This document shows, one piece after another, positions 1 to 64,000 of a stretch of DNA of 64,000 bases. The stretch covers positions 55,326-119,325 of the forward strand of contig DXIH01000070.1 of the NCBI GenBank assembly GCA_019112965.1, read 5' to 3'. Position 1 is the stretch's first letter; each line of letters opens with the position of its first letter. Under the pieces are notes generated by a model. It was not told the DNA's origin. It worked only from the letters and a program-made list of their open reading frames with translations, and did no database searches. Both the position numbers and the translations under genes were made by a program. The stretch comes from Candidatus Sphingomonas excrementigallinarum. GTDB taxonomy: Bacteria; Pseudomonadota; Alphaproteobacteria; Sphingomonadales; Sphingomonadaceae.

Positions 1-62
1 GGAACGGAGATGGTCGAGGCGGCGTGCAGAACGGCAGCGCCCGCGGCAATGCGGATCTTCAT
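1..62 (-). CDS. Hypothetical protein, 5' end only
   Basis: Only the first 20 codons lie inside the window; the gene runs off the left edge. The ATG (62-60) is preceded on the minus strand by a purine-rich AGAAGGAAG ribosome-binding site. The visible residues start MKIRIAAGAAVLHAA, a short basic start followed by an Ala/Val/Leu-rich stretch that could be a signal peptide or membrane segment, but too little is visible to decide. It follows the DnaQ-like exonuclease gene after 32 bases and is probably in the same operon. Confidence 0.55.
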   Translation of the reverse strand, partial: MKIRIAAGAAVLHAASTISV

Positions 63-94
63 GGGTCTTCCTTCTGTATGGAAATGGAGCCGGT

Positions 95-640
95 TCAGAG
101 ACTGAACCAGCCGAGGCGCCGGCCCTCGAAGAAGCACTTCGCCATGACGTCCACGTCATAGTCAGCGGAGTGTGCCTTCGCGGGGTCGTATGGGATGTCC
201 AGACACTTGGCGAGCTCGCCGAGGCGGGGGTTCTTGCCGTTGGCCGTTGCCCAGCGGGCCTTGACCATCGTGTCGAACAGGGTGGGGAAGCGGGTCGGCT
301 GACCGACACGCCGGAGCTCGCGGTCGAGGAACGGAAAGTCGAAGTGGTCGCCGTTGTGGGCGATCAGGGCGATGACCTCCGGGTGCTCGATCGTGCCACG
401 GATCTGGGGAGCGATGACGTCGAACGTCGGCTCGTTCGCCAGGTCGTCCAGGCGGATGCCGTGAACCTTCTGCGCGGACGCTTCGATCTTGCGCAGGGGA
501 TTGCTGCGCCAGACGTAGCCCTTCACCAGCTGCTCGGTCTCGGCGTCGTAGAGACGGCAGCAGACCTCGATCAGCCGCTGATCCGGCTCGTTCAGACCCG
601 TGGACTCGGTGTCGGTGAAGTTGATGAGCTGGCGCGTCAC
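95..640 (-). CDS. DnaQ-like 3'-5' exonuclease (DEDDh family)
   Basis: 181 residues. The DEDDh exonuclease motifs are visible: ExoI as TDTESTGL (D-x-E, about residues 9-16), ExoII in IAHNGDHFDFPFL (about 92-104), and ExoIII as HSADYDVDVM (about 157-166). The family removes 3' nucleotides from DNA or RNA, as in the DNA polymerase III epsilon subunit or RNase T. The phage polymerase at 19144-22563 is a Pol III alpha homologue, so a proofreading role is plausible but unproven. The start is GTG (640-638); there is no in-frame ATG before the ExoI motif. It lies 4 bases after the stop of the preceding 37-residue ORF. Confidence 0.8.
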   Translation of the reverse strand: MTRQLINFTDTESTGLNEPDQRLIEVCCRLYDAETEQLVKGYVWRSNPLRKIEASAQKVHGIRLDDLANEPTFDVIAPQIRGTIEHPEVIALIAHNGDHFDFPFLDRELRRVGQPTRFPTLFDTMVKARWATANGKNPRLGELAKCLDIPYDPAKAHSADYDVDVMAKCFFEGRRLGWFSL

Positions 641-644
641 GATG

Positions 645-758
645 TCACCGACCCTTTCGGCGGAAGCGCAGCGCGACCGCCTCGAAGAACGCGATGACGG
701 CGATGGCGCGGGCCATCTTGCGACGGGTGCGCGCAGAGTGGAGGATCACGCCGTTCAT
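645..758 (-). CDS. 37-residue membrane micro-protein
   Basis: A tiny ORF starting MNGVILHS and containing one hydrophobic stretch (ARAIAVIAFFEAVALRF, about residues 16-32) flanked by Arg/Lys on both sides, consistent with a single membrane helix or an amphipathic peptide. Its ATG overlaps the stop of the upstream 87-residue gene (ATGA at 758-755), and the exonuclease GTG follows 4 bases after its stop, so it fits the coupled operon exactly. No family recognised. The tight overlaps are the main evidence that it is real. Confidence 0.5.
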   Translation of the reverse strand: MNGVILHSARTRRKMARAIAVIAFFEAVALRFRRKGR

Positions 759-1018
759 GCCACGCGCACCCCGTCCACGGCAGCCAGCGACAGCTTGCCG
801 ACCTTGCGGGCGGGAGCCGGCGGCGCGGCCTTGACCAGCTCCACCTCGATCGTGTCGAGAGGGAAGGTCTCGGTCACGCCGCCCCGGCGCTGATCGACCA
901 GGACCGCGTTCATCGCGACGCAGTCCATGTTCGCCATGCCGACCGACTGATCCTTGACGATCTGGGCGACCGCCTTGAGCAGCGCCTCGCGGCTGATCTG
1001 GAGCTTGTGCGTCTTCAT
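755..1018 (-). CDS. Hypothetical protein, 87 residues
   Basis: No family recognised. The N-terminal half (residues 1-35) looks helical with a KTHKLQISREALLKAVAQIV pattern, and the C-terminal half is Val/Ala/Pro-rich. Start ATG 1018-1016 overlaps the stop of the 38-residue membrane ORF (ATGA), and its own stop overlaps the next ATG in the same way, so translation is probably coupled along the four-gene string 1754-640. Confidence 0.6.
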   Translation of the reverse strand: MKTHKLQISREALLKAVAQIVKDQSVGMANMDCVAMNAVLVDQRRGGVTETFPLDTIEVELVKAAPPAPARKVGKLSLAAVDGVRVA

Positions 1019-1131
1019 GCGAAGACGCCAAGCAAGATGGCGATCCAGATGATGCCCAGGATGCCGAGCACCGCGCGGCGCTGCTGATACGCCGGCAGAT
1101 CGCCGAAGTTGTCGAGAGCCTGCGCGATCAT
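1015..1131 (-). CDS. 38-residue single-pass membrane micro-protein
   Basis: Starts MIAQALDNFGDLPAYQQRR and ends with a clean hydrophobic helix (VLGILGIIWIAILLGVFA) reaching the C-terminus. This is the layout of a small tail-anchored membrane protein. The ATG (1131-1129) overlaps the kinase stop (ATGA) and its TGA overlaps the next ATG. No homologue recognised; many large phages carry such micro-proteins among their nucleotide-metabolism genes. Confidence 0.55.
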   Translation of the reverse strand: MIAQALDNFGDLPAYQQRRAVLGILGIIWIAILLGVFA

Positions 1132-1754
1132 GCCGCCACCGACCGTTCTGCCTCGCAAGGCACCACGATGCCCTTCGCGCGAGCGATGGGGTCGCAGAAC
1201 TCCAGCACCGCGCTGACGCGGTCGAGACGGGCGATGTTGGTGCGCTTGATCTGGCCGGTGGCGATCGCGATCTCGTCGTCGAACAGCATGCCGCGCACGA
1301 GCATGTGGTGATGCTCCTGGTAGGCCTCGTTCATCGGCGGCTTGCCATCCATCGGCTCGAAAGTGATGGCTGGCGGGACCAGGATCACGGCGTCGAAGTG
1401 CTTGGCGGTGAGCGCCATCGCCTTCTCGACGTAGGTGACAGCCGTTTCGCGCGACAGCGGAGTGCCGGCGCTCGCGGTGGCGTCGGCCAGCAGATAGGCC
1501 GCGGCGTCGAGGGGCGTGCGGTCGGACACGAAGCCCGCCGGGTTCGCCTCAAAGCCTTCGATCATCGTCTCCAGCTGCTCGACCTGCATGGAGATGCCGG
1601 TGTCGAGGCGGTTGTGGTGCGCCATGTCGAACGAGTGGCGGGCAGCGACCGCGCTCGCGCTGCTCGAAAGCAGCGGGAGCTGGTAGATGCGCGCGATCGT
1701 GCGGGCGAGGGTGGTCTTGCCGGTGCGGTGTGCGCCGCAGAAACCGATGCGCAT
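1128..1754 (-). CDS. P-loop nucleoside/nucleotide kinase-like ATPase
   Basis: 208 residues. A Walker A motif GAHRTGKTT lies at residues 7-15, directly after the first beta strand (MRIGFC), as in deoxynucleotide kinases and the NadR-like AAA_28 family. A conserved FVSDRTPLDAAAYLL segment (about residues 75-90) resembles the DR-containing substrate site of nucleoside kinases. It probably phosphorylates a (deoxy)nucleoside or nucleotide; neighbours are Nudix, ThyX and ribonucleotide reductase genes. The ATG at 1754 has AGGAG six bases upstream and follows a regulatory element at 1771-1790. The exact substrate cannot be read from the sequence. Confidence 0.65.
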   Translation of the reverse strand: MRIGFCGAHRTGKTTLARTIARIYQLPLLSSSASAVAARHSFDMAHHNRLDTGISMQVEQLETMIEGFEANPAGFVSDRTPLDAAAYLLADATASAGTPLSRETAVTYVEKAMALTAKHFDAVILVPPAITFEPMDGKPPMNEAYQEHHHMLVRGMLFDDEIAIATGQIKRTNIARLDRVSAVLEFCDPIARAKGIVVPCEAERSVAA

Positions 1755-1770
1755 GGTGTTCTCCTGTGCG

Positions 1771-1790
1771 TGTGTGTCAGTGACTATGCA
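1771..1790 (-). promoter_or_regulatory. Class A intergenic element, copy 1
   Basis: Minus-strand copy of the asymmetric 20-bp family (TGCATAG TCACTG ACACACA). It ends 17 bases before the kinase ATG, with the ribosome-binding site in between, and abuts the TGA of the upstream Nudix gene. Extra GT repeats extend it to 1765. Confidence 0.75.
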
Positions 1791-1791
1791 G

Positions 1792-2451
1792 TCACGACGA
1801 AGGAAGCGAGAGGATAAGACGGGTCCACGTCTCCAGCTCGACGACGCCAGCGACCGAGTCGGTGAACAGTCCGTCCGCACTGACGAAGCGGGCGTTCTCG
1901 ATCACGTCCTCGAACTTGGCCGGGTCGATGTTCGGGAGCGCCGACACGTCGATCTGGGCGACGAGCCCGATATGCACGCGATCGACGGGCGTATCGTCGG
2001 CGCTGATGATGTGCGTCCACTTCACGAGCTTGCTGCGGAGGTCGGGCATGGTGCCCGTGAAGCTGATGCCCAGCTCCTCCTCCAGCTCGCGGATGCAGGC
2101 GTTCTCCATCGTCTTGCGCAGGTCGATGATGCCGTCGCCGGTGTAGTGGGCGTCGGTGCCATCGACGTGACCGCCGAAGCCGATCGCGACCTTGCTGTGC
2201 AGGCGAGCATCACCGCCACCAGCGCCACGCTCGTATGCGAGCACCTCGTCACCGCGGCGGATGACGATGTAGGGGATGGGTTGCACGAAGTCGGGCGACT
2301 CCTCCAGCACCGGGCGCGGGGCGATCCAGACCTGGCCCTCGTCGAGCGTGTGGTCGATCGACCACTCATGGTCCAAGATGCCGAAGCCCAGCTTGCCCTC
2401 GGTTTCGAGCGACGCGCGACGGATCGCGACAATGTGTGCGAGCTTGGACAT
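1792..2451 (-). CDS. Nudix-type phosphohydrolase
   Basis: 219 residues. A Nudix box is visible: GFGGHVDG (about residues 105-112) followed, after a short insertion, by the helix ENACIRELEEELGI with the REL-x-EELG core that binds the divalent metal. Nudix enzymes hydrolyse nucleoside diphosphates linked to another group; in phages they usually act on (d)NTPs or NAD-like compounds. The ATG at 2451 overlaps the ThyX stop by one base (TGATG). A longer open frame upstream lies inside ThyX and is a shadow. Substrate unknown. Confidence 0.7.
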   Translation of the reverse strand: MSKLAHIVAIRRASLETEGKLGFGILDHEWSIDHTLDEGQVWIAPRPVLEESPDFVQPIPYIVIRRGDEVLAYERGAGGGDARLHSKVAIGFGGHVDGTDAHYTGDGIIDLRKTMENACIRELEEELGISFTGTMPDLRSKLVKWTHIISADDTPVDRVHIGLVAQIDVSALPNIDPAKFEDVIENARFVSADGLFTDSVAGVVELETWTRLILSLPSS

Positions 2452-3347
2452 CAGAAGCGTCCGAACTCGGCTTCGAGCACCGCCAGGCCGTCGTTGCCAA
2501 GCGACGAGACGAAGTCCGCGAAGAACTGCGGGGCGTGGCTGCGCGATTTGGCGAGCAGCTGCGGCATCAGGCGGCGGATCTCCAGGTCGGCGGGCTCGGC
2601 GCCGCGCAGGGTCAGAAGGTGGCGCAGCGAGCGCAGGTTGGTGGTGAACACGAGGCGCGTCTCGGCCGCATTGGGCAGCAGGGATCGCGCGGCTTCGTTG
2701 GCGCGCTTCTTGACCGACACGATCGCGTCCTCGGACGCACCGGCCGCCTGCATGGCGCGCAGCCGCTCGACGAACTGCGTCTGGAGGTTCTGGTATTCGC
2801 GCCACGATTGGTGACACGAGCGGCGGAATATGGTCAGCTCGGGGTCGGCTTCGAGCTCCTCGTTCGACATGCCGGAGACGTGGTTGGCGAGCAGCGGCGG
2901 CAGCACGAAGCGAATGTCCTTCGCATCGACGTAGCGCTGGCTCTCCTGGCTGTATGCGGTGCCGACGCGGTGACGGATCAGCTCGTGGGTAAGCGAACGC
3001 GACACGCCGGAGACGAGGAAGACGACGTTTACGTGCTCGTAAATCGAGCCGTGCTGCTGCTCCTTGATGTTCAGATGGTAGGCGATCGAGTCGCGGCCCT
3101 TCGCGAAGCTGTTGTAGCACTGGCGGCCCGCGAACTCGGCGATGTCGTCGCCGTTGCCACCGAAGTGTGTGTCACCCGACTCGAACGTGCGAGCGAGGAT
3201 GCCGCCGATTGGCGTGTTCGGATTGGATGCTGCGTCTTCGAGGTCGAGCTGGATAACCGCGTCTTCCAGGCCGGAAATATCGAAAACGGTGCCTGCGAAC
3301 TTCGAGACCGTGGGCTCGAAGATGATCTTCTCCATCGGGATGGGCAT
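2451..3347 (-). CDS. thyX: Flavin-dependent thymidylate synthase ThyX
   Basis: 298 residues, a usual ThyX length. The ThyX signature is present as RHRVGTAYSQESQRY (about residues 136-150), matching the RHRxxSxNxxSxRY pattern that binds FAD and dUMP. ThyX makes dTMP from dUMP using FAD, NADPH and methylenetetrahydrofolate. It sits with NrdA/NrdB, a kinase and a Nudix protein in a nucleotide-supply block. Start chosen at ATG 3347; an alternative ATG lies four codons in (3335). The upstream region 3348-3504 holds a promoter and a class A element. Confidence 0.92.
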   Translation of the reverse strand: MPIPMEKIIFEPTVSKFAGTVFDISGLEDAVIQLDLEDAASNPNTPIGGILARTFESGDTHFGGNGDDIAEFAGRQCYNSFAKGRDSIAYHLNIKEQQHGSIYEHVNVVFLVSGVSRSLTHELIRHRVGTAYSQESQRYVDAKDIRFVLPPLLANHVSGMSNEELEADPELTIFRRSCHQSWREYQNLQTQFVERLRAMQAAGASEDAIVSVKKRANEAARSLLPNAAETRLVFTTNLRSLRHLLTLRGAEPADLEIRRLMPQLLAKSRSHAPQFFADFVSSLGNDGLAVLEAEFGRF

Positions 3348-3390
3348 GTGGGAACTGAACCTTTTTCAGAGCGTTTAGCGCGACTCGGTG

Positions 3391-3441
3391 TGTGTGTCGG
3401 TGCGCATGCAGTTTGTTACCGACTCGTTGAAATGCACGCAA
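3391..3441 (-). promoter_or_regulatory. Promoter TTGCGT-N17-TAACAA with class A element, upstream of thyX
   Basis: On the minus strand a -35-like TTGCGT (3441-3436) is followed by exactly 17 bases and TAACAA (3418-3413). Two bases later comes a variant class A element (TGCATGCGCACCGACACACA, 3410-3391). The arrangement places the element at the expected transcription start, as an operator would be. The thyX ATG is 44 bases further on. Spacing counted by eye; no experimental support. Confidence 0.5.
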
Positions 3442-3448
3442 GCGGTTT

Positions 3449-3490
3449 TGTGTCGGGTGACACACGCAGGGTGTTACTCAACCGACACAT
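3449..3490 (-). repeat. Palindromic TGTGTCGG...CCGACACA pair between nrdB and thyX
   Basis: Two inverted 8-base arms, TGTGTCGG and CCGACACA, surround a 25-base centre holding further GTGTGTCAC/GTGTTAC half-sites. The inner block 3449-3465 is itself a short palindrome (GTGTCgggtGACAC). It lies just past the nrdB stop, so it could act as a hairpin terminator (no U-run is present) or as a cluster of regulator half-sites like those in the rest of the window. Confidence 0.45.
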
Positions 3491-3504
3491 AGACCCAGAT
3501 TAAG

Positions 3505-4485
3505 TCAGAAGGCGTCGGACCAAGCGCCCTTCGTAGCGCCCCGACTATACTCGGTTGCCTGCTGCTCGAAGAAGTTGGCGTGCTCCACGCCCGCCTGGAG
3601 ACCGTCGACCCACGGGATCGGGTTGCGCCGGATGCCATAGATGCCCGGCAGGCCGAGCTGACCCATGCGGATGTCGGCGATGTAGCGGACGTATGCCTTG
3701 AACTCCTCGCGGGTCGCGCCGGGCATGTCACCGTCCTTGTGGACGAGGTCGATGAAGGCGTCTTCCATGCCGACCGCCTCCTGCACCATGACGTTGACGC
3801 CGCGGTTGTGCTCCTCGCGGTCGATGTGCGCAGCGTTCTCGCGCATCCACTGGTGATAGAGCCAGGCGATGCCCTCGCAATGCAGGCTCTCGTCGCGCAC
3901 CGACCAGCTGACGATCTGACCCATGCCCTTCATCAGGTTGTTGCGCGGCAGGTTGAGCAGCATGGCGAACGACGCGAACAGCATCAGGCCCTCGCCGCAG
4001 CTCGACACCCCGGCCAGGCTCATCGCGACCTCCTCGGGGTTCGTCGGGTTGAAGCTGTGCAGGAAGTCGTGCTTGGCCTTCATCTCCTCGTATTCGAGGA
4101 AGGACATATATTCGTCGTCGGGCAGGCCGAGCGTTTCGAGCAGGCTCGAATAGGCGTCAATGTGAACCGTCTCCATGTTGGAGAAGGCGGTCAGCATCAT
4201 GTTGACCTCGGTGGGCGCGAAGATCTTCTGATAGACCGCATGGTAGTTGTGCTGGACGTCGATGTCGGCCTGGGTGAAGTTCTTGAAGATGCCACCGCAG
4301 ACGCCGCGCATGCGGGGGTCGAGCGACTTCCAATCGCGCACGTCGGGGTCCATACGAACCTCGGACTGCAACCAGTGCAGCTGCTGCTGGCGCTTCCAGA
4401 AGTTGTAGGCTTGGGGGTAGCGCATCGGCTTGTATGCGCCCGACGCCGTAGTCAGACCGCAGGCGGGGAGGTTCAGCTGGGTCAT
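3505..4485 (-). CDS. nrdB: Ribonucleotide reductase class I, small (radical) subunit
   Basis: 326 residues. Di-iron ligand segments typical of NrdB are visible: the TQADIDVQHNYHAV helix, the FSNMETVHIDAYSSLL helix (E and H ligands) and VRDESLHCEGIAWL (E, H ligands). The C-terminal YSRGATKGAW tail resembles peptides that dock on NrdA. With NrdA (5954-7975) it reduces ribonucleotides to deoxyribonucleotides. The ATG at 4485 overlaps the stop of the 98-residue upstream gene (TGATG); the open frame continues upstream but that part is a shadow. nrdA and nrdB are separated by four small or modest genes. Confidence 0.93.
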   Translation of the reverse strand: MTQLNLPACGLTTASGAYKPMRYPQAYNFWKRQQQLHWLQSEVRMDPDVRDWKSLDPRMRGVCGGIFKNFTQADIDVQHNYHAVYQKIFAPTEVNMMLTAFSNMETVHIDAYSSLLETLGLPDDEYMSFLEYEEMKAKHDFLHSFNPTNPEEVAMSLAGVSSCGEGLMLFASFAMLLNLPRNNLMKGMGQIVSWSVRDESLHCEGIAWLYHQWMRENAAHIDREEHNRGVNVMVQEAVGMEDAFIDLVHKDGDMPGATREEFKAYVRYIADIRMGQLGLPGIYGIRRNPIPWVDGLQAGVEHANFFEQQATEYSRGATKGAWSDAF

Positions 4486-4781
4486 CAGAAGGCCTTCGTG
4501 CGGAGGATCGAGCGGTCCAGGGTCATCATGCCCTGCTGGAGCTGCGTCTTGGCGATCGCTGCCCACCGGCCGTCGATGATGAACGGCGCCCGCTCGCCCG
4601 GCGCAGGCTTGTATTCGAGGCGGCGGAACAGGTCGGCGAAGTCCTCGCGCATCTGCTCGACCTCGGCGTAGAAGCCTGCCTCGACATCGTTCAGACCGGC
4701 GGCGCGGGTGACGAAGTCGTTGTCGGACGCGCGGGTGGGGCTCGCCGCGGGGCGCGCGGCGGCGAAAGTCTCGTAGCTCAT
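4485..4781 (-). CDS. Small helical protein, possible Acb2-like anti-CBASS sponge
   Basis: 98 residues, predicted almost all helical. The second half reads RWAAIAKTQLQQGMMTLDRSI, which resembles the conserved C-terminal helix of the Acb2/DUF7681 family (Arg, then x-x-I/L-A-x-T-x-L-x-x-x-x-M). Acb2 proteins form hexamers that sequester cyclic nucleotides made by CBASS defence. The N-terminal 35 residues are Ala/Arg-rich and disordered. It lies directly between a methyltransferase and nrdB, with a TGATG overlap to nrdB. The family call rests on pattern memory only and could be wrong; an unrelated phage helical protein is the alternative. Confidence 0.4.
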   Translation of the reverse strand: MSYETFAAARPAASPTRASDNDFVTRAAGLNDVEAGFYAEVEQMREDFADLFRRLEYKPAPGERAPFIIDGRWAAIAKTQLQQGMMTLDRSILRTKAF

Positions 4782-4788
4782 GTCGTTC

Positions 4789-5436
4789 CTAGTTGATGGT
4801 CGCGGGGCGGATCGGGGCCGCGTCGCGAGGGTGGATGTATCGGATGGTCGCCGGTGCGCCGCGATTGGCGAAGTCCCAGACGAACCAGCTGTAGTTGTGC
4901 CGGGGCGAGCCCTTGGAGCCCTCGATCCAGCGGGGACGCTTGGTCACCACGATCTTGGAAGCGAACGCCGGGTTGCCCTCGAACAGGTCGTTGCGGCCGG
5001 TCGCGGCGCAGTCGTATTCGTTCCGCAGGAACATCGCGACCATGCCATCCACCGGCTCCATCAGCCCCAGCGCGCGGCGGATAAAAGCCTCTGCCAGGTC
5101 GCCATAGGGCGGGTTGGTGATGATGGCATTGACCCGCCGCGGGGTGACGGTCGCGCGGAGGAAGTCGATGCCGCCGCGGCCATAGCCACGGTGGTGAAGG
5201 TCGGTGCTGTAGACTTGGGCGCCGGTGACGCTGTCCGTGCCGGTGAGCTGGAGCAGGCGCTTGCTGATATGGCCCTCGCCACACGCAGGCTCCCAGATCA
5301 CGCGGCCGGACAGGTCGACGAAGTGAGCGAGGCAGTCCACGTTCTCGGGCGGCGTGGGGTAGAAGTCACCCTCGCGCCGCTCGTAGACCACCTGGCCCAG
5401 CATCGCGCCGTCGCGCTGTGGTGCCTCGCTCAACAT
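4789..5436 (-). CDS. SAM-dependent DNA methyltransferase (N6-adenine/N4-cytosine type)
   Basis: 215 residues. SAM-binding motif I reads EPACGEGHISKRL (about residues 49-61), and the catalytic motif IV is NPPYGDLAEAF (about 107-117). This is the pattern of amino-methylating DNA methyltransferases; it lacks a visible target-recognition domain, like many short phage methylases. It may protect phage DNA from host restriction. The preferred start is ATG 5436, coupled by TGATG to the upstream 85-residue gene; a TTG one codon earlier is possible. Confidence 0.75.
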   Translation of the reverse strand: MLSEAPQRDGAMLGQVVYERREGDFYPTPPENVDCLAHFVDLSGRVIWEPACGEGHISKRLLQLTGTDSVTGAQVYSTDLHHRGYGRGGIDFLRATVTPRRVNAIITNPPYGDLAEAFIRRALGLMEPVDGMVAMFLRNEYDCAATGRNDLFEGNPAFASKIVVTKRPRWIEGSKGSPRHNYSWFVWDFANRGAPATIRYIHPRDAAPIRPATIN

Positions 5437-5693
5437 CAATTCAGGCTGGCGTTAAACGCGGCAACGATCGCGTTGGGGACCGCCTTGTCGGCATAGACCA
5501 CGTTCTCGTTGCGCTTGAAGCCGCGACCGCCGCGACCGGGCGCGGTGACGTGAGGATTGCTGATCTCGCCCTTGGCGTCCTTGATGTCGAAGCTGTTGCG
5601 CGTGACCTCGTGGACGCGCCACGGGCCGACGCCCGGCAGCTCGACGCGGCCGATCGGAGCGACGGTCAGCACGGTGACGGGACGATCAGCCAT
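5436..5693 (-). CDS. Hypothetical protein, 85 residues
   Basis: No family recognised. Beta-rich N-terminal half (VTVLTVAPIGRVEL) and a Gly/Arg-rich loop (APGRGGRGFKRNE, about residues 50-62). Its ATG (5693) lies inside the end of the preceding 69-residue ORF (8-base overlap), and its stop overlaps the methyltransferase start. Position suggests a methyltransferase-associated role, but this is only context. Confidence 0.6.
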   Translation of the reverse strand: MADRPVTVLTVAPIGRVELPGVGPWRVHEVTRNSFDIKDAKGEISNPHVTAPGRGGRGFKRNENVVYADKAVPNAIVAAFNASLN

Positions 5694-5895
5694 CCACCTG
5701 CTCCTCGGCTTCCGGCGCCGGGACGCCGGTGCCCGTCATGTCGTCGATCTTCATGACGTCGAGTAGGGCACGCGCCGCGGCACGGATGTGGCGAGCTCGC
5801 GCTCCCTGCGGGGTGGGCGGGGTGCTGTTGCCATACAGCATCTTCGCTTCCGACAGCACCTCGGTGCTGACGAGCACGGCATGATCCTTGTTCAT
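5686..5895 (-). CDS. Hypothetical protein, 69 residues
   Basis: First gene of its operon after nrdA. Starts MNKDHAVLVSTEVL with a GAGAGAAG ribosome-binding site just upstream; ends in an acidic tail (PEAEEQ). Helical in the middle (ARARHIRAAARALLDVMK). No family recognised. A 28-bp perfect palindromic element sits 17 bases before its ATG. Confidence 0.6.
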   Translation of the reverse strand: MNKDHAVLVSTEVLSEAKMLYGNSTPPTPQGARARHIRAAARALLDVMKIDDMTGTGVPAPEAEEQVDG

Positions 5896-5912
5896 TCTTC
5901 TCTCTCGGGTTG

Positions 5913-5940
5913 GTGCGTGTGTGTTACGACACACACGCAC
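5913..5940. promoter_or_regulatory. Class B palindromic element, 12-bp arms
   Basis: Perfect inverted repeat: arms GTGCGTGTGTGT and ACACACACGCAC around a TACG centre. It is the longest uninterrupted palindrome of the family and lies between nrdA and the 69-residue gene. In DNA it can bind a dimeric regulator; in RNA it would form a strong hairpin with a UACG/CGUA tetraloop-sized loop, so a terminator-like or processing role is an alternative. Confidence 0.7.
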
Positions 5941-5953
5941 TCGGGTCAACGAA

Positions 5954-7975
5954 TTACTGGCAGGCGGCGCACTCGGGTTCGTCCACATACATCGGGCCGG
6001 GCGCTGCGGTCTCCAGCTGCGGGGTCGGCATCTCGCCAGCGAGATTGTCGACCGCCATCGCCTTCGAGATCGAGCGCGAGCGCAGGTAGTAGAGGCTCTT
6101 GAGGCCGAGCTCCCACGCCAGCTTGTGCAGGTCCGACAGATCCTTCTTGTGGACGTTCGCCGGCAGGAAGACGTTCACCGACATCGCCTGGCAGACGAAC
6201 TTCACGATCGCCGCGTGGTGCTTGATGACCCAGCGCTGGTCGATCTCGAAGGCGGTCTTGAAGGTGGCCTTCTCGAGCCGCGACAGGAACGGCAGGTGCT
6301 GCACCGACCCATCATTGATGGTGATCGAGTGCCAGACATCCTCCAGCCACTGATCCTTGCTCTCGGCCGCCAGCGGGGCGAACGCGGGCTGCTCGCGCAG
6401 CAGCAGCTGCATGTCGGGCGTCGCTTTGTTCACGGTCGCTTCCAGCTCGTCGAAGCGGCGCCGCAGCAGCGCGTCGAGGTGCGGGTTTCGGACGTTGAAG
6501 CTGCCCGACAGCGTCTTCTGGGTGAAGCTGTTCGCCGGGGTCGGCTCCAGGCACGGGCTGGCACCGCCGGCCACGATGCTGATCGACGCGGTCGGCGCGA
6601 TCGAGAAGACGTGGGTGAGGCGCTTGGCCTTGATGCTCGGGTCGATCGCCCGCGCGTCAGCGCTGTCCGGGCACTCGCCGCGCTCGGCAACCAGCACGTC
6701 CTGGCCCTTGTCCGCCGTGGTGGCGAGCCATCCCCACATGCGCGCCAGCATGTTGGTGGCCTGGATGCTCTCGAACGGCATGCCCATCGCTTGCAGCGTC
6801 GAGTGGAAGCCCATCATGCCCAGGCCGACCGAGCGCTCGCGGATCGCCGAGTAGCGGGCGCGCTCGAAGCCCTTCATGCCATCGGTGCGGTCGATGAACT
6901 GCTGGATCGTGTTGTCCAGGAAGCGCATCACGTCGAAGATGAGCTCCTCGTCGCCGAACCATTCCTTGCCGGTGTCCATGACCAGGCTCGACAGGCAGCA
7001 CACCGCGGTGCGCCAGTTGCCCAGGTGGTCGGCGCCGGTGGGCAGCGTGATCTCGGAACAGAGGTTCGACTGAACGACTTCCAGGCCGAGCGCCTTGTGG
7101 ATCTCCGGCTGGTGCTCCTTCACGCGGTCGATGAAGATGATGTAGGGCTCGCCCAGCTCCAGGCGCGCGGTGATGATCTTGATGTAGAGCTCGCGGGCAT
7201 CCACGGTGTCGGTGACCGAGCCGTCCTTCGGCGAGATCAGATCCCAGCGACGCTCGGCCGGATCATCCTTGAACACCATCTCCATGAAGGCGTCGGGCAC
7301 GAGGATGCCGTGGTGGATGTTGTGCGCCTTGCGACGCGGGTCGCCGCCCTGGTGACGACGGATGTCGACGAACTCGACGATCTCGGGGTGACGGACGTGC
7401 AGGTAGGTCGCCGCCGAGCCGCGACGCAGCGAGCCCTGGCTGATCGCTTCGGTCTGGGCGTCCTGCCAGCGCAGGAAGGGGATGATGCCGCTCGTCTTGC
7501 CCGTGATCGAGCCGGCGATCGGGTGGTTGATCTCGCGGACGTCCGACCATGCGGTGCCGATGCCGCCGCCCTTGGCCGCAAGCCAGATGTTCTCGTAGAC
7601 GGTGTCCGCGATGCTATCCATCGAGTCACCGACGCGGTTGAGGAAGCAGCTGATGGGCAGGCCGCGCTCGGTGCCCGAGTTGGTCAGCACCGGCGTCGCG
7701 GGCATGAACCACAGCTTCGAGATGGCGTCATACATGCGCTGGGCATGCCCGTTCATCACGCCGCGGATCTGCTCGTCCGAGTTGGCGATCGCCACGCGGG
7801 CGAACATGTCCTGGAAGCTCTCGCCCGGCAGGAGATAGCGGTCGCGCAGGGTCGCCTTGCCGAAGTCGGTCAGGCGGGCGTCGCGCGCGTCGTCGATGGT
7901 AATGGTCAGCGTTTCGCCGCTGGGTAGGGTGTGGTGGTAGAGGCGCGTCGTTGCGCCGGCCGCATCAGCGGTCAT
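5954..7975 (-). CDS. nrdA: Ribonucleotide reductase class I, large (catalytic) subunit
   Basis: 673 residues. Family landmarks: FMPATPVLTNSGT (about 90-102), SCFLN with the first active-site Cys, the NLCSEI loop carrying N-x-C-x-E catalytic residues, and the C-terminal ECAACQ redox CxxC pair that is reduced by thioredoxin/glutaredoxin. The N-terminus is short and lacks a recognisable ATP-cone, suggesting relaxed allosteric activity control. Start ATG 7975 has GAGGAGAA about 8 bases upstream. It works with NrdB (3505-4485). First gene after a promoter-bearing class A element. Confidence 0.95.
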   Translation of the reverse strand: MTADAAGATTRLYHHTLPSGETLTITIDDARDARLTDFGKATLRDRYLLPGESFQDMFARVAIANSDEQIRGVMNGHAQRMYDAISKLWFMPATPVLTNSGTERGLPISCFLNRVGDSMDSIADTVYENIWLAAKGGGIGTAWSDVREINHPIAGSITGKTSGIIPFLRWQDAQTEAISQGSLRRGSAATYLHVRHPEIVEFVDIRRHQGGDPRRKAHNIHHGILVPDAFMEMVFKDDPAERRWDLISPKDGSVTDTVDARELYIKIITARLELGEPYIIFIDRVKEHQPEIHKALGLEVVQSNLCSEITLPTGADHLGNWRTAVCCLSSLVMDTGKEWFGDEELIFDVMRFLDNTIQQFIDRTDGMKGFERARYSAIRERSVGLGMMGFHSTLQAMGMPFESIQATNMLARMWGWLATTADKGQDVLVAERGECPDSADARAIDPSIKAKRLTHVFSIAPTASISIVAGGASPCLEPTPANSFTQKTLSGSFNVRNPHLDALLRRRFDELEATVNKATPDMQLLLREQPAFAPLAAESKDQWLEDVWHSITINDGSVQHLPFLSRLEKATFKTAFEIDQRWVIKHHAAIVKFVCQAMSVNVFLPANVHKKDLSDLHKLAWELGLKSLYYLRSRSISKAMAVDNLAGEMPTPQLETAAPGPMYVDEPECAACQ

Positions 7976-8009
7976 CCGTCTATTCTCCTCGGGTCAATTC
8001 GGGTTGGGG

Positions 8010-8044
8010 ATTGTATCAGGGTTGTGTGTGTCAGTCACCATGCA
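8010..8044 (-). promoter_or_regulatory. Class A element with -10-like TACAAT, upstream of nrdA
   Basis: Consensus class A element (TGCATGGTGACTGACACACA, 8044-8025). Its central GTGACT (8038-8033) is followed by exactly 17 bases and TACAAT (8015-8010), a good sigma70 -10 match. If this is a promoter, the element provides the -35 region, and transcription would start about 25 bases before the nrdA ATG. Confidence 0.55.
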
Positions 8045-8047
8045 CTG

Positions 8048-8656
8048 TCACGAAATGAGAGCGTGCATCATCCCCGCGAGCTGTCGGAACTGTTCGCTCT
8101 GGATCGCCGCGGCGACGCCGGAGATGGCATCGGCCTGGTGCTCCATGCCCTTGGTCATGTAGCCGCCATTGAGCTCGATCATGAACTCGTTCGTCTGGGA
8201 GCCAGTCTTCCATTCCACCGGGCTGTCGGTCGCCTGGGTCAGCGCGAGCGCCCAGCGCATGATGTCCTCCTTGTCGGCCGTCTTCGAGCCAACGGACGCC
8301 ATCTTCACCTCTCCGGGGCTGACCTCGATCAGCGGGATGGTGAGGGATGCGAGGATGCCGATCGCGATGCCGAACGCTTTCGCTGCGCTCGCGCTCTGAC
8401 CCCCTGACGGTATTTCAGCAGCACCGACCTTGATGCTGTGACGCGCGATAACCTCGCGTATCGTGACCGCGTGCAAGCGTGCGCGCGTCATGTCGTCGCT
8501 CGACCGACGCACCTGCTTGACCTTGCTTTTCGCGGTGATGATCGTGTCCATCTCGATGACACGGATGATCTTGCGGGTGACGGTGTCGACTTCACACACG
8601 GCATATCCGGTGTGCGTGAGGCTCGGGTCGATGCCGAGCATGGTGATCGTGGTCAA
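8048..8656 (-). CDS. RuvC-like Holliday junction resolvase
   Basis: 202 residues. RNase H-fold acidic residues of the RuvC family are visible: LGIDPSLTHTGYAV (first Asp, about residue 9), the AAEIPSGGQSASAAKAFGIAIG segment (Glu and the loop), and EHQADAISGVAAA (last Asp). It would cut branched DNA before packaging. The start is taken as TTG 8656 because it overlaps the upstream stop (TTGA) with GAGGA ahead; an internal ATG at 8641 is the alternative. Its stop lies next to the class A element of nrdA. Confidence 0.8.
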   Translation of the reverse strand: MTTITMLGIDPSLTHTGYAVCEVDTVTRKIIRVIEMDTIITAKSKVKQVRRSSDDMTRARLHAVTIREVIARHSIKVGAAEIPSGGQSASAAKAFGIAIGILASLTIPLIEVSPGEVKMASVGSKTADKEDIMRWALALTQATDSPVEWKTGSQTNEFMIELNGGYMTKGMEHQADAISGVAAAIQSEQFRQLAGMMHALIS

Positions 8657-8817
8657 AGCAATAGATCCTCATTGAAGCTCGCGGGCACGAGTTGTGCGTG
8701 CTCGCCGGTGTCATGGTCGTATCCGCACCAGGCGCACTTGCTCGGGCGCTTGGGCTGCCGATAGTCAGCATCTGCCTCGCCACAGCCGGGGCACTTGGGC
8801 TTTTCCGTCCCCGGCAT
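8653..8817 (-). CDS. Small zinc-ribbon protein, 54 residues
   Basis: Two CxxC knuckles, CPGCGE (about residues 9-14) and CAWCGYD (about 28-34), form a four-Cys zinc ribbon. Such small ribbons in phages bind nucleic acid or other proteins. ATG 8817 overlaps the upstream stop (TGATG), and its own stop overlaps the RuvC TTG start. Confidence 0.65.
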   Translation of the reverse strand: MPGTEKPKCPGCGEADADYRQPKRPSKCAWCGYDHDTGEHAQLVPASFNEDLLL

Positions 8818-9377
8818 CAGAACTGCCCCCAGAGCGGATGCTCCTGGTCGACGCTCGCGGCGACGTCTTCCTTCTTGTGCGTCTGCGCCAGCACGAAGCC
8901 CTCGGTGAGGATCTTGTGCATGGCGGGATTCTTGGCGATCGCTTCCTTCACGCTCGCCTGGATCTCGGCGACCTTCACGCCGTCGAGGTAGCTCTCGATC
9001 CGATCCGCGAGGTCGACGAAGCTGTTGATGACGTCGTCCCAGCCCAGCTCGATCCACTCGACCGGACCCTTGTCGCAGATCCACTCGCCCTCGATCGGGA
9101 GGACGAAGATGAGGCCGTCGCGCTTGCCGATGGTGATCTTGCTGGCGTTGACGCGCGTGCCGACAGGGATGTTGTGGCGCCGGTAGACGACGCCTTCCTC
9201 TGGCTTGCGCACCGCGCACGGGCCGAAGATCGGCAGCTCGGTGGGGAAGGGACCGTGTGCGCCCGCACGGACGAAGGCCTCGGCCAGCTTGACCAAGTCC
9301 TTCACCGTCGTCGTGCGCGCAGCCTTGTCGATCATTTCGGGCGTGACAGGGACCGCCGCTGCTTTCTTGCTCGCCAT
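8817..9377 (-). CDS. Hypothetical protein, 186 residues
   Basis: No family recognised. Mixed alpha/beta composition: an Ala/Lys-rich start, a beta-rich centre (residues 55-105, GTRVNASKITIGKRDGLIFVLP) and a helical C-terminal half. It lies between a small acidic ORF and the zinc-ribbon/RuvC pair, coupled by TGATG on both sides. Context suggests a DNA recombination or repair operon. Confidence 0.65.
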   Translation of the reverse strand: MASKKAAAVPVTPEMIDKAARTTTVKDLVKLAEAFVRAGAHGPFPTELPIFGPCAVRKPEEGVVYRRHNIPVGTRVNASKITIGKRDGLIFVLPIEGEWICDKGPVEWIELGWDDVINSFVDLADRIESYLDGVKVAEIQASVKEAIAKNPAMHKILTEGFVLAQTHKKEDVAASVDQEHPLWGQF

Positions 9378-9607
9378 CAGCGTGTCATCAACATCTTCGG
9401 GTCCGCCGACGCCATTGCGTTAGCAAACCAGCCGACCATCCAGCCGTCGATCTCGCTACCCGGAACATTGGATGCGTTGGCGTCGATGCCGTTCCTGTCG
9501 CGCGTAAGTCGCCACGCGACAGCCCACTTCATAGCGTCCGTTTCCCCAAGCGGGTAGTTCGGATCAGCGGCCATTGCCTCACTAACTTCCTTTTCGATGT
9601 CAGTCAT
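9377..9607 (-). CDS. Hypothetical protein, 76 residues
   Basis: Small protein with Trp-rich segments (MKWAVAWRL, GWMVGWFANAM) that look like amphipathic helices. No family recognised. Codon use and base composition are less GC-rich than most neighbours, as in the adjacent HNH gene, so the two may have arrived together. Coupled by TGATG to the 186-residue gene. Confidence 0.55.
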   Translation of the reverse strand: MTDIEKEVSEAMAADPNYPLGETDAMKWAVAWRLTRDRNGIDANASNVPGSEIDGWMVGWFANAMASADPKMLMTR

Positions 9608-10168
9608 TTAAGATCCCATTCCTGTGTAAGTGCTCCAGGTTCTTCCGGTCAGCACATGGTTTACCGCGCAGCGATGCACGCCTAGCGACGCTGCGATCTC
9701 ATTTTGCGGCTCGTTGAGCGCCGCTAGATCCAGAATGATGTCGACCTGACGCTCGGTGAGAACGGCACGCGGGTTGGTTGCACCGCGATTGTCGGTGCCG
9801 TGCAGCTTCTTGTCGGCCGCGTTGCCGAGCTTCGTGTCCCAGCGAATGTTGCCCTTGCGGTTGTCCAGCCGGTCACCATTGCCATGACACGCCTCCATGC
9901 CTGGTTCGGGCGGCTGGCCGTAGAAACTGAACGCGACAACTCTGTTGACTTGGCGCTGCTTGAGCCTCCCGTTCACCGTATAGCCGACGACGAGGTAGCC
10001 ATTGTTGTGTAGCGTCTGCGCTTTCAGGCGCCCCTTTCGGATCGCTGTCGCTCCACCCTTTGTGCGCACAGCCCTGTCGAGCATGCGCACACGGCCCAGC
10101 GATGACACCTGATAGAACTCGCCGTGATTGCCTTCCTCGTCGCAGAGGTCGACCCATTCTTCGATCAT
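9608..10168 (-). CDS. HNH homing endonuclease with NUMOD4 domain
   Basis: 186 residues. Domain order: NUMOD4 (EEWVDLCDEEGNHGEFYQVSS-type opening with SSLGRVR, residues 3-30), HNH (EACHGNGDRLDNRKGNIRWDT, about 90-115), then a C-terminal helix-turn-helix DNA-binding module (EIAASLGVHRCAVNHVLTGRTW, about 155-178). This is the standard layout of free-standing phage homing endonucleases. Less GC-rich than neighbours. Its ATG overlaps the SbcC stop (ATGA). It may have inserted between sbcC and the downstream small genes. Confidence 0.88.
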   Translation of the reverse strand: MIEEWVDLCDEEGNHGEFYQVSSLGRVRMLDRAVRTKGGATAIRKGRLKAQTLHNNGYLVVGYTVNGRLKQRQVNRVVAFSFYGQPPEPGMEACHGNGDRLDNRKGNIRWDTKLGNAADKKLHGTDNRGATNPRAVLTERQVDIILDLAALNEPQNEIAASLGVHRCAVNHVLTGRTWSTYTGMGS

Positions 10169-12141
10169 GCCAGCGACACCACAGCTCGACCGTTTGTTTT
10201 TTCGACGGTGATCGTGTTCCGCGCATAGGCGCCGATGTCGTTGTGACTGATGACCAGCACGGTGCCGCGCTCGCGAGCCTTTTCTTCAAGCACCCCCATC
10301 AGGCGTTCCAGACCAGCGGCGTCGAGCGCATCGTCCACTTCATCACCGAGCCACAACTGTATGTTCTTGGTGGCGCGGGTCGCGACCAAGTCCTGCAAGG
10401 CGAGCGCGCACGCGAGGCGCACCTTGCGCTTCTCACCGCCGGAGAGGGCGTTGAAGCTGGGCGCGGTGCCGGCCTTCTCGACGGTGACGGAGAACTTCTC
10501 GGTCAGGTCGCCATTCTTCTTCTCGGACAGCGTGGTCCAGAAGGCGTCGATCGCGCCATCGGCGAGGCTGCCCAGGTAGTGCGCGGTGCGCTCGTTGAGG
10601 TAGGGTGTCGCCTCGTCCAGCCGGTGCGCACGCACGCCGGCAGGGGCGAACACTTCGACCACGGCCTGCGCGTATGCTTCGAGCTCGGCGGCGGCGATGA
10701 CGTCGGCCTTGGTCTTCTCGACGGCGGCGGCGCGGTCGATCACTTCCTTGTCGGCCGTCTCGATCATCGGCTTGAACGGGTTCTCGGCGGCGGCTTCGGC
10801 CTTCCAGCGCTGGCCGACGTTCTGCGCAGCGACGCGCAGGCGCTCGACCTCGTTCTTGGACGCCTGGATGATCTGGAGCTCGCGCTGGAGATTCTTGAGG
10901 CGCGCGCCCTCGGCCGACACGTCCGTCATGGTCGCGCGGTGATTGGTGAGGTCTGCCTCTGCCGCGGTGACCGCGCGCTCGAAGGCTGCCACCTTGCCCT
11001 TGGTCGCGTCACGAGCCGCCACGCACTTGTCGCGGTCGGCACGCTGCGCGCTGGCCTTGAGCTCGGCGTTGGCGATCGCGTCAGCCAGGTGCTCCTGCTC
11101 CAGCGGTCGGCCGCAGTCGTCGCAGGGCTGCCCCACGCCGTTCTTGGTCCGCTCGACAGCTGCCTCCGCAGCGGTGACCGATCGCTCGGCCGCCGCAACC
11201 GTGGTCTCCTCGCCGGTCAGGCGGCGCTGGATGGTCGACAGCGCGGTCTGGGCCTGCGTCACGTCGGCGGCGAGCTGGCGCTCGCGCTGCACCTCGCCCT
11301 GGACGGCAGCGATCTTGCCCTGCGCAGTCGCGATGTCCTTGACCACCTGCGCCTCGCCGGCGGGGTCGAGTTCGGCCTTCGCTTCGTTGAACGCCTTGAC
11401 CGCCTTGGTCGTGTCGCCCTTGAGCTGCGCGATCTTGGTCACCTGCGTGGTTTCCCACGTCGCGCTCTGGTCGCTTAGACGCTGCACAGACGCGATTGCG
11501 TCGTTGTGACGCTCGGTTGCTCGGTCATGCGCGACTTGCGCTTGTGCGCGCGTCTCTGCGGTTCTGCGGTAGCGTTCGCGCGCGATGTCGTATGCGTGCG
11601 CGAGCACGTCGACACCCGCAGCCTGCTCGACCAGCAGCTTGAGCTGGCGATCGGTCATGCGCGGGATGTCCGGCATATTCTCCTGGCCCGAGTAGACCGC
11701 GGCGTTGAACACCTCCTCCGAGCAACCCAGCAGCCGCTCGACCGCCTTCTGCGTCAGCGGCGTGGTGCCCTTGGTGCGGTCGACCCACTCGCCGGACGCC
11801 TGGTCGAACTGGAACAGGAACAGGCCGTTCTTGAGCTTGGGGTATTTGCGGTAGCGCTCGACGCGCCACAGGTCGCCGTCGTCGTCGATGGTGACGCGGG
11901 CGGCTGCGCCCTTGCCGGCCGGTGTGTTGATGATGTCGTCGCCCGACAAGCCGCGCGCCGTCGTGCCCCACAGGCACCAGCTGATCGCGTCGGGGAGGGA
12001 GCTCTTGCCCGAGCCGTTGCTGTCGGCGCTGGTCTCGTCGTTGTTGATGCCGGCGATGTGCGCCAGGCCGAGCGTGTCGAGCGAGAGCTTGGCCTCGCCG
12101 ATCGCCAGGACGTTCTCGATCTCGACGTCGGTGATCTTCAT
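10165..12141 (-). CDS. SbcC/Rad50-like recombination ATPase (T4 gp46-like)
   Basis: 658 residues. N-terminal Walker A NSNGSGKSSL (about residues 40-49), long coiled-coil arms with a zinc-hook CDDCGR in the middle (about residue 330), and a C-terminal ABC signature LSGGEKRKVRLACALALQDL followed by the LGDEVDDAL Walker B/D-loop. With the adjacent SbcD-like nuclease it forms an Mre11-Rad50-type complex that processes DNA ends for recombination. ATG 12141 overlaps the SbcD stop (TAATG). An open frame upstream is a shadow. Confidence 0.92.
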   Translation of the reverse strand: MKITDVEIENVLAIGEAKLSLDTLGLAHIAGINNDETSADSNGSGKSSLPDAISWCLWGTTARGLSGDDIINTPAGKGAAARVTIDDDGDLWRVERYRKYPKLKNGLFLFQFDQASGEWVDRTKGTTPLTQKAVERLLGCSEEVFNAAVYSGQENMPDIPRMTDRQLKLLVEQAAGVDVLAHAYDIARERYRRTAETRAQAQVAHDRATERHNDAIASVQRLSDQSATWETTQVTKIAQLKGDTTKAVKAFNEAKAELDPAGEAQVVKDIATAQGKIAAVQGEVQRERQLAADVTQAQTALSTIQRRLTGEETTVAAAERSVTAAEAAVERTKNGVGQPCDDCGRPLEQEHLADAIANAELKASAQRADRDKCVAARDATKGKVAAFERAVTAAEADLTNHRATMTDVSAEGARLKNLQRELQIIQASKNEVERLRVAAQNVGQRWKAEAAAENPFKPMIETADKEVIDRAAAVEKTKADVIAAAELEAYAQAVVEVFAPAGVRAHRLDEATPYLNERTAHYLGSLADGAIDAFWTTLSEKKNGDLTEKFSVTVEKAGTAPSFNALSGGEKRKVRLACALALQDLVATRATKNIQLWLGDEVDDALDAAGLERLMGVLEEKARERGTVLVISHNDIGAYARNTITVEKTNGRAVVSLA

Positions 12142-13208
12142 TATTCTGCTCCCACGGTGCGGGCCTCGCGGAGCACGTCCAGCGCGTCGACGGCGACACG
12201 CTTCTTGGACAGCTTGCCCACGTCGAGGTGGTTGGCGACATAGGAGGCGACGGACACCTCCAGCGTGACGTTGGCGGTCGACGACGATGCGCCGCGGGTG
12301 ACCTCGCGCTTCTTGGAGCTGTGGTCGACCCAAGCGAGCGCGCCCGCGTCCTTGAGCGCCTCGCGCGCGGCCGACAGGGTGTCGGCGTCAGCGTCCTTGA
12401 AGCGCAGGCGGACGTAGTTGCCCGCGACGGTGACGGGGTCGATGTCGGCTACGTCGTCGATGTTGACGAACTGCGGCGCCATGCTCTCGCGGAAGTCGAC
12501 CGCGGTGTCGTCGACCAGCAGGAAGCCGGCGCGTGTGCCAGGGTCGCTCCAGGTCTGGTGCGTGGTTGCACCGATGGAGAACACGCCGGGCTGCGGCTCT
12601 TGGTGGTGGTGATAGTGGCCGATGAAGACGCGCCGATAGCCCCAGGCTTTCACCTCTACCGGGTCGAGACCGTGATCGGGCAGACCCTTGATGACGCCGT
12701 TGAGCGGCGCGTGGATAATGAGATCGCGGCTCGACATCACATGGTTGGTGGCGATGGAGCGCAGCTCGTCGAGATCCTCGATCCAGGGGATCATCATGAT
12801 TTCGGTGTCAGGCTGGCCGTTCTCGTAGAGCTTAACCAACGTCGGCGTGGTGATCGCGTTAAAGCCGGGCAGTTCGTCCAGCGATTGCATGGCGTTGCCG
12901 AGCTTGTTGGCGTGCTTGCCCTTGAGATCGTGGTTGCCAGCGATCGCGTGGACCCGCACACCCATTCCCAGGATGCGTTTGAAGGTGTCGATCGTCGGGT
13001 TCAGCACCTCCGGGTCGATTTTGCCCCGGACGTGAAACAGGTCACCGGCCAGGAAAAGGGTATTGCCGCCAGCGGCGAGCAGCTCGCGTGCGGCGCGCTC
13101 CACTTCACCAAGGATGATCGCGAGGCGGCTGTTGACGCCGTCTGCGTTGGTGGTTGCGAACGCCGACCATTCATGGGCGTGCTGGTCGCTGCTGACGGCA
13201 TAGGTCAC
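12141..13208 (-). CDS. SbcD/Mre11-like nuclease (T4 gp47-like)
   Basis: 355 residues. Metallophosphoesterase motifs in order: SSDQHAHEW (DxH), FLAGDLFHVRGK (GD), IAGNHDLKG (GNHD), IIHAPL, and FIGHYHHHQ (GHxH). It would supply the nuclease subunit of the SbcCD-like complex. The start is GTG 13208, which overlaps the preceding stop (GTGA); the long upstream open frame is a shadow. C-terminal 100 residues are helical and probably contact the SbcC coiled coil. Confidence 0.92.
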   Translation of the reverse strand: MTYAVSSDQHAHEWSAFATTNADGVNSRLAIILGEVERAARELLAAGGNTLFLAGDLFHVRGKIDPEVLNPTIDTFKRILGMGVRVHAIAGNHDLKGKHANKLGNAMQSLDELPGFNAITTPTLVKLYENGQPDTEIMMIPWIEDLDELRSIATNHVMSSRDLIIHAPLNGVIKGLPDHGLDPVEVKAWGYRRVFIGHYHHHQEPQPGVFSIGATTHQTWSDPGTRAGFLLVDDTAVDFRESMAPQFVNIDDVADIDPVTVAGNYVRLRFKDADADTLSAAREALKDAGALAWVDHSSKKREVTRGASSSTANVTLEVSVASYVANHLDVGKLSKKRVAVDALDVLREARTVGAE

Positions 13209-13369
13209 GAGTAGAAGCCTCCGGCATAGAGGACCGCGTTGACGATCGCGGTCAGGGTGAGGTTGACACCGACATTCCATTTGCCGGTGCGCGGCTGGCC
13301 GTGCTTTGCGAGCGCGACCCCGAGGCCGACGAAGGTCAGCCCCAGATACGTGATCTGGGGCCAGCCCAT
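13205..13369 (-). CDS. 54-residue two-helix membrane protein
   Basis: Two hydrophobic segments (about residues 7-21, TYLGLTFVGLGVALA, and 36-51) separated by a short basic loop (KHGQPRTGKW). The ATG (13369) overlaps the previous stop (TAATG), and its TGA overlaps the SbcD GTG, so it is tightly placed in the operon. No family recognised. Confidence 0.6.
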   Translation of the reverse strand: MGWPQITYLGLTFVGLGVALAKHGQPRTGKWNVGVNLTLTAIVNAVLYAGGFYS

Positions 13370-13839
13370 TATTCGGCGTCGTCCGGGACGAGGACGACCA
13401 GCGTCTCGCGGGCGTTCGAGCGAGCGAGCTTGGCGCCCTTGCGCACCTTGCTGGCCGCCTCGCGGACGAACTCGGCGACGTCGCCCATGCCGTTGAGCTC
13501 CAGGCTGTCGGCGAAGCTCTCGGCACCGTTCGACATGGCCGTCAGCTTCTGGGCGACCGCGTAGAAGTCGGTCGCGTCCTCGACGATCTCGGCCGCTTCG
13601 GCTTCCTCGGCGGCAGCCTGCTCGGCGGCCATGATCGAGCCGAACAGCATGCCCAGGAAGGGCGGGAGGCTCGGGCCGGGGCCGAAGGTCTGCTCGGTCG
13701 CGCTGTCGTCCTGCGTGGCGTTCTCGCTCACCTCGGCCGCGGCGGCGCCGATCGGGCTGCCATCGGTCGCGCCGTCGTGGACAGCGCGCGCTGCGCTGGC
13801 GGCGGTCTGGAAGGACTCGTTCTGCGGTTCGATACCCAT
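13369..13839 (-). CDS. Acidic Ala-rich hypothetical protein
   Basis: About 156 residues, low-complexity and acidic (AAEQAAAEEAEAAEIVEDA, residues 70-90), with a disordered N-terminus. No family recognised. Start ambiguous: ATG 13839 lies 12 bases after AGGAG, while a GTG three codons upstream (13848) lies 3 bases after it. Neither spacing is ideal; I give the ATG. Confidence 0.55.
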   Translation of the reverse strand: MGIEPQNESFQTAASAARAVHDGATDGSPIGAAAAEVSENATQDDSATEQTFGPGPSLPPFLGMLFGSIMAAEQAAAEEAEAAEIVEDATDFYAVAQKLTAMSNGAESFADSLELNGMGDVAEFVREAASKVRKGAKLARSNARETLVVLVPDDAE

Positions 13840-13867
13840 GATGTTCACTTGCTCCTGGCTGGGGTGG

Positions 13868-14233
13868 TTATGCGGTCGCGACGGGCACCAGCTTGCCCCG
13901 ACGCGAGAAGTTGAAGGCGAGACCGCCAGCGAGCACGACACCGCGGGTCTGGGTGCCGTCTTCGGTCAGGCGGTTCTCGCGGTTGTCGTTGATGCGCGCA
14001 GCCTGGCGGGCGCGACGCTCGATCTCGCGTGCATTGGTGTGCGGATCGAGTGTGTGTCGGTTAGCATGCACCATGCGCGTGAAAGCGCCGGCGGGCACGC
14101 GACCGAGCGCTGCCTGAACGCGGGTGGGCTGCGTTGCGAAGCGACGCGCGGCGTCATACTTCTTGCCGGCCATCTTGGCGGCGTGGGCCTCGCGACGCTC
14201 GGCGGCGGTCGCGGTGTTGGGGAAACGGGACAT
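13868..14233 (-). CDS. Basic hypothetical protein, 121 residues
   Basis: Starts MSRFPNT with AAAGG upstream; strongly basic and helical (many Arg/Lys/Ala), ending in a short beta segment. No family recognised; a nucleic-acid-binding role would fit the charge. Unusually, codons for MVHANRHTL (14051-14070) coincide with a near-perfect class A element inside the gene. Confidence 0.6.
   Translation of the reverse strand: MSRFPNTATAAERREAHAAKMAGKKYDAARRFATQPTRVQAALGRVPAGAFTRMVHANRHTLDPHTNAREIERRARQAARINDNRENRLTEDGTQTRGVVLAGGLAFNFSRRGKLVPVATA
14051..14070 (-). repeat. Intragenic class A-like element
   Basis: TGCATGCTAACCGACACACA on the minus strand, the same orientation as the intergenic copies, but lying within the 121-residue ORF. 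It shares the GACACACA right half and TGCATG left half, and the CCGACAC variant seen upstream of thyX. Confidence 0.5.
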
Positions 14234-14261
14234 ATCAACCTTTCGATCTAGCGAGTCGTTG

Positions 14262-14313
14262 TGTGTGTCACTCACTATGCAGTCTGTCTAGCGGTGCGCT
14301 TTCGCTTCTGCAA
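14262..14313 (-). promoter_or_regulatory. Promoter TTGCAG-N17-TAGACA with class A element
   Basis: On the minus strand TTGCAG (14313-14308), 17 bases, then TAGACA (14290-14285), followed three bases later by a class A element (TGCATAGTGAGTGACACACA, 14281-14262). The element's TAG (14277-14275) is also the stop codon of the upstream gene. It precedes the ATG at 14233. Same geometry as the thyX promoter. Confidence 0.5.
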
Positions 14314-15202
14314 GTTGGGACCGAGATATTTTTTCGTGAAGCGCTCGTAGGAGACGATGCGGTGCGCGCGGCCCTGGTAGTTCGCGCGGACGCGGGACAG
14401 CTCCTCGTCGAAGAAGTCGGCGATCGGCGTCAGGAAGATGCGCCGCTGCTCCTCGACGACGATCATCACGGTGGTGACCTCGTGGTTCATGGCACGCATC
14501 AGCAGAACCTTGTCCACGCCAATGCCTGCCTCGCCCTTCTCAATCGCCTCCGACAGCGACTTGGACTTGCCCCGCCAGATGTCCCGGCCCCGCTGCTCGA
14601 TCACGATGAAGCGGGTGCCGCTCTCCGTCTCCATGATCTTGCCCTGCACGCGCGGCGCAACCTTGAGCAAGCCGGCGCGCTTCATGCCCTTGGAGATAGG
14701 CCGCAGCATCTTCGAGACCGAGGCGTTGAAGGTAAATGGCGGTAAGGCGGGTTTTCTCGTTGATGATGCGAGGGCCATAGTTCTGTCGCTGCCATGCCTT
14801 GAGGATGGTGGCCGCCTCGTGGGGCGGCGTGGTGAGCATGAGGTGATTGCGGTGGGCGTGCTTGTCGAGGATCTCGTCGATCCCGCCGGCTTCCGTCGAC
14901 ACGACGAGCGCCAGGCCGAAGACGTGCCGGAGCTTGACGTTGTAGAGGGCGACCACCTGGTTGGTGAGCAGCCGCTGCGTCCAGGCGACGCCGACGCGCA
15001 CGGTGTTGGCGATGTCGTGCAGGCCGGTCTCGTCCTGGAACGGTAGCGTCGGCACAAACAGGTCGCACGCAATCCGCGGCTGGAGTTCACACTTGCGATT
15101 GACAGCACAGTGGTCGCAAGGCTTCTTGCCGGCGCCCGACGTATAGGTGTCGTTGTCGCGACGTTTAAGCTGTCGTGTGTCCGTGTCGATCAATGGTGTC
15201 AC
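14275..15202 (-). CDS. Unknown Cys-cluster protein in two frames (apparent +1 frameshift near 14731)
   Basis: Coding runs from GTG 15202 in one frame to about 14732 and continues in the +1 frame to the TAG at 14275. Upstream frame: a C-x2-C-x5-C-x7-C cluster (CDHCAVNRKCELQPRIAC, about residues 29-46) and a helical body to NEKTRLTAIY. Downstream frame: FNASVSKMLRPISKGMKRAG to a basic C-terminus. GC at third codon positions is high in the first frame before, and the second frame after, the junction; continuing in the first frame gives Arg/Gly/His-rich shadow-like sequence. Either a sequence error, a real frameshift, or two overlapping genes with the second starting near ATG 14709 or 14691. No family recognised. 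Confidence 0.5.
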
Positions 15203-15206
15203 CTAC

Positions 15207-15246
15207 AAAAAGAGCGCTCGCAAAGCACTTAGACCTTGTGAGCGCT
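15207..15246 (-). terminator. Rho-independent terminator after recA
   Basis: Minus strand: stem AGCGCTC...GAGCGCT (15246-15240 with 15219-15213), extended by CAAGG/CTTTG with one mismatch, followed directly by a CTTTTT run (15211-15207). Lies 25 bases past the recA/uvsX stop. A textbook intrinsic terminator. Confidence 0.8.
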
Positions 15247-15270
15247 GCGTTCAACTTGGCGAAGCGTGGA

Positions 15271-16302
15271 TTACGCTTCGGCCATGTCGATCAGACGGTT
15301 GAGCGACGCATCATAGTCCTGGTGCAGCTTGGGCACCAACTGCGAACGATACGTCTTGCTGCCGTCCCAGACGATGTATGCGCCAGCCGTCTCGATCTTG
15401 CCCAGGTTCAGCAGGTGGCCGATCATGCTGTCGATCACGTCGATGTAGCCGGTGCCATCCTCCTTGAACTTGAAGATGAAGTCGTCCTTCTTGAAGGGCG
15501 CATAGGTCTTGTTCTTGACCGTCTCGGCGGTGACGGTCTGGCCGGTGACCTCCTTCGTCTTCTTGTCGCGCTCCATGGACCGCGAGAGGAACAGGCGAAC
15601 CGACGCATAGAACGGCAAGCTGTCCCCGCCCGGCGTGTAGCGCGGGTCGCCATAGGTGACGCCGGGCTTGGTGCGGATCTGGTTCAGGAAGATCGCGAGG
15701 ATGTTGTTCTCCTCGACGAACGTCGAGAACGCCGGGAGCTCCTGGCTGGTCGCGACCGCGAGCGACACCTTGTCGCGCATGTTGGCGGCCTTGCCGTCGC
15801 CCTCGATCTCCTTGCCGTCCGACTTGAACAGCTTCTCGGCGGGGACCATCGCGGCCAGGCTGTCGAACACGCACACCAGCGGCGCCTCGAACGGGATCAC
15901 GTCCGCGTTGCGGATCGCCCGCATCCAGTCGATCGCGCCGTCGATCGAGTCCTCGAAGGTGCGCGGGCGGCTGTAGGTGAACACGCCAGGCGTGATGTCG
16001 CCACCGAAGCCAGCGTAGAGGTTCTGGTCGAAGGTGCGCTCGTGGTCGCGGAAGTTGGCAGCGCCACCGGCGAGCTGCGCTTCCTTCATGACGTGCTGGG
16101 CGAGCAGCGTCTTACCCGCGGATGGCGGGCCGGCGATCTCGACGATGCGGCCGGATTGGAACCCGCCACCGCGGTAATGGCCGCTGACGAGCTTGTCGAT
16201 GTGGGGAACGCCCGTGGAGAGGTGCAGACCATAGGTCGGTGCGGTGTCGTTCTTGACGCCACCCTTTTCGAGGGCGCCTGCGAGTAGGGATGCGAGAGAC
16301 AT
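15271..16302 (-). CDS. RecA/UvsX-like recombinase
   Basis: 343 residues. Walker A GPPSAGKT (about residues 59-66), a core ATPase with VCVFDSLAAM (Walker B, about 143-152), and the LNQIRTKPGVTYGDPRYTPGGDSLPFYAS segment, typical of the L2/DNA-binding region of RecA-fold recombinases. It forms filaments on ssDNA for strand exchange. Neighbours are the 5'-3' exonuclease, ssDNA-binding protein and a possible mediator, so the recombination set is complete. ATG 16302 overlaps the exonuclease stop (TAATG). Confidence 0.9.
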   Translation of the reverse strand: MSLASLLAGALEKGGVKNDTAPTYGLHLSTGVPHIDKLVSGHYRGGGFQSGRIVEIAGPPSAGKTLLAQHVMKEAQLAGGAANFRDHERTFDQNLYAGFGGDITPGVFTYSRPRTFEDSIDGAIDWMRAIRNADVIPFEAPLVCVFDSLAAMVPAEKLFKSDGKEIEGDGKAANMRDKVSLAVATSQELPAFSTFVEENNILAIFLNQIRTKPGVTYGDPRYTPGGDSLPFYASVRLFLSRSMERDKKTKEVTGQTVTAETVKNKTYAPFKKDDFIFKFKEDGTGYIDVIDSMIGHLLNLGKIETAGAYIVWDGSKTYRSQLVPKLHQDYDASLNRLIDMAEA

Positions 16303-17285
16303 TACTTGCCGAACTCCTGTTCAAGCTGGATGAAGGGTGAGAGGAAAGCGTCCATGTCCCGAAGGAAGGACGTGAAACCGAACTCCGCGCAGAACCCCTC
16401 GAAAGCTGTGCGGTCGATCTTGGTCTTGGTGCCGCGAATGTTCGTCGGCGCCGGGATGTCGGGATGGCCCAAGTCCATCATCTTGAGCGCGAACTCGAAG
16501 CGCTCGCGCAGCTCCATGTCGTCGCGTAGGTTCTGGTATTTCTTCGGCAGCGTCTGCGGCTGACCCTTCTTGACCTTGGGCACGGCCTTGCCGGCGGCGA
16601 GCCAGCGCGCGACCGCGTCTTCCTGCGACAGCTGCTGGAACTCGTGGACGCAGTCGAACACCGAGAGCAGCTCGATCGCGCCCTCGCCACCGACGCCGGT
16701 GCGCGGCTTGACGTTGTCGCCCGTGTCGCCCTGGAGCGCCTTCGCGTGGATGAAGGCCTTCTGCGTGCGGAAGCCCGTGAACTCGGTGAAGTTGGACGAG
16801 GTGACCTTGCGATCGAGCTTGTGGTCGACCCATGCCACGCCACGCTCGACCAGCTGAATCCAATCCTGGTCGCCCGTGATGAGCGACACCTGATCGCCGC
16901 GTGCGATCGCCTTGCGCGTCAGGATGGCAGCCATGTCGTCGGCCTCCATGTTGCCGGCGACGAGCTGGGAGATACCGAGGAGGTGCAGCCCGCGGAACAT
17001 GTCCCGGCGCTGGGCCTTGTAGCGCTCGCGCTCGGCCATCTTCTCGGCGGTGTCGGTGCGGGTGCCCTTATAGTCGGGGAAGTCGCTGTAGCGCCACGAG
17101 CGGCCATCCCAGAGGATGATCGGGGTGGCGAAGGTGCGCTCGCGCAGGATCTTATGGATCGAGCGCAGCATGCCATAGATGGCGGTGGTCTCGCGCTCGC
17201 CCGCATAGAGCTTGCCCTGCTTGCTGTTGCCGTGCTGGGCAGCATGCCCGACCGAGTTGCCGTCGATGTAGGTGCGGCGGATCAT
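16302..17285 (-). CDS. 5'-3' exonuclease / flap endonuclease (T4 RNase H-like)
   Basis: 327 residues. FEN/PIN-type acidic motifs: YIDGNSVGHA (residues 5-14), NMEADDMAAIL (about 120), ITGDQDWIQLV (about 138-148), and the helix-hairpin-helix area QGDTGDNVKPRTGVGGEGAIELL (about 188-210). The enzyme removes RNA primers and flaps at the lagging strand. AGGAAG lies just before ATG 17285. Followed by recA with an overlapping start. Confidence 0.9.
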   Translation of the reverse strand: MIRRTYIDGNSVGHAAQHGNSKQGKLYAGERETTAIYGMLRSIHKILRERTFATPIILWDGRSWRYSDFPDYKGTRTDTAEKMAERERYKAQRRDMFRGLHLLGISQLVAGNMEADDMAAILTRKAIARGDQVSLITGDQDWIQLVERGVAWVDHKLDRKVTSSNFTEFTGFRTQKAFIHAKALQGDTGDNVKPRTGVGGEGAIELLSVFDCVHEFQQLSQEDAVARWLAAGKAVPKVKKGQPQTLPKKYQNLRDDMELRERFEFALKMMDLGHPDIPAPTNIRGTKTKIDRTAFEGFCAEFGFTSFLRDMDAFLSPFIQLEQEFGK

Positions 17286-17308
17286 ATTCTTCCTGTCGGG
17301 TAGAGGGT

Positions 17309-17384
17309 GCGGGGAAGCGCTACGTGCGCTCCCCCGCCTTCGATCAGCGGCCGGGGCCGCTCACCTGGGGCGCGAGGCCCCAGG
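17309..17384 (-). terminator. Three tandem GC-rich hairpins between SSB and exonuclease genes
   Basis: Three adjacent near-perfect stem-loops: 17364-17384 (8-bp stem CCTGGGGC/GCCCCAGG), 17346-17361 (7-bp AGCGGCC/GGCCGCT, 2-base loop), and 17309-17337 (GCGGGG-x-AGCGC/GCGCT-x-CCCCGC). No U-run follows, so they may attenuate rather than stop transcription, or protect the abundant SSB transcript's 3' end. Confidence 0.65.
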
Positions 17385-17393
17385 CACCTTCGG

Positions 17394-18446
17394 TCATTCG
17401 AGGCCGGCGAGGATGTCGTCGATCTCGCTGCTGTCCGCCGGGACAGTCGCGGCCGGCGCGGGCTTCGCGGGCGCAGCCTTTGCGGGCGCCGGCTTGGCCG
17501 GGGCAGGCTCGGGCTCGGGGGTCACGTCCGCGACCGCGTCGGCCAGGTCCGCTTCCTCGAACACCGCGTCCTCGACGGTCGTGTCGGTGTCGAACGGCGG
17601 CGTCGCGTCGTCGTCTTCCTCGATCACGCTGGTCACCGCGCTGGTGCCCTTCGCCGCCGCGGCCTGCGCTGCTGCGGTGGTGCTGGAGCTCTGCGCGATG
17701 CGCGGGGTTGCCGCCGACGCCGCCAGCTGCGCGTTCAACGCGATGCCGGCCGCACCGTTCAGGCGACCCAGGAACTCCAGCGCCTTGGTTTCGAGGCCCT
17801 CGAACTGCGACGCGATCCACGCATCCAGGTCGATCACCTTGTCGAGGATCGCCGGGTTCAGCTTCGCCTTCTTCGGCGTCACCGTGAACGTGTATTTGGT
17901 GTCGAGCCCGCTGCCGGTCTTCTCGCACTTGAAGACGTGGCCGTTCTCCAGGCTGGCGAGGTCATAGTCCTCGTCGGCCTCGGTCCAGGCCTCGAACTGC
18001 GACAGGATGCCGTCGAACGCGCCTTCGGACACCTCGATCAGCACCGGCTCGGTCGCCGGCTGATCCTTGTCGTCCAGGATGAGCGCGCAGAAGATGTGAC
18101 GCGGCGACGCGAGCATCTTGCGATAGTGCTCCTTCGTCTCGTTGTCCGGCGCCTGGCGCATGGCGTCGAAGATCAGCTCCTTGATCGGGTCCGTCTCACC
18201 GTAGGTGATGTCGCGGTCGCCGATGCCGAAGAAGTTCTGGCCGTCGAACGACTTGAGGTAGGTCTTGCCATACCGACGATCGAACGCGCCCGAGTTGGTC
18301 GGCGTGTCCTTGGTGTCGGCGGCCGGCAGGATGCGGAACGAGGTCGTGCCGCCCTTGAACTTGTAGGGACGCAGGCCCTTGCTGCGGTTCTGCGCGATGC
18401 CGGCGCGCATCGCGGCGATGCGCTCACGGGTAGTCATTGCACCCAT
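17394..18446 (-). CDS. Single-stranded DNA-binding protein (T4 gp32-like)
   Basis: 350 residues. N-terminal basic segment (TTRERIAAMRAGIAQNRSKGLRPYKFKGG), an OB-like core with YGKTYLKSFDGQNFFGIGDRD, then a long Ala/Pro-rich linker (PAPAKPAPAKAAPAKPAPA, about 310-330) and an acidic tip SSEIDDILAGLE, the typical protein-interaction tail of SSBs. It coats ssDNA for replication and recombination. AGGAG lies 8 bases before ATG 18446. The gp32-type zinc knuckle is not visible. Confidence 0.82.
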   Translation of the reverse strand: MGAMTTRERIAAMRAGIAQNRSKGLRPYKFKGGTTSFRILPAADTKDTPTNSGAFDRRYGKTYLKSFDGQNFFGIGDRDITYGETDPIKELIFDAMRQAPDNETKEHYRKMLASPRHIFCALILDDKDQPATEPVLIEVSEGAFDGILSQFEAWTEADEDYDLASLENGHVFKCEKTGSGLDTKYTFTVTPKKAKLNPAILDKVIDLDAWIASQFEGLETKALEFLGRLNGAAGIALNAQLAASAATPRIAQSSSTTAAAQAAAAKGTSAVTSVIEEDDDATPPFDTDTTVEDAVFEEADLADAVADVTPEPEPAPAKPAPAKAAPAKPAPAATVPADSSEIDDILAGLE

Positions 18447-18485
18447 CTGAAAAACTCCTGTCTCTGCTCTGCTAACTTCGATTCG

Positions 18486-18505
18486 TGTGTGTCAGTTACT
18501 ATGCA
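18486..18505 (-). promoter_or_regulatory. Class A element upstream of SSB gene
   Basis: Consensus copy (TGCATAGTAACTGACACACA) 39 bases before the SSB ATG. No good -10 is seen at 17 bases from GTAACT. Confidence 0.75.
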
Positions 18506-18540
18506 CGCGAGACACACCTGTCGCGTGGCTTCGTGCTGGG

Positions 18541-19095
18541 TTACTCGGTCGCTTCGGCCTCCTGCCCTGGTCGCCGGGCGCGGCTGCTGTCGCGAACGGC
18601 GCGGCGCTGTTGATACCCGCCGGCTGCATCGCGGGCGGATTGGATGACGGTGTTCGTCTTGAGCTGGTCGCGGGTCAGGTTGCCCAGCGAGACGATCATG
18701 GAACTGCGGGTGCGGAACGCATCCATGGCGACCCGGCACACGCCCTCGATCTCATCAGCTTCCAGTTGAACCTGCGCCCACTTGAGCGCGTCGGGATCGA
18801 GCGCGACGTGCGCGGCGACCATGTCGACCGTGACGGCGACGGGCTTCTTGCCCGTCTCCTCGGCCTCCTCGTTCGCGGCGTCGGTGAGCTCCTTGCGATA
18901 CTTCTTGGTCAGCTTGGCGTTCACCGCCTTGACCAGGAGCTCCACCTTGTTCTTTTGGCGCTTCGCCTTGGCGTGGCAGATGCCATACCAGGCGGCGCGG
19001 GCGGTCTGGGTGCGCATCGCCTCGGTGATGTCGTCCAGACCTTCGTCCACCTCTGCGGTGAACTTCTCAACGTCGATGAAAGTGTCCAGCTGCAT
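18541..19095 (-). CDS. Helical protein, possible UvsY-like recombination mediator
   Basis: 184 residues, mostly helical, with a basic K-rich helix (AKAKRQKNKVELLVKAVNAKL, about 42-62) and a later VCRVAMDAFRTRSSMIVSLGNLTRDQL segment (about 130-157). The A-x-x-x-R-x-x-M-x-x-x-LG-x-x-x-R pattern is reminiscent of UvsY-like proteins that load the recombinase onto SSB-coated DNA. Its place directly before the SSB gene supports this, but similarity is weak and by eye. Arg/Glu-rich C-terminal tail. ATG 19095 with AGAGAA upstream. Confidence 0.5.
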   Translation of the reverse strand: MQLDTFIDVEKFTAEVDEGLDDITEAMRTQTARAAWYGICHAKAKRQKNKVELLVKAVNAKLTKKYRKELTDAANEEAEETGKKPVAVTVDMVAAHVALDPDALKWAQVQLEADEIEGVCRVAMDAFRTRSSMIVSLGNLTRDQLKTNTVIQSARDAAGGYQQRRAVRDSSRARRPGQEAEATE

Positions 19096-19112
19096 TTCGT
19101 TCTCTCTGCTGT

Positions 19113-19147
19113 TGTGTGTGTTGTAACGCACACACTCGGGACGTCAA
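19113..19147 (-). promoter_or_regulatory. Class B element with TTGACG-N15-TTACAA
   Basis: Near-palindrome GTGTGTG-N8-CACACAC (19114-19135). On the minus strand TTGACG (19147-19142) precedes TTACAA (19126-19121), which lies at the centre of the palindrome; the 15-base spacer is shorter than in the other class B promoters. It precedes the ATG at 19095 by 17 bases. Confidence 0.5.
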
Positions 19148-22100
19148 TAAGAATCTTCGATCAGGGCTTTGGCTTCGGAGAAAACTTTCGTCAGCACCTC
19201 GCGCTTCTCGGCGTCGTGGTAGAGCTGCGTCGGCTTGAAGCCGATGATGATCGTCGCATCCATGTCCGCCGAATAGGTCTTGCGGCCGATGTGATCCGCC
19301 AGCCCCTTGATGTCCGGGAAGAACGTCTTGATCGCCTGCGGCCCGAGCAGCACGATGACCGGCGGCTTCATCGCCAGGATCTCGCGCTGGAGGTAGGGCA
19401 GGGACCGCGCGACCTCCGCGGCGGGCAGGTCGCGCTCTCCCTTCTTGAGCGGTCGGCGCAGCACCCAGCTCCACACGGCATCGTCGATCGACAGGCCCGC
19501 TTCGTGCAGGCTCGGCGCGACATAGTTGACGTAGGAGAACTGGCTCTTGAGCTCCTCGTAATCGTTGAAGGGTGCGTCGAGGATGAACATCATCTTGGGC
19601 GCGCGGCCCAGGTGACACGGCACCGCCGTCTCGCCGAGATCGGCCATCATGTCCTCGACGATCCCGACGATCGTGTCGCCCATGAGATCGTCCACGGGGA
19701 TGTCGCGCGTGGCGGCGACGCCCTGGTCGCTGATCGCGGGCATCAGTTCGATCTGGTCGCGCTGTCGACACGGGTCCGTCGATCGCGGCTGGCCCGGCAC
19801 GACGCGCGCGAACGCACCGACGCGGTCCAGGTGGTCGATCGCCTTACTGTTGACCGCTCGCGCGGGGACGCGGGCCTTGAAGTCGTCCATGCTGACGAAC
19901 CGGCCAGGCCCGAACGTCTCGGTGTTCGTGACCTTGTTCTTGCCGCGCCCCGAGGTCGTCTCGACGACGGTGGGCTTCGGGTTGGTGCGCGCTTCGATGA
20001 TCGCGTGGGCGCCCTTGTCCGACACGTTCTTCACCGCGGATAGGGGCGCGATGATGATGTTGTCGTTCAGCGGCTCGAAGCGGTTGGTGGAGATGTTGAC
20101 GTCCGGCGGGATCACCCGGATGCCGTCCTTCGCCGCTTGCTTGACGATCACCGACAGCTTGTCGGTGTCCGCGATGCCCATGCTCGCGGTGTAGAACTCC
20201 ACGAGGTAGTGCGCCTTGAGATAGGCGGCCTGATAGGCGATCAGCGTGTATTCGACCGCGTGGCTGCGGTTGAAGGCGTAGCCGGCGAAGCCTTCGATGT
20301 CGGTGAACAGGCGATCGGCGTCGCTCTGGGGCATGCCCGACACGCTGACCGCGCCGTCGACGAACTTCTGGCGCTGCTCGGCCATCATCTGCGGGTCTTT
20401 CTTGCCCATCGCCTTGCGGAGCACGTCGGCCTCACCGGGCGCGAAGCCACAGAGCGTGCGGGCGATCTGCATCACCTGCTCCTGGTAGGCGATCACACCA
20501 TAGGTGTCCTCCAGGATGGGCTCGAGACTCGGCCACGGATAGGTCACGCTCTCGGTGCCCGCGCGGCGGCGAATATAGGCCTCGGTGATGCCCGCATCGA
20601 GCGGGCCGGGTCGGTTGAGCGCGTTCAGGGCGACGAGATCCTCGAACGTCAGCGCGCTCGTCTTCGCCATCTCCTTGAGCAGCCGCCGCACCGAGCCGCC
20701 CTCGAACTGGAACACGCCGGCCGTCTTGGCGGTCGAGAAGATCGCGAGCGTCTCCTCGTCGTCGAGCGGCAGCTTGTTGATGTCGAGGCGGAAAGACCGG
20801 CGCTGGAAGATCAGCTTGATGGCCTGGTCGAACATGTCGAGCGTGGAGAGGCCCAGCACGTCGAGCTTGATGAGGCCCTGTTCCTCGGACACGCGCTTGT
20901 CCCAATTGATGACGCGCGCGTCGCCGCGCTTCTCGACGACGGCTCGCTTGGTCAGGGGTTCGCCTGCCACGACGACGCCACCGGCGTGCGTGCCATAGGC
21001 GCGCATCTTGCCTTCGAGCTTGAGCGCCTTCTCCCAGACGTGGGGCTGCTGCTCGGCGAACTGCTGGACCTCGTGCGTGGTCTCGTATGCCTCCTGGAGG
21101 CTGGCCGAAACGCCATGGGTGTCGCCGATGTATTTGGTGGCGCCCAGCTGGTCCTGCGTCAGCCCATAGATGCGCGCCACGTCGCGGATCGCACCGCGCG
21201 CGCCCATCGTGTTGTAGTTGACGATGCCGGCGACGCGGTCGGAACCGTAGCGATCGGCCAGATAGGCGATCACCTCCTCGCGGCGCGTCGACATGAAGTC
21301 GAGGTCGGCGTCGGGAAGGTCGAGGCGGTCGGGGTTGATGAAGCGCTCGAACAGCAGCTTGAAGCGGATCGGATCGCAGTCGGTGATGCCGACCAGATAC
21401 GCGACCAGGCTGCCACCGACCGAGCCGCGGCCGGGGCCGACATAGATGTTCTGGCTCTTGGACCAGCGCACGAGATCGGACACGAGCAGAAAGTAGGGCG
21501 CGAAGCCCAGGCGCTTGAGCGTGTCCAGCTCGAACTGGAGCCGCGGCAGGTATTCCGCCTTGAGCTCGGCCGGGCTCGGCTGGTGCGCGAAGATGGGGGA
21601 GGTGAAGCGCTGCGCCCAGCCTTCCTTGCACAGCCGCTTGAGCTCCGCGTCGGGATCGGCCGCCAGCTCGGGCAGGGAGGGGTCGAGCTTCTTCCACTCA
21701 TAGGTGCAGAGCTGGACCAGGCGATCGGTGTTCATCAGCCCTTGCTTGAAGATCGCGCCGTGGTTGCGGTCGTAGCGCGTGCCCACGGCGTCGGCCGCCG
21801 CGACGGTGGCGGTGGCGAGCTCCTTGACCGTGTGCGGCTGGTAGCGCGGCACCGGGCGCAGATAGTCGCTGTAGGGGCGGCGCTCGGCGATGCCCGCGTT
21901 GCAGCTGTATGCCTCGTCGTCGTGATCGAGCCAGAACGCCGGCGCGGTGACCAGCGGCTCCCAGGTCGGGATTGTGCCGAAGCAGTTGTTGAGCAGCGCC
22001 CACTCGATCGCGCGATAGTTCTGACGCGAGAAGTATGGCGTGTCGCTCGCGATCAGCTCGTAGAAGCGCGCGACAAAGCGCACGCGCTGCGCAAGGTCAG

Positions 22101-22563
22101 ACAGCGCGGTGAGCATGTCCTCGCGCTGTGCGACGCTCTCTAGGTCACCTGTGGTGATGACGAGACAGTCATCGTCGAGCGTGGTCGCGAGGTCTTCCCA
22201 GGTGACGCGCGGGACGAAATAGAAGCGGTCGCGGTCGAACCCGCGGGTCAGCAGCCGGTAGATCGACTGCATGCCCGCCTCGTTCGTGGGGAACAGCTTG
22301 ATGAAGCACGCCTCCTCGCGATCGGCTTTGTCGCGGTCAGCGTCGTCGGCCATGATGACGCGGACGCGCACGCCGGCCAGCAGCCGCTTGTCGAGCTTGC
22401 CCAGCTTCTTGGTCGCCTCGACGACGGAGGAGATGGTCATGGTGTCGCAGATGCCGACGACGTCGGCGCCGGCCTTGTCGGCGACCGCCGGGAGATCGTC
22501 GATGCCCAGGATGGACTCGCCAAGAGAGAAGTCGGTGCGCACACCGAGCAGAGGATGGATCAT
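19144..22563 (-). CDS. dnaE: DNA polymerase III alpha (DnaE-type) with C-terminal UDG-like domain
   Basis: 1139 residues, replicative polymerase. Catalytic motifs of C-family polymerases: GPGRGSVGGSLVAYLVGI (about 378-395) and PDADLDF (about 417-423, two catalytic Asp), plus the FEGGSVRRLL and GYAFNRSHAVEYTLIAYQAAYLKAHY finger/thumb segments. The N-terminal PHP domain lacks the usual HLHTxxS metal site (MIHPLLGVRTDFSL), so PHP activity is probably lost. The last ~155 residues (985-1139; MMFILDAPFNDYEEL, PPVIVLLGPQAIKTFF, IIIGFKPTQLYHD) look like a uracil-DNA glycosylase fold with altered active-site motifs, in the place of the usual OB/tau-binding region. ATG 22563 overlaps the upstream stop (ATGA). 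Confidence 0.9.
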   Translation of the reverse strand: MIHPLLGVRTDFSLGESILGIDDLPAVADKAGADVVGICDTMTISSVVEATKKLGKLDKRLLAGVRVRVIMADDADRDKADREEACFIKLFPTNEAGMQSIYRLLTRGFDRDRFYFVPRVTWEDLATTLDDDCLVITTGDLESVAQREDMLTALSDLAQRVRFVARFYELIASDTPYFSRQNYRAIEWALLNNCFGTIPTWEPLVTAPAFWLDHDDEAYSCNAGIAERRPYSDYLRPVPRYQPHTVKELATATVAAADAVGTRYDRNHGAIFKQGLMNTDRLVQLCTYEWKKLDPSLPELAADPDAELKRLCKEGWAQRFTSPIFAHQPSPAELKAEYLPRLQFELDTLKRLGFAPYFLLVSDLVRWSKSQNIYVGPGRGSVGGSLVAYLVGITDCDPIRFKLLFERFINPDRLDLPDADLDFMSTRREEVIAYLADRYGSDRVAGIVNYNTMGARGAIRDVARIYGLTQDQLGATKYIGDTHGVSASLQEAYETTHEVQQFAEQQPHVWEKALKLEGKMRAYGTHAGGVVVAGEPLTKRAVVEKRGDARVINWDKRVSEEQGLIKLDVLGLSTLDMFDQAIKLIFQRRSFRLDINKLPLDDEETLAIFSTAKTAGVFQFEGGSVRRLLKEMAKTSALTFEDLVALNALNRPGPLDAGITEAYIRRRAGTESVTYPWPSLEPILEDTYGVIAYQEQVMQIARTLCGFAPGEADVLRKAMGKKDPQMMAEQRQKFVDGAVSVSGMPQSDADRLFTDIEGFAGYAFNRSHAVEYTLIAYQAAYLKAHYLVEFYTASMGIADTDKLSVIVKQAAKDGIRVIPPDVNISTNRFEPLNDNIIIAPLSAVKNVSDKGAHAIIEARTNPKPTVVETTSGRGKNKVTNTETFGPGRFVSMDDFKARVPARAVNSKAIDHLDRVGAFARVVPGQPRSTDPCRQRDQIELMPAISDQGVAATRDIPVDDLMGDTIVGIVEDMMADLGETAVPCHLGRAPKMMFILDAPFNDYEELKSQFSYVNYVAPSLHEAGLSIDDAVWSWVLRRPLKKGERDLPAAEVARSLPYLQREILAMKPPVIVLLGPQAIKTFFPDIKGLADHIGRKTYSADMDATIIIGFKPTQLYHDAEKREVLTKVFSEAKALIEDSY

Positions 22564-23132
22564 GCAAGCTCCAAGGTTTTACCGCTGCGCGTGACGCGCT
22601 CGCATGCGGTGAGAATAGAAACGGTCGCGTAGGTGTCGCGCTGCGCGCTAGACGCGGTGACAGCGCATTGTGACGCGACGCGCGCGGTTAGTTCGCGCAT
22701 GGTGTGCGGTCGCTCGCGAAGCGCTGACAGCACGCATGACATGACGCGAGAGACACCGCCCACGACTTCGAGGGAGGCGATCTTCGGGTTGGTCCGCATC
22801 AGGACGAAGCGGTCAATCAGTGGGTGGGCGCGCTTGTCGAGGCACGCCTTCAATTCCATGACGGCTTCGGCATCACCGAAGGTGTCCTCGGCATCGTCAG
22901 CCAGGTCGGCGGCGCGCTGCGCATCACGGCGTTCCTTGCGCTCGACCTTGGTCAGCCAAGGGAGGCTCATCGGCTTGCCCTGCGCGTCGTTGAACTTTTC
23001 GAGGAGGCGCAGCATCAGCGGGCGGCGGTTGTCCACCAGGCTCTCGCAGTCGGTGTGCGCGGTGCAGCTGCCACAGGTGGTCGAGGCGGGCGCGAACGCG
23101 AGCGACGATCCGAAACATCCAAGGGGCTGCAT
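22560..23132 (-). CDS. Hypothetical Cys-cluster protein with winged-helix-like C-terminus
   Basis: 190 residues from ATG 23132 (a GTG three codons earlier is possible). N-terminal C-x2-C-x5-C cluster (CGSCTAHTDC, about residues 20-29), which matches the spacing in the gene at 15202. The C-terminal 60 residues (RPHTMRELTARVAS...TYATVSILTACERVTRSGKTLEL) fit a winged-helix DNA-binding pattern. Located directly before dnaE (ATGA overlap), so a replication or regulatory role is possible. The 3' third has noticeably CGCG-rich codon choice. Confidence 0.55.
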   Translation of the reverse strand: MQPLGCFGSSLAFAPASTTCGSCTAHTDCESLVDNRRPLMLRLLEKFNDAQGKPMSLPWLTKVERKERRDAQRAADLADDAEDTFGDAEAVMELKACLDKRAHPLIDRFVLMRTNPKIASLEVVGGVSRVMSCVLSALRERPHTMRELTARVASQCAVTASSAQRDTYATVSILTACERVTRSGKTLELA

Positions 23133-23150
23133 GTGTGTCACTTAACACAA
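23132..23150. promoter_or_regulatory. Class B-like element overlapping a start codon
   Basis: TTGTGTTAAGTGACACACA on the minus strand, ending exactly at the ATG of the 190-residue gene. No ribosome-binding site is visible between, so translation might begin at the ATG of a very short leader or at an internal start. Confidence 0.5.
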
Positions 23151-23162
23151 ACTCGCAATCAT

Positions 23163-23201
23163 AAAAAGAAAAAGGTGGGTGACGGCACAACCGTCACCCA
23201 C
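23163..23201 (-). terminator. Strong rho-independent terminator after HNH gene
   Basis: Perfect 11-bp stem GTGGGTGACGG/CCGTCACCCAC with a 5-base loop (23201-23175) followed by CTTTTTCTTTTT on the minus strand. The HNH stop codon (23196-23194) lies inside the stem. It ends the CobT-CobS-HNH operon. Confidence 0.9.
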
Positions 23202-23568
23202 AGGGGAGGAGTCGAAGGTGAGCGCCTTCGACAGGGAGATGGGTCGCGTTCAGCCAATCCTTGTTGAGGAATGTCTTGAGGCGGTGGCAGTTTGCGCACA
23301 GCGTCTGGTAGTTCCGAGGGTCATCGTTCTTGTGGTTCCCGTCTATATGGTCGACGTCCAGCTGACACGGATGCTCTGCCTTGAAACCGCAGCGCTCGCA
23401 GAAATCCTTGCGATGCTTGAGCGTCTTGCGCTGCCTGCCGGTCGGGTGTGATCGACCGCGAATGTTCCGGCTATGGCAGGGCGCGCACTTGCGGCGATAC
23501 CTACCATTGCCCAGGTTCATCTGCGGTCGCTCTCCGCACACGTCACAGAGGCCGCGCTGTCGGCTCAC
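23194..23568 (-). CDS. HNH endonuclease
   Basis: 124 residues. HNH core LDVDHIDGNHKNDDPRNYQTLCANCHRLKTF (about 70-100), with two CxxC pairs for structural zinc (CDVCGE at residues 8-13 with CAPC at 28-31; also CERC). Typical small phage or mobile HNH nuclease. The GTG start overlaps the CobS stop (GTGA), and the gene's stop is inside the terminator stem, suggesting insertion between cobS and its terminator. Confidence 0.85.
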   Translation of the reverse strand: MSRQRGLCDVCGERPQMNLGNGRYRRKCAPCHSRNIRGRSHPTGRQRKTLKHRKDFCERCGFKAEHPCQLDVDHIDGNHKNDDPRNYQTLCANCHRLKTFLNKDWLNATHLPVEGAHLRLLPCG

Positions 23569-24797
23569 CCGAAGATCCGCTGCGCGGTCTGGCGGACAGC
23601 TTCGCCCTGGGTGTTGTCCAGGCGGTTGCTGTAGGAAAGCTCGATGCCCTTGCGGAACGCGCCACCCTTGACCATGCCGATCATCGCTGCGCGGATCAGC
23701 TCGCGGGGCGAGATCGGCAGCGACAGTTCGCCGTTACCATACATCTGACGGACGCGGCCGGCGAAGTCGACCAGCTTCTCGGCCACGTCCTGCGACACAC
23801 CGATGCGCTGGCGCAGGATCGAGACCTCGGTCTTGGGCTCGGGGTAGTGGACCTGAATGGTGACACCGAAGCGCGAGTAGGCGGCGGCGTTACCGATCTT
23901 GGTGCCCGAGTAGAGCCCCGTGTCGTCGCCCGAACCGTTGGTGTTGCCCGTCGCGATGAAGCGGAAGTTCGGGTGCGGCTTGATGAGACGCTGACCGGCC
24001 GGCGCTTCCTTGATGTAGAGCGCCTTGCCTTCGAGGATCGGCTGGTAGACGGCGATCACCGCGGGGTGCGCGAAGTCGTATTCGTCGGCGACGTAGACCC
24101 AGCCGCGCATCATGGCCTCGGCCAGCGGGCCGAAGTCGAACTCGGTGCCGCCGTTGCGAACCACCATCTGCCCGATGATGTGCGCCTCCTCGGTCGTGTC
24201 GGTGTGCTGGACGCGCACCCAGGGGCGGTTCGTGCGAGCGCATGCCTGCTCGACCTGGGACGTCTTGCCGGTGCCGTGCATGCCCCAGACCAGGAGCGGC
24301 ATGTTCAGCTGGATCGCCATGACGACGTCCTTGATCTCCTCCGGGCGGAAGACGTAGCCGTCGTCGATCTCGGGCACGGCCTCCTGGTCGACCGGGTCCA
24401 GGTTCTCCATGACCTCGATCTGGATGGGGTCGCCCTTCTGCTGACCGCGGCGGGCCGGCGAGAGGAGCTCGTCGGTGAGCGGGAGCTCGAAGACCTCGTG
24501 CATCGGCTTCTTGACGCTCGTGCCGGGCTTCGAGAACGGGATGATCTTTGCGACCATGTTCTGCACGGCCTGCTCCTCGGCCTTGTTCTGCTGGCCCTTC
24601 TGGCGCGCGGCCTCGGCGAACGCTTCGCTCATCAGCGGCGCGTCGGGATAGTTGCGCTGGTAGTCCTCGACCGACGTGCCGGGGTGCGCGGTCGCCAAGT
24701 GCTTCTTGATATAGTGCTCGTGGCTGCCGCAGATCATGCAGGTGATCTTCGCCTTCGGGTCAGCGGCAGGGGTGCTCTTTGCGGTCGCGGTGCTCAT
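23565..24797 (-). CDS. cobS: CobS-like AAA+ ATPase (MoxR/cobaltochelatase type)
   Basis: 410 residues. N-terminal zinc finger CMICGSHEHYIKKHLATAH (about 20-38), then a MoxR-type AAA+ module: Walker A GMHGTGKTS (about 182-190), Walker B GWVYVADEYDF (about 231-241), sensor 1 ATGNTNG, and arginine finger region SRFGVTIQVHYP. In bacteria CobS with CobT and CobN inserts cobalt into a corrin ring. Phages often carry cobS/cobT without cobN, where the partner and function are unknown. Downstream of the two CobT-like genes and two tandem class A elements. Confidence 0.85.
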   Translation of the reverse strand: MSTATAKSTPAADPKAKITCMICGSHEHYIKKHLATAHPGTSVEDYQRNYPDAPLMSEAFAEAARQKGQQNKAEEQAVQNMVAKIIPFSKPGTSVKKPMHEVFELPLTDELLSPARRGQQKGDPIQIEVMENLDPVDQEAVPEIDDGYVFRPEEIKDVVMAIQLNMPLLVWGMHGTGKTSQVEQACARTNRPWVRVQHTDTTEEAHIIGQMVVRNGGTEFDFGPLAEAMMRGWVYVADEYDFAHPAVIAVYQPILEGKALYIKEAPAGQRLIKPHPNFRFIATGNTNGSGDDTGLYSGTKIGNAAAYSRFGVTIQVHYPEPKTEVSILRQRIGVSQDVAEKLVDFAGRVRQMYGNGELSLPISPRELIRAAMIGMVKGGAFRKGIELSYSNRLDNTQGEAVRQTAQRIFG

Positions 24798-24833
24798 TTA
24801 TCGCTCCTCATGTTTGCGTCTTTGCGCGGTTAG

Positions 24834-24853
24834 TGTGTGTCAGTTACCATGCA
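24834..24853 (-). promoter_or_regulatory. Class A element upstream of cobS, proximal copy
   Basis: Consensus copy (TGCATGGTAACTGACACACA) 37 bases before the cobS ATG; the second copy lies 25 bases further upstream. This is the only tandem class A pair in the window. Confidence 0.75.
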
Positions 24854-24877
24854 CAGCGATTCGTGCAATAGGGAATG

Positions 24878-24897
24878 TGTGTGGCAGTCACCATGCA
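24878..24897 (-). promoter_or_regulatory. Class A element upstream of cobS, distal copy
   Basis: One-mismatch copy (TGCATGGTGACTGCCACACA). Sits immediately past the stop of the VWA gene. Confidence 0.72.
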
Positions 24898-24898
24898 C

Positions 24899-26326
24899 TC
24901 ACTTGCCCACGATGAACCTCTTGAGGAGGCCGAGCAGCTGCTTGGGCATGTCCTCGATCTTCTGGATGCACATGTGGTTGGAATAGTAGCCGGCTGGTCC
25001 GTTGTGCTGGATGCCGACGCCGACGAGGTCGATGCCCGCCGCCTCGATCGAGCGGACCATCTGCACGGACTGCGTCTGGTAGGCCATGTAATCGGACATG
25101 CCGCGCGGATTGTAGACGTGGCCGCCCGGCTCACCGTCCGTCATGGAGATGAGGATCTTGCGCTTCTCCTTGCGGGCGAGCAGGCGCCGCGCCGAGAACT
25201 CCAGGCCGCAGCCCTCCGGCGTTGAGCCCATCGAATAGCCGCACTGGTCCGAGTGGCCGTCCATGTTGTGAACATGGCCGAAGCGCTTCTGCACCGGGAT
25301 GGTCCAGCGCTCCTCGAACGTCTTGAACTTGGGCATGACGATCGGCACGGCGCGAATGATCTTGGCGACCTCGTCGGCCTCCTGCACCTGCTGGATGTAT
25401 TCGCGGTTCGCGACGCGCGGGTCGTTGTAGCGGTCGGTGAAGCCCAGGCACTCGAAGGCGATGCCGAGCTTGGCGAGCACCGAGCCCAGCGCATACGCCG
25501 TCTCGACCGCCAGCACCGTGCGATCGCCCGACATCGAGCCCGAGCAGTCGATCAGCAGGGAGATCGCGGTGTCGAGGCTCTCCGCTTCCTGGCGGCGCGT
25601 GAACACGCGGTCATCGCCGGCCATGATGCGGTGCAGGTTCGGCGCGTGGAGGCGACCCGAGCGCATGCCGGGGATGCGCTTCACCTGGCTGCGCGCGGCG
25701 ATCAGGCGACGGAGATCCTTCTGGAGCGGACCCGTGGTCTGGGCGACCTTCTGGTCGATCTGCTCCAGGCTGACGTGGTCGGGCACTTTGATGTCGATCA
25801 GCCCGTCATAGTCGCGGGTGAAGACGCGGAACTCGGTCGGGTCGGCGTTCTGCATCTGCTGGCGGATGAAGTCCTCCAGCAGGCCGTCGACGTCCTTGAT
25901 GTCGTCCGGGTCCAGGTCGATGATGATCGGCTTTTCTTCTTCGCCGAGATCACCGTCGCTGCCGGCACCACCGCCGCCCTGGCGCTGCGTGTCTTCGTCG
26001 GGCTCCACTGCACCGAAGCCGATGTCGTCATCGCCGATGTCGGTCGGGTCGCGCGGCTCGATCTCCTCGGGCTCGTCGGGGTTGTCGGCGGCGCCGGGCG
26101 CAAAGTCATTGTCGTCGAAGTCGATCTCGGCGCCATCGTCACCGCTCGTCCAATTGGAGAGCATCTCCTCGATCCACTTGGCGTCCTCGACATACTCGCG
26201 GAACTCGGGATCGTTCGCGACCAGGCGCTTGAGCGCGGGCGTCTCTGCGGTCGGCCAGAAGACTTCATCGGGTCCATAGACGTCGATGAGGTCGGCTGCC
26301 TCGTCAAAGGAAAGATTGAAGATCAT
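24899..26326 (-). CDS. CobT-like protein, VWA (MIDAS) half
   Basis: 475 residues. Acidic N-terminal third (residues 60-140, Asp/Glu/Gly-rich, e.g. EIDFDDNDFAPG), a helical middle, then a von Willebrand A domain with MIDAS LLIDCSGSMSGDR (about 245-257), FLGFTDRYND and ILISMTDGEPGG (about 395-406). In cobaltochelatases the CobT VWA domain pairs with the CobS AAA+ ring, like BchD/BchI. The start (26326) overlaps the stop of the N-terminal-half gene (ATGA), so a single CobT is split into two ORFs. Probably partners the CobS-like ATPase downstream. Confidence 0.8.
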   Translation of the reverse strand: MIFNLSFDEAADLIDVYGPDEVFWPTAETPALKRLVANDPEFREYVEDAKWIEEMLSNWTSGDDGAEIDFDDNDFAPGAADNPDEPEEIEPRDPTDIGDDDIGFGAVEPDEDTQRQGGGGAGSDGDLGEEEKPIIIDLDPDDIKDVDGLLEDFIRQQMQNADPTEFRVFTRDYDGLIDIKVPDHVSLEQIDQKVAQTTGPLQKDLRRLIAARSQVKRIPGMRSGRLHAPNLHRIMAGDDRVFTRRQEAESLDTAISLLIDCSGSMSGDRTVLAVETAYALGSVLAKLGIAFECLGFTDRYNDPRVANREYIQQVQEADEVAKIIRAVPIVMPKFKTFEERWTIPVQKRFGHVHNMDGHSDQCGYSMGSTPEGCGLEFSARRLLARKEKRKILISMTDGEPGGHVYNPRGMSDYMAYQTQSVQMVRSIEAAGIDLVGVGIQHNGPAGYYSNHMCIQKIEDMPKQLLGLLKRFIVGK

Positions 26327-27618
26327 GCTCGCGCTCCCTTCATGAGTTCGCCCAACCGACGCCGACCATTGCGGAGAAGGTCGAGAACTTCGTCCTCGGT
26401 TTTGTTCATGTCGCTCGCGATTTGCGCGACCGATTGCTTGCGATTCTTATACATGAACAACGCGCGACGTTGCGCGGGATCGAGCTCTTTCATCGCGTCC
26501 GTGAACGAGCGGTTGCTCTTTCCATCAGCGCCGGGCGCAGCCTTGTCGTCGGTCTCGCCCTTGTCCTCGTCGCCACCCTTCGGCTTGGCATCGTCGAAGT
26601 TGGGCTCGTCGGCCTGGTTGTGCGAGCTGGGACCATCGTCGTCGCCGCCTTCCTCGTCGCCATCGCCAGAGCAGTCGGTGTCGTCATCGTCGCCCTCACC
26701 GTCGTCGGTGCCGTCACCGTCACCGTGACCTTCGCCACCATTCTCGTCGTCATCGCCGCCGGCTTCGCCATCGTCGCCCGGCTCGCCCTCGTCGTCGCTG
26801 TCATCGTCGTCAGCGCCCGTATCAACCCCGTCAGACGCATCATCGTCGTCTTGGCTGTCGTTGTCCCCGTCGCCGCTGCAATCGCTGTCCTGGGGCATCT
26901 GCGGCGGCGTGGCGTCGTCTTCGGGCTCATCCTTCTTCTCGGGCGCCGGCGGCTTGAGCGCTTCGAGGATGTCTAGCACGATCGCCTCGACGTCATCGAA
27001 CGTCTCCATCGCCTTCAAGCGCCGCGACAGGTCGGGCATCTTGGAGAGCAGCGGCATGAAGTGGGGCCAGTAGCTGTTGGCGTCCATGTATTCCTGGAAC
27101 GCCTTCTGCCCGGCGAGCGCGCGCAGCGCCGGCACCATCACGCCCGCGAACATTTTGGACGGGTTGCCAGTGGCGACCATCTTCTCGGTTGCCGGGTGAA
27201 CCATCGTGGGGATGAACTTCTCATACATCCGCTCCAGGTTCTCCTTGGTGCCGGGCATCGCCTGCACCTTGTCGTTCCCGCGGGGCAGCAGCTTCTCCAG
27301 CCGGATGTCCTCGACGATATTGATGAGGGCAGGGGCCTTTGGGTCGACCGTGCCGGCCTTGGTGGCGCGCGCGAACGGCGTGTAGAAGATGTGGCCGACC
27401 TCGTGATCGAGGTAACCGTGAATCGCCTCGATCAGCTCGGGCGACGCGCTGTCGTTCAGCTCGGGAAGCACCAGGCGGATCGCCTTGTTGCCCTTGGTCG
27501 CGACGTGCGGCTGGTGACCGCGGAACTGCACGTCGATGCCGTCGCGCGTCAGCAGGCGGACGGTTTTCGCGAGACTGTCGCGGTGTGAAACCGCCTTCAA
27601 TGCTGCCGGTGCGCTCAT
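26323..27618 (-). CDS. CobT-like N-terminal half with HExxH motif, acidic linker and sigma-4-like HTH
   Basis: 431 residues. Residues 71-76 read DHEVGH (HExxH metallopeptidase-type motif), followed by NIVEDIRLEKL (about 100-110), whose Glu could be the third metal ligand. A long Asp/Glu/Gly linker fills about residues 225-345. The last 55 residues (KELDPAQRRALFMYKNRKQSVAQIASDMNKTEDEV... RNGRRRLGELM) closely follow the sigma70 region 4 helix-turn-helix pattern. No VWA here; that is in the next ORF. Function unknown; may be a protease or regulator driven by the CobS ring. ATG 27618 with GAGGAG upstream. Confidence 0.7.
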   Translation of the reverse strand: MSAPAALKAVSHRDSLAKTVRLLTRDGIDVQFRGHQPHVATKGNKAIRLVLPELNDSASPELIEAIHGYLDHEVGHIFYTPFARATKAGTVDPKAPALINIVEDIRLEKLLPRGNDKVQAMPGTKENLERMYEKFIPTMVHPATEKMVATGNPSKMFAGVMVPALRALAGQKAFQEYMDANSYWPHFMPLLSKMPDLSRRLKAMETFDDVEAIVLDILEALKPPAPEKKDEPEDDATPPQMPQDSDCSGDGDNDSQDDDDASDGVDTGADDDDSDDEGEPGDDGEAGGDDDENGGEGHGDGDGTDDGEGDDDDTDCSGDGDEEGGDDDGPSSHNQADEPNFDDAKPKGGDEDKGETDDKAAPGADGKSNRSFTDAMKELDPAQRRALFMYKNRKQSVAQIASDMNKTEDEVLDLLRNGRRRLGELMKGARA

Positions 27619-27632
27619 GGTGCTCCTCGTTG

Positions 27633-27652
27633 TGTGTGTCAGTTGCTATGCA
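27633..27652 (-). promoter_or_regulatory. Class A element upstream of the CobT-like operon
   Basis: TGCATAGCAACTGACACACA, ending only 15 bases before the ATG, with GAGGAG between. The closeness leaves no room for a -10 downstream of it, which argues against a simple -35 role at this site. Confidence 0.75.
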
Positions 27653-27660
27653 CTCGACCT

Positions 27661-27700
27661 AAAGAGAAAGCGCGAGCCGGTCTAGTGGCTTCGCGCTTTC
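27661..27700 (-). terminator. Rho-independent terminator after 85-residue gene
   Basis: 10-bp perfect stem GAAAGCGCGA/TCGCGCTTTC with a 15-base loop (27700-27666) followed by TCTTT on the minus strand. It separates the short gene from the CobT-like operon promoter region. Confidence 0.75.
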
Positions 27701-27710
27701 CATGGTCGGA

Positions 27711-27968
27711 TTATCTGATCGCCGCAGCGATCGCTGCGAGCTGCTCCTCAACGCCAACGTCGGCGTAGTAGATCGCCGTGCATTGGGCATCGCGGTCGCA
27801 GATGAACATGCCCTTGGCGCACTGGAGGATGGTCAGCCCGTTGATGACATGCCGTGATGTCCATTTGCGCGCCTCGTCGGCGGCTACGAACACCTCCAAG
27901 CTGACCGGCTCCACATGCCGAACGTGCTCCGGCGCGTAGGACGATGGAAACGGAACGACATTAGACAC
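27711..27968 (-). CDS. Hypothetical protein, 85 residues
   Basis: Starts at GTG 27968 (MSNVVPFPSSYAPEH), with AGGGG six bases upstream. An ATG at 28022 would extend it, but that stretch is AT-rich and unlike the coding sequence. Contains ILQCAKGMFICDRDAQC with three Cys. Monocistronic: own terminator after it (27661-27700), the regulator's terminator before it. No family recognised. Confidence 0.55.
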   Translation of the reverse strand: MSNVVPFPSSYAPEHVRHVEPVSLEVFVAADEARKWTSRHVINGLTILQCAKGMFICDRDAQCTAIYYADVGVEEQLAAIAAAIR

Positions 27969-28041
27969 ACGCGACACCCCTGACTCGTTAGGAACAGATG
28001 TAGAACATCCGATTTCCAACATTGCAAGGGGTCGCGATAAA

Positions 28042-28061
28042 GATGTGTTAGTTACTAAAAA
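28042..28061 (-). promoter_or_regulatory. Degenerate class A element
   Basis: TTTTAGTAACTAACACATC on the minus strand keeps the AGTAACT-x-ACACA core of class A but has lost TGCAT. It overlaps the T-run of the preceding terminator and lies upstream of the 85-residue gene. Confidence 0.4.
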
Positions 28062-28098
28062 CTGAATGAGTGTCGGGCGACACATAGCCGCCCGACAC
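28058..28098 (-). terminator. Terminator after the HTH regulator gene
   Basis: Perfect 10-bp stem GTGTCGGGCG/CGCCCGACAC (28098-28089 with 28079-28070), 9-base loop, then TCATTCAGTTTTT on the minus strand. Begins 5 bases past the regulator's stop. Confidence 0.75.
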
Positions 28099-28102
28099 CC
28101 GC

Positions 28103-28681
28103 TCACAGCTTGGCGATAAAGTCGTCCAATTCCTTGCGCTTGGCGGGCGATAGGCCGTGCGGATGGTGGTCGCGCAGGGTCTCGACGATGGGCACCTCGT
28201 GAAGAGCCATCCAGCGACGCGGGGCGTTGCGATCGGCGACGACATCACGCAGGACGTTCACCACCTGTTGCGGCAAGCTGTCGAGCTCCGTTCCCGCCAG
28301 AGCCTCAAGTTCCGAGGTGACGTAGCTGGCGTCCGTCTTGGTGCTGGCCTTCTTCGACATGCCGGCGAGGTGGCGCGGCCAGTCGATCTCTGGGTAGCGC
28401 TGCTCAAGCACCGCCATCAAAAACTCGCCTGCCGGCATCTTTAGAAGACGGGCAAAGTCGAGAGCGCGGTCGATCGGGATGGGCACCCGGCCAAGAGCCA
28501 TGTGAGACAAGACAACGGACGTCTTGTAGTTGAGCATCTTGGCGACCTGACGCTGCGACCAGCCCTTGTCCTTCTCAACTGCTTCCAGGCCCGCCTGTAG
28601 CATGCGCGTTGCATGGGTGTTACCAAACGGATAATCACCCGCTGCGCTGTTAAGGTCTACTACTGCCGCTGCACCGGCCAT
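28103..28681 (-). CDS. XRE-type helix-turn-helix transcriptional regulator
   Basis: 192 residues. Helix-turn-helix around residues 38-65 (KGWSQRQVAKMLNYKTSVVLSHMALGRVPIP), the Cro/CI-like Q-x-x-V/L-A-x-x-L-x-x-x-x-x-V-x-x pattern. The C-terminal half is Glu/Leu/Asp-rich and helical, perhaps for dimerisation. AAGGAG lies 8 bases before ATG 28681. Monocistronic, with its own terminator and an unusually long upstream region that has inverted repeats. It is the only clear transcription factor in the window and a candidate binder of the class A/B elements (inference). Confidence 0.75.
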   Translation of the reverse strand: MAGAAAVVDLNSAAGDYPFGNTHATRMLQAGLEAVEKDKGWSQRQVAKMLNYKTSVVLSHMALGRVPIPIDRALDFARLLKMPAGEFLMAVLEQRYPEIDWPRHLAGMSKKASTKTDASYVTSELEALAGTELDSLPQQVVNVLRDVVADRNAPRRWMALHEVPIVETLRDHHPHGLSPAKRKELDDFIAKL

Positions 28682-28967
28682 CTGATTAGCTCCTTCTCTG
28701 TTTCACGTTTGCTATGCTCACGCACTTGTTACGACACACACTTGACTAACGGTCGCTACCACTAAGTCAAGCGAGACTAACACACGCGGGCGCGCTCCTT
28801 GCGAGAACGAAAAGAGAACATGTGCTAAAAAGTGACGATTTTGCGATGGGTTGAGCGCTGCGTGAAAAATGTGTCATCACGCACAAGGGTCAGCAGAGGT
28901 TGGATCGGTTATGAGGACCGACACACATCGACGCCGCCAAAGCGACGATTCGCGCTACTTGAACATG
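28682..28967. other. Longest intergenic region; control region of the HTH regulator
   Basis: 286 bases, no ORF supported on either strand. Holds an inverted repeat CTTGACT-N17-AGTCAAG (28741-28771), a class B half-site TTGTTACGACACACAC (28725-28740), a 7-bp-arm hairpin TGCGTGA...TCACGCA (28859-28883), and a further GACACACATC block (28921-28930). More AT-rich than coding DNA. Probably the regulator's promoter and autoregulatory operators; a role in replication initiation cannot be excluded because it adjoins the primase gene. Confidence 0.5.
28741..28771. promoter_or_regulatory. Inverted repeat CTTGACT-N17-AGTCAAG
   Basis: Two perfect 7-bp arms with a 17-base spacer, each containing TTGAC. 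It lies about 60-90 bases upstream of the HTH regulator ATG. Could be a dimer operator, or two overlapping divergent -35 boxes. Confidence 0.45.
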
Positions 28968-30056
28968 TTATCCGTAGGGGTTGCGGAGCTTGATCTTGAT
29001 CCCGAGTGAGCGGCTGTAGGGGAGGGCGCGTTCGATCGCTTTGCGGACGATCTCCGGCGCGACTTCGGCAGGGTCTTTGCCGCGCGGCAGGAAGCCGATG
29101 CGGACGGTGAAGCCGTAGCCGGTCAGCTTCTCGGCCGCCTTGACCGCGCTCGCGAGCGCCGACTTCTCACCGTCCCACAGGATCGTGATGATCTGGAGGC
29201 CGGCGGCCTTGAGCTCCATCAGCGCCTGGAGCTGCGTCGGCATGTCCGGGTCGACGTCGAGGGTCAGGTTCTTGCCGAAGGAGCCGATGGCGCCGATGCC
29301 ACGCCAGTTGCGATCGCCGTCGATCGCAGCTTGGGTCGCGATGACGTCGAAGGCGCCTTCGCCCATGACTGCGTGGCTCCAGCCCTCGGCCTTGGCCCGG
29401 TGGCCGTTGTAGAGATAGCGCGCCGTAGACGGCAGCCGCGGCGGGAACAGATACTTGGTCTCGGACTGTCCTGTGATGTCGCGTCCCTGGAAGGTGACCA
29501 GCTGGCCGTCGAGGTCACGGATCGGGATAATGATGCGACCCGAGAACACCTTGCGCCGGTCGTTGCCGTCCTCGTCCTTATAGAAGAACGCGCCGTCCTG
29601 GCACATGCGCAGCTCGAACTGGCGCGCGATCGAAACCGACACATCGCGGTCGGCCAGATAGGGCACGTTCGCGTCCGGGATGACGAAGCTCATCGGCAGC
29701 TTGAGGGCGCCATTGATGACCGGCACGATGGGCTTGGGCGCGCGAGGCTTCGGTCGCCAGCCGCCGCCCTTGGCGATCTCGTCGAACTTGGCACCGATCG
29801 CCTTGCCGTCCTCGGTGCCCAGGTGCGCGGCGGCGAAAGTCCACAGGTTATACTTGGTGTCGCACGAGCCGTGGAAGCAGTTGCCGTAGCCCGAGTCCAC
29901 GCCCAGGTAGACCTTCCAGCTGGAGCCGCCGCACTTGGGGCACTCCCGTATGTTGAACTGCCGCCCGCGGCTACCGGACGTCTGCCGGTATTCGATGCCC
30001 TCGTATTCGAGGAAGTCTTCGGGCGTGACGTTCTGGTAGCCGCTGTCCTGGATCAT
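28968..30056 (-). CDS. DNA primase (DnaG/zinc finger-Toprim type)
   Basis: 362 residues from ATG 30056 (TGATG overlap with the helicase stop). N-terminal zinc-binding domain CPKCGGSSWKVYLGVDSGYGNCFHGSC (about 39-65), then a Toprim core: AVMGEGAFDVIATQAAI (catalytic Glu, about 225-240) and ITILWDGEKSALASAVKAAEKL (D-x-D-like region, about 290-310). It synthesises RNA primers for lagging-strand synthesis, with the adjacent DnaB-type helicase. Confidence 0.88.
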   Translation of the reverse strand: MIQDSGYQNVTPEDFLEYEGIEYRQTSGSRGRQFNIRECPKCGGSSWKVYLGVDSGYGNCFHGSCDTKYNLWTFAAAHLGTEDGKAIGAKFDEIAKGGGWRPKPRAPKPIVPVINGALKLPMSFVIPDANVPYLADRDVSVSIARQFELRMCQDGAFFYKDEDGNDRRKVFSGRIIIPIRDLDGQLVTFQGRDITGQSETKYLFPPRLPSTARYLYNGHRAKAEGWSHAVMGEGAFDVIATQAAIDGDRNWRGIGAIGSFGKNLTLDVDPDMPTQLQALMELKAAGLQIITILWDGEKSALASAVKAAEKLTGYGFTVRIGFLPRGKDPAEVAPEIVRKAIERALPYSRSLGIKIKLRNPYG

Positions 30057-31384
30057 CAATCGTAACCCACGAAGCTCGTGAGGAAGCGCATGCACTTGAG
30101 ATCCTGGTTGAACCTCATCCGTAGCCCGCTCTCGGCGTTGCGCATTTCGGAGAAGTAGAGGACGACCTCGCCGGCGGCGCGCTCGTCGACGGATTGGTTG
30201 ATCGTGACCAGGACGTCGGCGGTGCGGACGACTTCGTAGTCGTCGGCTGCGTCGGTGCCGTCCGAGACGTTGCGCTGCGCCTTCTGGGTGCCGGTGCGGT
30301 TGGTCTGATAGCCGGTCAGCACCGCGGCGTTGAAGATCGTGCCCATAGCGCGCAGATCCTGGCCGATCTCGGCGAGGCCGAAGCGCTTGTCCGTGTAGAC
30401 GGTCTCGGGCTTCATGATGCCCAGATAGTCGACGCAGATCAGGTCATAGTCCTGCCCGTTCGCCTGCTTCTTCTTGAGCACGCGGATGAGCTCGGACACC
30501 TTGAGCGTTCGGATCGGGAACGCCTGCACGTCGAAGACGCCAAGGCCGGGCTTCTTCTCCCACGCCTCGACCGCCGCATCGACCTCGGCCTGGCGCTTGA
30601 CCAGCTCCTTGAACGGCACGCCGGAGACGTTCGCATCCGAGCGGTCACCGATGATGTCCTCGGACACTTCGCAGCTGGCGTAGAAGACGCGGAAACCTGC
30701 CTCCGCGGCCTTTAGCGCGAAGGTAATCATGGAGGCCGTCTTGCCCGACTTGGGCGGCCCCATGAGGATGTTGAGCTCCTTGCGGCCCCAGCCGCGGTGC
30801 GGGGTCAGCTGGTTGTCGAGCTCGGGGAAGCCCGTCGTGATGCCGCCGTTGGTGAAGCTGCCGGCCGCTGCCTGGGCGCGGCGCTGCTGGCGTGCCTGGC
30901 GCTGGGTGGTGTAGCTGTGCGCGACCGCGGCATCCGTGGCACCGACTTGCTTGGCCTCCTCGACCGCCGCGAGGGCCTTGGCGATCTTGGTCTCGTCGTC
31001 GGTGTCGAGCGCGTCGGCCATCCCCATCGTGGCGTTGGTCAGCGCCTGCTTGCGAGCGAACTCGGCGATCGTGTCGATGACGAACTGGCGGTCGGAGAGC
31101 GGGTCTTTGTGAATGACGCCGAGGAGGCGCTTGGCCTCCAGCATGTCCGCGACCTTGACCTTCTTGGCGGCGATCAGCCGTTGCATCACCTGGACGTAGG
31201 TCTTGAGGGTGCAGCACGAGCCGTAGCGCTCCAGGTATATCTTTTGGATCGCCACCAGCGCCGCGAGTGTCTCGTTCTCGAAATAGTCGGGCAGGACGAG
31301 ACTGCCGACCGACTGCACGAACACGTCGTCGCGCAGGTAGTGGGCGGCCAGCTGCTCCTGAAAAGCCTGGTCGAACTGTGACAT
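30056..31384 (-). CDS. DnaB-type replicative helicase
   Basis: 442 residues. An N-terminal helical domain (residues 1-150), then a RecA-fold motor: Walker A MGPPKSGKTASM (about 210-221), Walker B DLICVDYLGIM (about 305-315), and a Q-rich motif 3 VLTGYQTNRTG (about 345-355). Hexameric 5'-3' helicase that loads primase at the fork. ATG 31384; upstream are a consensus promoter and class B element. Confidence 0.9.
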   Translation of the reverse strand: MSQFDQAFQEQLAAHYLRDDVFVQSVGSLVLPDYFENETLAALVAIQKIYLERYGSCCTLKTYVQVMQRLIAAKKVKVADMLEAKRLLGVIHKDPLSDRQFVIDTIAEFARKQALTNATMGMADALDTDDETKIAKALAAVEEAKQVGATDAAVAHSYTTQRQARQQRRAQAAAGSFTNGGITTGFPELDNQLTPHRGWGRKELNILMGPPKSGKTASMITFALKAAEAGFRVFYASCEVSEDIIGDRSDANVSGVPFKELVKRQAEVDAAVEAWEKKPGLGVFDVQAFPIRTLKVSELIRVLKKKQANGQDYDLICVDYLGIMKPETVYTDKRFGLAEIGQDLRAMGTIFNAAVLTGYQTNRTGTQKAQRNVSDGTDAADDYEVVRTADVLVTINQSVDERAAGEVVLYFSEMRNAESGLRMRFNQDLKCMRFLTSFVGYD

Positions 31385-31393
31385 GAAACCTCT

Positions 31394-31437
31394 TGTGTGT
31401 GTCGTCACACATACGCTGCGCCCGCGAGCGCTGTCAA
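31394..31437 (-). promoter_or_regulatory. Promoter TTGACA-N17-GTATGT with class B element upstream of helicase gene
   Basis: Perfect -35 TTGACA (31437-31432), 17 bases, GTATGT (31414-31409) on the minus strand. The class B palindrome (TATGTGTGACGACACACACA, 31412-31394) begins within the -10, so a protein bound there would block initiation. The ATG follows 10 bases after the element. Confidence 0.6.
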
Positions 31438-31442
31438 GCGTG

Positions 31443-31462
31443 TGTGTGTCAGCTACTATGCA
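31443..31462 (-). promoter_or_regulatory. Class A element upstream of helicase gene
   Basis: TGCATAGTAGCTGACACACA; its TAG is the stop codon of the 261-residue gene (31458-31456). Lies immediately upstream of the TTGACA promoter, in an activator-like position. Confidence 0.7.
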
Positions 31463-32241
31463 GCGAGAAGACGCGCTCGGTCGATGGTGTTGGCGGGGAA
31501 GTGCCGGCGCGCGATGTGCTCGGGCAGCTGCGGCGTGCGGAAGACGGTGGTGGCAATCGCGGTGGTCGGGTCGCGCCGCTCCTCAATGCGCTCGATCAGC
31601 CAGGCCTGGTAGTTGTCTTGGACCTCGAGCCCGGCATAGTTGTCGAGCGCGTAGAGCGGGTGGCGCGCGGTGAACATGCGATCCTTGATGAGCGTCTCCC
31701 AGCGATCGAGCATGTGCGCCCCGATCTTCGCCCCGTAGAGCTGCGCGGGCGTCGGCAGCCGCTTCCACAGCATGTCCAGCGCCACCTGGTTGCCCAGCTG
31801 ATTGAACTGGTCGTAGGGGATGCCCAGCGCGTCGGCCATCTTCATGGCGTTCCACATGCCGCTGATATGGGCCGCGTCGCGCTCCCAGATCGTGTCGACG
31901 GTATAGTGGACGGTGTTGACCCCGATGAGCCCCACGCCCGCCCCGTTGCGTCCGGTCTGCGCGCGGTGCCAACGGAACTTGGCGGCGGCGACCTTCATCG
32001 CCTTGTAGTGGTGGTGGGCGAACAGGTAGAAGCTGTGCCCTGGCGACAGGCGGCGATAGTCCCACCATTTCGTGCCGTAGACATCCGCGACCTCCGCGAT
32101 GTGCTTGCGAGGCACATGCGCGGCGATCAGGCCCTCGATCCGTGCCGCCGGCAGGTTCGCCCCGTGGAACGCTCCCTGCACGGCGGCCATCAAGACCGCG
32201 TCATCCAGCCGATCGTCAGCCGAGAAGACGCCGAGCGTCAT
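31456..32241 (-). CDS. Unknown protein, 261 residues, between helicase and PhoH genes
   Basis: No family recognised. Rich in aromatic and His residues (KWWDYRRLSPGHSFYLFAHHHYKAMKVA, about 55-82; ARHPLYALDNYAG). Mostly helical, soluble, no signal peptide. The His-rich SFYLFAHHHYK helix could bind metal. ATGA overlap with phoH and position before dnaB suggest a replication role. Stop codon lies in the class A element. Confidence 0.65.
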   Translation of the reverse strand: MTLGVFSADDRLDDAVLMAAVQGAFHGANLPAARIEGLIAAHVPRKHIAEVADVYGTKWWDYRRLSPGHSFYLFAHHHYKAMKVAAAKFRWHRAQTGRNGAGVGLIGVNTVHYTVDTIWERDAAHISGMWNAMKMADALGIPYDQFNQLGNQVALDMLWKRLPTPAQLYGAKIGAHMLDRWETLIKDRMFTARHPLYALDNYAGLEVQDNYQAWLIERIEERRDPTTAIATTVFRTPQLPEHIARRHFPANTIDRARLLAA

Positions 32242-33029
32242 GCAGCGGCAGCCATCGGGATGCGCGCTTGGAAGAAGGCGGGTGCGTGGGCCATGCGGGC
32301 ATAGCGCGCCGAGTAGCCGTAGCAGATCTCGCGGGCGACGCCGGAGCGCACGATGTCCTCGACGCCGAACTCGACATAGCCGAACGACGGATGGCCCTTG
32401 AAGCGCTCGATCGCGTCCTCCAGGCCGGACTTGCCCGCGATGTCCTGCTGCTCCAGGTCACCGTCGATCACCATCGTGGTGCCCTCACCGATGCGCGACA
32501 GGAACAGCTTCATCTGGCGTGGCGTGGTGTTCTGCGCCTCGTCGAGGATGACATAGGCGTTGGCGAAGGTGCGACCGCGCAGGAAGGCGAGGGGAGCGAT
32601 CTCGATCTTGCCGACCTTGATGAGGTATTCGACGTAGCCGGCGCCCAGCCGCTCCTCCAGCACCTCGACCACGGGCTTGGCCCAGGGCGCGATCTTCTCC
32701 AGCAGGTCGCCGGGGAGGAAGCCGAGCTCCTCGTCGCAGCCGACCGCGGGGCGGGTGATGATGATCTTGTCGACCTCTCCGGCCATGAACTTGTCGGCTG
32801 CGTCGCAGCCGGGGACGAACGTCTTGCCGGTGCCGAACTCACCGACCGCGAACGTGACGGCGTAAACGTCGAGCGCGTTCTTGAGGGACGCCTGCGCAGC
32901 GGTGATGGGCTGCCAGGGCTTCTTAGCGGCCTGCGGGCGGGGTTGAACTTGGAGGCCATCGCCGGGAAGCGGTGCAACGTGCTGATCGCGACGTGCGCGC
33001 TTCCCGGTCTGGCGGGCCTGCTTGGTCAT
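32238..33029 (-). CDS. phoH: PhoH-like ATPase
   Basis: 263 residues. Walker A VGEFGTGKTFV (about 64-74), then ITRPAVGCDEELGFLPGDLLEKIAPW (about 90-115) and Walker B YVILDEAQNTTPRQMKLFLSR (about 158-178), TMVIDGDLEQQD: all characteristic PhoH family segments (superfamily 1-like ATPase/RNA helicase). PhoH is common in large phages; its role in infection is unsettled, perhaps RNA metabolism. GGAGTGACC precedes ATG 33029. First gene of the operon. Confidence 0.9.
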   Translation of the reverse strand: MTKQARQTGKRARRDQHVAPLPGDGLQVQPRPQAAKKPWQPITAAQASLKNALDVYAVTFAVGEFGTGKTFVPGCDAADKFMAGEVDKIIITRPAVGCDEELGFLPGDLLEKIAPWAKPVVEVLEERLGAGYVEYLIKVGKIEIAPLAFLRGRTFANAYVILDEAQNTTPRQMKLFLSRIGEGTTMVIDGDLEQQDIAGKSGLEDAIERFKGHPSFGYVEFGVEDIVRSGVAREICYGYSARYARMAHAPAFFQARIPMAAAA

Positions 33030-33053
33030 TGGTCACTCCTAAACGCGAGGTGT

Positions 33054-33090
33054 TGTGTGTGTCGTAACGCACACATAATACCACACGCAA
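33054..33090 (-). promoter_or_regulatory. Promoter TTGCGT-N17-TTACGA with class B element upstream of phoH
   Basis: Minus strand TTGCGT (33090-33085), 17 bases, TTACGA (33067-33062). The TTACGA forms the centre of the class B palindrome TATGTGTGCG-TTACG-ACACACACA (33076-33054). A second -10-like TGGTATTAT lies in the spacer. Same geometry as at 60116 and 63800. Confidence 0.55.
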
Positions 33091-33132
33091 GAGCTTATTT
33101 CGCGGGTTGAATTATCTTTGGTCCGCGGGGTC

Positions 33133-33573
33133 TTATACGACCGACTTGAGCCAGGTGGCGACGTCGAAGCTCGGGCACGCCTTCTTTACGCCCGGCCAAT
33201 CGCGGTGACCGCGCACCACCACGGCGGGGAACTCGGCGCGCAGCTTCTTGACCAGCTCGGCCATCGCCTTCTTCTGGCCATCGGTGCGCGTGTCGGCAGG
33301 CGTCATCGCCTTGTCGTTCTCGACGCCGCCGACGTAGCAGATGCCGATGTTGCCGGTATTGGCGCCGCCAGTGTGGGCGCCGCGCTGGTCGTGTCGCAAG
33401 GTCTGCTTCACCGTGCCATCGAGCTCGATGACGTAGTGGTAGCTCGTCTGGCCGAACTTATCCTGATCCCATTTCGAGATCGTCTCGGCCGTCACGTTTC
33501 GGCCGCGCGGGGTCGCCGCACAATGGATCGTGACGAACTTTATCGCCTTGGGGTTCATCCACGCGATTGCCAT
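33133..33573 (-). CDS. Endolysin: N-acetylmuramoyl-L-alanine amidase (T7 lysozyme-like, Amidase_2)
   Basis: 146 residues. Zn-amidase motifs: FVTIHCAATPRGRNV (first His, about residue 17), SYHYVIELDGTV (about 40-51), RHDQRGAHTGGANTGNIGICYVGG (about 59-82) and VVRGHRDWPGVKKACPSFD (second His and Cys ligand, about 115-133). It cleaves the amide bond of peptidoglycan to release progeny. No signal peptide, so it needs a holin. Downstream of the membrane genes 34584-33687. Confidence 0.92.
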   Translation of the reverse strand: MAIAWMNPKAIKFVTIHCAATPRGRNVTAETISKWDQDKFGQTSYHYVIELDGTVKQTLRHDQRGAHTGGANTGNIGICYVGGVENDKAMTPADTRTDGQKKAMAELVKKLRAEFPAVVVRGHRDWPGVKKACPSFDVATWLKSVV

Positions 33574-33587
33574 CGCTCTACTCCTTG

Positions 33588-33630
33588 TGTGTGTGAATCA
33601 CAATGCACGGCAGACGTGGGTCTGCCGTGC
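33588..33630 (-). terminator. 11-bp hairpin abutting a class A-like element
   Basis: Perfect stem GCACGGCAGAC/GTCTGCCGTGC (33630-33620 with 33615-33605), 4-base loop, followed directly on the minus strand by TGCATTGTGATTCACACACA (33607-33588), a variant class A element sharing the hairpin's last bases. The pair separates the holin genes from the amidase: terminator or attenuator, then promoter/operator. Confidence 0.6.
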
Positions 33631-33687
33631 GGTGGGGGTTGAAAGCGGCTGGGCGATGGCGATGAGCGCGGCGATGACCGTGCGCAT
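33598..33687 (-). CDS. Doubtful 29-residue hydrophobic ORF
   Basis: Starts MRTVIAALIAIAQPL with a TGATG overlap to the holin-like gene, so it could be a small membrane peptide of the lysis cassette. However its second half runs through the 11-bp hairpin at 33605-33630, so it may just be leader sequence of a terminator. Confidence 0.25.
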   Translation of the reverse strand: MRTVIAALIAIAQPLSTPTARQTHVCRAL

Positions 33688-34067
33688 CAGTCGCCCTTCT
33701 TCATACCAGGGATACTCGGCAGGATGTCCTTGAGGACGGTGCCGAGCGTCTTGAACGGGCTCTCGCTGAACTCCTTGGACGCCTTCACGAAGCCGAGCAC
33801 GATGTTCTCGGCCATGACGGCGAACACGCCCGCGCCGAACAACATCCAGCCGGTGCCCCAATTCTGGAGCAGCATGCCGCCCACGACTGCACCCAGGCCG
33901 CCGAAGATGCAGCCGGCGAGTAGCCGGATCGCCGTGCGGCGCGTCTCGTCGAAGATCGAGACCAGGAGCGTCATGAGCGAGCCGCCAAGGAAGAACCAGA
34001 CGTGCCCGACGAGCGCGGCGTAATTGTTCGCGAACTGTGTCGCGGCATTGGTGGCCTGACCCGGCAT
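33687..34067 (-). CDS. Holin-like membrane protein
   Basis: 126 residues with three predicted membrane helices: GHVWFFLGGSLMTLLVSIF (about 22-40), IRLLAGCIFGGLGAVVGGMLL (about 47-67) and GWMLFGAGVFAVMAENIVLGF (about 73-93), then a charged cytoplasmic C-terminus (KASKEFSESPFK). This fits a class I holin next to the endolysin. ATG 34067 overlaps the previous stop (TGATG). Confidence 0.65.
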   Translation of the reverse strand: MPGQATNAATQFANNYAALVGHVWFFLGGSLMTLLVSIFDETRRTAIRLLAGCIFGGLGAVVGGMLLQNWGTGWMLFGAGVFAVMAENIVLGFVKASKEFSESPFKTLGTVLKDILPSIPGMKKGD

Positions 34068-34417
34068 CACTTACTCCACAGGAAGCGGGGCTCTTGGCCG
34101 CGTTCGTTTTTGAGTTTGGTCTTGAGGAACAGGTGCGCCGCGGTGAACAGCAGGCCCATTCCGGCGTGGAAGGTCATCCACATCGCTGTGTGCTGGGAGC
34201 CGACGAGCGCCGGTCCGTCGATGTAGATCCAGAAGGCGATGACGCAGGCATGCGCGATCGAGAACATGGTCGACATGCTGACCCAGACATAAGCGAGGGC
34301 GTTTTCGCGTCCGCGCTTGAGGTCAGACAGGGTGAAAACCCAATCGCGGCCGGAGCCGACGACTTTGAGGCCCGACGCAACAGCGAGAATCGAGCAGAGG
34401 AGGGCGAAGTAGATCAC
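34067..34417 (-). CDS. Three-helix membrane protein of the lysis cassette
   Basis: 116 residues from GTG 34417 (GTGA overlap). Hydrophobic helices at the N-terminus (IYFALLCSILAVASGLKVVG), about 48-68 and about 82-100. Basic C-terminal end. Could be a second holin, an antiholin or an unrelated inner-membrane protein; position next to the holin and amidase supports lysis. Confidence 0.55.
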   Translation of the reverse strand: MIYFALLCSILAVASGLKVVGSGRDWVFTLSDLKRGRENALAYVWVSMSTMFSIAHACVIAFWIYIDGPALVGSQHTAMWMTFHAGMGLLFTAAHLFLKTKLKNERGQEPRFLWSK

Positions 34418-34584
34418 TCGGTCACCTTCGGCAGGTGGAAGCCGATAGGATCGCGCGCGGGCTCGGTCGGCGCCTGATCGGTGGCGAGGTCTTCGAGATC
34501 CCGGCGCTCGCGGTTCTTGACCCAGCGCCAAATGGCGTAAAGGGCAACCGCGCCAAGGATCAGCAGAACGCTTTTGCAGTCCAT
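34414..34584 (-). CDS. Single-pass membrane protein, possible spanin component
   Basis: 56 residues: a short MDCKSV start, one N-terminal membrane helix (LLILGAVALYAIWRWV), then a charged, Pro-containing tail. The topology (N-in, C-out) and the lysis-cassette location are compatible with a short inner-membrane spanin, but the coiled-coil region usual for spanins is very short. First gene of the cassette. Confidence 0.5.
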   Translation of the reverse strand: MDCKSVLLILGAVALYAIWRWVKNRERRDLEDLATDQAPTEPARDPIGFHLPKVTE

Positions 34585-34591
34585 GCGGATT

Positions 34592-34660
34592 GTTCCCGTT
34601 GCATGTGTGTGTCAGTTGCCATGCAGTCTACCACGGCCAGTGCCACCATGCAACGGGAAC
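34592..34660. repeat. 14-bp perfect inverted repeat enclosing a class A element and promoter
   Basis: Arms GTTCCCGTTGCATG (34592-34605) and CATGCAACGGGAAC (34647-34660), perfect over 14 bp. The 41-base centre contains a class A element (34606-34625). A -35-like TTGCAT (34653-34648, inside the right arm) is 17 bases from TAGACT (34630-34625) on the minus strand. As RNA it would be a long stem-loop with the element in the loop. Confidence 0.6.
34606..34625 (-). promoter_or_regulatory. Class A element upstream of the lysis cassette
   Basis: TGCATGGCAACTGACACACA, 22 bases before the first lysis-cassette ATG, inside the loop of the 14-bp inverted repeat. Confidence 0.72.
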
Positions 34661-34667
34661 GCTTTGG

Positions 34668-35057
34668 TTAGCCTTCGTCCGCCTCGGCCGTTTCGTCCGC
34701 ATCGGGCTTGGCGCTGGCCGAGCTGGGGCTCGTGGGCGCTGGGGCGATCATCACGACGGGAGCAACGACAGTCTCGGACGGCGCTGCGGTCGCGACGGCG
34801 TGTTCAAGACGCGGCATGATCTCGGAGAGCGCCTGGACGTGGATCGAAAGCATGTTGTCGGCGGCATAGGTCCGCGTGACCTCGGTCATCTTCGACGTCA
34901 CCTCCTTCCAGGCGTCGCTGTCGATCAGCGCCTTGACAGGTGCCCAATAGGCAGCCCGCTTCGCAGCCGCGTCTTCGGCCTGGCGCTTGAGCTCCGCATT
35001 CACGATCGCCTGCGCTTCCGCCAGCTTCTCGGGGGTGTATTCAACATTATCAGCCAT
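34668..35057 (-). CDS. Helical hypothetical protein with acidic tail
   Basis: 129 residues: helical charged N-terminal 90 residues (EYTPEKLAEAQAIVNAELKRQAEDAAAKR), then a Pro/Ala/Ser linker and Asp/Glu-rich end. No family recognised. Monocistronic, between the tail genes and the lysis cassette, preceded by an element with a palindromic left half. Confidence 0.55.
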   Translation of the reverse strand: MADNVEYTPEKLAEAQAIVNAELKRQAEDAAAKRAAYWAPVKALIDSDAWKEVTSKMTEVTRTYAADNMLSIHVQALSEIMPRLEHAVATAAPSETVVAPVVMIAPAPTSPSSASAKPDADETAEADEG

Positions 35058-35083
35058 CAGCTTCTCCGCAATCTCGCAATCTG

Positions 35084-35103
35084 TGTGTGTCAGTCAACAT
35101 AAC
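35084..35103 (-). promoter_or_regulatory. Hybrid class A/B element
   Basis: Minus strand GTTATGTTGACTGACACACA: the class A right half with a TTGACT centre and a left half (TGTTATGTT) closer to class B. Upstream of the 129-residue gene by 26 bases. Confidence 0.6.
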
Positions 35104-35109
35104 ACATTG

Positions 35110-35862
35110 TCAAATGCCTGTCACGTCGACCAGCATGGCGTTCTCGATCTGGATGCGCCAAAACTCGCGGGCGGGATCAGGGCTTGGACCATAGTTCGTT
35201 TGCCCAAGAACGTCGTCAAAGCTCACTTCGCCGATCGAGGCGGTCGTATCGCTCCATCGTATGCCATGCAGCTTGCCGTGCATCTGACGATACCATTGTT
35301 GCGGGCGGCCTTCATTGCCCGGATCATCGCCGATGATGACGGGGCCAGAGCCGCCGCCTACGACGCCCTCTGTCTCATATTCTTCGCCGGCCATCATCGG
35401 CTGGATCGCCGCGTATTTTCGGCCGCCTGGCATGGTGACCGACGACCCAAGGCCGCTGATGAAGCCCGAGATGACCATCGTATCGAGGTGCGAGGAAAAG
35501 GTGCATTTCCCATCCTCGGAGAACATCTCAAGCCCCCAGCCCTTAACCGGAAACTCGCTGGCGCGGGCGAAGAAGTAATACTCGAAAGATGACCCCACCC
35601 CGGCGTCGCACTGGAAGATCTCATACCGCTGCCCGTTCGCATCTTGCGAGATGCCGCCGCGCGCGACGTAGAAGCCGGCCCGCGTTGCGATGAGGTATCG
35701 ATCCAGGCCAGCCGGGATGGGCACCTTCGCGGTGCTCGGCGAGGTATTCGCTGCAAAGCGCGGGCCTGATGCGATGGTGCCCTTGGTGTGCAGTGCGAAC
35801 GTCATCATGCTGGCGTCGAATTGCAGTCGCCCATTCTCACGATAGATTTGGAGGTTTGCCAT
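35110..35862 (-). CDS. Tail-associated hypothetical protein, 250 residues
   Basis: No family recognised. Beta-rich with many Gly/Ser/Tyr; opens MANLQIYRENGRLQFDASMM, a start seen in small tail-tip or fibre-associated proteins. Directly follows the fibre and the 103-residue gene (TAATG overlap), so it is probably a receptor-binding accessory or tail-tip decoration. Confidence 0.55.
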   Translation of the reverse strand: MANLQIYRENGRLQFDASMMTFALHTKGTIASGPRFAANTSPSTAKVPIPAGLDRYLIATRAGFYVARGGISQDANGQRYEIFQCDAGVGSSFEYYFFARASEFPVKGWGLEMFSEDGKCTFSSHLDTMVISGFISGLGSSVTMPGGRKYAAIQPMMAGEEYETEGVVGGGSGPVIIGDDPGNEGRPQQWYRQMHGKLHGIRWSDTTASIGEVSFDDVLGQTNYGPSPDPAREFWRIQIENAMLVDVTGI

Positions 35863-36173
35863 TAACGGATTCCGTAAAGAATAGTGCTGCGAGGGCGTGT
35901 GCTTGGGCTTCCGCTATCCGCATACGGCCATGTCCAGCGCAGATAGTTGCCGTCGAAGCGCAGGCGTGCGTTCGCCCCGTCTCTGTCGATCAGCCCTTGC
36001 GCGATGGTGACAAAGAAAGGGTCACCCTGCGAGAAGCGCGCATCGTAGATCGCGCCCTCCTGCGGCGTGCCATTGCCCCCGAGTGACAGCTCCCCGAGAA
36101 GGAGAGCCGTCACTGTGGTCGTGTCGATCCGCTGGCGACCATCTGGCGCCCAGACTTGCAATCCGGCAGCCAT
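35862..36173 (-). CDS. Tail-associated hypothetical protein, 103 residues
   Basis: Opens MAAGLQVWAPDGRQRIDTTT, resembling the short beta-sandwich-like proteins that follow J-like genes in many siphophages. One base after the fibre stop; coupled to the 250-residue gene. No catalytic motif visible. Confidence 0.55.
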   Translation of the reverse strand: MAAGLQVWAPDGRQRIDTTTVTALLLGELSLGGNGTPQEGAIYDARFSQGDPFFVTIAQGLIDRDGANARLRFDGNYLRWTWPYADSGSPSTRPRSTILYGIR

Positions 36174-36174
36174 G

Positions 36175-39100
36175 CTAAATGCTCAACCGGACGGCCTGCT
36201 GGCCGTTGGCATAATAGAGGTTCAGCCCGTTGCCGTTGACGATGCACGTCCCATTCGCGTTACCGCCGGAGAAGCGCACATCACCGACGATGTCGACGCC
36301 AGCGCCGCCATTCGCGTCGGCGTGGACCGTCATCTGCGCACGGTTGTTCCCCGCGACCGCCTGGACTTGCCAGTAGGCGGCCACCTTCCCGTTGATGTTT
36401 GCGACGGCACTCTCGGTCTGGCTGACGCGCGCGATGAGATTACTGTCCGCCACCTTGCGCGCCTGGATCTCACCTGCGGTCGCAGGGCGCATGACAATGC
36501 GATGCCAGAGCGTGCGAACGAACCCGAAGTTCGTATCGCCCTGGAACCCAGACCAGCCGGCCATCAGGTAGAGCGTCGCGCCGTTGCTCTGCTGCGGATT
36601 GTAGAACAGCCAAGTGAACCGTCGAGCCGCGTTGCCGATGTCGCCGAAGCGTTCAGCGGTGTCGTTGTTCGTCGCGAGACCGAAGTTGAAAGACGAGCCG
36701 TTGTTGAAATTGCAATGGACGCCCGACCCGCTCCAGTTGCCGTCTTCTCCAGTTACGTCGACCTCGAAGGCATACCAGCCCGGCGCGAGCGGTCCCGGAA
36801 CGTCCTGCGCCACACCGTTGTTGATGCCGTTGCGGTCGATCTGGAGCACTGCGCGCGCGCCGTAGGCCGACGTCCGATCAGAAGCGCCGATGTATGCGCC
36901 ATTGTCCTGCGCCCACACGCGCCAGTTCGGCGGCGGGCCGGCGGAGCCAGGTCCCCAACCAGGCGCGTTGAAGGTGCCGTTGCGCAGCAGGTTGTTGCTG
37001 TCGTTGCTTACCTGCGCCTCGACGATCGACGTGCGGCTTGAGATTGCATTGTCGCGGCTCGCGCTGGCACTCGCCTCGTCACGGATACGGGCCGCAAGCC
37101 AAGAATCCTGGCCGCCGCTGATCTGCGCCTCGGTGGTCGACAGGCGGTTGCTCAATGCGCCGTCCGCATTCGACCGAGCAGTGGCCTCGTCGTTGATGCG
37201 AGCATTAGCAGCGACGATATCGGCGGCATTCTTGACGCCGGCGATATCACCAGGGCCAGCAGGACGGAGCGACAGCTTGAACCAGGTGATGTAGTTGGAC
37301 GCTCGCGCGCGCCCAAAACCAGACCACCCTGCCATAGCGTGAAGGTTCAGCGACGTCTGGGTTACGTCGAAGGTCTTCACCCAAGTGCGGGTTTCGCCAT
37401 CGTTGCTGTCGCGCACCTGACCGTTGATGTCGGGATCGCTCAAGAAGTCGATATTGTAGATACCGGAGAGGGTAACACCCGAGCCCGAAAGGGAGCCCGC
37501 ATCACGGCGGGCGGTAACTTCGACCACCCACTTCCCCGCCCAGGTCGAAACAACCTGATAGAAGCCGCACTCCGCATTGGCGTTATGTTGCGTGTAGACC
37601 GAATAAGGGCTACCGCTGATACCGCCCTGGCGAGTGATCGTATAGTTACCCTCGGAAACCCAATCGCCCCAACCAGTGGGGTTGCGCTGCCCATCGGGCC
37701 AATTCGAGAAGCGCGAATTGGCGCTCATCTCGCCACCGCTGACGACGTTGTAGTTCGCCTCGATCTTTGAAGTGCGCGACGCCAGCGCGCTATCCGCGTT
37801 CGCGCGGGCGTTTGCCTCGTCGGAGATCTTGGCATTGAGCACGACTGCCGTCTTGCCAGTGCCGAGATTGGGGCGGCCCTGAACCATGTCGAACTTGATA
37901 TCGAGGAAGGCTTGCGGGCTTACGTCCGTGTCACCTTGGTAAAATTCCATGCCTCCGCCGCGGCCGACACCGGCACGGCCAATGAGGATATATGCCGAGT
38001 GGCTGCGGAAGGACGGCGAGAAGAAATCCTCGCCCGCACCAACGCGCGCCATAGCGTCACCAAGGCCACGCTCGAAGCGGCCGGTCATCGGCTCGTCTGC
38101 GGTGTAGATGACCACTGTTCGGCCAGCTTCGATCGCGTTCAACCAGTTGGCCATAGCCTGGCGATGCTGGTCGTTTCCGTAGACGTCGTAGCTGTCGACG
38201 TTGGAGATTACGTTGCTGTTCATCTGGAAGACGATCACCGTATAGCTACGGTTGTAATCGCCCCAACGTTGACCAGCGCCATTGTAGATACCGGCGCCAA
38301 CAATCAATCCAGATGTCGCGGCATTACCGGAGCAGACGACACGAAACTTCTCCGGGAGGCGGTTGTAATTCGCCTCCAAGGTGGACGTGCGGCCCGCGAT
38401 CGCGGAGTCTGCATTTGCACGAGTGGTTTCCTCGTTGCTGATACGGGCGTTCGCCGCCGAGGCGCTACGTGTTGCTGCCAGCGTGCCTGGGAACGGCGTT
38501 TCCGTCCCGTCGACGAGCTCGACCATTGGTCGGCCGAAAGCCTGGTAGGAGCCGTTGTAGGCATAATACTGATAGGCGCGGTGCTGCGGCGGCAAACCAT
38601 CCGGTCGGAAGTTGAAGTTTTGACCAGTGGTGAATTGCTCACCCGTGACCATATCCCACACACCTGCACCGGCATGGGACTTGCCCGTCGAATTGCGCGG
38701 GAAGATGTAGCCGACGAACAGATACCAGCGGTTAGGAATGAGGTTGCTGGCGACTGCGAAATACGGGTTGCCGTAAGGGTCAGTGCTGTTCAGGCCGGCG
38801 ACGTTCTCCGTGCCCCAATAGGCCGTGCGCTGGCCCGCGCCTCCGAGCTGCGCGATCGGGACTGCAAAGCGGTAGGTCTTGTCGGGATCGAGAGGAGCCG
38901 TGCTCATGCTCTGCCATCCACCTGCTGCGCCACCACTGCCGTCAGCCTGACACAGCCAAGCATCGCCCGACGAGCCATCGGCGAGCGGGATGGCGTCGAA
39001 ATTGCCACCGTGGGGGAACTGGACAATTTCGTTCCGCTGACCGCCGTTCAACGGCCACTGGGGGGCGTTGCCCTGCCTCCACCAACCAACGTCGATCAGG

Positions 39101-42100
39101 TTCTTGCGGCTGTTCTTAATCAGCGTCTGGAGACCGGAGGGTTGGTTACCCTCCATCTTGCTTTCAAGGCTGCTGGATCGGCCCGCAAGGGCGTCATAAG
39201 CGCCGACGCGCGCCGTCGCCTCCTCACGGATGCGGGCAGCAAGCGTGCTGTCCTGGTCACCGTTGAGCTTGGCTTCGGTTGTCGAGACGCGGCTGCTGAT
39301 CGCGCTGTCCGCGTTGGCTCGCGTCGTCGCCTCGTCGGCGATCTTGGCATTGGTCTGCACCAACACCGTGCGGTCGTTGCCGGGGCTGTAGGCGTTCCAC
39401 TGATCGGTGTTGGGCTTGACGACGCCGACGTATGGGCGGTGGACCCACACATAGCCGTCGTTCGAGACATCGTAGATGCGGATGGCGAAGCGGCCATAAA
39501 CCGTGCCATCGGGCGCACGGACGGACTTTGCGCCCGTGATATCTTGAGCGCCAACCGACTGGCCGCCCGCATTGATGCGAGCGCCGAAGTTTTCGCCAGT
39601 GTAGCCGATCATGTCGTTGTTTGAATTGTAAAAGAACAACGCGATCCATGCGCGGCAACGATGGTTCGAGGTCAGCGCCTGGACCTGGTAATATTCGCCG
39701 TCACGAAGCGCGAACTTTTCGGAAAGCACTTCGGCCTGGAGCCCATTGCCCGCCGGCGCCTGATAGATGCACAGGTTGTTTTCAATGCCACCGATCTGAT
39801 AGCCAGGGCCGGCACGGTTGCGCTCCATGAAACCGCCGTTGGCGGCATAGTTGACGAACCAGCCGTCGAGCGTCGTGAAAGCCGAGTTGGGAACGAGGTT
39901 GCCCGCGTTCGTTGCCGCCGCTTCCAGAATGGTCGAGCGAGTGGCGAGCGCGGTATCAGCGTTGCTACGCGCCGTTTCCTCGTTGCTGATCTTGGTCTGG
40001 AGGGCCAGATTGCCCGTCGCACCGTTGTTCACGGACGTCTCAAGGGCGCTCGCGCGGTTTGCCAACGCGCTTGTCTGGTCGGCGCGCGTCGTCGCTTCGT
40101 CGGTGATCTTGGCCGCGTTCGAGAACTCTCCGGTTACTTCACGGAAGAACCAGCCCGCGATGACATATCCCGCGTTCGCGGGCACGTTGTCGATGTTGAT
40201 GCGCGGACGAATCCAAAACGAGTTGGGATCGGCGACCATCGCGTCATCGACAAAGATGTCGCTCGCATAGCAGTGCCACGCCCCATTGGGGATGCTCGAA
40301 TAGAACGTCTGCGTCGCTTCCGGGGGATTGGACGACGATCCAAGGTAAGCCCCGTTCGTGTGACCCTGATTGTTGCCCTCCCAATAGACGCGCGCGTTAC
40401 CGCCGTAGCCGCTCGGCGCCGACCACTGCCAAACCCAAAAGCCCGCGCGGTAGCGCTTGCCCGGCGTGGTCTTAATCCAGCCGTAGGGGTTCATGTAGAG
40501 GTAGTTGCCGAAACCGGGAGGGAAGGCGATGCCCGCGCCCTTGACGTGATACGGCTCCCAAACCGATCCCGTATTCGGGTTTCGGCCCTGTGTCTCATAG
40601 CCCCAAGCGTCAGCCTGGACCTCGAAGCCGGGGAACGTCTTGTTCGCCATATCGGCGACGCGACTTGCGGTGCTTTCGAGCGCCGCCGTGCGGTTAGTGA
40701 TCGCACTGTCGCGATTGGCCGACGCGGTTGCCTCATCGCGGATACGGGCAGCAAGCGTGCTGTCCTGGTCACCGTTGAGCTTGGCCTCGGTTGTCGAGAG
40801 ACGACCGCTGATCGCGCTGTCGGCGTTGGTGCGCGCGCTCGCCTCGTCGGAGATGCGAGCCTGTGCGTTATCCGCCGTAGCGTTGGCCTTCTGCGCGAGG
40901 ATCTCGCCGGCCGTAGCCGGGCGAATTGCTGCGCGGAGCCAAATCATGCTCTTGGCGCGGGCGTTCTGCGAGAACCCGTTCCAGTGGTTCATCGGATGGA
41001 ACGTCCGGTAGGTCTGATCCGTGAAATTGATCAGTTTGGTGAATCGACGGACGCCACCGTAGGAGACTTCACCGACGCCGCCATTGGTGTCGGGATCACG
41101 CAGAAAATCGATGCTGTAGGTGCCGCCCAGCGTTACGCCAGAACCTTCCCAACGGCCGGATTGAAGCCAACAATCAGCTTCGAGGACATACCAGCCGGGC
41201 GTGTTGTAGATGTTGTCCCAGCCAAGGCCGCTTTCCTGACCGTCAACGCTGTCGAGCAAGAGGCTGTAACCTCCGCGACCAAGCGTCGACGAGGTGCGGC
41301 TTACCGTCGAGCTTCCCCGGTTCCACCAGGTCATCCCGGCGGGGAGCGTCTGGCCATCGGGCCACATGCTGAACGTGGGGTTGGGGTTCAGTGATGCGGT
41401 TGCAGCCGACGCCGACGCCTCAAGGGTGTTGGTGCGAGAGGCCAGCGCGCCGTCCCGATTTACCGATGCCGTTGCTTCGTCACGGATGCGCGCGGCGAGC
41501 GTGCTGTCCTGGTCACCGTTGAGCTTGGCTTCGGTCGTGGAGACGCGGCTGCCAAGGGCGCTATCCGCGTTCGCGCGCGTGGTGGACTCGTCGGTGATGA
41601 GCGCACCCAGCTTCGACGAGGCGCCCGCGACTTCAAACTTCATCCAGCGGACGAAGATCGGGCCTGCGTAGCCATTGGCATTCGAGACGAAGGACGGGAC
41701 GATCGCCGACACACCATCGGGCACGCGGTATTCGCAGCAAATCACGTCGTAGCGGTTGTTGCCCGCCTTGTTGTTCCCGAACCCTACGGGCGTGGTCATG
41801 CCGCCGCTGAAGGAGTTGGGAGTTACATTCCCCGCCCGATCGCGGGTGTCGAAGTAAACCTGAGCGTCACAATCACCGTAGGCACCAACGCTGGCGTAGA
41901 GGCGCACCACGTCGCCGCTCGATACCGGGATCGGCGACCGGCGCGGGAAAAGATACAGGTAGCCGCCCGCCGCGTGAACGCCGGTGACGACGGTGCTATC
42001 GGTCTTCGACCAATCGCTCTTGGGGCGCGTGTCCTCGTAATAGACCCACGACGAACCTCGACCCGTGACGTTGCGATCCCAATCGTTATCGCCGCCGTCG

Positions 42101-44172
42101 AAGTTCGGCGGCAGGTTGCCGCGCTCGGCTCGCTCGAAGTTCGACTCGATTGTTGAAGCACGGCTCGCAAGGGCGCTGTCGCGGTTCACCGATGCGGTGG
42201 CCTCGTCACGGATGCGGGCCGCGAGGGCGCTATCCTGGTCACCGTTGAGCTTGGCCTCGGTCGTCGAGAGGCGACCGCTCAAAGCCGTATCCGTCGTCGC
42301 GCGGGTCGTCGCCTCGTCAGCGATCAGCGCATTTGTCGCGACCGCCTCCGTTACGTCCTCGACCGCGAAATAGTCGATCTCGGTAACCGAACCCGGAATG
42401 TCCGTGTAGTTGATGAAGATGATCTGGCGGAAGTAGACCGCGCCTGCCGGAATGCTCGTGGTGCCGCCATACGGCGACGGCGCGGGATACCCTTTCCCGA
42501 TGATTACCTCGCGATCAATCCATCCACTGTCGACCTCGCTTTTGACGTAAATACCTGGAGCGAGCGGGTAATTGCCCGTGCCATCAGACGCGCCGACGTG
42601 GTTGCCGTCAGCGTCATAGAAGACGACGCCGAAGTAATAGACCGACTGCGCAGCGGCGCAGCGCCAGCTTGCCTTCAGCTTGAAGCGCTGCTTGTCGGAG
42701 GTGATCGCAATCTTACGACCGCGGACCTCGTTATACTTCTGGCCCGGCTGCGTGCGAATGACGCTGCTACGTCCGTAGCTCGAAGGCGCGACTGCAACGC
42801 CGTCGAGAAGCGTCCAGCCCTCAACGCCGTTGTCGAAATAGTCATTGGCGACAACCTTCGATACGCCCGCGACGCTGGCTTCGATCTTGGCGGAGCGGTT
42901 CGCCAAAGCGCTGTCGGCATTGGCGCGCGTGGTCTGCTCATCGTTGATGCGACCGTTTGCGTAGAGAATGTCGTTGAAGCGGTCATCGTTGGCTTTGCGA
43001 TACTCGCTTTCCGCGCTCGAGATTCGCGTGGTGAGAGCGCTGTCGTCGCGCGAGCGGATGGCCGCCTCATCGCGGATCGAGGATGCCGCGCCATCGGCAG
43101 TCTGCTTGACGTCGACGATGTCCCGGCGGATCGCCGAGGTGTCTTCCTTGGCGCGCTGCACTTCGGCCGCAAGATCGCTGCGCGCCTGCGAGATGTCGGT
43201 GCGGGCCGCGGTTGCGTCGCCCTGCGCGGCGCTTACTGCCGTCGAGAGGTCCGAGCGGGCCTTGGCGAGATCGCTGCCGACCTGTGCAGCTTCGGAGCGC
43301 GCGGACGAGGCATCACGCTGGGCAGCGTCGATCGAGACTTTGAGATCAGCCTTCGCATTGACCACGTCCTGTCGCGCCGCGGCGGCCTCGCTGCTGGCTG
43401 CGGCGGCTGCGGTGCGCGCGTCTGCGGCCTGGCTGCTGATGTCACGGATCTTGAGAACCGAACCATCCAGGCCCTTCACGGCGTCCACGATGCTCGTGAC
43501 CGGAACGTCGCCGACGTTGGTTCCCACGGGGGCGCCCACGGTTGCGTTGTCCTGCGGCTTGCCGGGGCCGGTGACGCCGGTCCACTTGGCGAGCTGGCTG
43601 GCGCGATCGGTGACGGCAGCTTGAAGGTCAGCGACGGTAGCCTGCACGGTCGCCCATGCGGCGCGGAATGTGTCGGGGTCGATCGGCGTGTCGACGGTCA
43701 TGTCGTTCCACGCGGGCCGCAGCGTCCCGAGGTAATCGTTGAGAGCGTTGACCGCGGCGAAGGCCGCCGAGCGCTGACTGTCGGTCCCGCCAAGCTGAAC
43801 CGACTTGCTCGAAGCCGCATCATACGTCGCGGCCATCTGGGTATAGGCGAGGGCGAACGTTGCCTTCTCACCGCGCGACAGAACGCCGTCCGAGGTGAGG
43901 CCGACGAGATCAGCGATCACCTGGCTGGACGCGACGCCCTGAATGGTGCCGGTGACATCCCCGTTGAACGCCACCGTCGCGCTGGGCTGGTAACGCCAGC
44001 TTTTTGCACGGGTGAGCTCCGAGAAAATGACCCCGGACGCGCTGATGTCCTTGTCGACACGGCGATAGCCCCGCACAGCGAGGTTGTAGATCTTGTCAGC
44101 CGCAAGGCCTGGGAGGACGATCGACCGCTTGGTGGGGTCGACATAGAAGCTCGTTTCGCGCGGATCAGCCAT
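36175..44172 (-). CDS. Giant modular tail fibre, 2665 residues
   Basis: N-terminal ~450 residues are beta-rich then helical (ATVGAPVGTNVGD linker), continuing the J-like tip. A coiled-coil repeat of the type EATTRANADSALASR-x-ST-x-EAKLNGDQDS(T/A)LAARIRDEATA then recurs throughout, separating about nine globular inserts. Several inserts look like jelly-roll carbohydrate-binding modules; three share WSGSGV / MAGWSGF / RPATAGEI blocks. One (about residues 1880-2060) with TVVIYTADEPMTGRF resembles the ILEI/FAM3 fold. The C-terminus (AYWQVQAVAGNNRAQM, VRFSGGN) resembles the lambda J C-terminal domain. Likely the host-receptor fibre. Preceded by a promoter and two elements. Confidence 0.8.
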   Translation of the reverse strand: MADPRETSFYVDPTKRSIVLPGLAADKIYNLAVRGYRRVDKDISASGVIFSELTRAKSWRYQPSATVAFNGDVTGTIQGVASSQVIADLVGLTSDGVLSRGEKATFALAYTQMAATYDAASSKSVQLGGTDSQRSAAFAAVNALNDYLGTLRPAWNDMTVDTPIDPDTFRAAWATVQATVADLQAAVTDRASQLAKWTGVTGPGKPQDNATVGAPVGTNVGDVPVTSIVDAVKGLDGSVLKIRDISSQAADARTAAAAASSEAAAARQDVVNAKADLKVSIDAAQRDASSARSEAAQVGSDLAKARSDLSTAVSAAQGDATAARTDISQARSDLAAEVQRAKEDTSAIRRDIVDVKQTADGAASSIRDEAAIRSRDDSALTTRISSAESEYRKANDDRFNDILYANGRINDEQTTRANADSALANRSAKIEASVAGVSKVVANDYFDNGVEGWTLLDGVAVAPSSYGRSSVIRTQPGQKYNEVRGRKIAITSDKQRFKLKASWRCAAAQSVYYFGVVFYDADGNHVGASDGTGNYPLAPGIYVKSEVDSGWIDREVIIGKGYPAPSPYGGTTSIPAGAVYFRQIIFINYTDIPGSVTEIDYFAVEDVTEAVATNALIADEATTRATTDTALSGRLSTTEAKLNGDQDSALAARIRDEATASVNRDSALASRASTIESNFERAERGNLPPNFDGGDNDWDRNVTGRGSSWVYYEDTRPKSDWSKTDSTVVTGVHAAGGYLYLFPRRSPIPVSSGDVVRLYASVGAYGDCDAQVYFDTRDRAGNVTPNSFSGGMTTPVGFGNNKAGNNRYDVICCEYRVPDGVSAIVPSFVSNANGYAGPIFVRWMKFEVAGASSKLGALITDESTTRANADSALGSRVSTTEAKLNGDQDSTLAARIRDEATASVNRDGALASRTNTLEASASAATASLNPNPTFSMWPDGQTLPAGMTWWNRGSSTVSRTSSTLGRGGYSLLLDSVDGQESGLGWDNIYNTPGWYVLEADCWLQSGRWEGSGVTLGGTYSIDFLRDPDTNGGVGEVSYGGVRRFTKLINFTDQTYRTFHPMNHWNGFSQNARAKSMIWLRAAIRPATAGEILAQKANATADNAQARISDEASARTNADSAISGRLSTTEAKLNGDQDSTLAARIRDEATASANRDSAITNRTAALESTASRVADMANKTFPGFEVQADAWGYETQGRNPNTGSVWEPYHVKGAGIAFPPGFGNYLYMNPYGWIKTTPGKRYRAGFWVWQWSAPSGYGGNARVYWEGNNQGHTNGAYLGSSSNPPEATQTFYSSIPNGAWHCYASDIFVDDAMVADPNSFWIRPRINIDNVPANAGYVIAGWFFREVTGEFSNAAKITDEATTRADQTSALANRASALETSVNNGATGNLALQTKISNEETARSNADTALATRSTILEAAATNAGNLVPNSAFTTLDGWFVNYAANGGFMERNRAGPGYQIGGIENNLCIYQAPAGNGLQAEVLSEKFALRDGEYYQVQALTSNHRCRAWIALFFYNSNNDMIGYTGENFGARINAGGQSVGAQDITGAKSVRAPDGTVYGRFAIRIYDVSNDGYVWVHRPYVGVVKPNTDQWNAYSPGNDRTVLVQTNAKIADEATTRANADSAISSRVSTTEAKLNGDQDSTLAARIREEATARVGAYDALAGRSSSLESKMEGNQPSGLQTLIKNSRKNLIDVGWWRQGNAPQWPLNGGQRNEIVQFPHGGNFDAIPLADGSSGDAWLCQADGSGGAAGGWQSMSTAPLDPDKTYRFAVPIAQLGGAGQRTAYWGTENVAGLNSTDPYGNPYFAVASNLIPNRWYLFVGYIFPRNSTGKSHAGAGVWDMVTGEQFTTGQNFNFRPDGLPPQHRAYQYYAYNGSYQAFGRPMVELVDGTETPFPGTLAATRSASAANARISNEETTRANADSAIAGRTSTLEANYNRLPEKFRVVCSGNAATSGLIVGAGIYNGAGQRWGDYNRSYTVIVFQMNSNVISNVDSYDVYGNDQHRQAMANWLNAIEAGRTVVIYTADEPMTGRFERGLGDAMARVGAGEDFFSPSFRSHSAYILIGRAGVGRGGGMEFYQGDTDVSPQAFLDIKFDMVQGRPNLGTGKTAVVLNAKISDEANARANADSALASRTSKIEANYNVVSGGEMSANSRFSNWPDGQRNPTGWGDWVSEGNYTITRQGGISGSPYSVYTQHNANAECGFYQVVSTWAGKWVVEVTARRDAGSLSGSGVTLSGIYNIDFLSDPDINGQVRDSNDGETRTWVKTFDVTQTSLNLHAMAGWSGFGRARASNYITWFKLSLRPAGPGDIAGVKNAADIVAANARINDEATARSNADGALSNRLSTTEAQISGGQDSWLAARIRDEASASASRDNAISSRTSIVEAQVSNDSNNLLRNGTFNAPGWGPGSAGPPPNWRVWAQDNGAYIGASDRTSAYGARAVLQIDRNGINNGVAQDVPGPLAPGWYAFEVDVTGEDGNWSGSGVHCNFNNGSSFNFGLATNNDTAERFGDIGNAARRFTWLFYNPQQSNGATLYLMAGWSGFQGDTNFGFVRTLWHRIVMRPATAGEIQARKVADSNLIARVSQTESAVANINGKVAAYWQVQAVAGNNRAQMTVHADANGGAGVDIVGDVRFSGGNANGTCIVNGNGLNLYYANGQQAVRLSI

Positions 44173-44179
44173 CCGCGCG

Positions 44180-44233
44180 ATTATAGACGTGTGTCATCCA
44201 ACACACAATAAATATGTGACGTTCAACACACAC
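44180..44233 (-). promoter_or_regulatory. Promoter TTGTGT-N17-TATAAT with two class B elements
   Basis: Minus strand: consensus -10 TATAAT (44185-44180), 17 bases after TTGTGT (44208-44203). The class B palindrome TTGTGTGTTGGATGACACAC (44208-44189) fills the -35 and spacer, and a second copy (GTGTGTGTTGAACGTCACA, 44233-44215) lies just upstream. It precedes the giant fibre gene. A regulator here would overlap RNA polymerase directly. Confidence 0.6.
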
Positions 44234-44238
44234 CTACG

Positions 44239-47200
44239 TCATGCGTCGAGCACTCCAAGCGTGACCTCGAAACCGTCGATCGAGGCCTCGTCGCCCGACC
44301 ACTCCCACTCGAAGCTCATGTCGGCCGACCCATCCTTGTTGATGACGTGATCCACGTCGATATCCTCGCGCGTGACAGGCGCCGGGATGGCGCTGGCGTT
44401 GCGGTTGTTGGACGACAGGAAGTTCGACATCAGCGATCCGGGCGTGACGGCGATAGACAGCTCCGTCTCGACCCATGGCGAGAAGCTCGTCGCGCTCGTC
44501 GATCGCATCTGGAAGACGTAGACCGATGTCTCCAGCCCGCCCACGTCGTAGCGGTTGCCGACTGGTTCGGGGCCTGGGATGTTCGACGCGATCGGCGTCC
44601 AAAACGTATCGACCTTCTTGCGATAGCGGGCTTCATAGCCGGTGACGCCCGTCGCATCGACAGGCTGCGACCACTTGAGCTGCGCCCTGCCATCGACCTG
44701 GAAGGGCATCGACACCGCGCGGAAGCCCTGCGGCGGCGACAGGTCGGCGTAGACGACAGCGATCGTGCCCTTGACGGAAGGGGCCGTCGAGAACGTCGCA
44801 CGGTCGCCGCGCTTGTTGTAGGCGACCACCTTGAACTCGGGCACGTCGCCTTCGTTGAGCGCCACCACCAGCTCGTTCATGTTGGCCGCGTTGCCGGCGG
44901 GGCGGAACGCCTCGCCATTCAGGCTCATGTAGACGTCGGCGCCCGCATAGTTGCGGATGCCGGCCGCGCTCCAGTGGACGCGCGCGTTGATCGTCTTGCG
45001 GTCGGCGGCAACAAGTCGCTCATAGTCGAACAGGAGCCCGCTGACGTGCGCCACGTCGCGATCGGTGACCGCGGCGACAGGGATGGGGATCTCGACCTCG
45101 GGAGGCCCATAGACGCCCTCGTGGTATTCCATGAAGGTCAGCTTGCGCTTCTCGATGCCGGTGCCAGACACGCCCGTCAGCGCGAACGGCTTGCGCACGT
45201 TCTTGACCTCGCCAAACACCCACGCGGCCAGCGCACCCGGCGCTTGCGGGAACGGGGTCGTGACGGTGACCGCGCGAAGCCCCTCACCGGGCGCAGAGAG
45301 CACCGGGAGCTCGATCAGTGCGTCGGTATCCCAGAGCTCGACCGTTTGCCCCTGTGCGAGCCCCTGCGGGGCGTCTGCGAGGGTGATCGTGTGATAGGGG
45401 TTCCCGTCGACCATCGCGATGATCTCGATGTCTTGCTGGCCCACCAGCAGACGCTTGGCGGACAGGCTCGAGATGGACGCTCCGGTGACCATGACCTTGC
45501 GGCCCGCGACCAGGCCCACCTGGCGCTCGGCGCGCTTGAGCGCGTCGAAGTGGACGATCGCCGAATAGTTCTTGCCTGCCTCCATCGCGACGGGGCGGTC
45601 GAGCTGGAGCGTGGTCGTGGTCGAGCCGGCGGCGAGCAAACCACCATCGGCCCACGCCATCTGATCGTGCTGGATGAGGGCGACCTCGCCCAGGCCCAGG
45701 TTGATCGAGTCCATGAAGCTGTCGAACGTGATCGTTCGCATCAGCAGCCGGTTCGCATAGATCGCGCGCCACAGCTCGGCCTTCGCCTGCTCGACGTTGT
45801 CGATGCCGGGGAAGCTCACCTGCGCGAGGCGCTGGACCTCGTTGAACTGGACCGCCTTGGGGTCGACGTAACGGAGCGTCTTCGCCTTGTTGCGGTCCAG
45901 CTTGTCGTAATAGGTGACCTCGTATTCGTTCGCCCGGTCAGCCATCGACATGTAGCTGATCTCGAAGCTGTCCTTGAGGATCTGCGCCGGGCCGAAATAG
46001 GCGACGGGGTCGCGCTTGCGGTCGATCGCCACCGAGATCTTGGTGCCGAAGGGGACGGGGCAGGCGTGACCGATGCGCAGGATGCCGTTGAGCACGTCAC
46101 CCACGTTCGACTTCTCGGCGAACACGCCATTGAAGAACAGCTTGTTGTCCTCGCAATGCTGCGCGAACTCGACCCACCGCGGCCAGTCGATGCGCTTGAC
46201 CGCGCGCTCGAAGGCGATGGCGCCGCGCTGCTTGCCGCACAGAACGTCCAGGCCCAGCCACGCCGGGTTGGCGGTCCACTTCTCGCCCAGCGGATTGCCT
46301 TCGATGTCATAGGTCTGACAGACGGCGCCGCGCACCTTGCTGGTGAGCGTCGGGATCGAGTTGAGCTGCTCGGTCAGCTTGATGCGCAGCGACAGGCTGG
46401 CGGTGCCGATCTGCGGCACCTGGTCCAGTTCGATCTCGGCGACGTCCGCAAGATAGACCTCGTCGATCTGATACTGGTCCGTCGAGGTGGCGCTCGTGCG
46501 GCGGATGCGGCAGCGATAGTAGCCCTTGGCGAGCTGGCCGGTCTCGAAGCTGTGTCGGATCTGACGGGTGCGGCTGTCGCTGACCGTCTGGGTCAGGCTC
46601 TGCGCGCTCGGCCACGCCTGCACGCCGGTGATCTCGGCGCCGTTGATCGGCATGAACTCGTAATTGCCCGCCGGAAGGTCGCCGGAGAACGTGCGGTTGG
46701 CCTGGGGCGTGATGTCGGTCGCGCCCGCGATCGAGCCGTCACCGCTCGCGTCATAGGCGTAGCCGGTGTCGTAGCTGTCAAAGGTGCCGAAGGTGCCCCA
46801 CTCGCTGTCGCCCACCTGGCGGTAGAGGATGGCGGGCGACGTGGAGACGGCGCGCGCGGACACGTTGACGTTGCGCTGCACCGACAGGCCGTTGGCCTTG
46901 GCGAACAGCTGCGCGCCCAGGATCTCGTTGAGCGTGATGATGCCATCGCCGTTGAGGTCCGGGTTGAACGTGCTCGGCCCGGTTTGCACCGGCGTCCAGC
47001 CGGTGATCGGCTGGAGCGTGTTCGGGTCGATCTGCTGCACCTCCATGGCGAAGGTGACCGAGCGGCTCTTGTAGGTGCCCTTCTTGGAGTCGATGTTCAC
47101 CAGGCCGTTGGAGAACACGACGTCCCAGCGGATCTTGTCGACCGCCGACGTTGTGATGTGCTCGTTCCAGCCGGTGTCGAGCTTCACGCTCTTGTTCGCC

Positions 47201-47919
47201 TGGACGACGGAGTTCGTGAACCAATCGTTCACGTCCTGGTCGAGGCGGCCGAGCGCGATGCGCGTCTGCACGTCCGTGAAGCTGGACAGCGGTTGCTCGT
47301 TGATCTCGATGTCCGAGACGCCAGCGATCTCACCATCGTTGAGGATGGCGCGGATGTAGAGATACTGCGTGTCGCCGACGTTGACCGTGTAGCAGTCCGA
47401 GAAGTTGCCGGCGGTGCGGAACTCACCATAGACGACAGGGTAGGGGATGCCCTCGGTCGCCGAGTTCTTCGCGCCGTCGATCCCGTAGCTGCGGTCGGTG
47501 TCGCCGCCGTTCTGCTTGGGCGGCTTGGGCGTCAGCAGGAAGGCGTTGACCAGGCCAATGCCGATGTTGATCGCCAGCGCCGCCGCCCAGCCGATGCCGG
47601 GCACGAACGCGAGCGCGATCGCCGCTGCCTGGAGCACGATGCGCAGCACCGACTTGATGCCGCCGTTGCCGCCCTGCGGGATCAGGATGAGGCCGAGCTG
47701 ATCCTCGCGATCGAGCACCATCTCGCCTTCGGTCACCAGGTCGATCTCGCGCCCGTTGACGAAGACCATCCATTCCGCTTCCGGCGGCAGGCCGTCCAGA
47801 TAGTCGGCAACCGTCGCACCCTTGCGCCACTGGAGCTCATGGGTCTCGACGGTATCGGGGGCGAAGGGATCGTAGAGCAGCCGCAGCCACACCACGTTCT
47901 TGAGGCGGCGGCTACGCAT
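44239..47919 (-). CDS. Central tail-tip protein (lambda J-like host specificity protein)
   Basis: 1226 residues. Follows the NlpC/P60 (gpK-like) gene, as J does in lambda-type tails. Residues 15-80 include a ubiquitin-like lead, then a hydrophobic segment (VLRIVLQAAAIALAFVPGIGWAAALAI, about 90-120) seen in J/gpI-type tip proteins. Tail-hub beta domains follow (YPVVYGEFRTAGNFSDCY; KSRSVTFAMEVQQI), and the C-terminal part has fibronectin-like repeats (LSPPQGFRAVSMP; TGYEARYRKK). ATG 47919 overlaps the upstream stop by 8 bases. Confidence 0.85.
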   Translation of the reverse strand: MRSRRLKNVVWLRLLYDPFAPDTVETHELQWRKGATVADYLDGLPPEAEWMVFVNGREIDLVTEGEMVLDREDQLGLILIPQGGNGGIKSVLRIVLQAAAIALAFVPGIGWAAALAINIGIGLVNAFLLTPKPPKQNGGDTDRSYGIDGAKNSATEGIPYPVVYGEFRTAGNFSDCYTVNVGDTQYLYIRAILNDGEIAGVSDIEINEQPLSSFTDVQTRIALGRLDQDVNDWFTNSVVQANKSVKLDTGWNEHITTSAVDKIRWDVVFSNGLVNIDSKKGTYKSRSVTFAMEVQQIDPNTLQPITGWTPVQTGPSTFNPDLNGDGIITLNEILGAQLFAKANGLSVQRNVNVSARAVSTSPAILYRQVGDSEWGTFGTFDSYDTGYAYDASGDGSIAGATDITPQANRTFSGDLPAGNYEFMPINGAEITGVQAWPSAQSLTQTVSDSRTRQIRHSFETGQLAKGYYRCRIRRTSATSTDQYQIDEVYLADVAEIELDQVPQIGTASLSLRIKLTEQLNSIPTLTSKVRGAVCQTYDIEGNPLGEKWTANPAWLGLDVLCGKQRGAIAFERAVKRIDWPRWVEFAQHCEDNKLFFNGVFAEKSNVGDVLNGILRIGHACPVPFGTKISVAIDRKRDPVAYFGPAQILKDSFEISYMSMADRANEYEVTYYDKLDRNKAKTLRYVDPKAVQFNEVQRLAQVSFPGIDNVEQAKAELWRAIYANRLLMRTITFDSFMDSINLGLGEVALIQHDQMAWADGGLLAAGSTTTTLQLDRPVAMEAGKNYSAIVHFDALKRAERQVGLVAGRKVMVTGASISSLSAKRLLVGQQDIEIIAMVDGNPYHTITLADAPQGLAQGQTVELWDTDALIELPVLSAPGEGLRAVTVTTPFPQAPGALAAWVFGEVKNVRKPFALTGVSGTGIEKRKLTFMEYHEGVYGPPEVEIPIPVAAVTDRDVAHVSGLLFDYERLVAADRKTINARVHWSAAGIRNYAGADVYMSLNGEAFRPAGNAANMNELVVALNEGDVPEFKVVAYNKRGDRATFSTAPSVKGTIAVVYADLSPPQGFRAVSMPFQVDGRAQLKWSQPVDATGVTGYEARYRKKVDTFWTPIASNIPGPEPVGNRYDVGGLETSVYVFQMRSTSATSFSPWVETELSIAVTPGSLMSNFLSSNNRNASAIPAPVTREDIDVDHVINKDGSADMSFEWEWSGDEASIDGFEVTLGVLDA

Positions 47920-48289
47920 AGAGATAGAACCCGATCGGCTTGAGGGAGCCGTTCGTCAGGCGCTCGGTCGTGACGCCGGTGTGCTCGAAGGCGTGGATGA
48001 AGCGGTCGGGCGCGATGACGTAGCCGACATGGCTGCCGATGCCCTCGACGCGGAAGGTCACGAGGCTGTTGAGCGTCCCGTAAGGCACCTTGCGCCAGCG
48101 CTCGCTCTGCGACGCGATCAGCTCGGCCGCGCGCTCCATCGTGCCGGGGCTGGTGAAGTCGGGGACGGTGACGCCTGCGCGGCGGAACATCTCGCGCGCC
48201 AGGCCATAGCAATCGAAGCTGTCGGGGCCGCGAGCGCCACGCTCAAACGGAATACCCAGAAGATCGAGGTAGGGAGGGACGCTCGGCAT
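47912..48289 (-). CDS. NlpC/P60 peptidase-like tail assembly protein (lambda gpK-like)
   Basis: 125 residues. Catalytic Cys in PDSFDCYGLAREMFR (about residues 23-37) and His in GSHVGYVIAPDRFIHA (about 85-100). This is the NlpC/P60 domain that in siphophages sits at the tail tip and may cut peptidoglycan during DNA injection. Between the L-like and J-like genes. Confidence 0.85.
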   Translation of the reverse strand: MPSVPPYLDLLGIPFERGARGPDSFDCYGLAREMFRRAGVTVPDFTSPGTMERAAELIASQSERWRKVPYGTLNSLVTFRVEGIGSHVGYVIAPDRFIHAFEHTGVTTERLTNGSLKPIGFYLYA

Positions 48290-48308
48290 CCCTCTATCCT
48301 ACCACATG

Positions 48309-48328
48309 TGTGTGTCAGTTACCATGCA
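48309..48328 (-). promoter_or_regulatory. Class A element upstream of NlpC/P60 gene
   Basis: Consensus TGCATGGTAACTGACACACA, 19 bases before the ATG, just past the stop of the L-like gene. A TAGGAT lies 15 bases after GTAACT. Confidence 0.75.
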
Positions 48329-48332
48329 CTCG

Positions 48333-48977
48333 TCAGACGTTCATGCGCACCAAGCCGGGCAGACCGCGGAAGGGCAGCTTGCCCTTGAAATGCTTGAGGC
48401 AGCCGTTGGGGCCGTCCTTAGTATAGTCGCACGTCTTGAGGGTGCCGGTGTAGCCGCAGCCATAGCCCCGGAAGCGCCAGGTGCAGCGGTCCTTCCACTG
48501 GTTGCTCTTGGGGAACTGGATGCCCAGAGGGTTCTCGGACCCCAGCGAGAAGGACGCCACATAGTTCTTCGCGCCGGCGGTGGTGATCTGGAAGGTCTCC
48601 TCGATCTCGGCCGGCTTGTCGAGGCGGTCGGTGTTCACCACGAGCATCGTCACCTCCGAGAAGACGCCGCCGGCCATGTCTTCCATGCGCTGTTCGATGT
48701 AGCGCGTCTGGTCCTGCGCGGTGATGCTCACCGAAGGGGCCTCGTTCTGGCGCTGCTCGACGTTGATCGAGAAGTTGCCCGCCGTGAAGATGCGCGGCTC
48801 GCCGCTCTCCAGCTGGCCGAAGATGATGTTCTCGGTGTTCTTGGCGATGCGGATCGTCTCGACCACCGCGCGGGTGTTCGGGTCGGTGATGTTGATCTCC
48901 AGCAGGATGATCCAAGGTGTCTGGCTGGACACCTTGTTCTTGTCGATCACGCTCGCGACGGAAAGGTGGCGGGACAT
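48333..48977 (-). CDS. Minor tail protein L-like with C-terminal Cys cluster
   Basis: 214 residues. The C-terminal 60 residues hold four Cys (CTWRFRGYGCGYTGTLKTCDYTKDGPNGC pattern, about 165-195), which in lambda gpL and relatives bind an iron-sulphur cluster. ATG 48977 overlaps the M-like stop (TAATG). It joins the tape-measure end to the central tip. Confidence 0.82.
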   Translation of the reverse strand: MSRHLSVASVIDKNKVSSQTPWIILLEINITDPNTRAVVETIRIAKNTENIIFGQLESGEPRIFTAGNFSINVEQRQNEAPSVSITAQDQTRYIEQRMEDMAGGVFSEVTMLVVNTDRLDKPAEIEETFQITTAGAKNYVASFSLGSENPLGIQFPKSNQWKDRCTWRFRGYGCGYTGTLKTCDYTKDGPNGCLKHFKGKLPFRGLPGLVRMNV

Positions 48978-49339
48978 TAGACCTCGGTCATCTTGATGGT
49001 GACGTTCCACATGCGGTTCTTGCCGATGCCGGTGTAGCTCGGCTTGTATTCATCGAACCGGACGGTGCGATAACGACCGCGAAGATAGTCGAACCAGATG
49101 AAAGGTTCAACGGTTGTGTGTGTCAGATAGAACGCATCCAGGATCTCGAAGTCGTCCTGCGACATCGAGATGAAGCCGGTGGCGCACGTCATCCGCGGCG
49201 GCCGGGTGTGCCGGTCGCGACGGAACTCGTAGCCGCCATCGGTGTCGGCCTTGAGCGCCTTGTCCTCATAGACCGGAGGCCCGTAAAGCGACGGGCTCTC
49301 CTTGCGCTCCATGCGATCGACGGGGAAAGCGTCAGCCAC
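48977..49339 (-). CDS. Minor tail protein M-like
   Basis: 120 residues, beta-rich, with a typical EILDAFYLTHTTVEPFIWFDYLRGRYRTVRF segment (about 66-96) as in phage minor tail protein M/DUF2460-like tip proteins. GTG start at 49339 with GGGGAG upstream. Lies between the tape measure and L-like genes, as M does in lambda. A degenerate element (49117-49136) falls in its coding sequence. Confidence 0.75.
   Translation of the reverse strand: MADAFPVDRMERKESPSLYGPPVYEDKALKADTDGGYEFRRDRHTRPPRMTCATGFISMSQDDFEILDAFYLTHTTVEPFIWFDYLRGRYRTVRFDEYKPSYTGIGKNRMWNVTIKMTEV
49117..49136 (-). repeat. Degenerate intragenic class A element
   Basis: Minus strand TGCGTTCTATCTGACACACA keeps the CTGACACACA half but has lost the left half. 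It encodes YLTHT of the M-like protein and may be coincidental. Confidence 0.3.
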
Positions 49340-49341
49340 CG

Positions 49342-52300
49342 TCAGCTCCCCTTCGCCATCTGGGTGAAGACGTCACGCAGCTTGCCCTGCTTCTGCGCTG
49401 CCTCGACCACCACGTTCACGATCATATCCTTCCCGTTGATCTCCGGCTCACCGTGCTCGGTCTCCAGCTCGGTGCCGCTGTTGTTGATGACGTTGACCTG
49501 GACGCTCGGCATGCCGCCCGCGCCGCCGAAGCTCGCCTTACCCAGGAGCTTCTGCTGCTCCTTGTTGAGGATCACCTCGTCGTCGAGGCCGATCAGCGGA
49601 ACCTCGCCGGGCTTGAGCTGGCGGCCACCGATCCAGCCGCCGTTGTGGCGGGTCTGGGCGTTGGTGAACATGCTCTGGGGCACGGTCGCGCGCATCGCCA
49701 TGTTGCCGACCATGCCGCCGGCGTGGTTCTTCGCGACCGTCGCGGCGCCGCCGGTCCCATAACCGATCGTCGACGAGTTGCTCTGGCTGCCGCCAAGCGA
49801 GAAGCCCTGCCGCATCTGGCCCTTGAGGAACGTCCCCATGCTGACGTGCTCGCCAGCCGAGTTGTTCGCCATGCCGATCGCCGACAGGATCGCATAGGCG
49901 ACCATCGCTTCGAGGATCACGGTCATGATCTTCTTGAGCACGTTCTGAATCAGGTCACCGAAGTTGGCGTCTGCATCCATCATGCCTTCGATGATCGAGC
50001 CCAGCGCCTGCGCCATGGTGCCCTGGATGTTCTGACCCAGGTTCGCCCACTGGCGAGCCTGCGCGGCCAGCTGCATCTCGTTGGCGCGCTTGTCGCGAGC
50101 CTCGGCCGCAGCCTTCCACGCGAGGAAGTTCTCCTCGGCCCGCTTCTTCTCCTCGGCGCTCATCTGCGCGTTGGCGCGGATCGCGTTGAGGAGGGTCTGC
50201 TGGCGCTGGAGCTCGCGCTGGAAGTTGGCCTCCCGCTGCGCGTTCTCGTCCATCAGGTTGATGCGCATTTCCTCGGCGCGCTCCTTCCAGCCCTGGACGG
50301 TCTGGACGGCGTCGGCGCGCTCCATGGACGCCACGATCTTGTCGATCTGGGCCTGCGCGTTGGTCAGCTCGTCGCCCTTGAGGCCGATCAGCTTCTCGGC
50401 GAAGCGGCCCTTGAAGCGCGCCAGGCGCTCGTCGGCGTCCAGCGTGCCGCGCGCGAACGAACGCCAGAGGTCATCGCCCTCGACCTTGGCCTTCTCGAAG
50501 TCGCCGGCGAGGTCGTCGGTGAGCTTCTTGATGTCCTGCGCGTGCTTGGTCTCGTCGATGCCCTGCGCGAGATCGCGGAGCGTCTGGATCTGCTGCTTGG
50601 TCAGCCCGAGCTTGTCCGGCGATGCGGCCAGCTGCGCGTTGAACTTGGCGAGCTCACCACCGCCGTCCGTCAGGCTGTCCTTGAGCTGCGCCAGGCGGCC
50701 CGCCATGGAGACCAGGCGGCTCTCGAACTTGTCTTCCTGCCCGGCGGCGGCGCGCGATGCCTTGAGCGCGTCGGTGGCGACCGCGGCGCGACGAAGCGAC
50801 CCGATCTGGTCCTCCGACATGCCCTTGAACATGCCGCTGCCTAGCTTCGAGTTGAACTCGGCCAGGGCCTTGCCGCCGCCGTGCAGCGTCGCTTCGATAC
50901 CCGCGACCTTGGCGTCGGCCATGGCGGCAGCGCGGCCGAACTTGTCGAGACCCTTGGAGCCGTTGCCCGCGGCGTCGCCCATCGCCTGCGCGGCGGTGGC
51001 GATCGCGCTCTGGCTCTGCTGCATCTGCTCGCGCGCGGACGTCACGCGGCTGGCGAGCGCGTCGAGAACGTGCTGCGGGCGGCCGGCGGCCTTGGCGCGG
51101 TTATAGTCGCCCAGCACCACCTGATAGATGCCGCGGTCCATCGCGAGCTTCTGGCGATCGAACTGCGCGGTGCGCGCCTGCATCTTGGCGAGTGCCGACT
51201 TGTCGCCGCGATCGAGGGCCGTCTGGAGACGGTCCATGTCCTGCCCGTAGCGCACGCCGGCCTGGTTCAGGACGGTGGTGCGGCGCTCGGTGATCGACTG
51301 CCAGTTCGCGTTCGCCTGCTGCATGGCAAGCGGGCCGCGCGCACCGGCAATCGTCTTGGCGAGGTCAGCGTCTTCCTTGGCGAGCGCGGCGCGCGCATCG
51401 GCGCGCTGGCCGTTCGTGCGGAGGTTGAGGCCCGTGTCCCACCAGTGATCGCCCTTGTGGACGGTCGGCATGCCGAGCAGCCCGGTGTCCCGGTTTTCCT
51501 TCATCTCCTCGCGGATCTGGCGGCGACGCTCGACGGCGGCCTCCATGTCGGCGAGGCTGCCGAGACCCTGGCGCAGACGATCAGCCGCGGCGGCGGCGCG
51601 GTCGGCGCGCGTCTCGAAGACACCGGCGGCGCTGGCGGCCTGGTAGAGGGCGATCCCGATCATCACGACCGGATTGAGGGCGAGCGCCATCGCGCCCTGG
51701 AGAAGGCGCGTCGCACCCGTCGCGAGGGTGGCGGCGGTCGCCATCGCACGCTTCCCGAGCGTGTTCTGGGCCTCGGCCAGCGTGAGACGCTCGGTGGCGA
51801 GCACCTCGGCGTTCTGCGCGGCGGCGAGCTCACCCTCGGCGACCGCTGCCTGCTGGGTCACCTGACGCAGCATGACGCGGGTGCGCGTGAGCAGCGTGGT
51901 CTCGCGCGTGAGGTTCGCTTCGGCCTGGGCCACGGCCTGCGCGCTGGCAACGCTGTCACGCCCCACAGCGACGTTGGCCGCGTGCAGGGTCTGCGCGGTG
52001 CGCAGCTGGGCCTGACGCTCGCGCACCTGGGCCTGGATCTGCGGGATCAGCTGTCGATACGACGCCTGCTCCTGCTGGAGGTTCGTGATCGTCTGACGCG
52101 AGGCGACCTGGCTTTGGCGCGTCACGCCGATCAGCGTGCGCTCCTGCTCGATCCGAGCCTTGAGCTGCTGGAGCTGCATGGCAGCCTGGTTGTTCTGGAT
52201 GACCGCCCACGCGCCCGGCTGGCTCATGTTGCCCGACAGCGCGGCGCGATACGCCTGCATCTCGACGCCAGCCTGCCGGAAGCTGGCCGACAGCGCGCGC

Positions 52301-53424
52301 ATGGCACCGATCGCTTCCTGCGCGCCGCCCAAGATCCACGCACCGAAGCGCTTGGCGGTGAGCATGGCGACGCCGATCGCGATCGCCTTGATGCCGGCGC
52401 CGATCTCGTCGCGGAACTCGACCGCGACCTTCACCGCACCCACGAGCGCGGTGGCGACCTGGTTGACGGCGTTGCCCAGGCTGGCGACCATCGCCTTGCC
52501 GTCGCTGCTCTTGAGGAGCGCGTTGAGCTCCTTGAGGCTCGTGGTCGACGAGGCGAACAGGCCTTGCTTGTTGCCCAGGCCGGTGAACTCGGTGGACAGC
52601 TGCATGACGTTGGTCCGCAGCTCGGCGAGCTGGCCGGTCATCGTCTGCGCCAGCTTGGCACCCGCGCCCGTGTAGGTGCGCTGCATCTCGGCGAACATCA
52701 GCGCGAGCGCCGGGGCGGCCTTGACCGTGCCGGTGGCGACCTCCTTCGACAGCTGGGCGACGCTCTTGCCCATCGCGCGGGCCATCAGGCTCATCGCGGT
52801 CGGGACGGCTTCGCCAAGCTGCTGGCGAAGTTCTTCCATCGAGATGACGCCCTTACCGGCCATCTGCTGAATGGCGATCGAGGCGCGGTGCATGACGTCG
52901 CTGGTGCCGCCGAACGCCGCGACCGAGTCAGCGAGCGCCTGGAGCGAGCCGTCGCGCGGATCGAGCTTGGCCGATCGGAACTTCACGAAGGCGTCCGTGA
53001 GGTCGTCCATCGCGAAGCCCGTCTTGCGGGCCATGTCGAACAGCTCGGAGAGGTTGCGCTGCGCCTCGGCCGTCTTGCCGGCTTCGGTCATCTGCTGCGA
53101 CATGCCCTTCATGAGCACGGTCAGCCGCTCGACCTTGGCGGACTGCATCACGAGGTTGGCGACCCAGCCCACGGCCAGGTCGCGCACGTTGAGGAGGGCC
53201 AGCCGCAGGTTGCCCAGGATCAGCACGTAATCCCGGAGCTTCTGCATGGGCGTCGCCATGCGGGAGCCGACACGATCGAAGCCGTCCGACAGCTGGCGCA
53301 CCGAGCGATTGGTGCGGTCGACGGTGCCGCCGAACTGCCGGAGCTGGGAACCGGCCTGCGTCAGCCGTCCGCTGTAGCGACCCGTATCGAGGTCGAGGAC
53401 CAGACTAAGCCGACGCTGTGCCAC
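49342..53424 (-). CDS. Tape measure protein
   Basis: 1360 residues, mostly helical/coiled-coil. The tape-measure N-terminal domain is visible (MTEAGKTAEAQRNLSELFDMARKTG..., IQQMAGKGVISMEELRQQLGEAVPTAMSLMARAMGKS, about 160-230). Hydrophobic helices occur near 580-620 (GAMALALNPVVMIGIALYQ) and near residue 1170, as usual for proteins that also enter the host membrane. C-terminal Gly-rich tail. Sets tail length; GTG start 53424 with GAGGAAG upstream. Located directly after the G/GT frameshift pair. Confidence 0.92.
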   Translation of the reverse strand: MAQRRLSLVLDLDTGRYSGRLTQAGSQLRQFGGTVDRTNRSVRQLSDGFDRVGSRMATPMQKLRDYVLILGNLRLALLNVRDLAVGWVANLVMQSAKVERLTVLMKGMSQQMTEAGKTAEAQRNLSELFDMARKTGFAMDDLTDAFVKFRSAKLDPRDGSLQALADSVAAFGGTSDVMHRASIAIQQMAGKGVISMEELRQQLGEAVPTAMSLMARAMGKSVAQLSKEVATGTVKAAPALALMFAEMQRTYTGAGAKLAQTMTGQLAELRTNVMQLSTEFTGLGNKQGLFASSTTSLKELNALLKSSDGKAMVASLGNAVNQVATALVGAVKVAVEFRDEIGAGIKAIAIGVAMLTAKRFGAWILGGAQEAIGAMRALSASFRQAGVEMQAYRAALSGNMSQPGAWAVIQNNQAAMQLQQLKARIEQERTLIGVTRQSQVASRQTITNLQQEQASYRQLIPQIQAQVRERQAQLRTAQTLHAANVAVGRDSVASAQAVAQAEANLTRETTLLTRTRVMLRQVTQQAAVAEGELAAAQNAEVLATERLTLAEAQNTLGKRAMATAATLATGATRLLQGAMALALNPVVMIGIALYQAASAAGVFETRADRAAAAADRLRQGLGSLADMEAAVERRRQIREEMKENRDTGLLGMPTVHKGDHWWDTGLNLRTNGQRADARAALAKEDADLAKTIAGARGPLAMQQANANWQSITERRTTVLNQAGVRYGQDMDRLQTALDRGDKSALAKMQARTAQFDRQKLAMDRGIYQVVLGDYNRAKAAGRPQHVLDALASRVTSAREQMQQSQSAIATAAQAMGDAAGNGSKGLDKFGRAAAMADAKVAGIEATLHGGGKALAEFNSKLGSGMFKGMSEDQIGSLRRAAVATDALKASRAAAGQEDKFESRLVSMAGRLAQLKDSLTDGGGELAKFNAQLAASPDKLGLTKQQIQTLRDLAQGIDETKHAQDIKKLTDDLAGDFEKAKVEGDDLWRSFARGTLDADERLARFKGRFAEKLIGLKGDELTNAQAQIDKIVASMERADAVQTVQGWKERAEEMRINLMDENAQREANFQRELQRQQTLLNAIRANAQMSAEEKKRAEENFLAWKAAAEARDKRANEMQLAAQARQWANLGQNIQGTMAQALGSIIEGMMDADANFGDLIQNVLKKIMTVILEAMVAYAILSAIGMANNSAGEHVSMGTFLKGQMRQGFSLGGSQSNSSTIGYGTGGAATVAKNHAGGMVGNMAMRATVPQSMFTNAQTRHNGGWIGGRQLKPGEVPLIGLDDEVILNKEQQKLLGKASFGGAGGMPSVQVNVINNSGTELETEHGEPEINGKDMIVNVVVEAAQKQGKLRDVFTQMAKGS

Positions 53425-53444
53425 CGATTACTTCCTCATCCCTG

Positions 53445-53464
53445 TGTGTGTCAGTGCCTATGCA
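53445..53464 (-). promoter_or_regulatory. Class A element upstream of tape measure gene
   Basis: TGCATAGGCACTGACACACA; its TAG (53460-53458) is the stop codon of the GT-like frame. It ends 20 bases before the tape measure GTG. Confidence 0.72.
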
Positions 53465-54152
53465 CCTCGGCTAAAGCGCTCCTGGAGTTCCTTGAACTTC
53501 TCCGCATCGAAGCGCTTTTCGATGACGACGGGAGCATCCAACTCGAGCCGGAGGCTCTCGATAAGATTGGCTGCCGCCTCGGGTGTCTGCATCGCTGCCG
53601 CGATGCGCATTTGCCGCTGATCTCGCTCGGCGCGGAGCCGGTCGATCTGGCGGTTGAAGGACCAGAAGGTGCGGAGCGGGAGCTTCCTGACTTCCTCGTA
53701 GGTCATTCCGTATTCCGCGCTGACGCGGGCCACGAAGAACGGGAAGTCGATCTGCTTTAGCTCTGCACCGCCTCCGCGTTTCCCTCCGCACTCGGCGCGA
53801 CGCCTTCGCCCTCATCGGGGGAGCCAGCCTCGTTCACCTGCTCGCTCATCTCGTTCAGCCAGGCGAACACGATGAACAGCTTGGGGGTGGGCAGCTCGCC
53901 GACCGGCAGGGTCGGGAAGAACTCGCTGATGCTGTCGCGGATCAGCTCCAGCACCTCGACCATGTCCTTGTCGCCGGCTTCCTCGGCTTCCTCGGCCATC
54001 TTCTGCTGGCGCAGCGCGCGCTTCTGCTGCTCGATGAAGGCGTCGACGGTCAGGACGCGCATGAAGTGCGGCGTGCCTTCGTGAACGATCTTGATCTCGC
54101 TCTGCGCGGTCTCCAGGTCGTCGAGGTTCAGAATCTTGGGATCGTTTGCCAT
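53458..54152 (-). CDS. Tail assembly chaperone GT-like fusion made by -1 frameshift
   Basis: The G-like frame (54152-53757) and the T-like frame overlap, and the T-like frame has no convincing start of its own. The -1 frame is open from the GGGAAAC heptamer (53784-53778) through the G stop to TAG 53458. The T part (KQIDFPFFVARVSAEYGMTYEEVRKLPLRTFWSFNRQIDRL...) resembles tail-assembly chaperone C-terminal extensions. As in lambda, a small fraction of ribosomes should make this GT form, which coats the tape measure and recruits tail protein. Position directly before the tape measure gene is diagnostic. Confidence 0.8.
53757..54152 (-). CDS. Tail assembly chaperone G-like
   Basis: 131 residues, helical, acidic C-terminus (SPDEGEGVAPSAEGNAEAV). 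Central KMAEEAEEAGDKDMVEVLELIRDSISEFFPTLPVGELPTPKLFIVFAWLNEM typical of tail chaperones. ATG 54152. Contains near its end the slippery heptamer GGGAAAC, from which the GT form is made. Confidence 0.8.
   Translation of the reverse strand: MANDPKILNLDDLETAQSEIKIVHEGTPHFMRVLTVDAFIEQQKRALRQQKMAEEAEEAGDKDMVEVLELIRDSISEFFPTLPVGELPTPKLFIVFAWLNEMSEQVNEAGSPDEGEGVAPSAEGNAEAVQS
53778..53784 (-). other. -1 ribosomal frameshift site GGGAAAC
   Basis: Zero-frame reading is G GGA AAC, the canonical X XXY YYZ slippery heptamer, 7 codons before the G stop. After a -1 slip the frame continues through CGC GGA GGC GGT GCA GAG to the T-like region. It differs by only the last base from lambda's GGGAAAG. Confidence 0.8.
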
Positions 54153-54177
54153 GGGTCTCGTTGTGGTTGGGATCTAA

Positions 54178-54230
54178 GGGGAGGGGAGGAGCGAAGCCCC
54201 TCCCCCGTTGTGCGTGTCACTCAACACGCA
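54178..54230 (-). terminator. Class B element followed by G-rich hairpin after major tail protein gene
   Basis: Class B element TGCGTGTTGAGTGACACGCA (54230-54211, perfect 7-bp arms) sits 7 bases after the tail protein stop. Then comes a 9-bp stem GGGGAGGGG/CCCCTCCCC (54205-54178, read on the minus strand with a 10-base loop), but only a weak T-run (TTAG). The G-like gene starts 26 bases later. Probably a partial terminator lowering G/GT/tape measure expression relative to the tube protein. Confidence 0.55.
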
Positions 54231-54236
54231 TCGCGT

Positions 54237-54752
54237 TTACGCCGCGGCCGGGTCGCCCATGACGAACAGCTCGCCGCTGGTCAGGTCGACGAAGCCCTCG
54301 AACTCGACGGCGAAGACCTTCTGGTCGTCGTGCTTGAAGGCGAACGAGAAGTCGCCCTTCACCGACGCCAGGCTGATCGTCACGTCCTTCGACTTGTCGC
54401 CATCGGCCGCCGCGATCGGGTGCAGGACCAGCTCGCCCGCCAGCTTGCGCAGCGAGGTGCCGACCGCCGACTTCACGACGAGCTTCTTGGCCGCGCCGGT
54501 GCCGACCAGGGCCGAGCCGGGAACGCAGGCTGCCAGCTTGGTCAGGTCGTTCTCGGCCATCGGGAACTTCACCTTGACCGAGCGGCCCTTGATGACGTTG
54601 TCGACGACGGTGTCGCCGAACTGGTCGACGGTGATCGCGGTGACCTCGGTGGCGAACTCGACCTCGACGCCGCCCTTGGTCAGGCCAAGGTCGGTGCCCT
54701 TATAGGTGCCCTTGCACGGCCCCATCTCCAGGTTTTCGTAGTTGCTCGGCAT
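54237..54752 (-). CDS. Major tail (tube) protein
   Basis: 171 residues, beta-rich, typical of siphophage tube proteins: opens MPSNYENLEMGPCKGTYKGTDLG, then KGGVEVEFATEVTAITVDQFGDTVVDNVIKGRSVKVKF-type sheet strands and a C-terminal FAFKHDDQKVFAVEFEGFVD. Position before G/GT-tape measure supports this. AGGAG six bases before ATG 54752. Own promoter element upstream and hairpin downstream suggest high expression. Confidence 0.82.
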   Translation of the reverse strand: MPSNYENLEMGPCKGTYKGTDLGLTKGGVEVEFATEVTAITVDQFGDTVVDNVIKGRSVKVKFPMAENDLTKLAACVPGSALVGTGAAKKLVVKSAVGTSLRKLAGELVLHPIAAADGDKSKDVTISLASVKGDFSFAFKHDDQKVFAVEFEGFVDLTSGELFVMGDPAAA

Positions 54753-54783
54753 CTCATGCTCCTAAAACGGTTATATGGGCGGC

Positions 54784-54818
54784 ATGATAGCACGATTGTG
54801 TGTGTCAGTCACCATGCA
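54784..54818 (-). promoter_or_regulatory. Class A element with -10-like TATCAT, upstream of major tail protein gene
   Basis: Consensus TGCATGGTGACTGACACACA (54818-54799). Its GTGACT (54812-54807) is 17 bases from TATCAT (54789-54784), and the ATG is 32 bases further. The element's TGACTGA also supplies the stop codon of the preceding gene (54807-54805). Confidence 0.6.
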
Positions 54819-55200
54819 CTTTGAGCCCGAAGCCGATGCGAAACCGCACGCTGGTCTCGATGTCGTCGGCGTCCCCGCGCGGGTAGCTGATGGGCAGCGT
54901 CATCGGCCGGCACCAGGTCACGAACACCTCGTCGTTGCCCGTGTCCGCGAGCGTCAGCGCCGCGCTGATCGCCAGCGCGCGTGCATAGCCGTCCAGCGGG
55001 TCGGGGTCGCGCACGATCGCCTGGAAGTCGCTGGCGAAGAACCCGCGCATGCCCTCGTCGATCTCGTGCCCGGTAAGCGGGTCGACCAACATGACGCCCT
55101 TGGCGACATCAGAGGGAAGGGTGCCGACGAACAGGTCGCGGCCACCCTCGGCGATGCCGGCGGCTTCGAGCAGGCCGGCGAGGAACATCAGGTGCTTCAC
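54805..55200 (-). CDS. Tail terminator/completion-like protein
   Basis: 131 residues from GTG 55200 (GTGA overlap). Contains HEIDEGMRGFFASDFQAIVRDPDPLDGYARALAISAALTL, similar in layout to tail terminator (gpU-like) or neck proteins that precede the tube gene. The last codons (VHGD, stop) are encoded by the class A element. Confidence 0.6.
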   Translation of the reverse strand: MKHLMFLAGLLEAAGIAEGGRDLFVGTLPSDVAKGVMLVDPLTGHEIDEGMRGFFASDFQAIVRDPDPLDGYARALAISAALTLADTGNDEVFVTWCRPMTLPISYPRGDADDIETSVRFRIGFGLKVHGD

Positions 55201-55664
55201 AGGTTCATCAGTCCTTCTACCAGGTCGTCGAGGACATCCTCGAACTCGTCGTCGTATTCGGCCAGCGCGCGCTCCAGGAACAGCGGGCCGACCTTGTTCT
55301 TGGGGCTCTGCATCATCTTGGCCTCGGACGCCTTGCCCAGCTTCCAGCCATAGCTGTCGTGGAGCCAGGTGGCGTAGAGGTCGACGTTGACGCCGCCGAC
55401 CATCCCGCCGATCTCGATCGCCGTCTCGATCCGACCGCCGGAGCCATACTGCTCGCGGATGCGGTGCGATCGCTCCAGCTCGTGCCCCGGCGCCATTCCC
55501 TTCTTCGGTCCCTTCCAATCGACCGGCGAGTTGCGGATCGACTGCTCCATGATGAGCTTGGTGACCTGGCGCATGTGACGGAGCGCGCGCTTGTCCGTGG
55601 TGCGTCCCTCGCGTGCGAAGTGCGCCCCCAGCTCCACCGCTCCTGTGCCTTTGAAGTAGAGCAT
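55197..55664 (-). CDS. HK97 gp10-like neck/tail completion protein
   Basis: 155 residues. Features of the HK97 gp10 family: an N-terminal helix with KRALRHMRQVTKLIMEQSIRNSPV, a Pro/Gly-rich PVDWKGPKKGMAPGHELERS, and a beta segment YATWLHDSYGW followed by FLERALAEYDDEFEDVLDDL (about 125-145). It sits between the head connector and tail terminator genes, as expected. ATG 55664 overlaps the previous stop (TGATG). Confidence 0.72.
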   Translation of the reverse strand: MLYFKGTGAVELGAHFAREGRTTDKRALRHMRQVTKLIMEQSIRNSPVDWKGPKKGMAPGHELERSHRIREQYGSGGRIETAIEIGGMVGGVNVDLYATWLHDSYGWKLGKASEAKMMQSPKNKVGPLFLERALAEYDDEFEDVLDDLVEGLMNL

Positions 55665-56014
55665 CAGCCGTCCGCGTGGATCTCGCAATCGACCTCGTTG
55701 TGGTCGAGCTTGCCGAAGATGTCGCGCCGCGGCTCGATCGTCGTGATCTGGACCTTCATGTCGGCGATGCGCAGCACGTCGCCGCGCTGGATCGCGAACT
55801 GCGGCGGGATCAGCACCTTGGCTGCGGCCTCGTGCTGCTCGGCGGCACCGCGCGAGCCCGAGCTGTCGGCGCGCACGCTGGTGGGTGCGCTCGTGTCCTT
55901 GAGCGACACGATCGACAGCGGGATCAGGCGGGGCGCGGAGAACGAGTCCTTGCCGGTCAGGGTGCGCTTGTCGGCCTTCTTGAGCCAATAGGCGCGCGTG
56001 TTGGGGATGAACAT
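55664..56014 (-). CDS. Head closure-like protein
   Basis: 116 residues, beta-rich; starts MFIPNTRAYWLKKADKRTLTGKDSFSAP and has FAIQRGDVLRIADMKVQITTIEPRRDIFGKLDHNEVDCEI, a pattern of head-completion/stopper proteins (SPP1 gp16-like fold). Order between portal-proximal and gp10-like genes supports this. TAATG overlap upstream. Confidence 0.6.
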   Translation of the reverse strand: MFIPNTRAYWLKKADKRTLTGKDSFSAPRLIPLSIVSLKDTSAPTSVRADSSGSRGAAEQHEAAAKVLIPPQFAIQRGDVLRIADMKVQITTIEPRRDIFGKLDHNEVDCEIHADG

Positions 56015-56778
56015 TACGGCTCCTCGGTCGCGATGGTGACAAGGGCCTGGCTGGACGGATGAAAGACCTCGGCCTTGATGTCGTAGTAGAGGGGGCGATC
56101 GTCCTGGTCGGACGACACGATCAGCACCTCGGCGCCGTTCCACTTATAGGACGGGTCCGGGTGCGAGATGGAGACCACCTCCCAGCCGAACTCGGCAACG
56201 GTGTCCATGTAGACCTCGTTGTAGATGTTCAGCAGGTGCTGGCGGTAGATGTCGCGGATGTGCTTGGTCGACTTGTAGGTCCGACCGGCGCGGTCGATGA
56301 ACCGGAACGCCGGCGCCTGGCTGTCCTCGATCATCACGGCTGCGGCGGCCGACGACGGCGTGTGGCGGCCCGAGCGCACGTAGAGATCCACCCGAAGCGC
56401 GTTCGTGTGGTTGTGCTGGGCCATCGCCATCACGTCGCGCTCGGTCTGCGCTGCGAGCAGACGCGCGGTGTAGAGGGACGCGCTGAATATGAACTCTGCG
56501 AACCGATCGGGGATGGTGCGCTCGTTACCCCCTAGATCGCGAATTGCAGCCCCGTGAGCAGCGACAGCGACCTTCTGGGTGTCATCGTTCAGCTGCGCGT
56601 GTTCGGTGCTCGCAAATGCCCTGGCAGCTTCGAGCCCGGTGTGAAAGGCGTCGCTGCGCAGGGACTCGTCGGTGGGGCCGCGGCGGAACACCGTCTCGGC
56701 CTGGCCCTGGAGGAGCGCGGTGAACCCCTGGTATCGGCCCACCGCGCGCTCGGCCATCTCGCTGATCTGCTGGATCAC
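56014..56778 (-). CDS. Head-associated protein, possible MuF-like minor capsid protein
   Basis: 254 residues. Helical N-terminal 120 residues, then VRSGRHTPSSAAAAVMIEDSQAPAFRFIDRAGRTYKSTKHIRDIYRQHLLNIYNEVYMD, and a beta C-terminus with YYDIKAEVFHPSSQALVTI. The general layout (helical arm and small C-terminal catalytic-looking domain) recalls MuF/SPP1 gp7 minor capsid proteins, but key motifs are not clear. GTG start with GTGA overlap. Confidence 0.5.
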   Translation of the reverse strand: MIQQISEMAERAVGRYQGFTALLQGQAETVFRRGPTDESLRSDAFHTGLEAARAFASTEHAQLNDDTQKVAVAAHGAAIRDLGGNERTIPDRFAEFIFSASLYTARLLAAQTERDVMAMAQHNHTNALRVDLYVRSGRHTPSSAAAAVMIEDSQAPAFRFIDRAGRTYKSTKHIRDIYRQHLLNIYNEVYMDTVAEFGWEVVSISHPDPSYKWNGAEVLIVSSDQDDRPLYYDIKAEVFHPSSQALVTIATEEP

Positions 56779-57605
56779 CCGCGGACGGCTCCGATGTTGA
56801 AGACGACATAGCGGCGCAGCTCCTCGTAGGCTTGCCGCGTGATCGGCAGGTTGAGGTAGGGCTTCGAGTTGAAGAAGGCGCTGCTCTCGCCGATTGACTC
56901 CGAGATGATGCCGTCCTGACGCTTGTTGCCGACGATGTCGCCGCCCAGGATGACGTTCGCCTCGATCAGCTGGGCGCGCTTGAGCGCCTTGACGAAGCCG
57001 GCGGGCAGGGCGTCGAACTGCTCGATCGACATGCCGCGCAGCCGGACCCGGCGGGTGAAGCCGAAGGGCTCGTCGGTCCCGGTGCCATAGGCGGCATAGC
57101 TGGACGCATGCACCATCGGGTCGATGAAGCCGACCTTGTAGACCATACGGTTCAGGCGCTCATAGGCATCGGCCAGCGCGCTCGATCGCGTCTCGCGATC
57201 GGTCACCGCATCCCAGCCGTCGAGCGTCGGCCCGAAGCTCGCGCGGATCGCCAGCACCTCGGGATAGGTCATGAAGCTGTTGCCCAGCAGCTTGAGCGGC
57301 TGGTTGTCGATCAGGAGGAAATAGTCGCGCAGCTCCACCTCGCCGCCGGCCGTCGCCAGCGTGACCACAATCTCGCGGCCCGCGCTGGGGACGTTGGTGG
57401 GGAGGGCGAGCGCGGTTGCCTCGATCTCGAACGTGACGGTGTCGGCCGCTGCGTCGAAGTCGGCGACCACGCCCGCGTCGATCGACACGCCACGCTCATC
57501 GAACAGCTCCCACGAAGCGGAGGTGCCCTCGACCTTCACACCGGCGTCGTCGACCACCGAGACGGTGAACGACGACGAGCGGCCAGCTGTCCGATTGCTC
57601 TGCAT
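56775..57605 (-). CDS. Head-tail connector-like protein with Ig-like N-terminus
   Basis: 276 residues. Residues 1-100 look like an Ig-like beta domain (SSSFTVSVVDDAGVKVEG...), followed by a helical part (ALADAYERLNRMVYKVGF) with MTYPEVLAIRASF. C-terminal half helical with PFGFTRRVRLRGMSIEQF. Position directly after the capsid-associated gene suggests a gp6-type adaptor, but similarity is not certain. Confidence 0.5.
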   Translation of the reverse strand: MQSNRTAGRSSSFTVSVVDDAGVKVEGTSASWELFDERGVSIDAGVVADFDAAADTVTFEIEATALALPTNVPSAGREIVVTLATAGGEVELRDYFLLIDNQPLKLLGNSFMTYPEVLAIRASFGPTLDGWDAVTDRETRSSALADAYERLNRMVYKVGFIDPMVHASSYAAYGTGTDEPFGFTRRVRLRGMSIEQFDALPAGFVKALKRAQLIEANVILGGDIVGNKRQDGIISESIGESSAFFNSKPYLNLPITRQAYEELRRYVVFNIGAVRG

Positions 57606-58129
57606 TACGCGACCGCCTGGCTGGTCTGCGCCTTGAGGATCTCGTTCACCAGCTCGGTGATGCCGCGACCCTTGACGTTGAGCGGCTTGGCGATGTCACG
57701 TAGGCCCTGGATGCCGTTGTTGGCGCCGATCGCTTCGAGCTCGGCCCGCGTGTAGACGACGATCTCCGTCTCCTTGCGCTCGGCGGCGGCATTGGCTTCG
57801 GCTTCGGCCAGCGCAGCCTTCTCCTCGGCCTTGCGCTTGACTTCGGCGGCGGCCAGCGCGGCGCGCTCGCGCTCCTGGTCGACCTTCACGACGTCCAACG
57901 TCTTGACGACGGGTGCGGTCGGCAGCGGCTTGCCCTGGAGCAACAGCGCCACCTGGGCCGGGCCAACCTGCTCGCCGGTCTCGGCGTCGACGATGCGCAC
58001 GCTGGAGCCGATGCGCGCGATCTGGCGGGCGTTCAGGTCATTGACCGACACGCCATCCTTGAACGGGGTCTGGAAACCGAAGTTTCCCGAGAACTTGTCC
58101 CAGCCTGCGCTGGTGATGCGAACCTTCAT
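57605..58129 (-). CDS. Head-associated protein with SAP/Rho-N-like C-terminus
   Basis: 174 residues. The middle is an Ala/Glu/Lys coiled coil (about 88-125, KVDQERERAALAAAEVKRKAEEK). The last 45 residues (YTRAELEAIGANNGIQGLRDIAKPLNVKGRGITELVNEIL) fit the SAP/Rho N-terminal fold. In many phages such proteins follow the capsid gene; role may be head decoration or nucleic acid contact. First gene after the capsid terminator. Confidence 0.55.
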   Translation of the reverse strand: MKVRITSAGWDKFSGNFGFQTPFKDGVSVNDLNARQIARIGSSVRIVDAETGEQVGPAQVALLLQGKPLPTAPVVKTLDVVKVDQERERAALAAAEVKRKAEEKAALAEAEANAAAERKETEIVVYTRAELEAIGANNGIQGLRDIAKPLNVKGRGITELVNEILKAQTSQAVA

Positions 58130-58144
58130 GTATTCTCTCCAAAC

Positions 58145-58218
58145 GAAAAGGGGCCGGGACTTGCCCGACCCCCTCCCAGGGCAACGATGGAACTGTTGTG
58201 CGTGTCAGTCAACACGCA
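58145..58218 (-). terminator. Capsid gene terminator preceded by class B element
   Basis: Element TGCGTGTTGACTGACACGCA (58218-58199, perfect 7-bp arms) lies 7 bases past the capsid stop. Downstream is the intrinsic terminator: stem GGGGTCGGG/CCCGGCCCC (58172-58150) followed by TTTTCGTTT. The next gene starts 16 bases later. The same order (element, then hairpin) occurs after the tube gene. Confidence 0.75.
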
Positions 58219-58225
58219 CCCCAGA

Positions 58226-59128
58226 TCAGATGTTGGTGATACCCTTGAGGCGGGCCAGCGACTTGGTCGACTTGAGCGCCGTGCCGACATACCACTTCAT
58301 GCGGTAGCGCTCGACGTCCTTGTTCTGGACCGTGCCGACGTGGCTGACGCGCAGACCGGCCTGGGGGCCACCGAAGATGCCGTGCATGCCGTCCGCCTCG
58401 TTGAAGCGCACCGCGTAGATCGAGGCGGTCTTGGTGCCCGCGGCGTGAACTTCGTCACCCGGCAGGAAGTCGTTGATGATGATCGGCGTGCGGCGATAGG
58501 CCGGCACGTTGATCCCGGTGCCCGGCAGCGTGACGTGGTCCGGCGTGGTGCCGCCCAGGTTGCGCAGCATGGCGAGGATCGCGTCGTGCGTGCCGCCGCG
58601 CATCACCAGCGCATCGGCGCCCAGCGGGACCGCGCGCAGCAGCTGGTCGAGGCGCTCGAAGGTCAGCGCTTCGCCGTCGCCATCGGCCGAGATCACCTGG
58701 TTGTCCGCGCAGAGCTCGGCGATGCCGTCGAACGACTTCGGGTCGGTGCCCGAGTTGCCGGTCGCCAGCGTGCGCTGGAACTTGCGCGACATGCCCTTCG
58801 CCTTCGCCGCGATCTGGATCGCGGTCTGGTCGTTGGTGTCCGACATGGTCTCGTCGAGGAAGTTGTCGATGTCGACGTCGCCGATCAGGATGCGCAGCTT
58901 CGCCACGACCTCGTCGAAGTCGGCGCCGCCTTCCGGCACGACGTCGTAGGGATCGAGGAACGCGCCCTCGGACAGCGACTTCTCGCGGTTGTAGACGTAG
59001 GCCTTGCCGACGATGCGCTTGAAGGGCAGCAGCGCGAACATGGCGTCGTTGTCGATGATCTCCTCGATCACACCCTGCTCCAGGATGTTGTTCGAGAGCT
59101 TCTCGGCTTCAACACGAAGCAGGGGCAT
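58226..59128 (-). CDS. Major capsid protein
   Basis: 300 residues from ATG 59128 (GGAG six bases upstream; a second ATG three bases earlier is possible). HK97-fold features: N-terminal long helix and FLDPYDVVPEGGADF, then YGD-like spine region LRILIGDVDIDNFLDE, ALVMRGGTHDAILAMLRNLGGTTPDHVTLPGTGINVPAYRRTPIIINDFLPGDE (P-domain/A-domain pattern), and VRFNEADGMHGIFGGP. Order portal-scaffold-capsid and own strong terminator support the call. No N-terminal delta/protease region, so a separate scaffold is expected. Confidence 0.85.
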   Translation of the reverse strand: MPLLRVEAEKLSNNILEQGVIEEIIDNDAMFALLPFKRIVGKAYVYNREKSLSEGAFLDPYDVVPEGGADFDEVVAKLRILIGDVDIDNFLDETMSDTNDQTAIQIAAKAKGMSRKFQRTLATGNSGTDPKSFDGIAELCADNQVISADGDGEALTFERLDQLLRAVPLGADALVMRGGTHDAILAMLRNLGGTTPDHVTLPGTGINVPAYRRTPIIINDFLPGDEVHAAGTKTASIYAVRFNEADGMHGIFGGPQAGLRVSHVGTVQNKDVERYRMKWYVGTALKSTKSLARLKGITNI

Positions 59129-59144
59129 CATTCTCTCCAGTCTG

Positions 59145-59164
59145 TGTGTGTCAGTCACCATGCA
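59145..59164 (-). promoter_or_regulatory. Class A element upstream of the capsid gene
   Basis: Consensus TGCATGGTGACTGACACACA, ending 16 bases before the capsid ATG. Its GTGACT is 17 bases from GAGAAT, a weak -10. Confidence 0.7.
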
Positions 59165-59204
59165 CTAGGCCGGTGCGGATCACGGTTGTTTCTTTGCGGC
59201 GCCC

Positions 59205-59245
59205 ATGATAGCAAATCCGCCTTGTGTGTGCAAGCACACACAAGG
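59205..59245 (-). promoter_or_regulatory. Promoter TTGCAC-N17-TATCAT with perfect 12-bp-arm class B palindrome
   Basis: Palindrome CCTTGTGTGTGC-aa-GCACACACAAGG (59220-59245). On the minus strand TTGCAC (59233-59228), 17 bases, TATCAT (59210-59205). Together with the class A copy at 59145 it gives the capsid gene a double control region. Confidence 0.6.
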
Positions 59246-59259
59246 ACGAAATATGCGTA

Positions 59260-60078
59260 TCAGCCGCGGAGCTTCGCGAGGCCCGCCGACAGCTTCGAGA
59301 TGCGGTCGGTCGGCACGTCCTTGACCTTGCCGTCCTGCGTCGTCGAGCCGGCGCCCGGCTTGACCTTGGACTTGAGGAAGGAGTCCTTGTCGGGCTCGTT
59401 CTCGAAGACCTTCTTCATCGCGTCGTCGAACGACAGGGGCTTGCCCTTGGTGTCCATCACGACCGCGCGCTTGGCCGCCGTCTTGGGCGCGTCATAGACC
59501 ACGGCGACGCCGTTCTCGATCTCGACATAGTCGCCATACAGACGCTCGGCGCGATCGGCGGTGAGAATCGTCTCGGTCGCGAAGAACTTGCTCTTGGCGA
59601 AGGCGGCCTCGCGGCGCGCGGAGGCGGCATCTGCAACGGCCTGGGCCGCGCGGGTGCGCTCGTTGTCGCGCTCGGTCTGGGCCGCGGTCAGTTGGGCCTG
59701 GTGCTCCTCGTTCTGGAGCTCGCGCAGGCGCTCGAAATTGCCCTCGGCCTGGGCCTTGGCGGTCTCGGCGTCGCGCGCGGCCTTCTCGGCGTCGGCGACC
59801 TTCTTGGCGTTGGCCTTGGCGACCTCGGGGTCGATACCGTCGAACTTGGCGGCGGCGGCCTGCGCAGCGGCCAGATCAGCGCGCAGCTGTGCGATCTCCT
59901 CGGCGGTGGGCGCCTGGGTCTGCTCCTGCTGCTGTTGCTGCTGTTCCTGCTGCTGTTCCTGCTGGCCCTGGCCGCCCTCGTTGGGGTGACCGTCCGGCGA
60001 ACGCATGAGCCGGCCCTTGGCGCGTTCGGCAGGCGTCATGCGAAAGCCGCGGGCGGCGATCATGCTGTTCTTCTTCAT
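59260..60078 (-). CDS. Scaffold-like coiled-coil protein
   Basis: 272 residues from ATG 60078. Disordered basic start, a Gln-rich tract (about residues 40-52, QQEQQQEQQQQQQEQ), a long Ala/Glu/Arg coiled coil (about 58-165), and a C-terminal region KSKVKPGAGSTTQDGKVKDVP. This is the shape of internal scaffolding proteins and it lies between portal and capsid. No serine-protease motif visible, so it is probably a pure scaffold. Confidence 0.75.
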   Translation of the reverse strand: MKKNSMIAARGFRMTPAERAKGRLMRSPDGHPNEGGQGQQEQQQEQQQQQQEQTQAPTAEEIAQLRADLAAAQAAAAKFDGIDPEVAKANAKKVADAEKAARDAETAKAQAEGNFERLRELQNEEHQAQLTAAQTERDNERTRAAQAVADAASARREAAFAKSKFFATETILTADRAERLYGDYVEIENGVAVVYDAPKTAAKRAVVMDTKGKPLSFDDAMKKVFENEPDKDSFLKSKVKPGAGSTTQDGKVKDVPTDRISKLSAGLAKLRG

Positions 60079-60108
60079 TCTGACCTTTACCTGAAATGGC
60101 TTACTGGT

Positions 60109-60144
60109 TTGTGTAATGTAACACACACAACCCTAGTGCCGCAA
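60109..60144 (-). promoter_or_regulatory. Promoter TTGCGG-N17-TTACAT with class B element upstream of scaffold gene
   Basis: Minus strand TTGCGG (60144-60139), 17 bases, TTACAT (60121-60116) in the centre of the class B element (60130-60109). The -35 overlaps the foot of the terminator hairpin 60142-60168. Confidence 0.55.
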
Positions 60145-60168
60145 CCCCGCGCCGGTGGCGCGGGGTTG
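60142..60168 (-). terminator. 12-bp hairpin after portal gene
   Basis: Perfect stem CAACCCCGCGCC/GGCGCGGGGTTG with a 3-base loop, 5 bases past the portal stop. No U-run follows, so termination efficiency is uncertain; the next promoter overlaps it. Confidence 0.65.
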
Positions 60169-60172
60169 CCTA

Positions 60173-61846
60173 TCAGGAGGCCGGCTGGGTGACCTTCTTG
60201 GCACGACGCTTGTCAGCGCCAGCCTTGTCATCGGCCTTCACCGAGCCCTTGTTGTTCTCGCCCTGGCTGTTGCCCTTGCCGGGGACGCGACCCTTGCCGA
60301 GCGTCGGCTGCTCACCGATCGCGCCGGCCACGTCGAGCTCCGGCGTCTCCAGCCAATCGTTGTCGATGTCGTCCTCGATCTCCTTGATCTCGGCGGCGTC
60401 GGCCTGCGGGAACATCTTGTTGGCGACGCGCTTCATCTGCTTGCGGCGCAGCGCCTTGGGGGCGTTGATGACCGACATGCGCTGGGCGTTGTCCATCTCG
60501 TCGGCCAGATTGCGGACGTCGAAGGTCTGCGGATAGGTGACCAGCTCGTCGACCTCCTGGAGCTCCTCGACCTTGCCCGACCAGGCGTTCACCAGGCGGA
60601 TCAGGTTGTGCTCGATGTTCTGGAGGCTGCGCGCCTTAGCCGCGAGCATGGCGTTGAGCTGCTCGAAGTCATAGGCCTTCGCGACGCCCGACGAATTGTC
60701 GATGCCGGCCGCGTTGTCTTCCTTCGTGCGCTCGCCGGCCATGCCGATCGAGTGGTATATCTCGCCAACGATCTTGGTGACCGCCTTGAGGATCATCTCC
60801 GGCTGGGCGACGTCGGGCGAGATGTATTGCGGGGCGGCGCCGCCTTCCGCGTTGTAGGCGAAGACACGCTTGGTGCCCATCACCTGAATGTTGGTCATCT
60901 CCTCGTCGTCGGGGTTCGCCTCACCATCGCCCGAGCTTCCCTCGGTCGGCAGCATGCCCTGGAACGGGATCGCCAGCTGGGAGAAGGTCTGGTCGGTGAT
61001 GATGACGTCGAGACACGACAGGTAGTTGGCGACCGTGCGGTCCATGTAGGCCACGTCCTCGACGAGACCGTCCACCTTGTAGAGCTCGTCGGAGGTGATG
61101 TGGTCGGCCGGGAATACCGGCACCAGGCCCAGGTTGTGCTCGCGGATCGACTGCGGGTCGAGGGTCGCGATGCGCTCGCCGTCCTTGACCGCGACGGTCA
61201 CGACGCAGGTGAACTCCTTGGTCCACAGCCGGAAGCGCTCGGACACCGCGCCGCTGGACGTCAGCGGATTGCTGTCGTCGCGCGCGAACTCGCCGTTCAT
61301 GAACCATTCGAGCTCGCCGTCTTCGTCGTAGGCGAAGTCGTAAGCCTGCATCGGCTTGAGAAAATAGCTGTAGGTGCGGCCCTTGGACGCCTTGCGGTCG
61401 GCCTCGGTCACCACGGTCTCGGGGACGTTGTTGTCGACCACGACCCAGATGCGGCCGAAGGTGCTCGACCACAGGGAGATCGTGCTCATCAGGTCGGCGA
61501 TCGGCCGCTTGAGGAGCGTCGCTGCGCCCCAGAACTCCTTCACCGCCTCCGGCAGCGTCTCGCGGCGCTCGATCGAGCCCTTGAAGACATATTTGTTGAC
61601 GAGACTGACCACCTCCTTGGAGTGCGGGAAGCGATAGGCGCGCTTCTTGCGCTCGGCGAACTCCCGCTTGCCCTCCTTGGGGTAGGTGAAGATGTTCTGC
61701 TCGATCCAGGAGCGGCCGCCCTTGTAGCAGGCCTCCAGGAAGCGCCAGTGATCCAGGTTGTCCTGGTATTCGGGGTGCCGGCGGTCGACCAGATGCAGGA
61801 GCTGGTCGTTGGATGCCGACTTGAGGGATGCGAGATCGAGCGCCAT
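60173..61846 (-). CDS. Portal protein
   Basis: 557 residues. Typical portal layout: helical N-terminus, a beta wing/stem region (YSYFLKPMQAYDFAYDEDGELEW), PVFPADHI and PMILKAVTKIVGEIYHSIGMAG helices, long alpha stem, and a charged disordered C-terminus (GKGRVPGKGNSQGENNKG, KRRAKK). The ring at one capsid vertex through which DNA is packaged. Between terminase and scaffold genes; ATG 61846. Confidence 0.88.
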   Translation of the reverse strand: MALDLASLKSASNDQLLHLVDRRHPEYQDNLDHWRFLEACYKGGRSWIEQNIFTYPKEGKREFAERKKRAYRFPHSKEVVSLVNKYVFKGSIERRETLPEAVKEFWGAATLLKRPIADLMSTISLWSSTFGRIWVVVDNNVPETVVTEADRKASKGRTYSYFLKPMQAYDFAYDEDGELEWFMNGEFARDDSNPLTSSGAVSERFRLWTKEFTCVVTVAVKDGERIATLDPQSIREHNLGLVPVFPADHITSDELYKVDGLVEDVAYMDRTVANYLSCLDVIITDQTFSQLAIPFQGMLPTEGSSGDGEANPDDEEMTNIQVMGTKRVFAYNAEGGAAPQYISPDVAQPEMILKAVTKIVGEIYHSIGMAGERTKEDNAAGIDNSSGVAKAYDFEQLNAMLAAKARSLQNIEHNLIRLVNAWSGKVEELQEVDELVTYPQTFDVRNLADEMDNAQRMSVINAPKALRRKQMKRVANKMFPQADAAEIKEIEDDIDNDWLETPELDVAGAIGEQPTLGKGRVPGKGNSQGENNKGSVKADDKAGADKRRAKKVTQPAS

Positions 61847-61854
61847 AGCGCGCG

Positions 61855-61890
61855 AGTATAGCCGATATTGTGTGTGTTGTCACACACAAG
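61855..61890 (-). promoter_or_regulatory. Promoter GTGACA-N17-TATACT with class B element upstream of portal gene
   Basis: Class B palindrome CTTGTGTGTGACAACACACACAA (minus strand, 61890-61868). Inside it GTGACA (61883-61878) is 17 bases from TATACT (61860-61855), a near-consensus -10. The portal ATG is 9 bases past the -10, so the leader is very short unless a later start or alternative register is used. Confidence 0.55.
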
Positions 61891-61896
61891 CTGCGG

Positions 61897-63156
61897 TTAA
61901 AACGACCAGCCCACCAGCTTGCGGAAGCGATTGCCGTAGAGATAGTGGATCGGATAGCCGAGTGCGTCGCACATGTGCTCGGTGCCCTGGCTCTTGTCGA
62001 CCGTGGGCGTGCCCGCCTTGTAGATCGTCTGGTTGAGGCTCTCGATCAGGTGCTTGCAGCGCTCGTCGACGAACAGCCGGCTATCGCCCTCGGCGTTCTG
62101 GAACATGCCGTTGACGATCGCCACGCGGTCGGCGACCAGCGGGTGCTTCTTCTTGTAGAGCAGCTTGTTGAAGCCGCGCGAGCGGAACACGTCGAGGTCG
62201 CTCTCGCCGCGGCTCGAATTGCGGTTCGCGCCGGCGGGGTCGGGGTAAAGCGTGATCTGGCGCTTGTGCCGGAAGTAGCGGCGCTCGATCTCGTCGCACA
62301 CCTCGGGCACGTTCGAGCTGGGCAGCTTGATCTCGTCGACGACCCAGACCTGACCGTTCGCCTGCTCCTGCATGATGACGCTCGACATCGGATCGACGTT
62401 GAAGTCCTGCCCGATGATGATCGGCAGATGCGGGTTGAACGGGTAGGTGCCGACGTGCTTCTTCTGGTCGAAGGCGTAGTAGACGCGCCCCGACATGCTC
62501 TCGAAGCTCGCCTCGAACTCCTGACGGAAGGTCTTCGGGTCCAGGTTTTCGCGCGCGTGCTTGATCTCGCTCGGCGGGAAGAACGGCGACATGATCGTCG
62601 GGAACTGCCACGACATCCACTGGCCGCTGGCCTGGTTCTTCTTGATCTGGCCCTTGGCGTAGAGCTCGTAGAAGTGGTTGTAGCTCTTGGGCGTGCCGAT
62701 GATGAGGGCGCGACCCTTCGTCGTCGTCAGGGTCGGGTAGAGCACCTTCTCCCACACGTCGGGCCGGAAGTCCTGGAACTCGTCGCAGATGCAGAAATGC
62801 AGGGCGCGACCGCGGAGCGTGTCCGGTCGGTCGGCACCCTTGAGCTGGATGACGGTGCCGTTGATGAGACGGATCTCGAGCCGCGTCTCGTGCTTCTTCA
62901 AAATCCACGATTGCGGGAGAGCCTCGATCAGCTCGTCCCACATAATCTCGCGCGCCATCGAGAACGTCGGCGCCACATACCAGATGGTGCGGCGGCCCTT
63001 GCCCTTGGCTGACCGGATCAGCTCGATACGCGACAGGTGGGTCTTGCCGAAGCGTCGGCCGGCGACCAGCGTGCGGAAGCGGGCAGGGTGGCGAAAGACC
63101 GCTGCCTGACCGTGGTGCAGCTTGAGGTCGATCTTGGGGACCGGGAAGTAGCTCAC
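61897..63156 (-). CDS. terL: Terminase large subunit
   Basis: 419 residues, GTG start. ATPase: Walker A VAGRRFGKTHLS (about 31-42), Walker B LHFCICDEFQDFRP (about 122-135), coupling motif IIGTPKSYNHFYELY (about 152-166). Nuclease: IIIGQDFNVDPMSSV (first Asp, about 247-261), and C-terminal DALGYPI. It drives DNA into the prohead and cuts the concatemer. Five bases after the small subunit stop. Confidence 0.95.
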   Translation of the reverse strand: MSYFPVPKIDLKLHHGQAAVFRHPARFRTLVAGRRFGKTHLSRIELIRSAKGKGRRTIWYVAPTFSMAREIMWDELIEALPQSWILKKHETRLEIRLINGTVIQLKGADRPDTLRGRALHFCICDEFQDFRPDVWEKVLYPTLTTTKGRALIIGTPKSYNHFYELYAKGQIKKNQASGQWMSWQFPTIMSPFFPPSEIKHARENLDPKTFRQEFEASFESMSGRVYYAFDQKKHVGTYPFNPHLPIIIGQDFNVDPMSSVIMQEQANGQVWVVDEIKLPSSNVPEVCDEIERRYFRHKRQITLYPDPAGANRNSSRGESDLDVFRSRGFNKLLYKKKHPLVADRVAIVNGMFQNAEGDSRLFVDERCKHLIESLNQTIYKAGTPTVDKSQGTEHMCDALGYPIHYLYGNRFRKLVGWSF

Positions 63157-63161
63157 GGCGA

Positions 63162-63743
63162 CTAGCCCTCCTGGCTGTCGTCGTCGCCCTGGTCGTCCTG
63201 TGCGGGGTCTTCCTCCAGGCCTTCGAGGTAGGATTCCTCGTTGCCCTGGCGGATCGCTTCCAGCTCCTCCTCGCTGTATTCGCCGACGTTGAGGTCGGGC
63301 AGCTCGGCGCCTTCACCCAGCAGATCTTCGATCCCCAGGATCTCCCAGCTCTCACGACGCGCCTTCTCGACGATGGCGGTGGCGTTCTTGAGCGTCAGGA
63401 CTTCGGCGTTGACGGTCGCGATGTTCCCGTTGGTGTTGGCCGTGATGACCTTGTTCATCGTCAGCTTGGCGAGAGCCTCATACCACTTGGCATACTGCTC
63501 GACCGCCAGCCCGGCGTTCTGAACCTTGCGCTCGCGCTCCCGGCGCGCAGCGTCATCCACCTCGTTCGTCACCTCGTCGAGCCGCGAACCCTTCTCGATA
63601 CCGCGGGCCTTGAGGCCCTTCTGGATCGCTTGCGGGCTGACGCCGAACTGGTCGGCGAGCTCGCGGAGGTTCTTCTCGCCGCGCTCGTAGAGCGTGACGA
63701 CGGTAGCCCAATCGGACGGGGACAGACGAGACTGCGCAGCCAC
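63162..63743 (-). CDS. terS: Terminase small subunit
   Basis: 193 residues. N-terminal helix-turn-helix KNLRELADQFGVSPQAIQKGLKARGIEKG (about 25-53), central coiled coil, and a strongly acidic C-terminal tail (SEEELEAIRQGNEES, DDQGDDDSQEG) for contact with the large subunit. It recognises the packaging site. GTG start (63743), GGAG about 12 bases upstream. Confidence 0.85.
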   Translation of the reverse strand: MAAQSRLSPSDWATVVTLYERGEKNLRELADQFGVSPQAIQKGLKARGIEKGSRLDEVTNEVDDAARRERERKVQNAGLAVEQYAKWYEALAKLTMNKVITANTNGNIATVNAEVLTLKNATAIVEKARRESWEILGIEDLLGEGAELPDLNVGEYSEEELEAIRQGNEESYLEGLEEDPAQDDQGDDDSQEG

Positions 63744-63790
63744 GACCTATCGCACTCCGGGGGCAACAGAAAGGGACAGGTCGATGCGCA

Positions 63791-63828
63791 TTGTGTGTAA
63801 CGTAACACACAAACCCCGCTCGACGCAA
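63791..63828 (-). promoter_or_regulatory. Promoter TTGCGT-N17-TTACGT with class B element upstream of terminase operon
   Basis: Minus strand TTGCGT (63828-63823), 17 bases, TTACGT (63805-63800). The -10 is the centre of the palindrome TTGTGTGT-N6-ACACACAA (63791-63812). Best example of the class B promoter geometry. Confidence 0.6.
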
Positions 63829-64000
63829 GAGCGAGCCCACCGAAGGGTTTGAACACCGCTGGCTTCGCTGAACTCCGAGGTCGGTTTCTGCTCGGGTTCT
63901 GAATAATCCCGAAACGGTTCTTTGACATGAAAAGAGCGATGCGAAGCGTCGCTCGGTATCCCGAACGAAGTGAGGGATACCTGATTCATTGAATCGAATC
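63829..64000 (-). other. Non-coding upstream region with tandem hairpins
   Basis: No convincing gene in the last ~170 bases. Two adjacent hairpins, 63935-63955 (GAGCGA/TCGCTC followed by TTTTC on the minus strand) and 63956-63982 (8-bp GGTATCCC/GGGATACC), look like terminators of a gene beyond the window. Lower GC than the coding DNA. It adjoins terS, so it could also contain the packaging (pac/cos) signal. Confidence 0.45.

Follow-up and report, generated by a model that had tools for sequence, protein, structure and literature searches.

Dispersed near-palindromic elements at operon starts of an SSU5-related sphingomonad prophage as probable operators of an HTH repressor

Short TGTGTGT/ACACACA elements recur before gene after gene in a 64,000-nucleotide stretch of contig DXIH01000070.1 from Candidatus Sphingomonas excrementigallinarum (here the window), raising the question of what reads them. 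We conclude that they are very probably the dispersed operators of an immunity repressor that diverges between lineages, most likely the HTH protein at 28103-28681, and that this repressor blocks many operons directly.

The window belongs to a ~112-kb prophage, kin to the SSU5-like phage-plasmids, that spans contigs C8 (101,425-bp prophage part, containing the window) and C126. TerL matches those of SSU5, RHEph10, ANB28 and nickie at 53-57%; the DnaE-like polymerase matches 20 records at 35-42% among the matches listed; and terminase, DnaE-like polymerase, CobS/CobT and primase/helicase follow the shared order of SSU5/RHEph10-like genomes, with gene-by-gene matches. Two close relatives, G398 and G399, have terminases 90% and 87% identical. 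Because host-like genes, recognised by eye from their translations, lie on both sides of the prophage on C8 and C126, a tyrosine integrase is encoded at C126:7246-8310, and the Sphingomonas NFR04 copy sits within an 856-kb contig, we term the element related to phage-plasmids and not a phage-plasmid; maintenance of the lysogen as a plasmid was not found for this prophage. Among 72,556 plasmid records searched, 975 carry a related terminase, every one below 60% identity, and elements of the wider SSU5-like kind are thus not rare.

The element family itself, first described in an earlier note on this DNA, is real. Under a strict rule (right arm ACACACA with left arm TGTGTGT or TGCATRG, at most one mismatch in 14), there are 39 sites in the C8 prophage part, 26 of them inside the window, and five in that of C126, against none in each of ten first-order shuffles and none in the host flanks (17.9 + 7.2 kb). 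Strict sites number six in G398 and 17 in G399, and none were found in RHEph10, N1_10, B1VFA, the Methylobacterium plasmid, ANB28, SSU5 or nickie; a relaxed rule gives 57 in the C8 prophage (shuffles 3-9), 38 in G398 and 27 in G399. Absence from close relatives, which the note had named as grounds for dropping the idea, holds for the exact class A sequence (two mismatches allowed) in G397 (13.6 kb) and G398, with four copies in G399, but not for the broader motif, which is enriched in both G398 and G399. The note had also separated an asymmetric class A from a palindromic class B. The class A coordinates match its consensus in 15 of 15 cases (24878 with TGTGTGG for TGTGTGT, 3391 and 33588 deviating centrally) and all 13 class B sites are recognisable, 44215 weakly (TATGTGACGTTCAACACACA) and 23132 touching a start codon; the division does not hold, as one near-symmetric motif covers both. 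The arms share the half-site TGYRTG (42 strict sites compared), the class A left arm TGCATGG breaks the symmetry, and the intermediate sites 54211 and 58199 make the variation continuous. A DNA with TGCATGGTAACTGACACACA would be a target of the 28103-28681 protein on the reading given below.

Placement is tied to operon starts, though less completely than the claim that nearly every one is marked: among the 63 genes whose upstream gap exceeds 35 nt, 31 have a strict site in the preceding 100 nt and about half have none, against one of eight with a 6-35-nt gap and none of 77 with a gap of at most 5 nt or an overlap. A start codon follows within 150 nt for 37 of the 39 strict sites (within 60 nt for 32 of these; median 26), and the ACACACA arm points to the gene at 34 of the 37. 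Partial overlap with coding sequence occurs at 7 of 39; noncoding DNA makes up 10% of the prophage.

The predicted operators in the window lie on the minus strand unless stated. Those of class A occur at 1771..1790 (16 nt before the start of 1128-1754), 3391..3410 (43 nt before the thymidylate synthase-like 2451-3347, with a weaker, relaxed-rule operator CGTGTGTCACCCGACACAAA upstream at 3447..3466), 8025..8044 (49 nt before the gene for a ribonucleotide reductase large chain, 5954-7975), 14262..14281 (28 nt before 13868-14233), 18486..18505 (39 nt before 17394-18446, gp32-like DNA-binding protein), 24834..24853 (36 nt before 23565-24797, CobS-like AAA, whose second class A operator is 24878..24897), 27633..27652 (14 nt before the CobT-like 26323-27618), 33588..33607 (14 nt before 33133-33573), 34606..34625 (21 nt before 34414-34584), 48309..48328 (19 nt before 47912-48289), 53445..53464 (20 nt before the tape measure-like 49342-53424), 54799..54818 (46 nt before 54237-54752, upstream of the -10-like hexamer TATCAT) and 59145..59164 (13 nt before the major capsid-like 58226-59131). 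Class B operators occur at 5918..5937 (22 nt before 5686-5895), 19115..19134 (19 nt before 18541-19095), 31394..31413 (9 nt before the DnaB-like 30056-31384, which has a second operator, of class A, at 31443..31462), 33056..33075 (26 nt before 32238-33029), 44188..44207 (15 nt before 36175-44172, a 2665-aa tail fibre-like protein, also preceded by a weaker relaxed-rule element on the plus strand at 44213..44232), 59223..59242 (upstream of TATCAT; in G398 and G399, too, the palindrome precedes the orthologous gene), 60108..60127 (29 nt before 59260-60078), 61869..61888 (upstream of TATACT, 22 nt before the portal-like 60173-61846) and 63792..63811 (a near-perfect palindrome 48 nt before 63162-63743, upstream of the terminase). 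The operator at 23132..23151 touches the start codon of 22560-23132, the two intermediates, 54211..54230 and 58199..58218, stand 58 nt before 53757-54152 and 69 nt before 57605-58129, and a weak relaxed-rule operator, GTTATGTTGACTGACACACA, lies at 35084..35103, 26 nt before 34668-35057. Two elements are intragenic: the strict TGCATGCTAACCGACACACA at 14051..14070, within 13868-14233, with counterparts in the orthologous ORF of both G398 and G399, and TGCGTTCTATCTGACACACA at 49117..49136, within 48977-49339, found by the relaxed rule only. The standard matrix makes a -10 box hard to recognise in the sphingomonad phages; by eye, TTGCAC stands 16 nt before TAACTG near the 24834..24853 operator.

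Relatives have dispersed 18-bp palindromes of their own, TAAGTCAG-NN-CTGACTTA among others, perfect in several copies and differing between genomes: 36 in RHEph10, 39 in N1_10, 39 in B1VFA and 47 in the Methylobacterium plasmid, against 0-3 in shuffles. De novo clusters of 4-21 palindromes each were found in 20 further records, picked for the presence of an HTH homologue; five shuffles of each gave 1-5, and all 20 exceeded their own shuffles, 19 by at least three and Morganella by one. Across 184 sites in six relatives, which include two close pairs, a two-box promoter-like match (-35, 16-18 spacer, -10, at most 26 bp from the centre of the operator) overlaps 26 in the gene's direction versus one in reverse, most sites having no such match. 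The -35-like hexamers gather at offsets -16 (12 versus 1 reverse) and -22 (18 versus 1) and the -10-like hexamer at -14 (27 versus 10). A -10-like peak at +7, to which the TA ending the operator itself contributes, shows no excess by itself (36 versus 43 in the reverse-strand control); jointly with a -35 box it gives 9 versus 0. In its layout, with one site recurring at numerous phage promoters, the system matches the general kind of dispersed-operator prophage repression.

These overlaps bear on whether the elements are themselves phage-specific promoters, which the earlier note considered, and are recognised by a sigma factor or polymerase of the phage. Class A sites are oriented and lie just 5' of ribosome-binding sites, and sigma-70-like genes occur in RHEph10, N1_10, B1VFA, ANB28 and the Methylobacterium plasmid. 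Such promoters are nevertheless very unlikely: the sites are near-palindromic, ordinary two-box sequences overlap them in relatives, and sigma-like genes do not track the sites, as C8, C126, G399 (a partial record) and SSU5 all have sites but no sigma match at E<=1, while ANB28 has a sigma-like gene without a dispersed palindrome cluster above shuffles. A sigma match in G398 sits within the CobT-like ORF.

Stoperators, at which a repressor stops elongation as in cluster A mycobacteriophages, would fit dispersed sites of mostly one orientation, and the intragenic 14051 element follows the direction of transcription and has its counterparts in both relatives. We consider this reading very unlikely, since only 2 of 39 strict sites are wholly intragenic (14051 and, beyond the window, C8:24200), tightly linked genes have none, and the near-palindromes are overlapped by promoter-like boxes in the gene's direction. 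The note's view of a dispersed phage control system formally like that of L5 is supported; near-palindromic sites placed mainly at operon starts set it apart from L5 stoperators.

Our preferred reader, which the note had also singled out, is the 192-aa XRE/Cro-CI-like HTH protein (28103..28681, minus strand), for which we infer DNA binding, dimerisation, repression and a role in lysogeny. Its noncoding control region (28682..28967, minus strand) holds several TGTG half-sites, such as TGTGTGTCGTAACAAGTGCG, which TTGACT-N16-TAGTCA precedes (by eye); G398 and G399 have a comparable TTGAC/TGTGTGT arrangement. The protein has orthologues at 62-66% in G398 and G399 and weak PHROG matches to transcriptional regulators/repressors, with no Pfam match at E<=0.001, and the family profile (A2) matches 22 of 24 related records. 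An HTH domain is detectable in family members: PF01381 exceeds its curated cut-off in those of B1VFA (4.8e-07) and Methylobacterium (1.6e-05) and falls below it in five others. A search of seven members for the C-terminal S24 peptidase of SOS-cleaved, LexA/CI-type repressors gave no peptidase match at E<=1. HTH gene and terminase are on separate contigs in 5 of 20 fetched regions.

Helix and operator vary together. Of 108 columns compared across 23 lineages, residue 54, the first of the recognition helix, is the one most strongly associated with base 6 of the half-site: Asn goes with six A and no C, other residues with two A (Ancylobacter Ser, Paracoccus Thr) and 15 C (Fisher 2.8e-4, a value that ignores kinship, for a pattern first spotted by eye and then tested, with bases called by hand and Ectothiorhodospira and Morganella excluded). 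At residue 56 all three sphingomonad phages have Val, and their operators differ as well; of the 25 other lineages, 24 have Asn and one has Gln.

The profile also matches CYRAN_45 of the SSU5-like phage-plasmid Cyrano (E 2.4e-19), annotated as a putative repressor and, in the part of PMC9928086 available, expressed 10-fold over prophage background; "operator" has no hits in that paper. CYRAN_45 is homologous to the window protein and in the same genomic slot, and Cyrano carries palindromic TAAGTAAG-like sites, but the gene lies on the opposite strand and adjoins an integrase, and the operator letters differ. A profile search found no HTH homologue in SSU5, yet SSU5 keeps sites: 18 orthologous genes carry one in SSU5 and Cyrano alike, two in SSU5 only and two in Cyrano only. 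Their retention may be plain descent.

Could the HTH protein instead activate lytic or late transcription? Some late sites (61869, 54799) precede a -10-like hexamer that, by eye, lacks an obvious -35, but at many sites 13-30 nt separate the element from the start codon, a position from which activators normally do not work. SSU5 is recorded as a phage despite lacking the gene, and CYRAN_45 is expressed in the lysogen (PMC9928086, in part), making activation highly improbable. Reading of the elements by a host regulator, for example CtrA, whose sites have been reported from a number of alphaproteobacterial phages, can practically be dismissed, as the CtrA motif given in the portion of PMC9437464 consulted (TTAA-N7-TTAA) is unlike the elements, the pattern TGCATNGTNACTGACACACA (one mismatch) occurs in 1 of 298 family genomes, the prophage's own, and phages of one bacterial class have different operators.

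We therefore return to repression by the HTH protein. It would bind the near-palindromic 20-bp sites (half-site TGYRTG) as a dimer; operators overlapping or abutting operon promoters would let bound repressor block RNA polymerase directly; and with early, replication and late operons all hit, the immunity circuit would be flat and one-step. Many SSU5-like phage-plasmids show the same layout, their operators spelled differently and the candidate repressor diverged, the two changing together as expected for immunity specificity. More broadly, we think it probable that a small, peptidase-less HTH family rules the SSU5-like supercluster through 20-47 near-symmetric operators on promoters, late genes included, silencing in one step, and that immunity type shifts by co-evolution of one helix with dozens of sites together, the sphingomonad switch being the largest here (outer half-site TAAGT to TGTGT, Asn56 to Val).

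Dispersed operators are already known from P1, L5 and SPbeta; in the literature searched we found neither the present system nor any operator set for the SSU5-like group. P1, as described in the part of PMC8546580 available, likewise has a single immunity repressor, C1, with 22 operators spread over a phage-plasmid genome, but these are asymmetric 17-mers and late genes are run through the activator Lpa, whereas the sites here are near-symmetric and also stand at structural genes. The L5 clade has ~26 dispersed sites whose motif varies with the repressor among related phages, but, in the sections of PMC9283540 and PMC6550527 at hand, they are asymmetric 13-mers, bound by monomers and mostly off promoters; here the arms share a half-site, relatives have full palindromes, and both the gap counts and the promoter boxes place sites at operon starts. 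In SPbeta a repeated intergenic element, SPBRE, eventually proved to be the operator at which the master repressor MrpR acts, but MrpR has a tyrosine-recombinase-like fold and a 15-bp motif at about ten promoters (PMC10516654, in part), in contrast to the HTH protein here. A repressor with a readable operator set would permit prediction of immunity groups from sequence and would offer an explanation of how SSU5 keeps sites without the HTH gene; it would also furnish a natural series of genomes, each with some 20-47 sites, that have changed in step with one helix.

Contig C8, whose bases 55326-119325 form the window, is 119,325 bp long, in a genome of 3.65 Mb and 199 contigs. Its first 17.8 kb, and the first 7.2 kb of a second contig, C126, resemble host chromosome (translations judged by eye); everything else on these contigs is prophage (about 112 kb, assuming that they join) and encodes a tyrosine integrase (C126:7246-8310), a DnaE-like polymerase, CobS/CobT, an SbcC-like protein, ribonucleotide reductase, lambda-like tail proteins and terminase. 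Gene content and protein matches place this prophage near the SSU5- and RHEph10-like phages and phage-plasmids. Of the named elements found, the closest is the Sphingomonas sp. NFR04 prophage (locus L168; terminase 90%), whose 21,257-bp stretch is identical to that of the viral contig G398; this match suggests that the own host is a sphingomonad too. Among 397 genomes of the bacterial family a terminase search was positive in two, the own genome included, and searches of viral contigs with the polymerase and with the HTH protein found no relatives. In a group known mainly for its plasmids, the own and NFR04 elements are chromosomal and carry an integrase.

The TGTGTGT/ACACACA elements that the earlier note had described at operon starts are real. 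Requiring a right arm ACACACA and a left arm TGTGTGT or TGCATRG, with at most one mismatch in 14, we found 39 sites in 101 kb and none in each of 10 shuffles. A matrix built from 15 asymmetric (class A) sites gave 35 matches in C8 against 0–4 in shuffles, a weaker test because it was trained on those sites. Only 2 of the 39 strict sites lie wholly within a called gene, and a site precedes 31 of 63 genes with an upstream gap above 35 nt, 1 of 8 with a gap of 6–35 nt and 0 of 77 with a gap of at most 5 nt or an overlap, where starts and gaps are approximate because genes were called by a custom script rather than a standard program. Two elements precede the 2665-aa tail fibre-like gene at 36175-44172. 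Elements in the direction of transcription also occur inside genes at 14051-14070, with counterparts within the orthologous ORF of G398 (52895) and of a second related viral contig, G399 (58801), and, by a relaxed rule only, at 49117-49136; these are either internal promoters or true stoperators.

Separating class A from the palindromic class B did not hold up: in 42 strict sites from C8 and C126 both arms fit TGYRTG, the right arm read inward being nearly always TGTGTGT and the left one TG, then C (27) or T (15), then A (26) or G (16), then TG, and sites such as TGCGTGTTGACTGACACGCA at 58199 bridge the two. Persistence in close relatives, one of the tests that the earlier note had set, held in part. 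The class A pattern, allowing two mismatches, occurs four times in G399 and not at all in G398 or a third relative, G397; upstream of many orthologous genes in G398 and G399 the ACACACA arm is kept while the left arm drifts, often to TGTG, and upstream of others the site is absent.

We preferred a DNA operator to an RNA hairpin because, judged by eye, pairing at the RNA level is open to class B but not to class A. We also rejected the reading of the elements as promoters for a dedicated sigma factor; the gene at 22560-23141 occupies the slot of the sigma-like gp045 of RHEph10, yet is not homologous to it, and no sigma-70-like match was found on C8, C126, G399, SSU5 or nickie. RHEph10 carries a sigma-70-like gene near its polymerase gene (L026 39826-40461), and similar matches occur in N1_10, B1VFA, ANB28 and a Methylobacterium plasmid. 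In G398 the last part of the CobT-like ORF (65118-65366) is hit by a sigma-family profile (E 4.9e-7), either by chance or as a real HTH tail.

The position of sites relative to promoter-like boxes bears on what a bound protein would do. Among 184 sites from six phages (including two close pairs), with the reverse strand as control, 26 have a two-box promoter-like sequence no more than 26 bp from the operator centre when read in the direction of the gene, against 1 when read in reverse. Hexamers resembling a -35 box number 12 versus 1 at offset -16 and 18 versus 1 at -22, and -10-like hexamers 27 versus 10 at -14 (paired sign test 0.008). A fixed -10 position at +7 alone looked strong but failed the reverse-strand control (36 versus 43), since TA is the operator's own end, and it counts only in combination with a -35 box at -16 (9 versus 0). 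By covering such a promoter, a bound protein would shut it off, and an activator is not expected at these positions. In the sphingomonad sites a standard -10 matrix showed no clear peak; in 14 of 99 sites TTG stands at -15 relative to where the element begins, a hint of TTGC-N16-TNANTG. CTGACA was dropped as a -35 box, as some sites end 13–14 nt before the start codon.

The candidate reader is the 192-aa HTH protein at 28103-28681 (minus strand). It had no meaningful NCBIfam match, no Pfam model naming it beyond generic HTH, weak transcription-regulator matches in PHROGs and only weak HTH matches in a PDB profile search (best E 0.0024); a single-sequence fold is all helical (mean pLDDT 60), and no conclusions rest on it. 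A profile of this protein and two close orthologues found its best other matches in RHEph10, Methylobacterium, N1_10 and B1VFA (E 1.3e-4 to 0.016), where, as in the window, one small gene separates the HTH and CobT-like genes. A seven-member profile then matched in 22 of 24 records chosen from 155 loci (3.8e-11 to 9.6e-62), with the HTH gene apparently on the terminase contig in 15 of 20 fetched regions and on a different contig in five. The three sphingomonad members have 191–192 residues and five others translated in full 128–147 (one with an uncertain start); their additional length corresponds to no named domain.

Relatives carry operator sets of their own. RHEph10 and N1_10 have 36 and 39 dispersed sites TNANTCAATATTGANTNA, B1VFA has 39 sites TAAGTAAG-NN-CTTACTTA, none within genes, and the Methylobacterium plasmid has 47 sites TAAGTCAG-NN-CTGACTTA, 43 outside genes, each against 0–3 in shuffles. 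Palindrome clusters (4–21 sites) were present in all 20 HTH-positive records examined out of 22, leaving aside G400, which is the G398 element again, and G423, whose region was not retrieved, and all exceed their own five shuffles (1–5), by three or more in 19 and by one in Morganella. Among records without an HTH match, L112 (1 versus 1–2) and ANB28 (2 versus 2–3) have no cluster; the counts are 5 versus 2 in nickie, 20 versus 2 in SSU5 and 5 versus 1 in a betaproteobacterial MAG, the gene's absence from the last being uncertain because it is a draft genome. The Xenorhabdus loci L175, L177 and L184 show no cluster clearly above shuffles; L184, outside the 20, has an HTH match.

Protein and operator appear to change together. 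In 28 aligned proteins (108 columns, 23 lineages, window numbering), residue 54 ranks first for the choice of C or A at half-site base 6 (Fisher 2.8e-4), a pattern spotted by eye before testing, with bases called by hand and lineages non-independent: Asn accompanies six A and no C, other residues two A and 15 C. At residue 56 the three sphingomonad members all have Val, and 24 of the 25 others have Asn. SSU5, a lytic phage, has no match to the HTH profile at E≤10 and is not among the nine tblastn matches of CYRAN_45, the HTH homologue of its relative Cyrano. Of the genes orthologous between the two phages, 18 nevertheless have an operator in each, 2 in Cyrano only, 2 in SSU5 only and 56 in neither. 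This comparison is supporting evidence only, because the AT-rich pair has a high pattern background (36 and 32 sites against 8–15 and 2–10 in shuffles) and close descent alone could suffice to keep the sites.

Dispersed sites have precedents in P1 C1, the L5 stoperators and the SPbeta SPBRE. Among the open-licence PMC papers that our searches listed, no title or abstract reports operators or repressor sites of SSU5-like phage-plasmids, and the words 'repressor' and 'operator' are absent from two phage-plasmid papers. We consider it likely that the elements form a dispersed-operator immunity system, an architecture that, judged from sequence comparison, recurs across the SSU5-like group with changing specificity.
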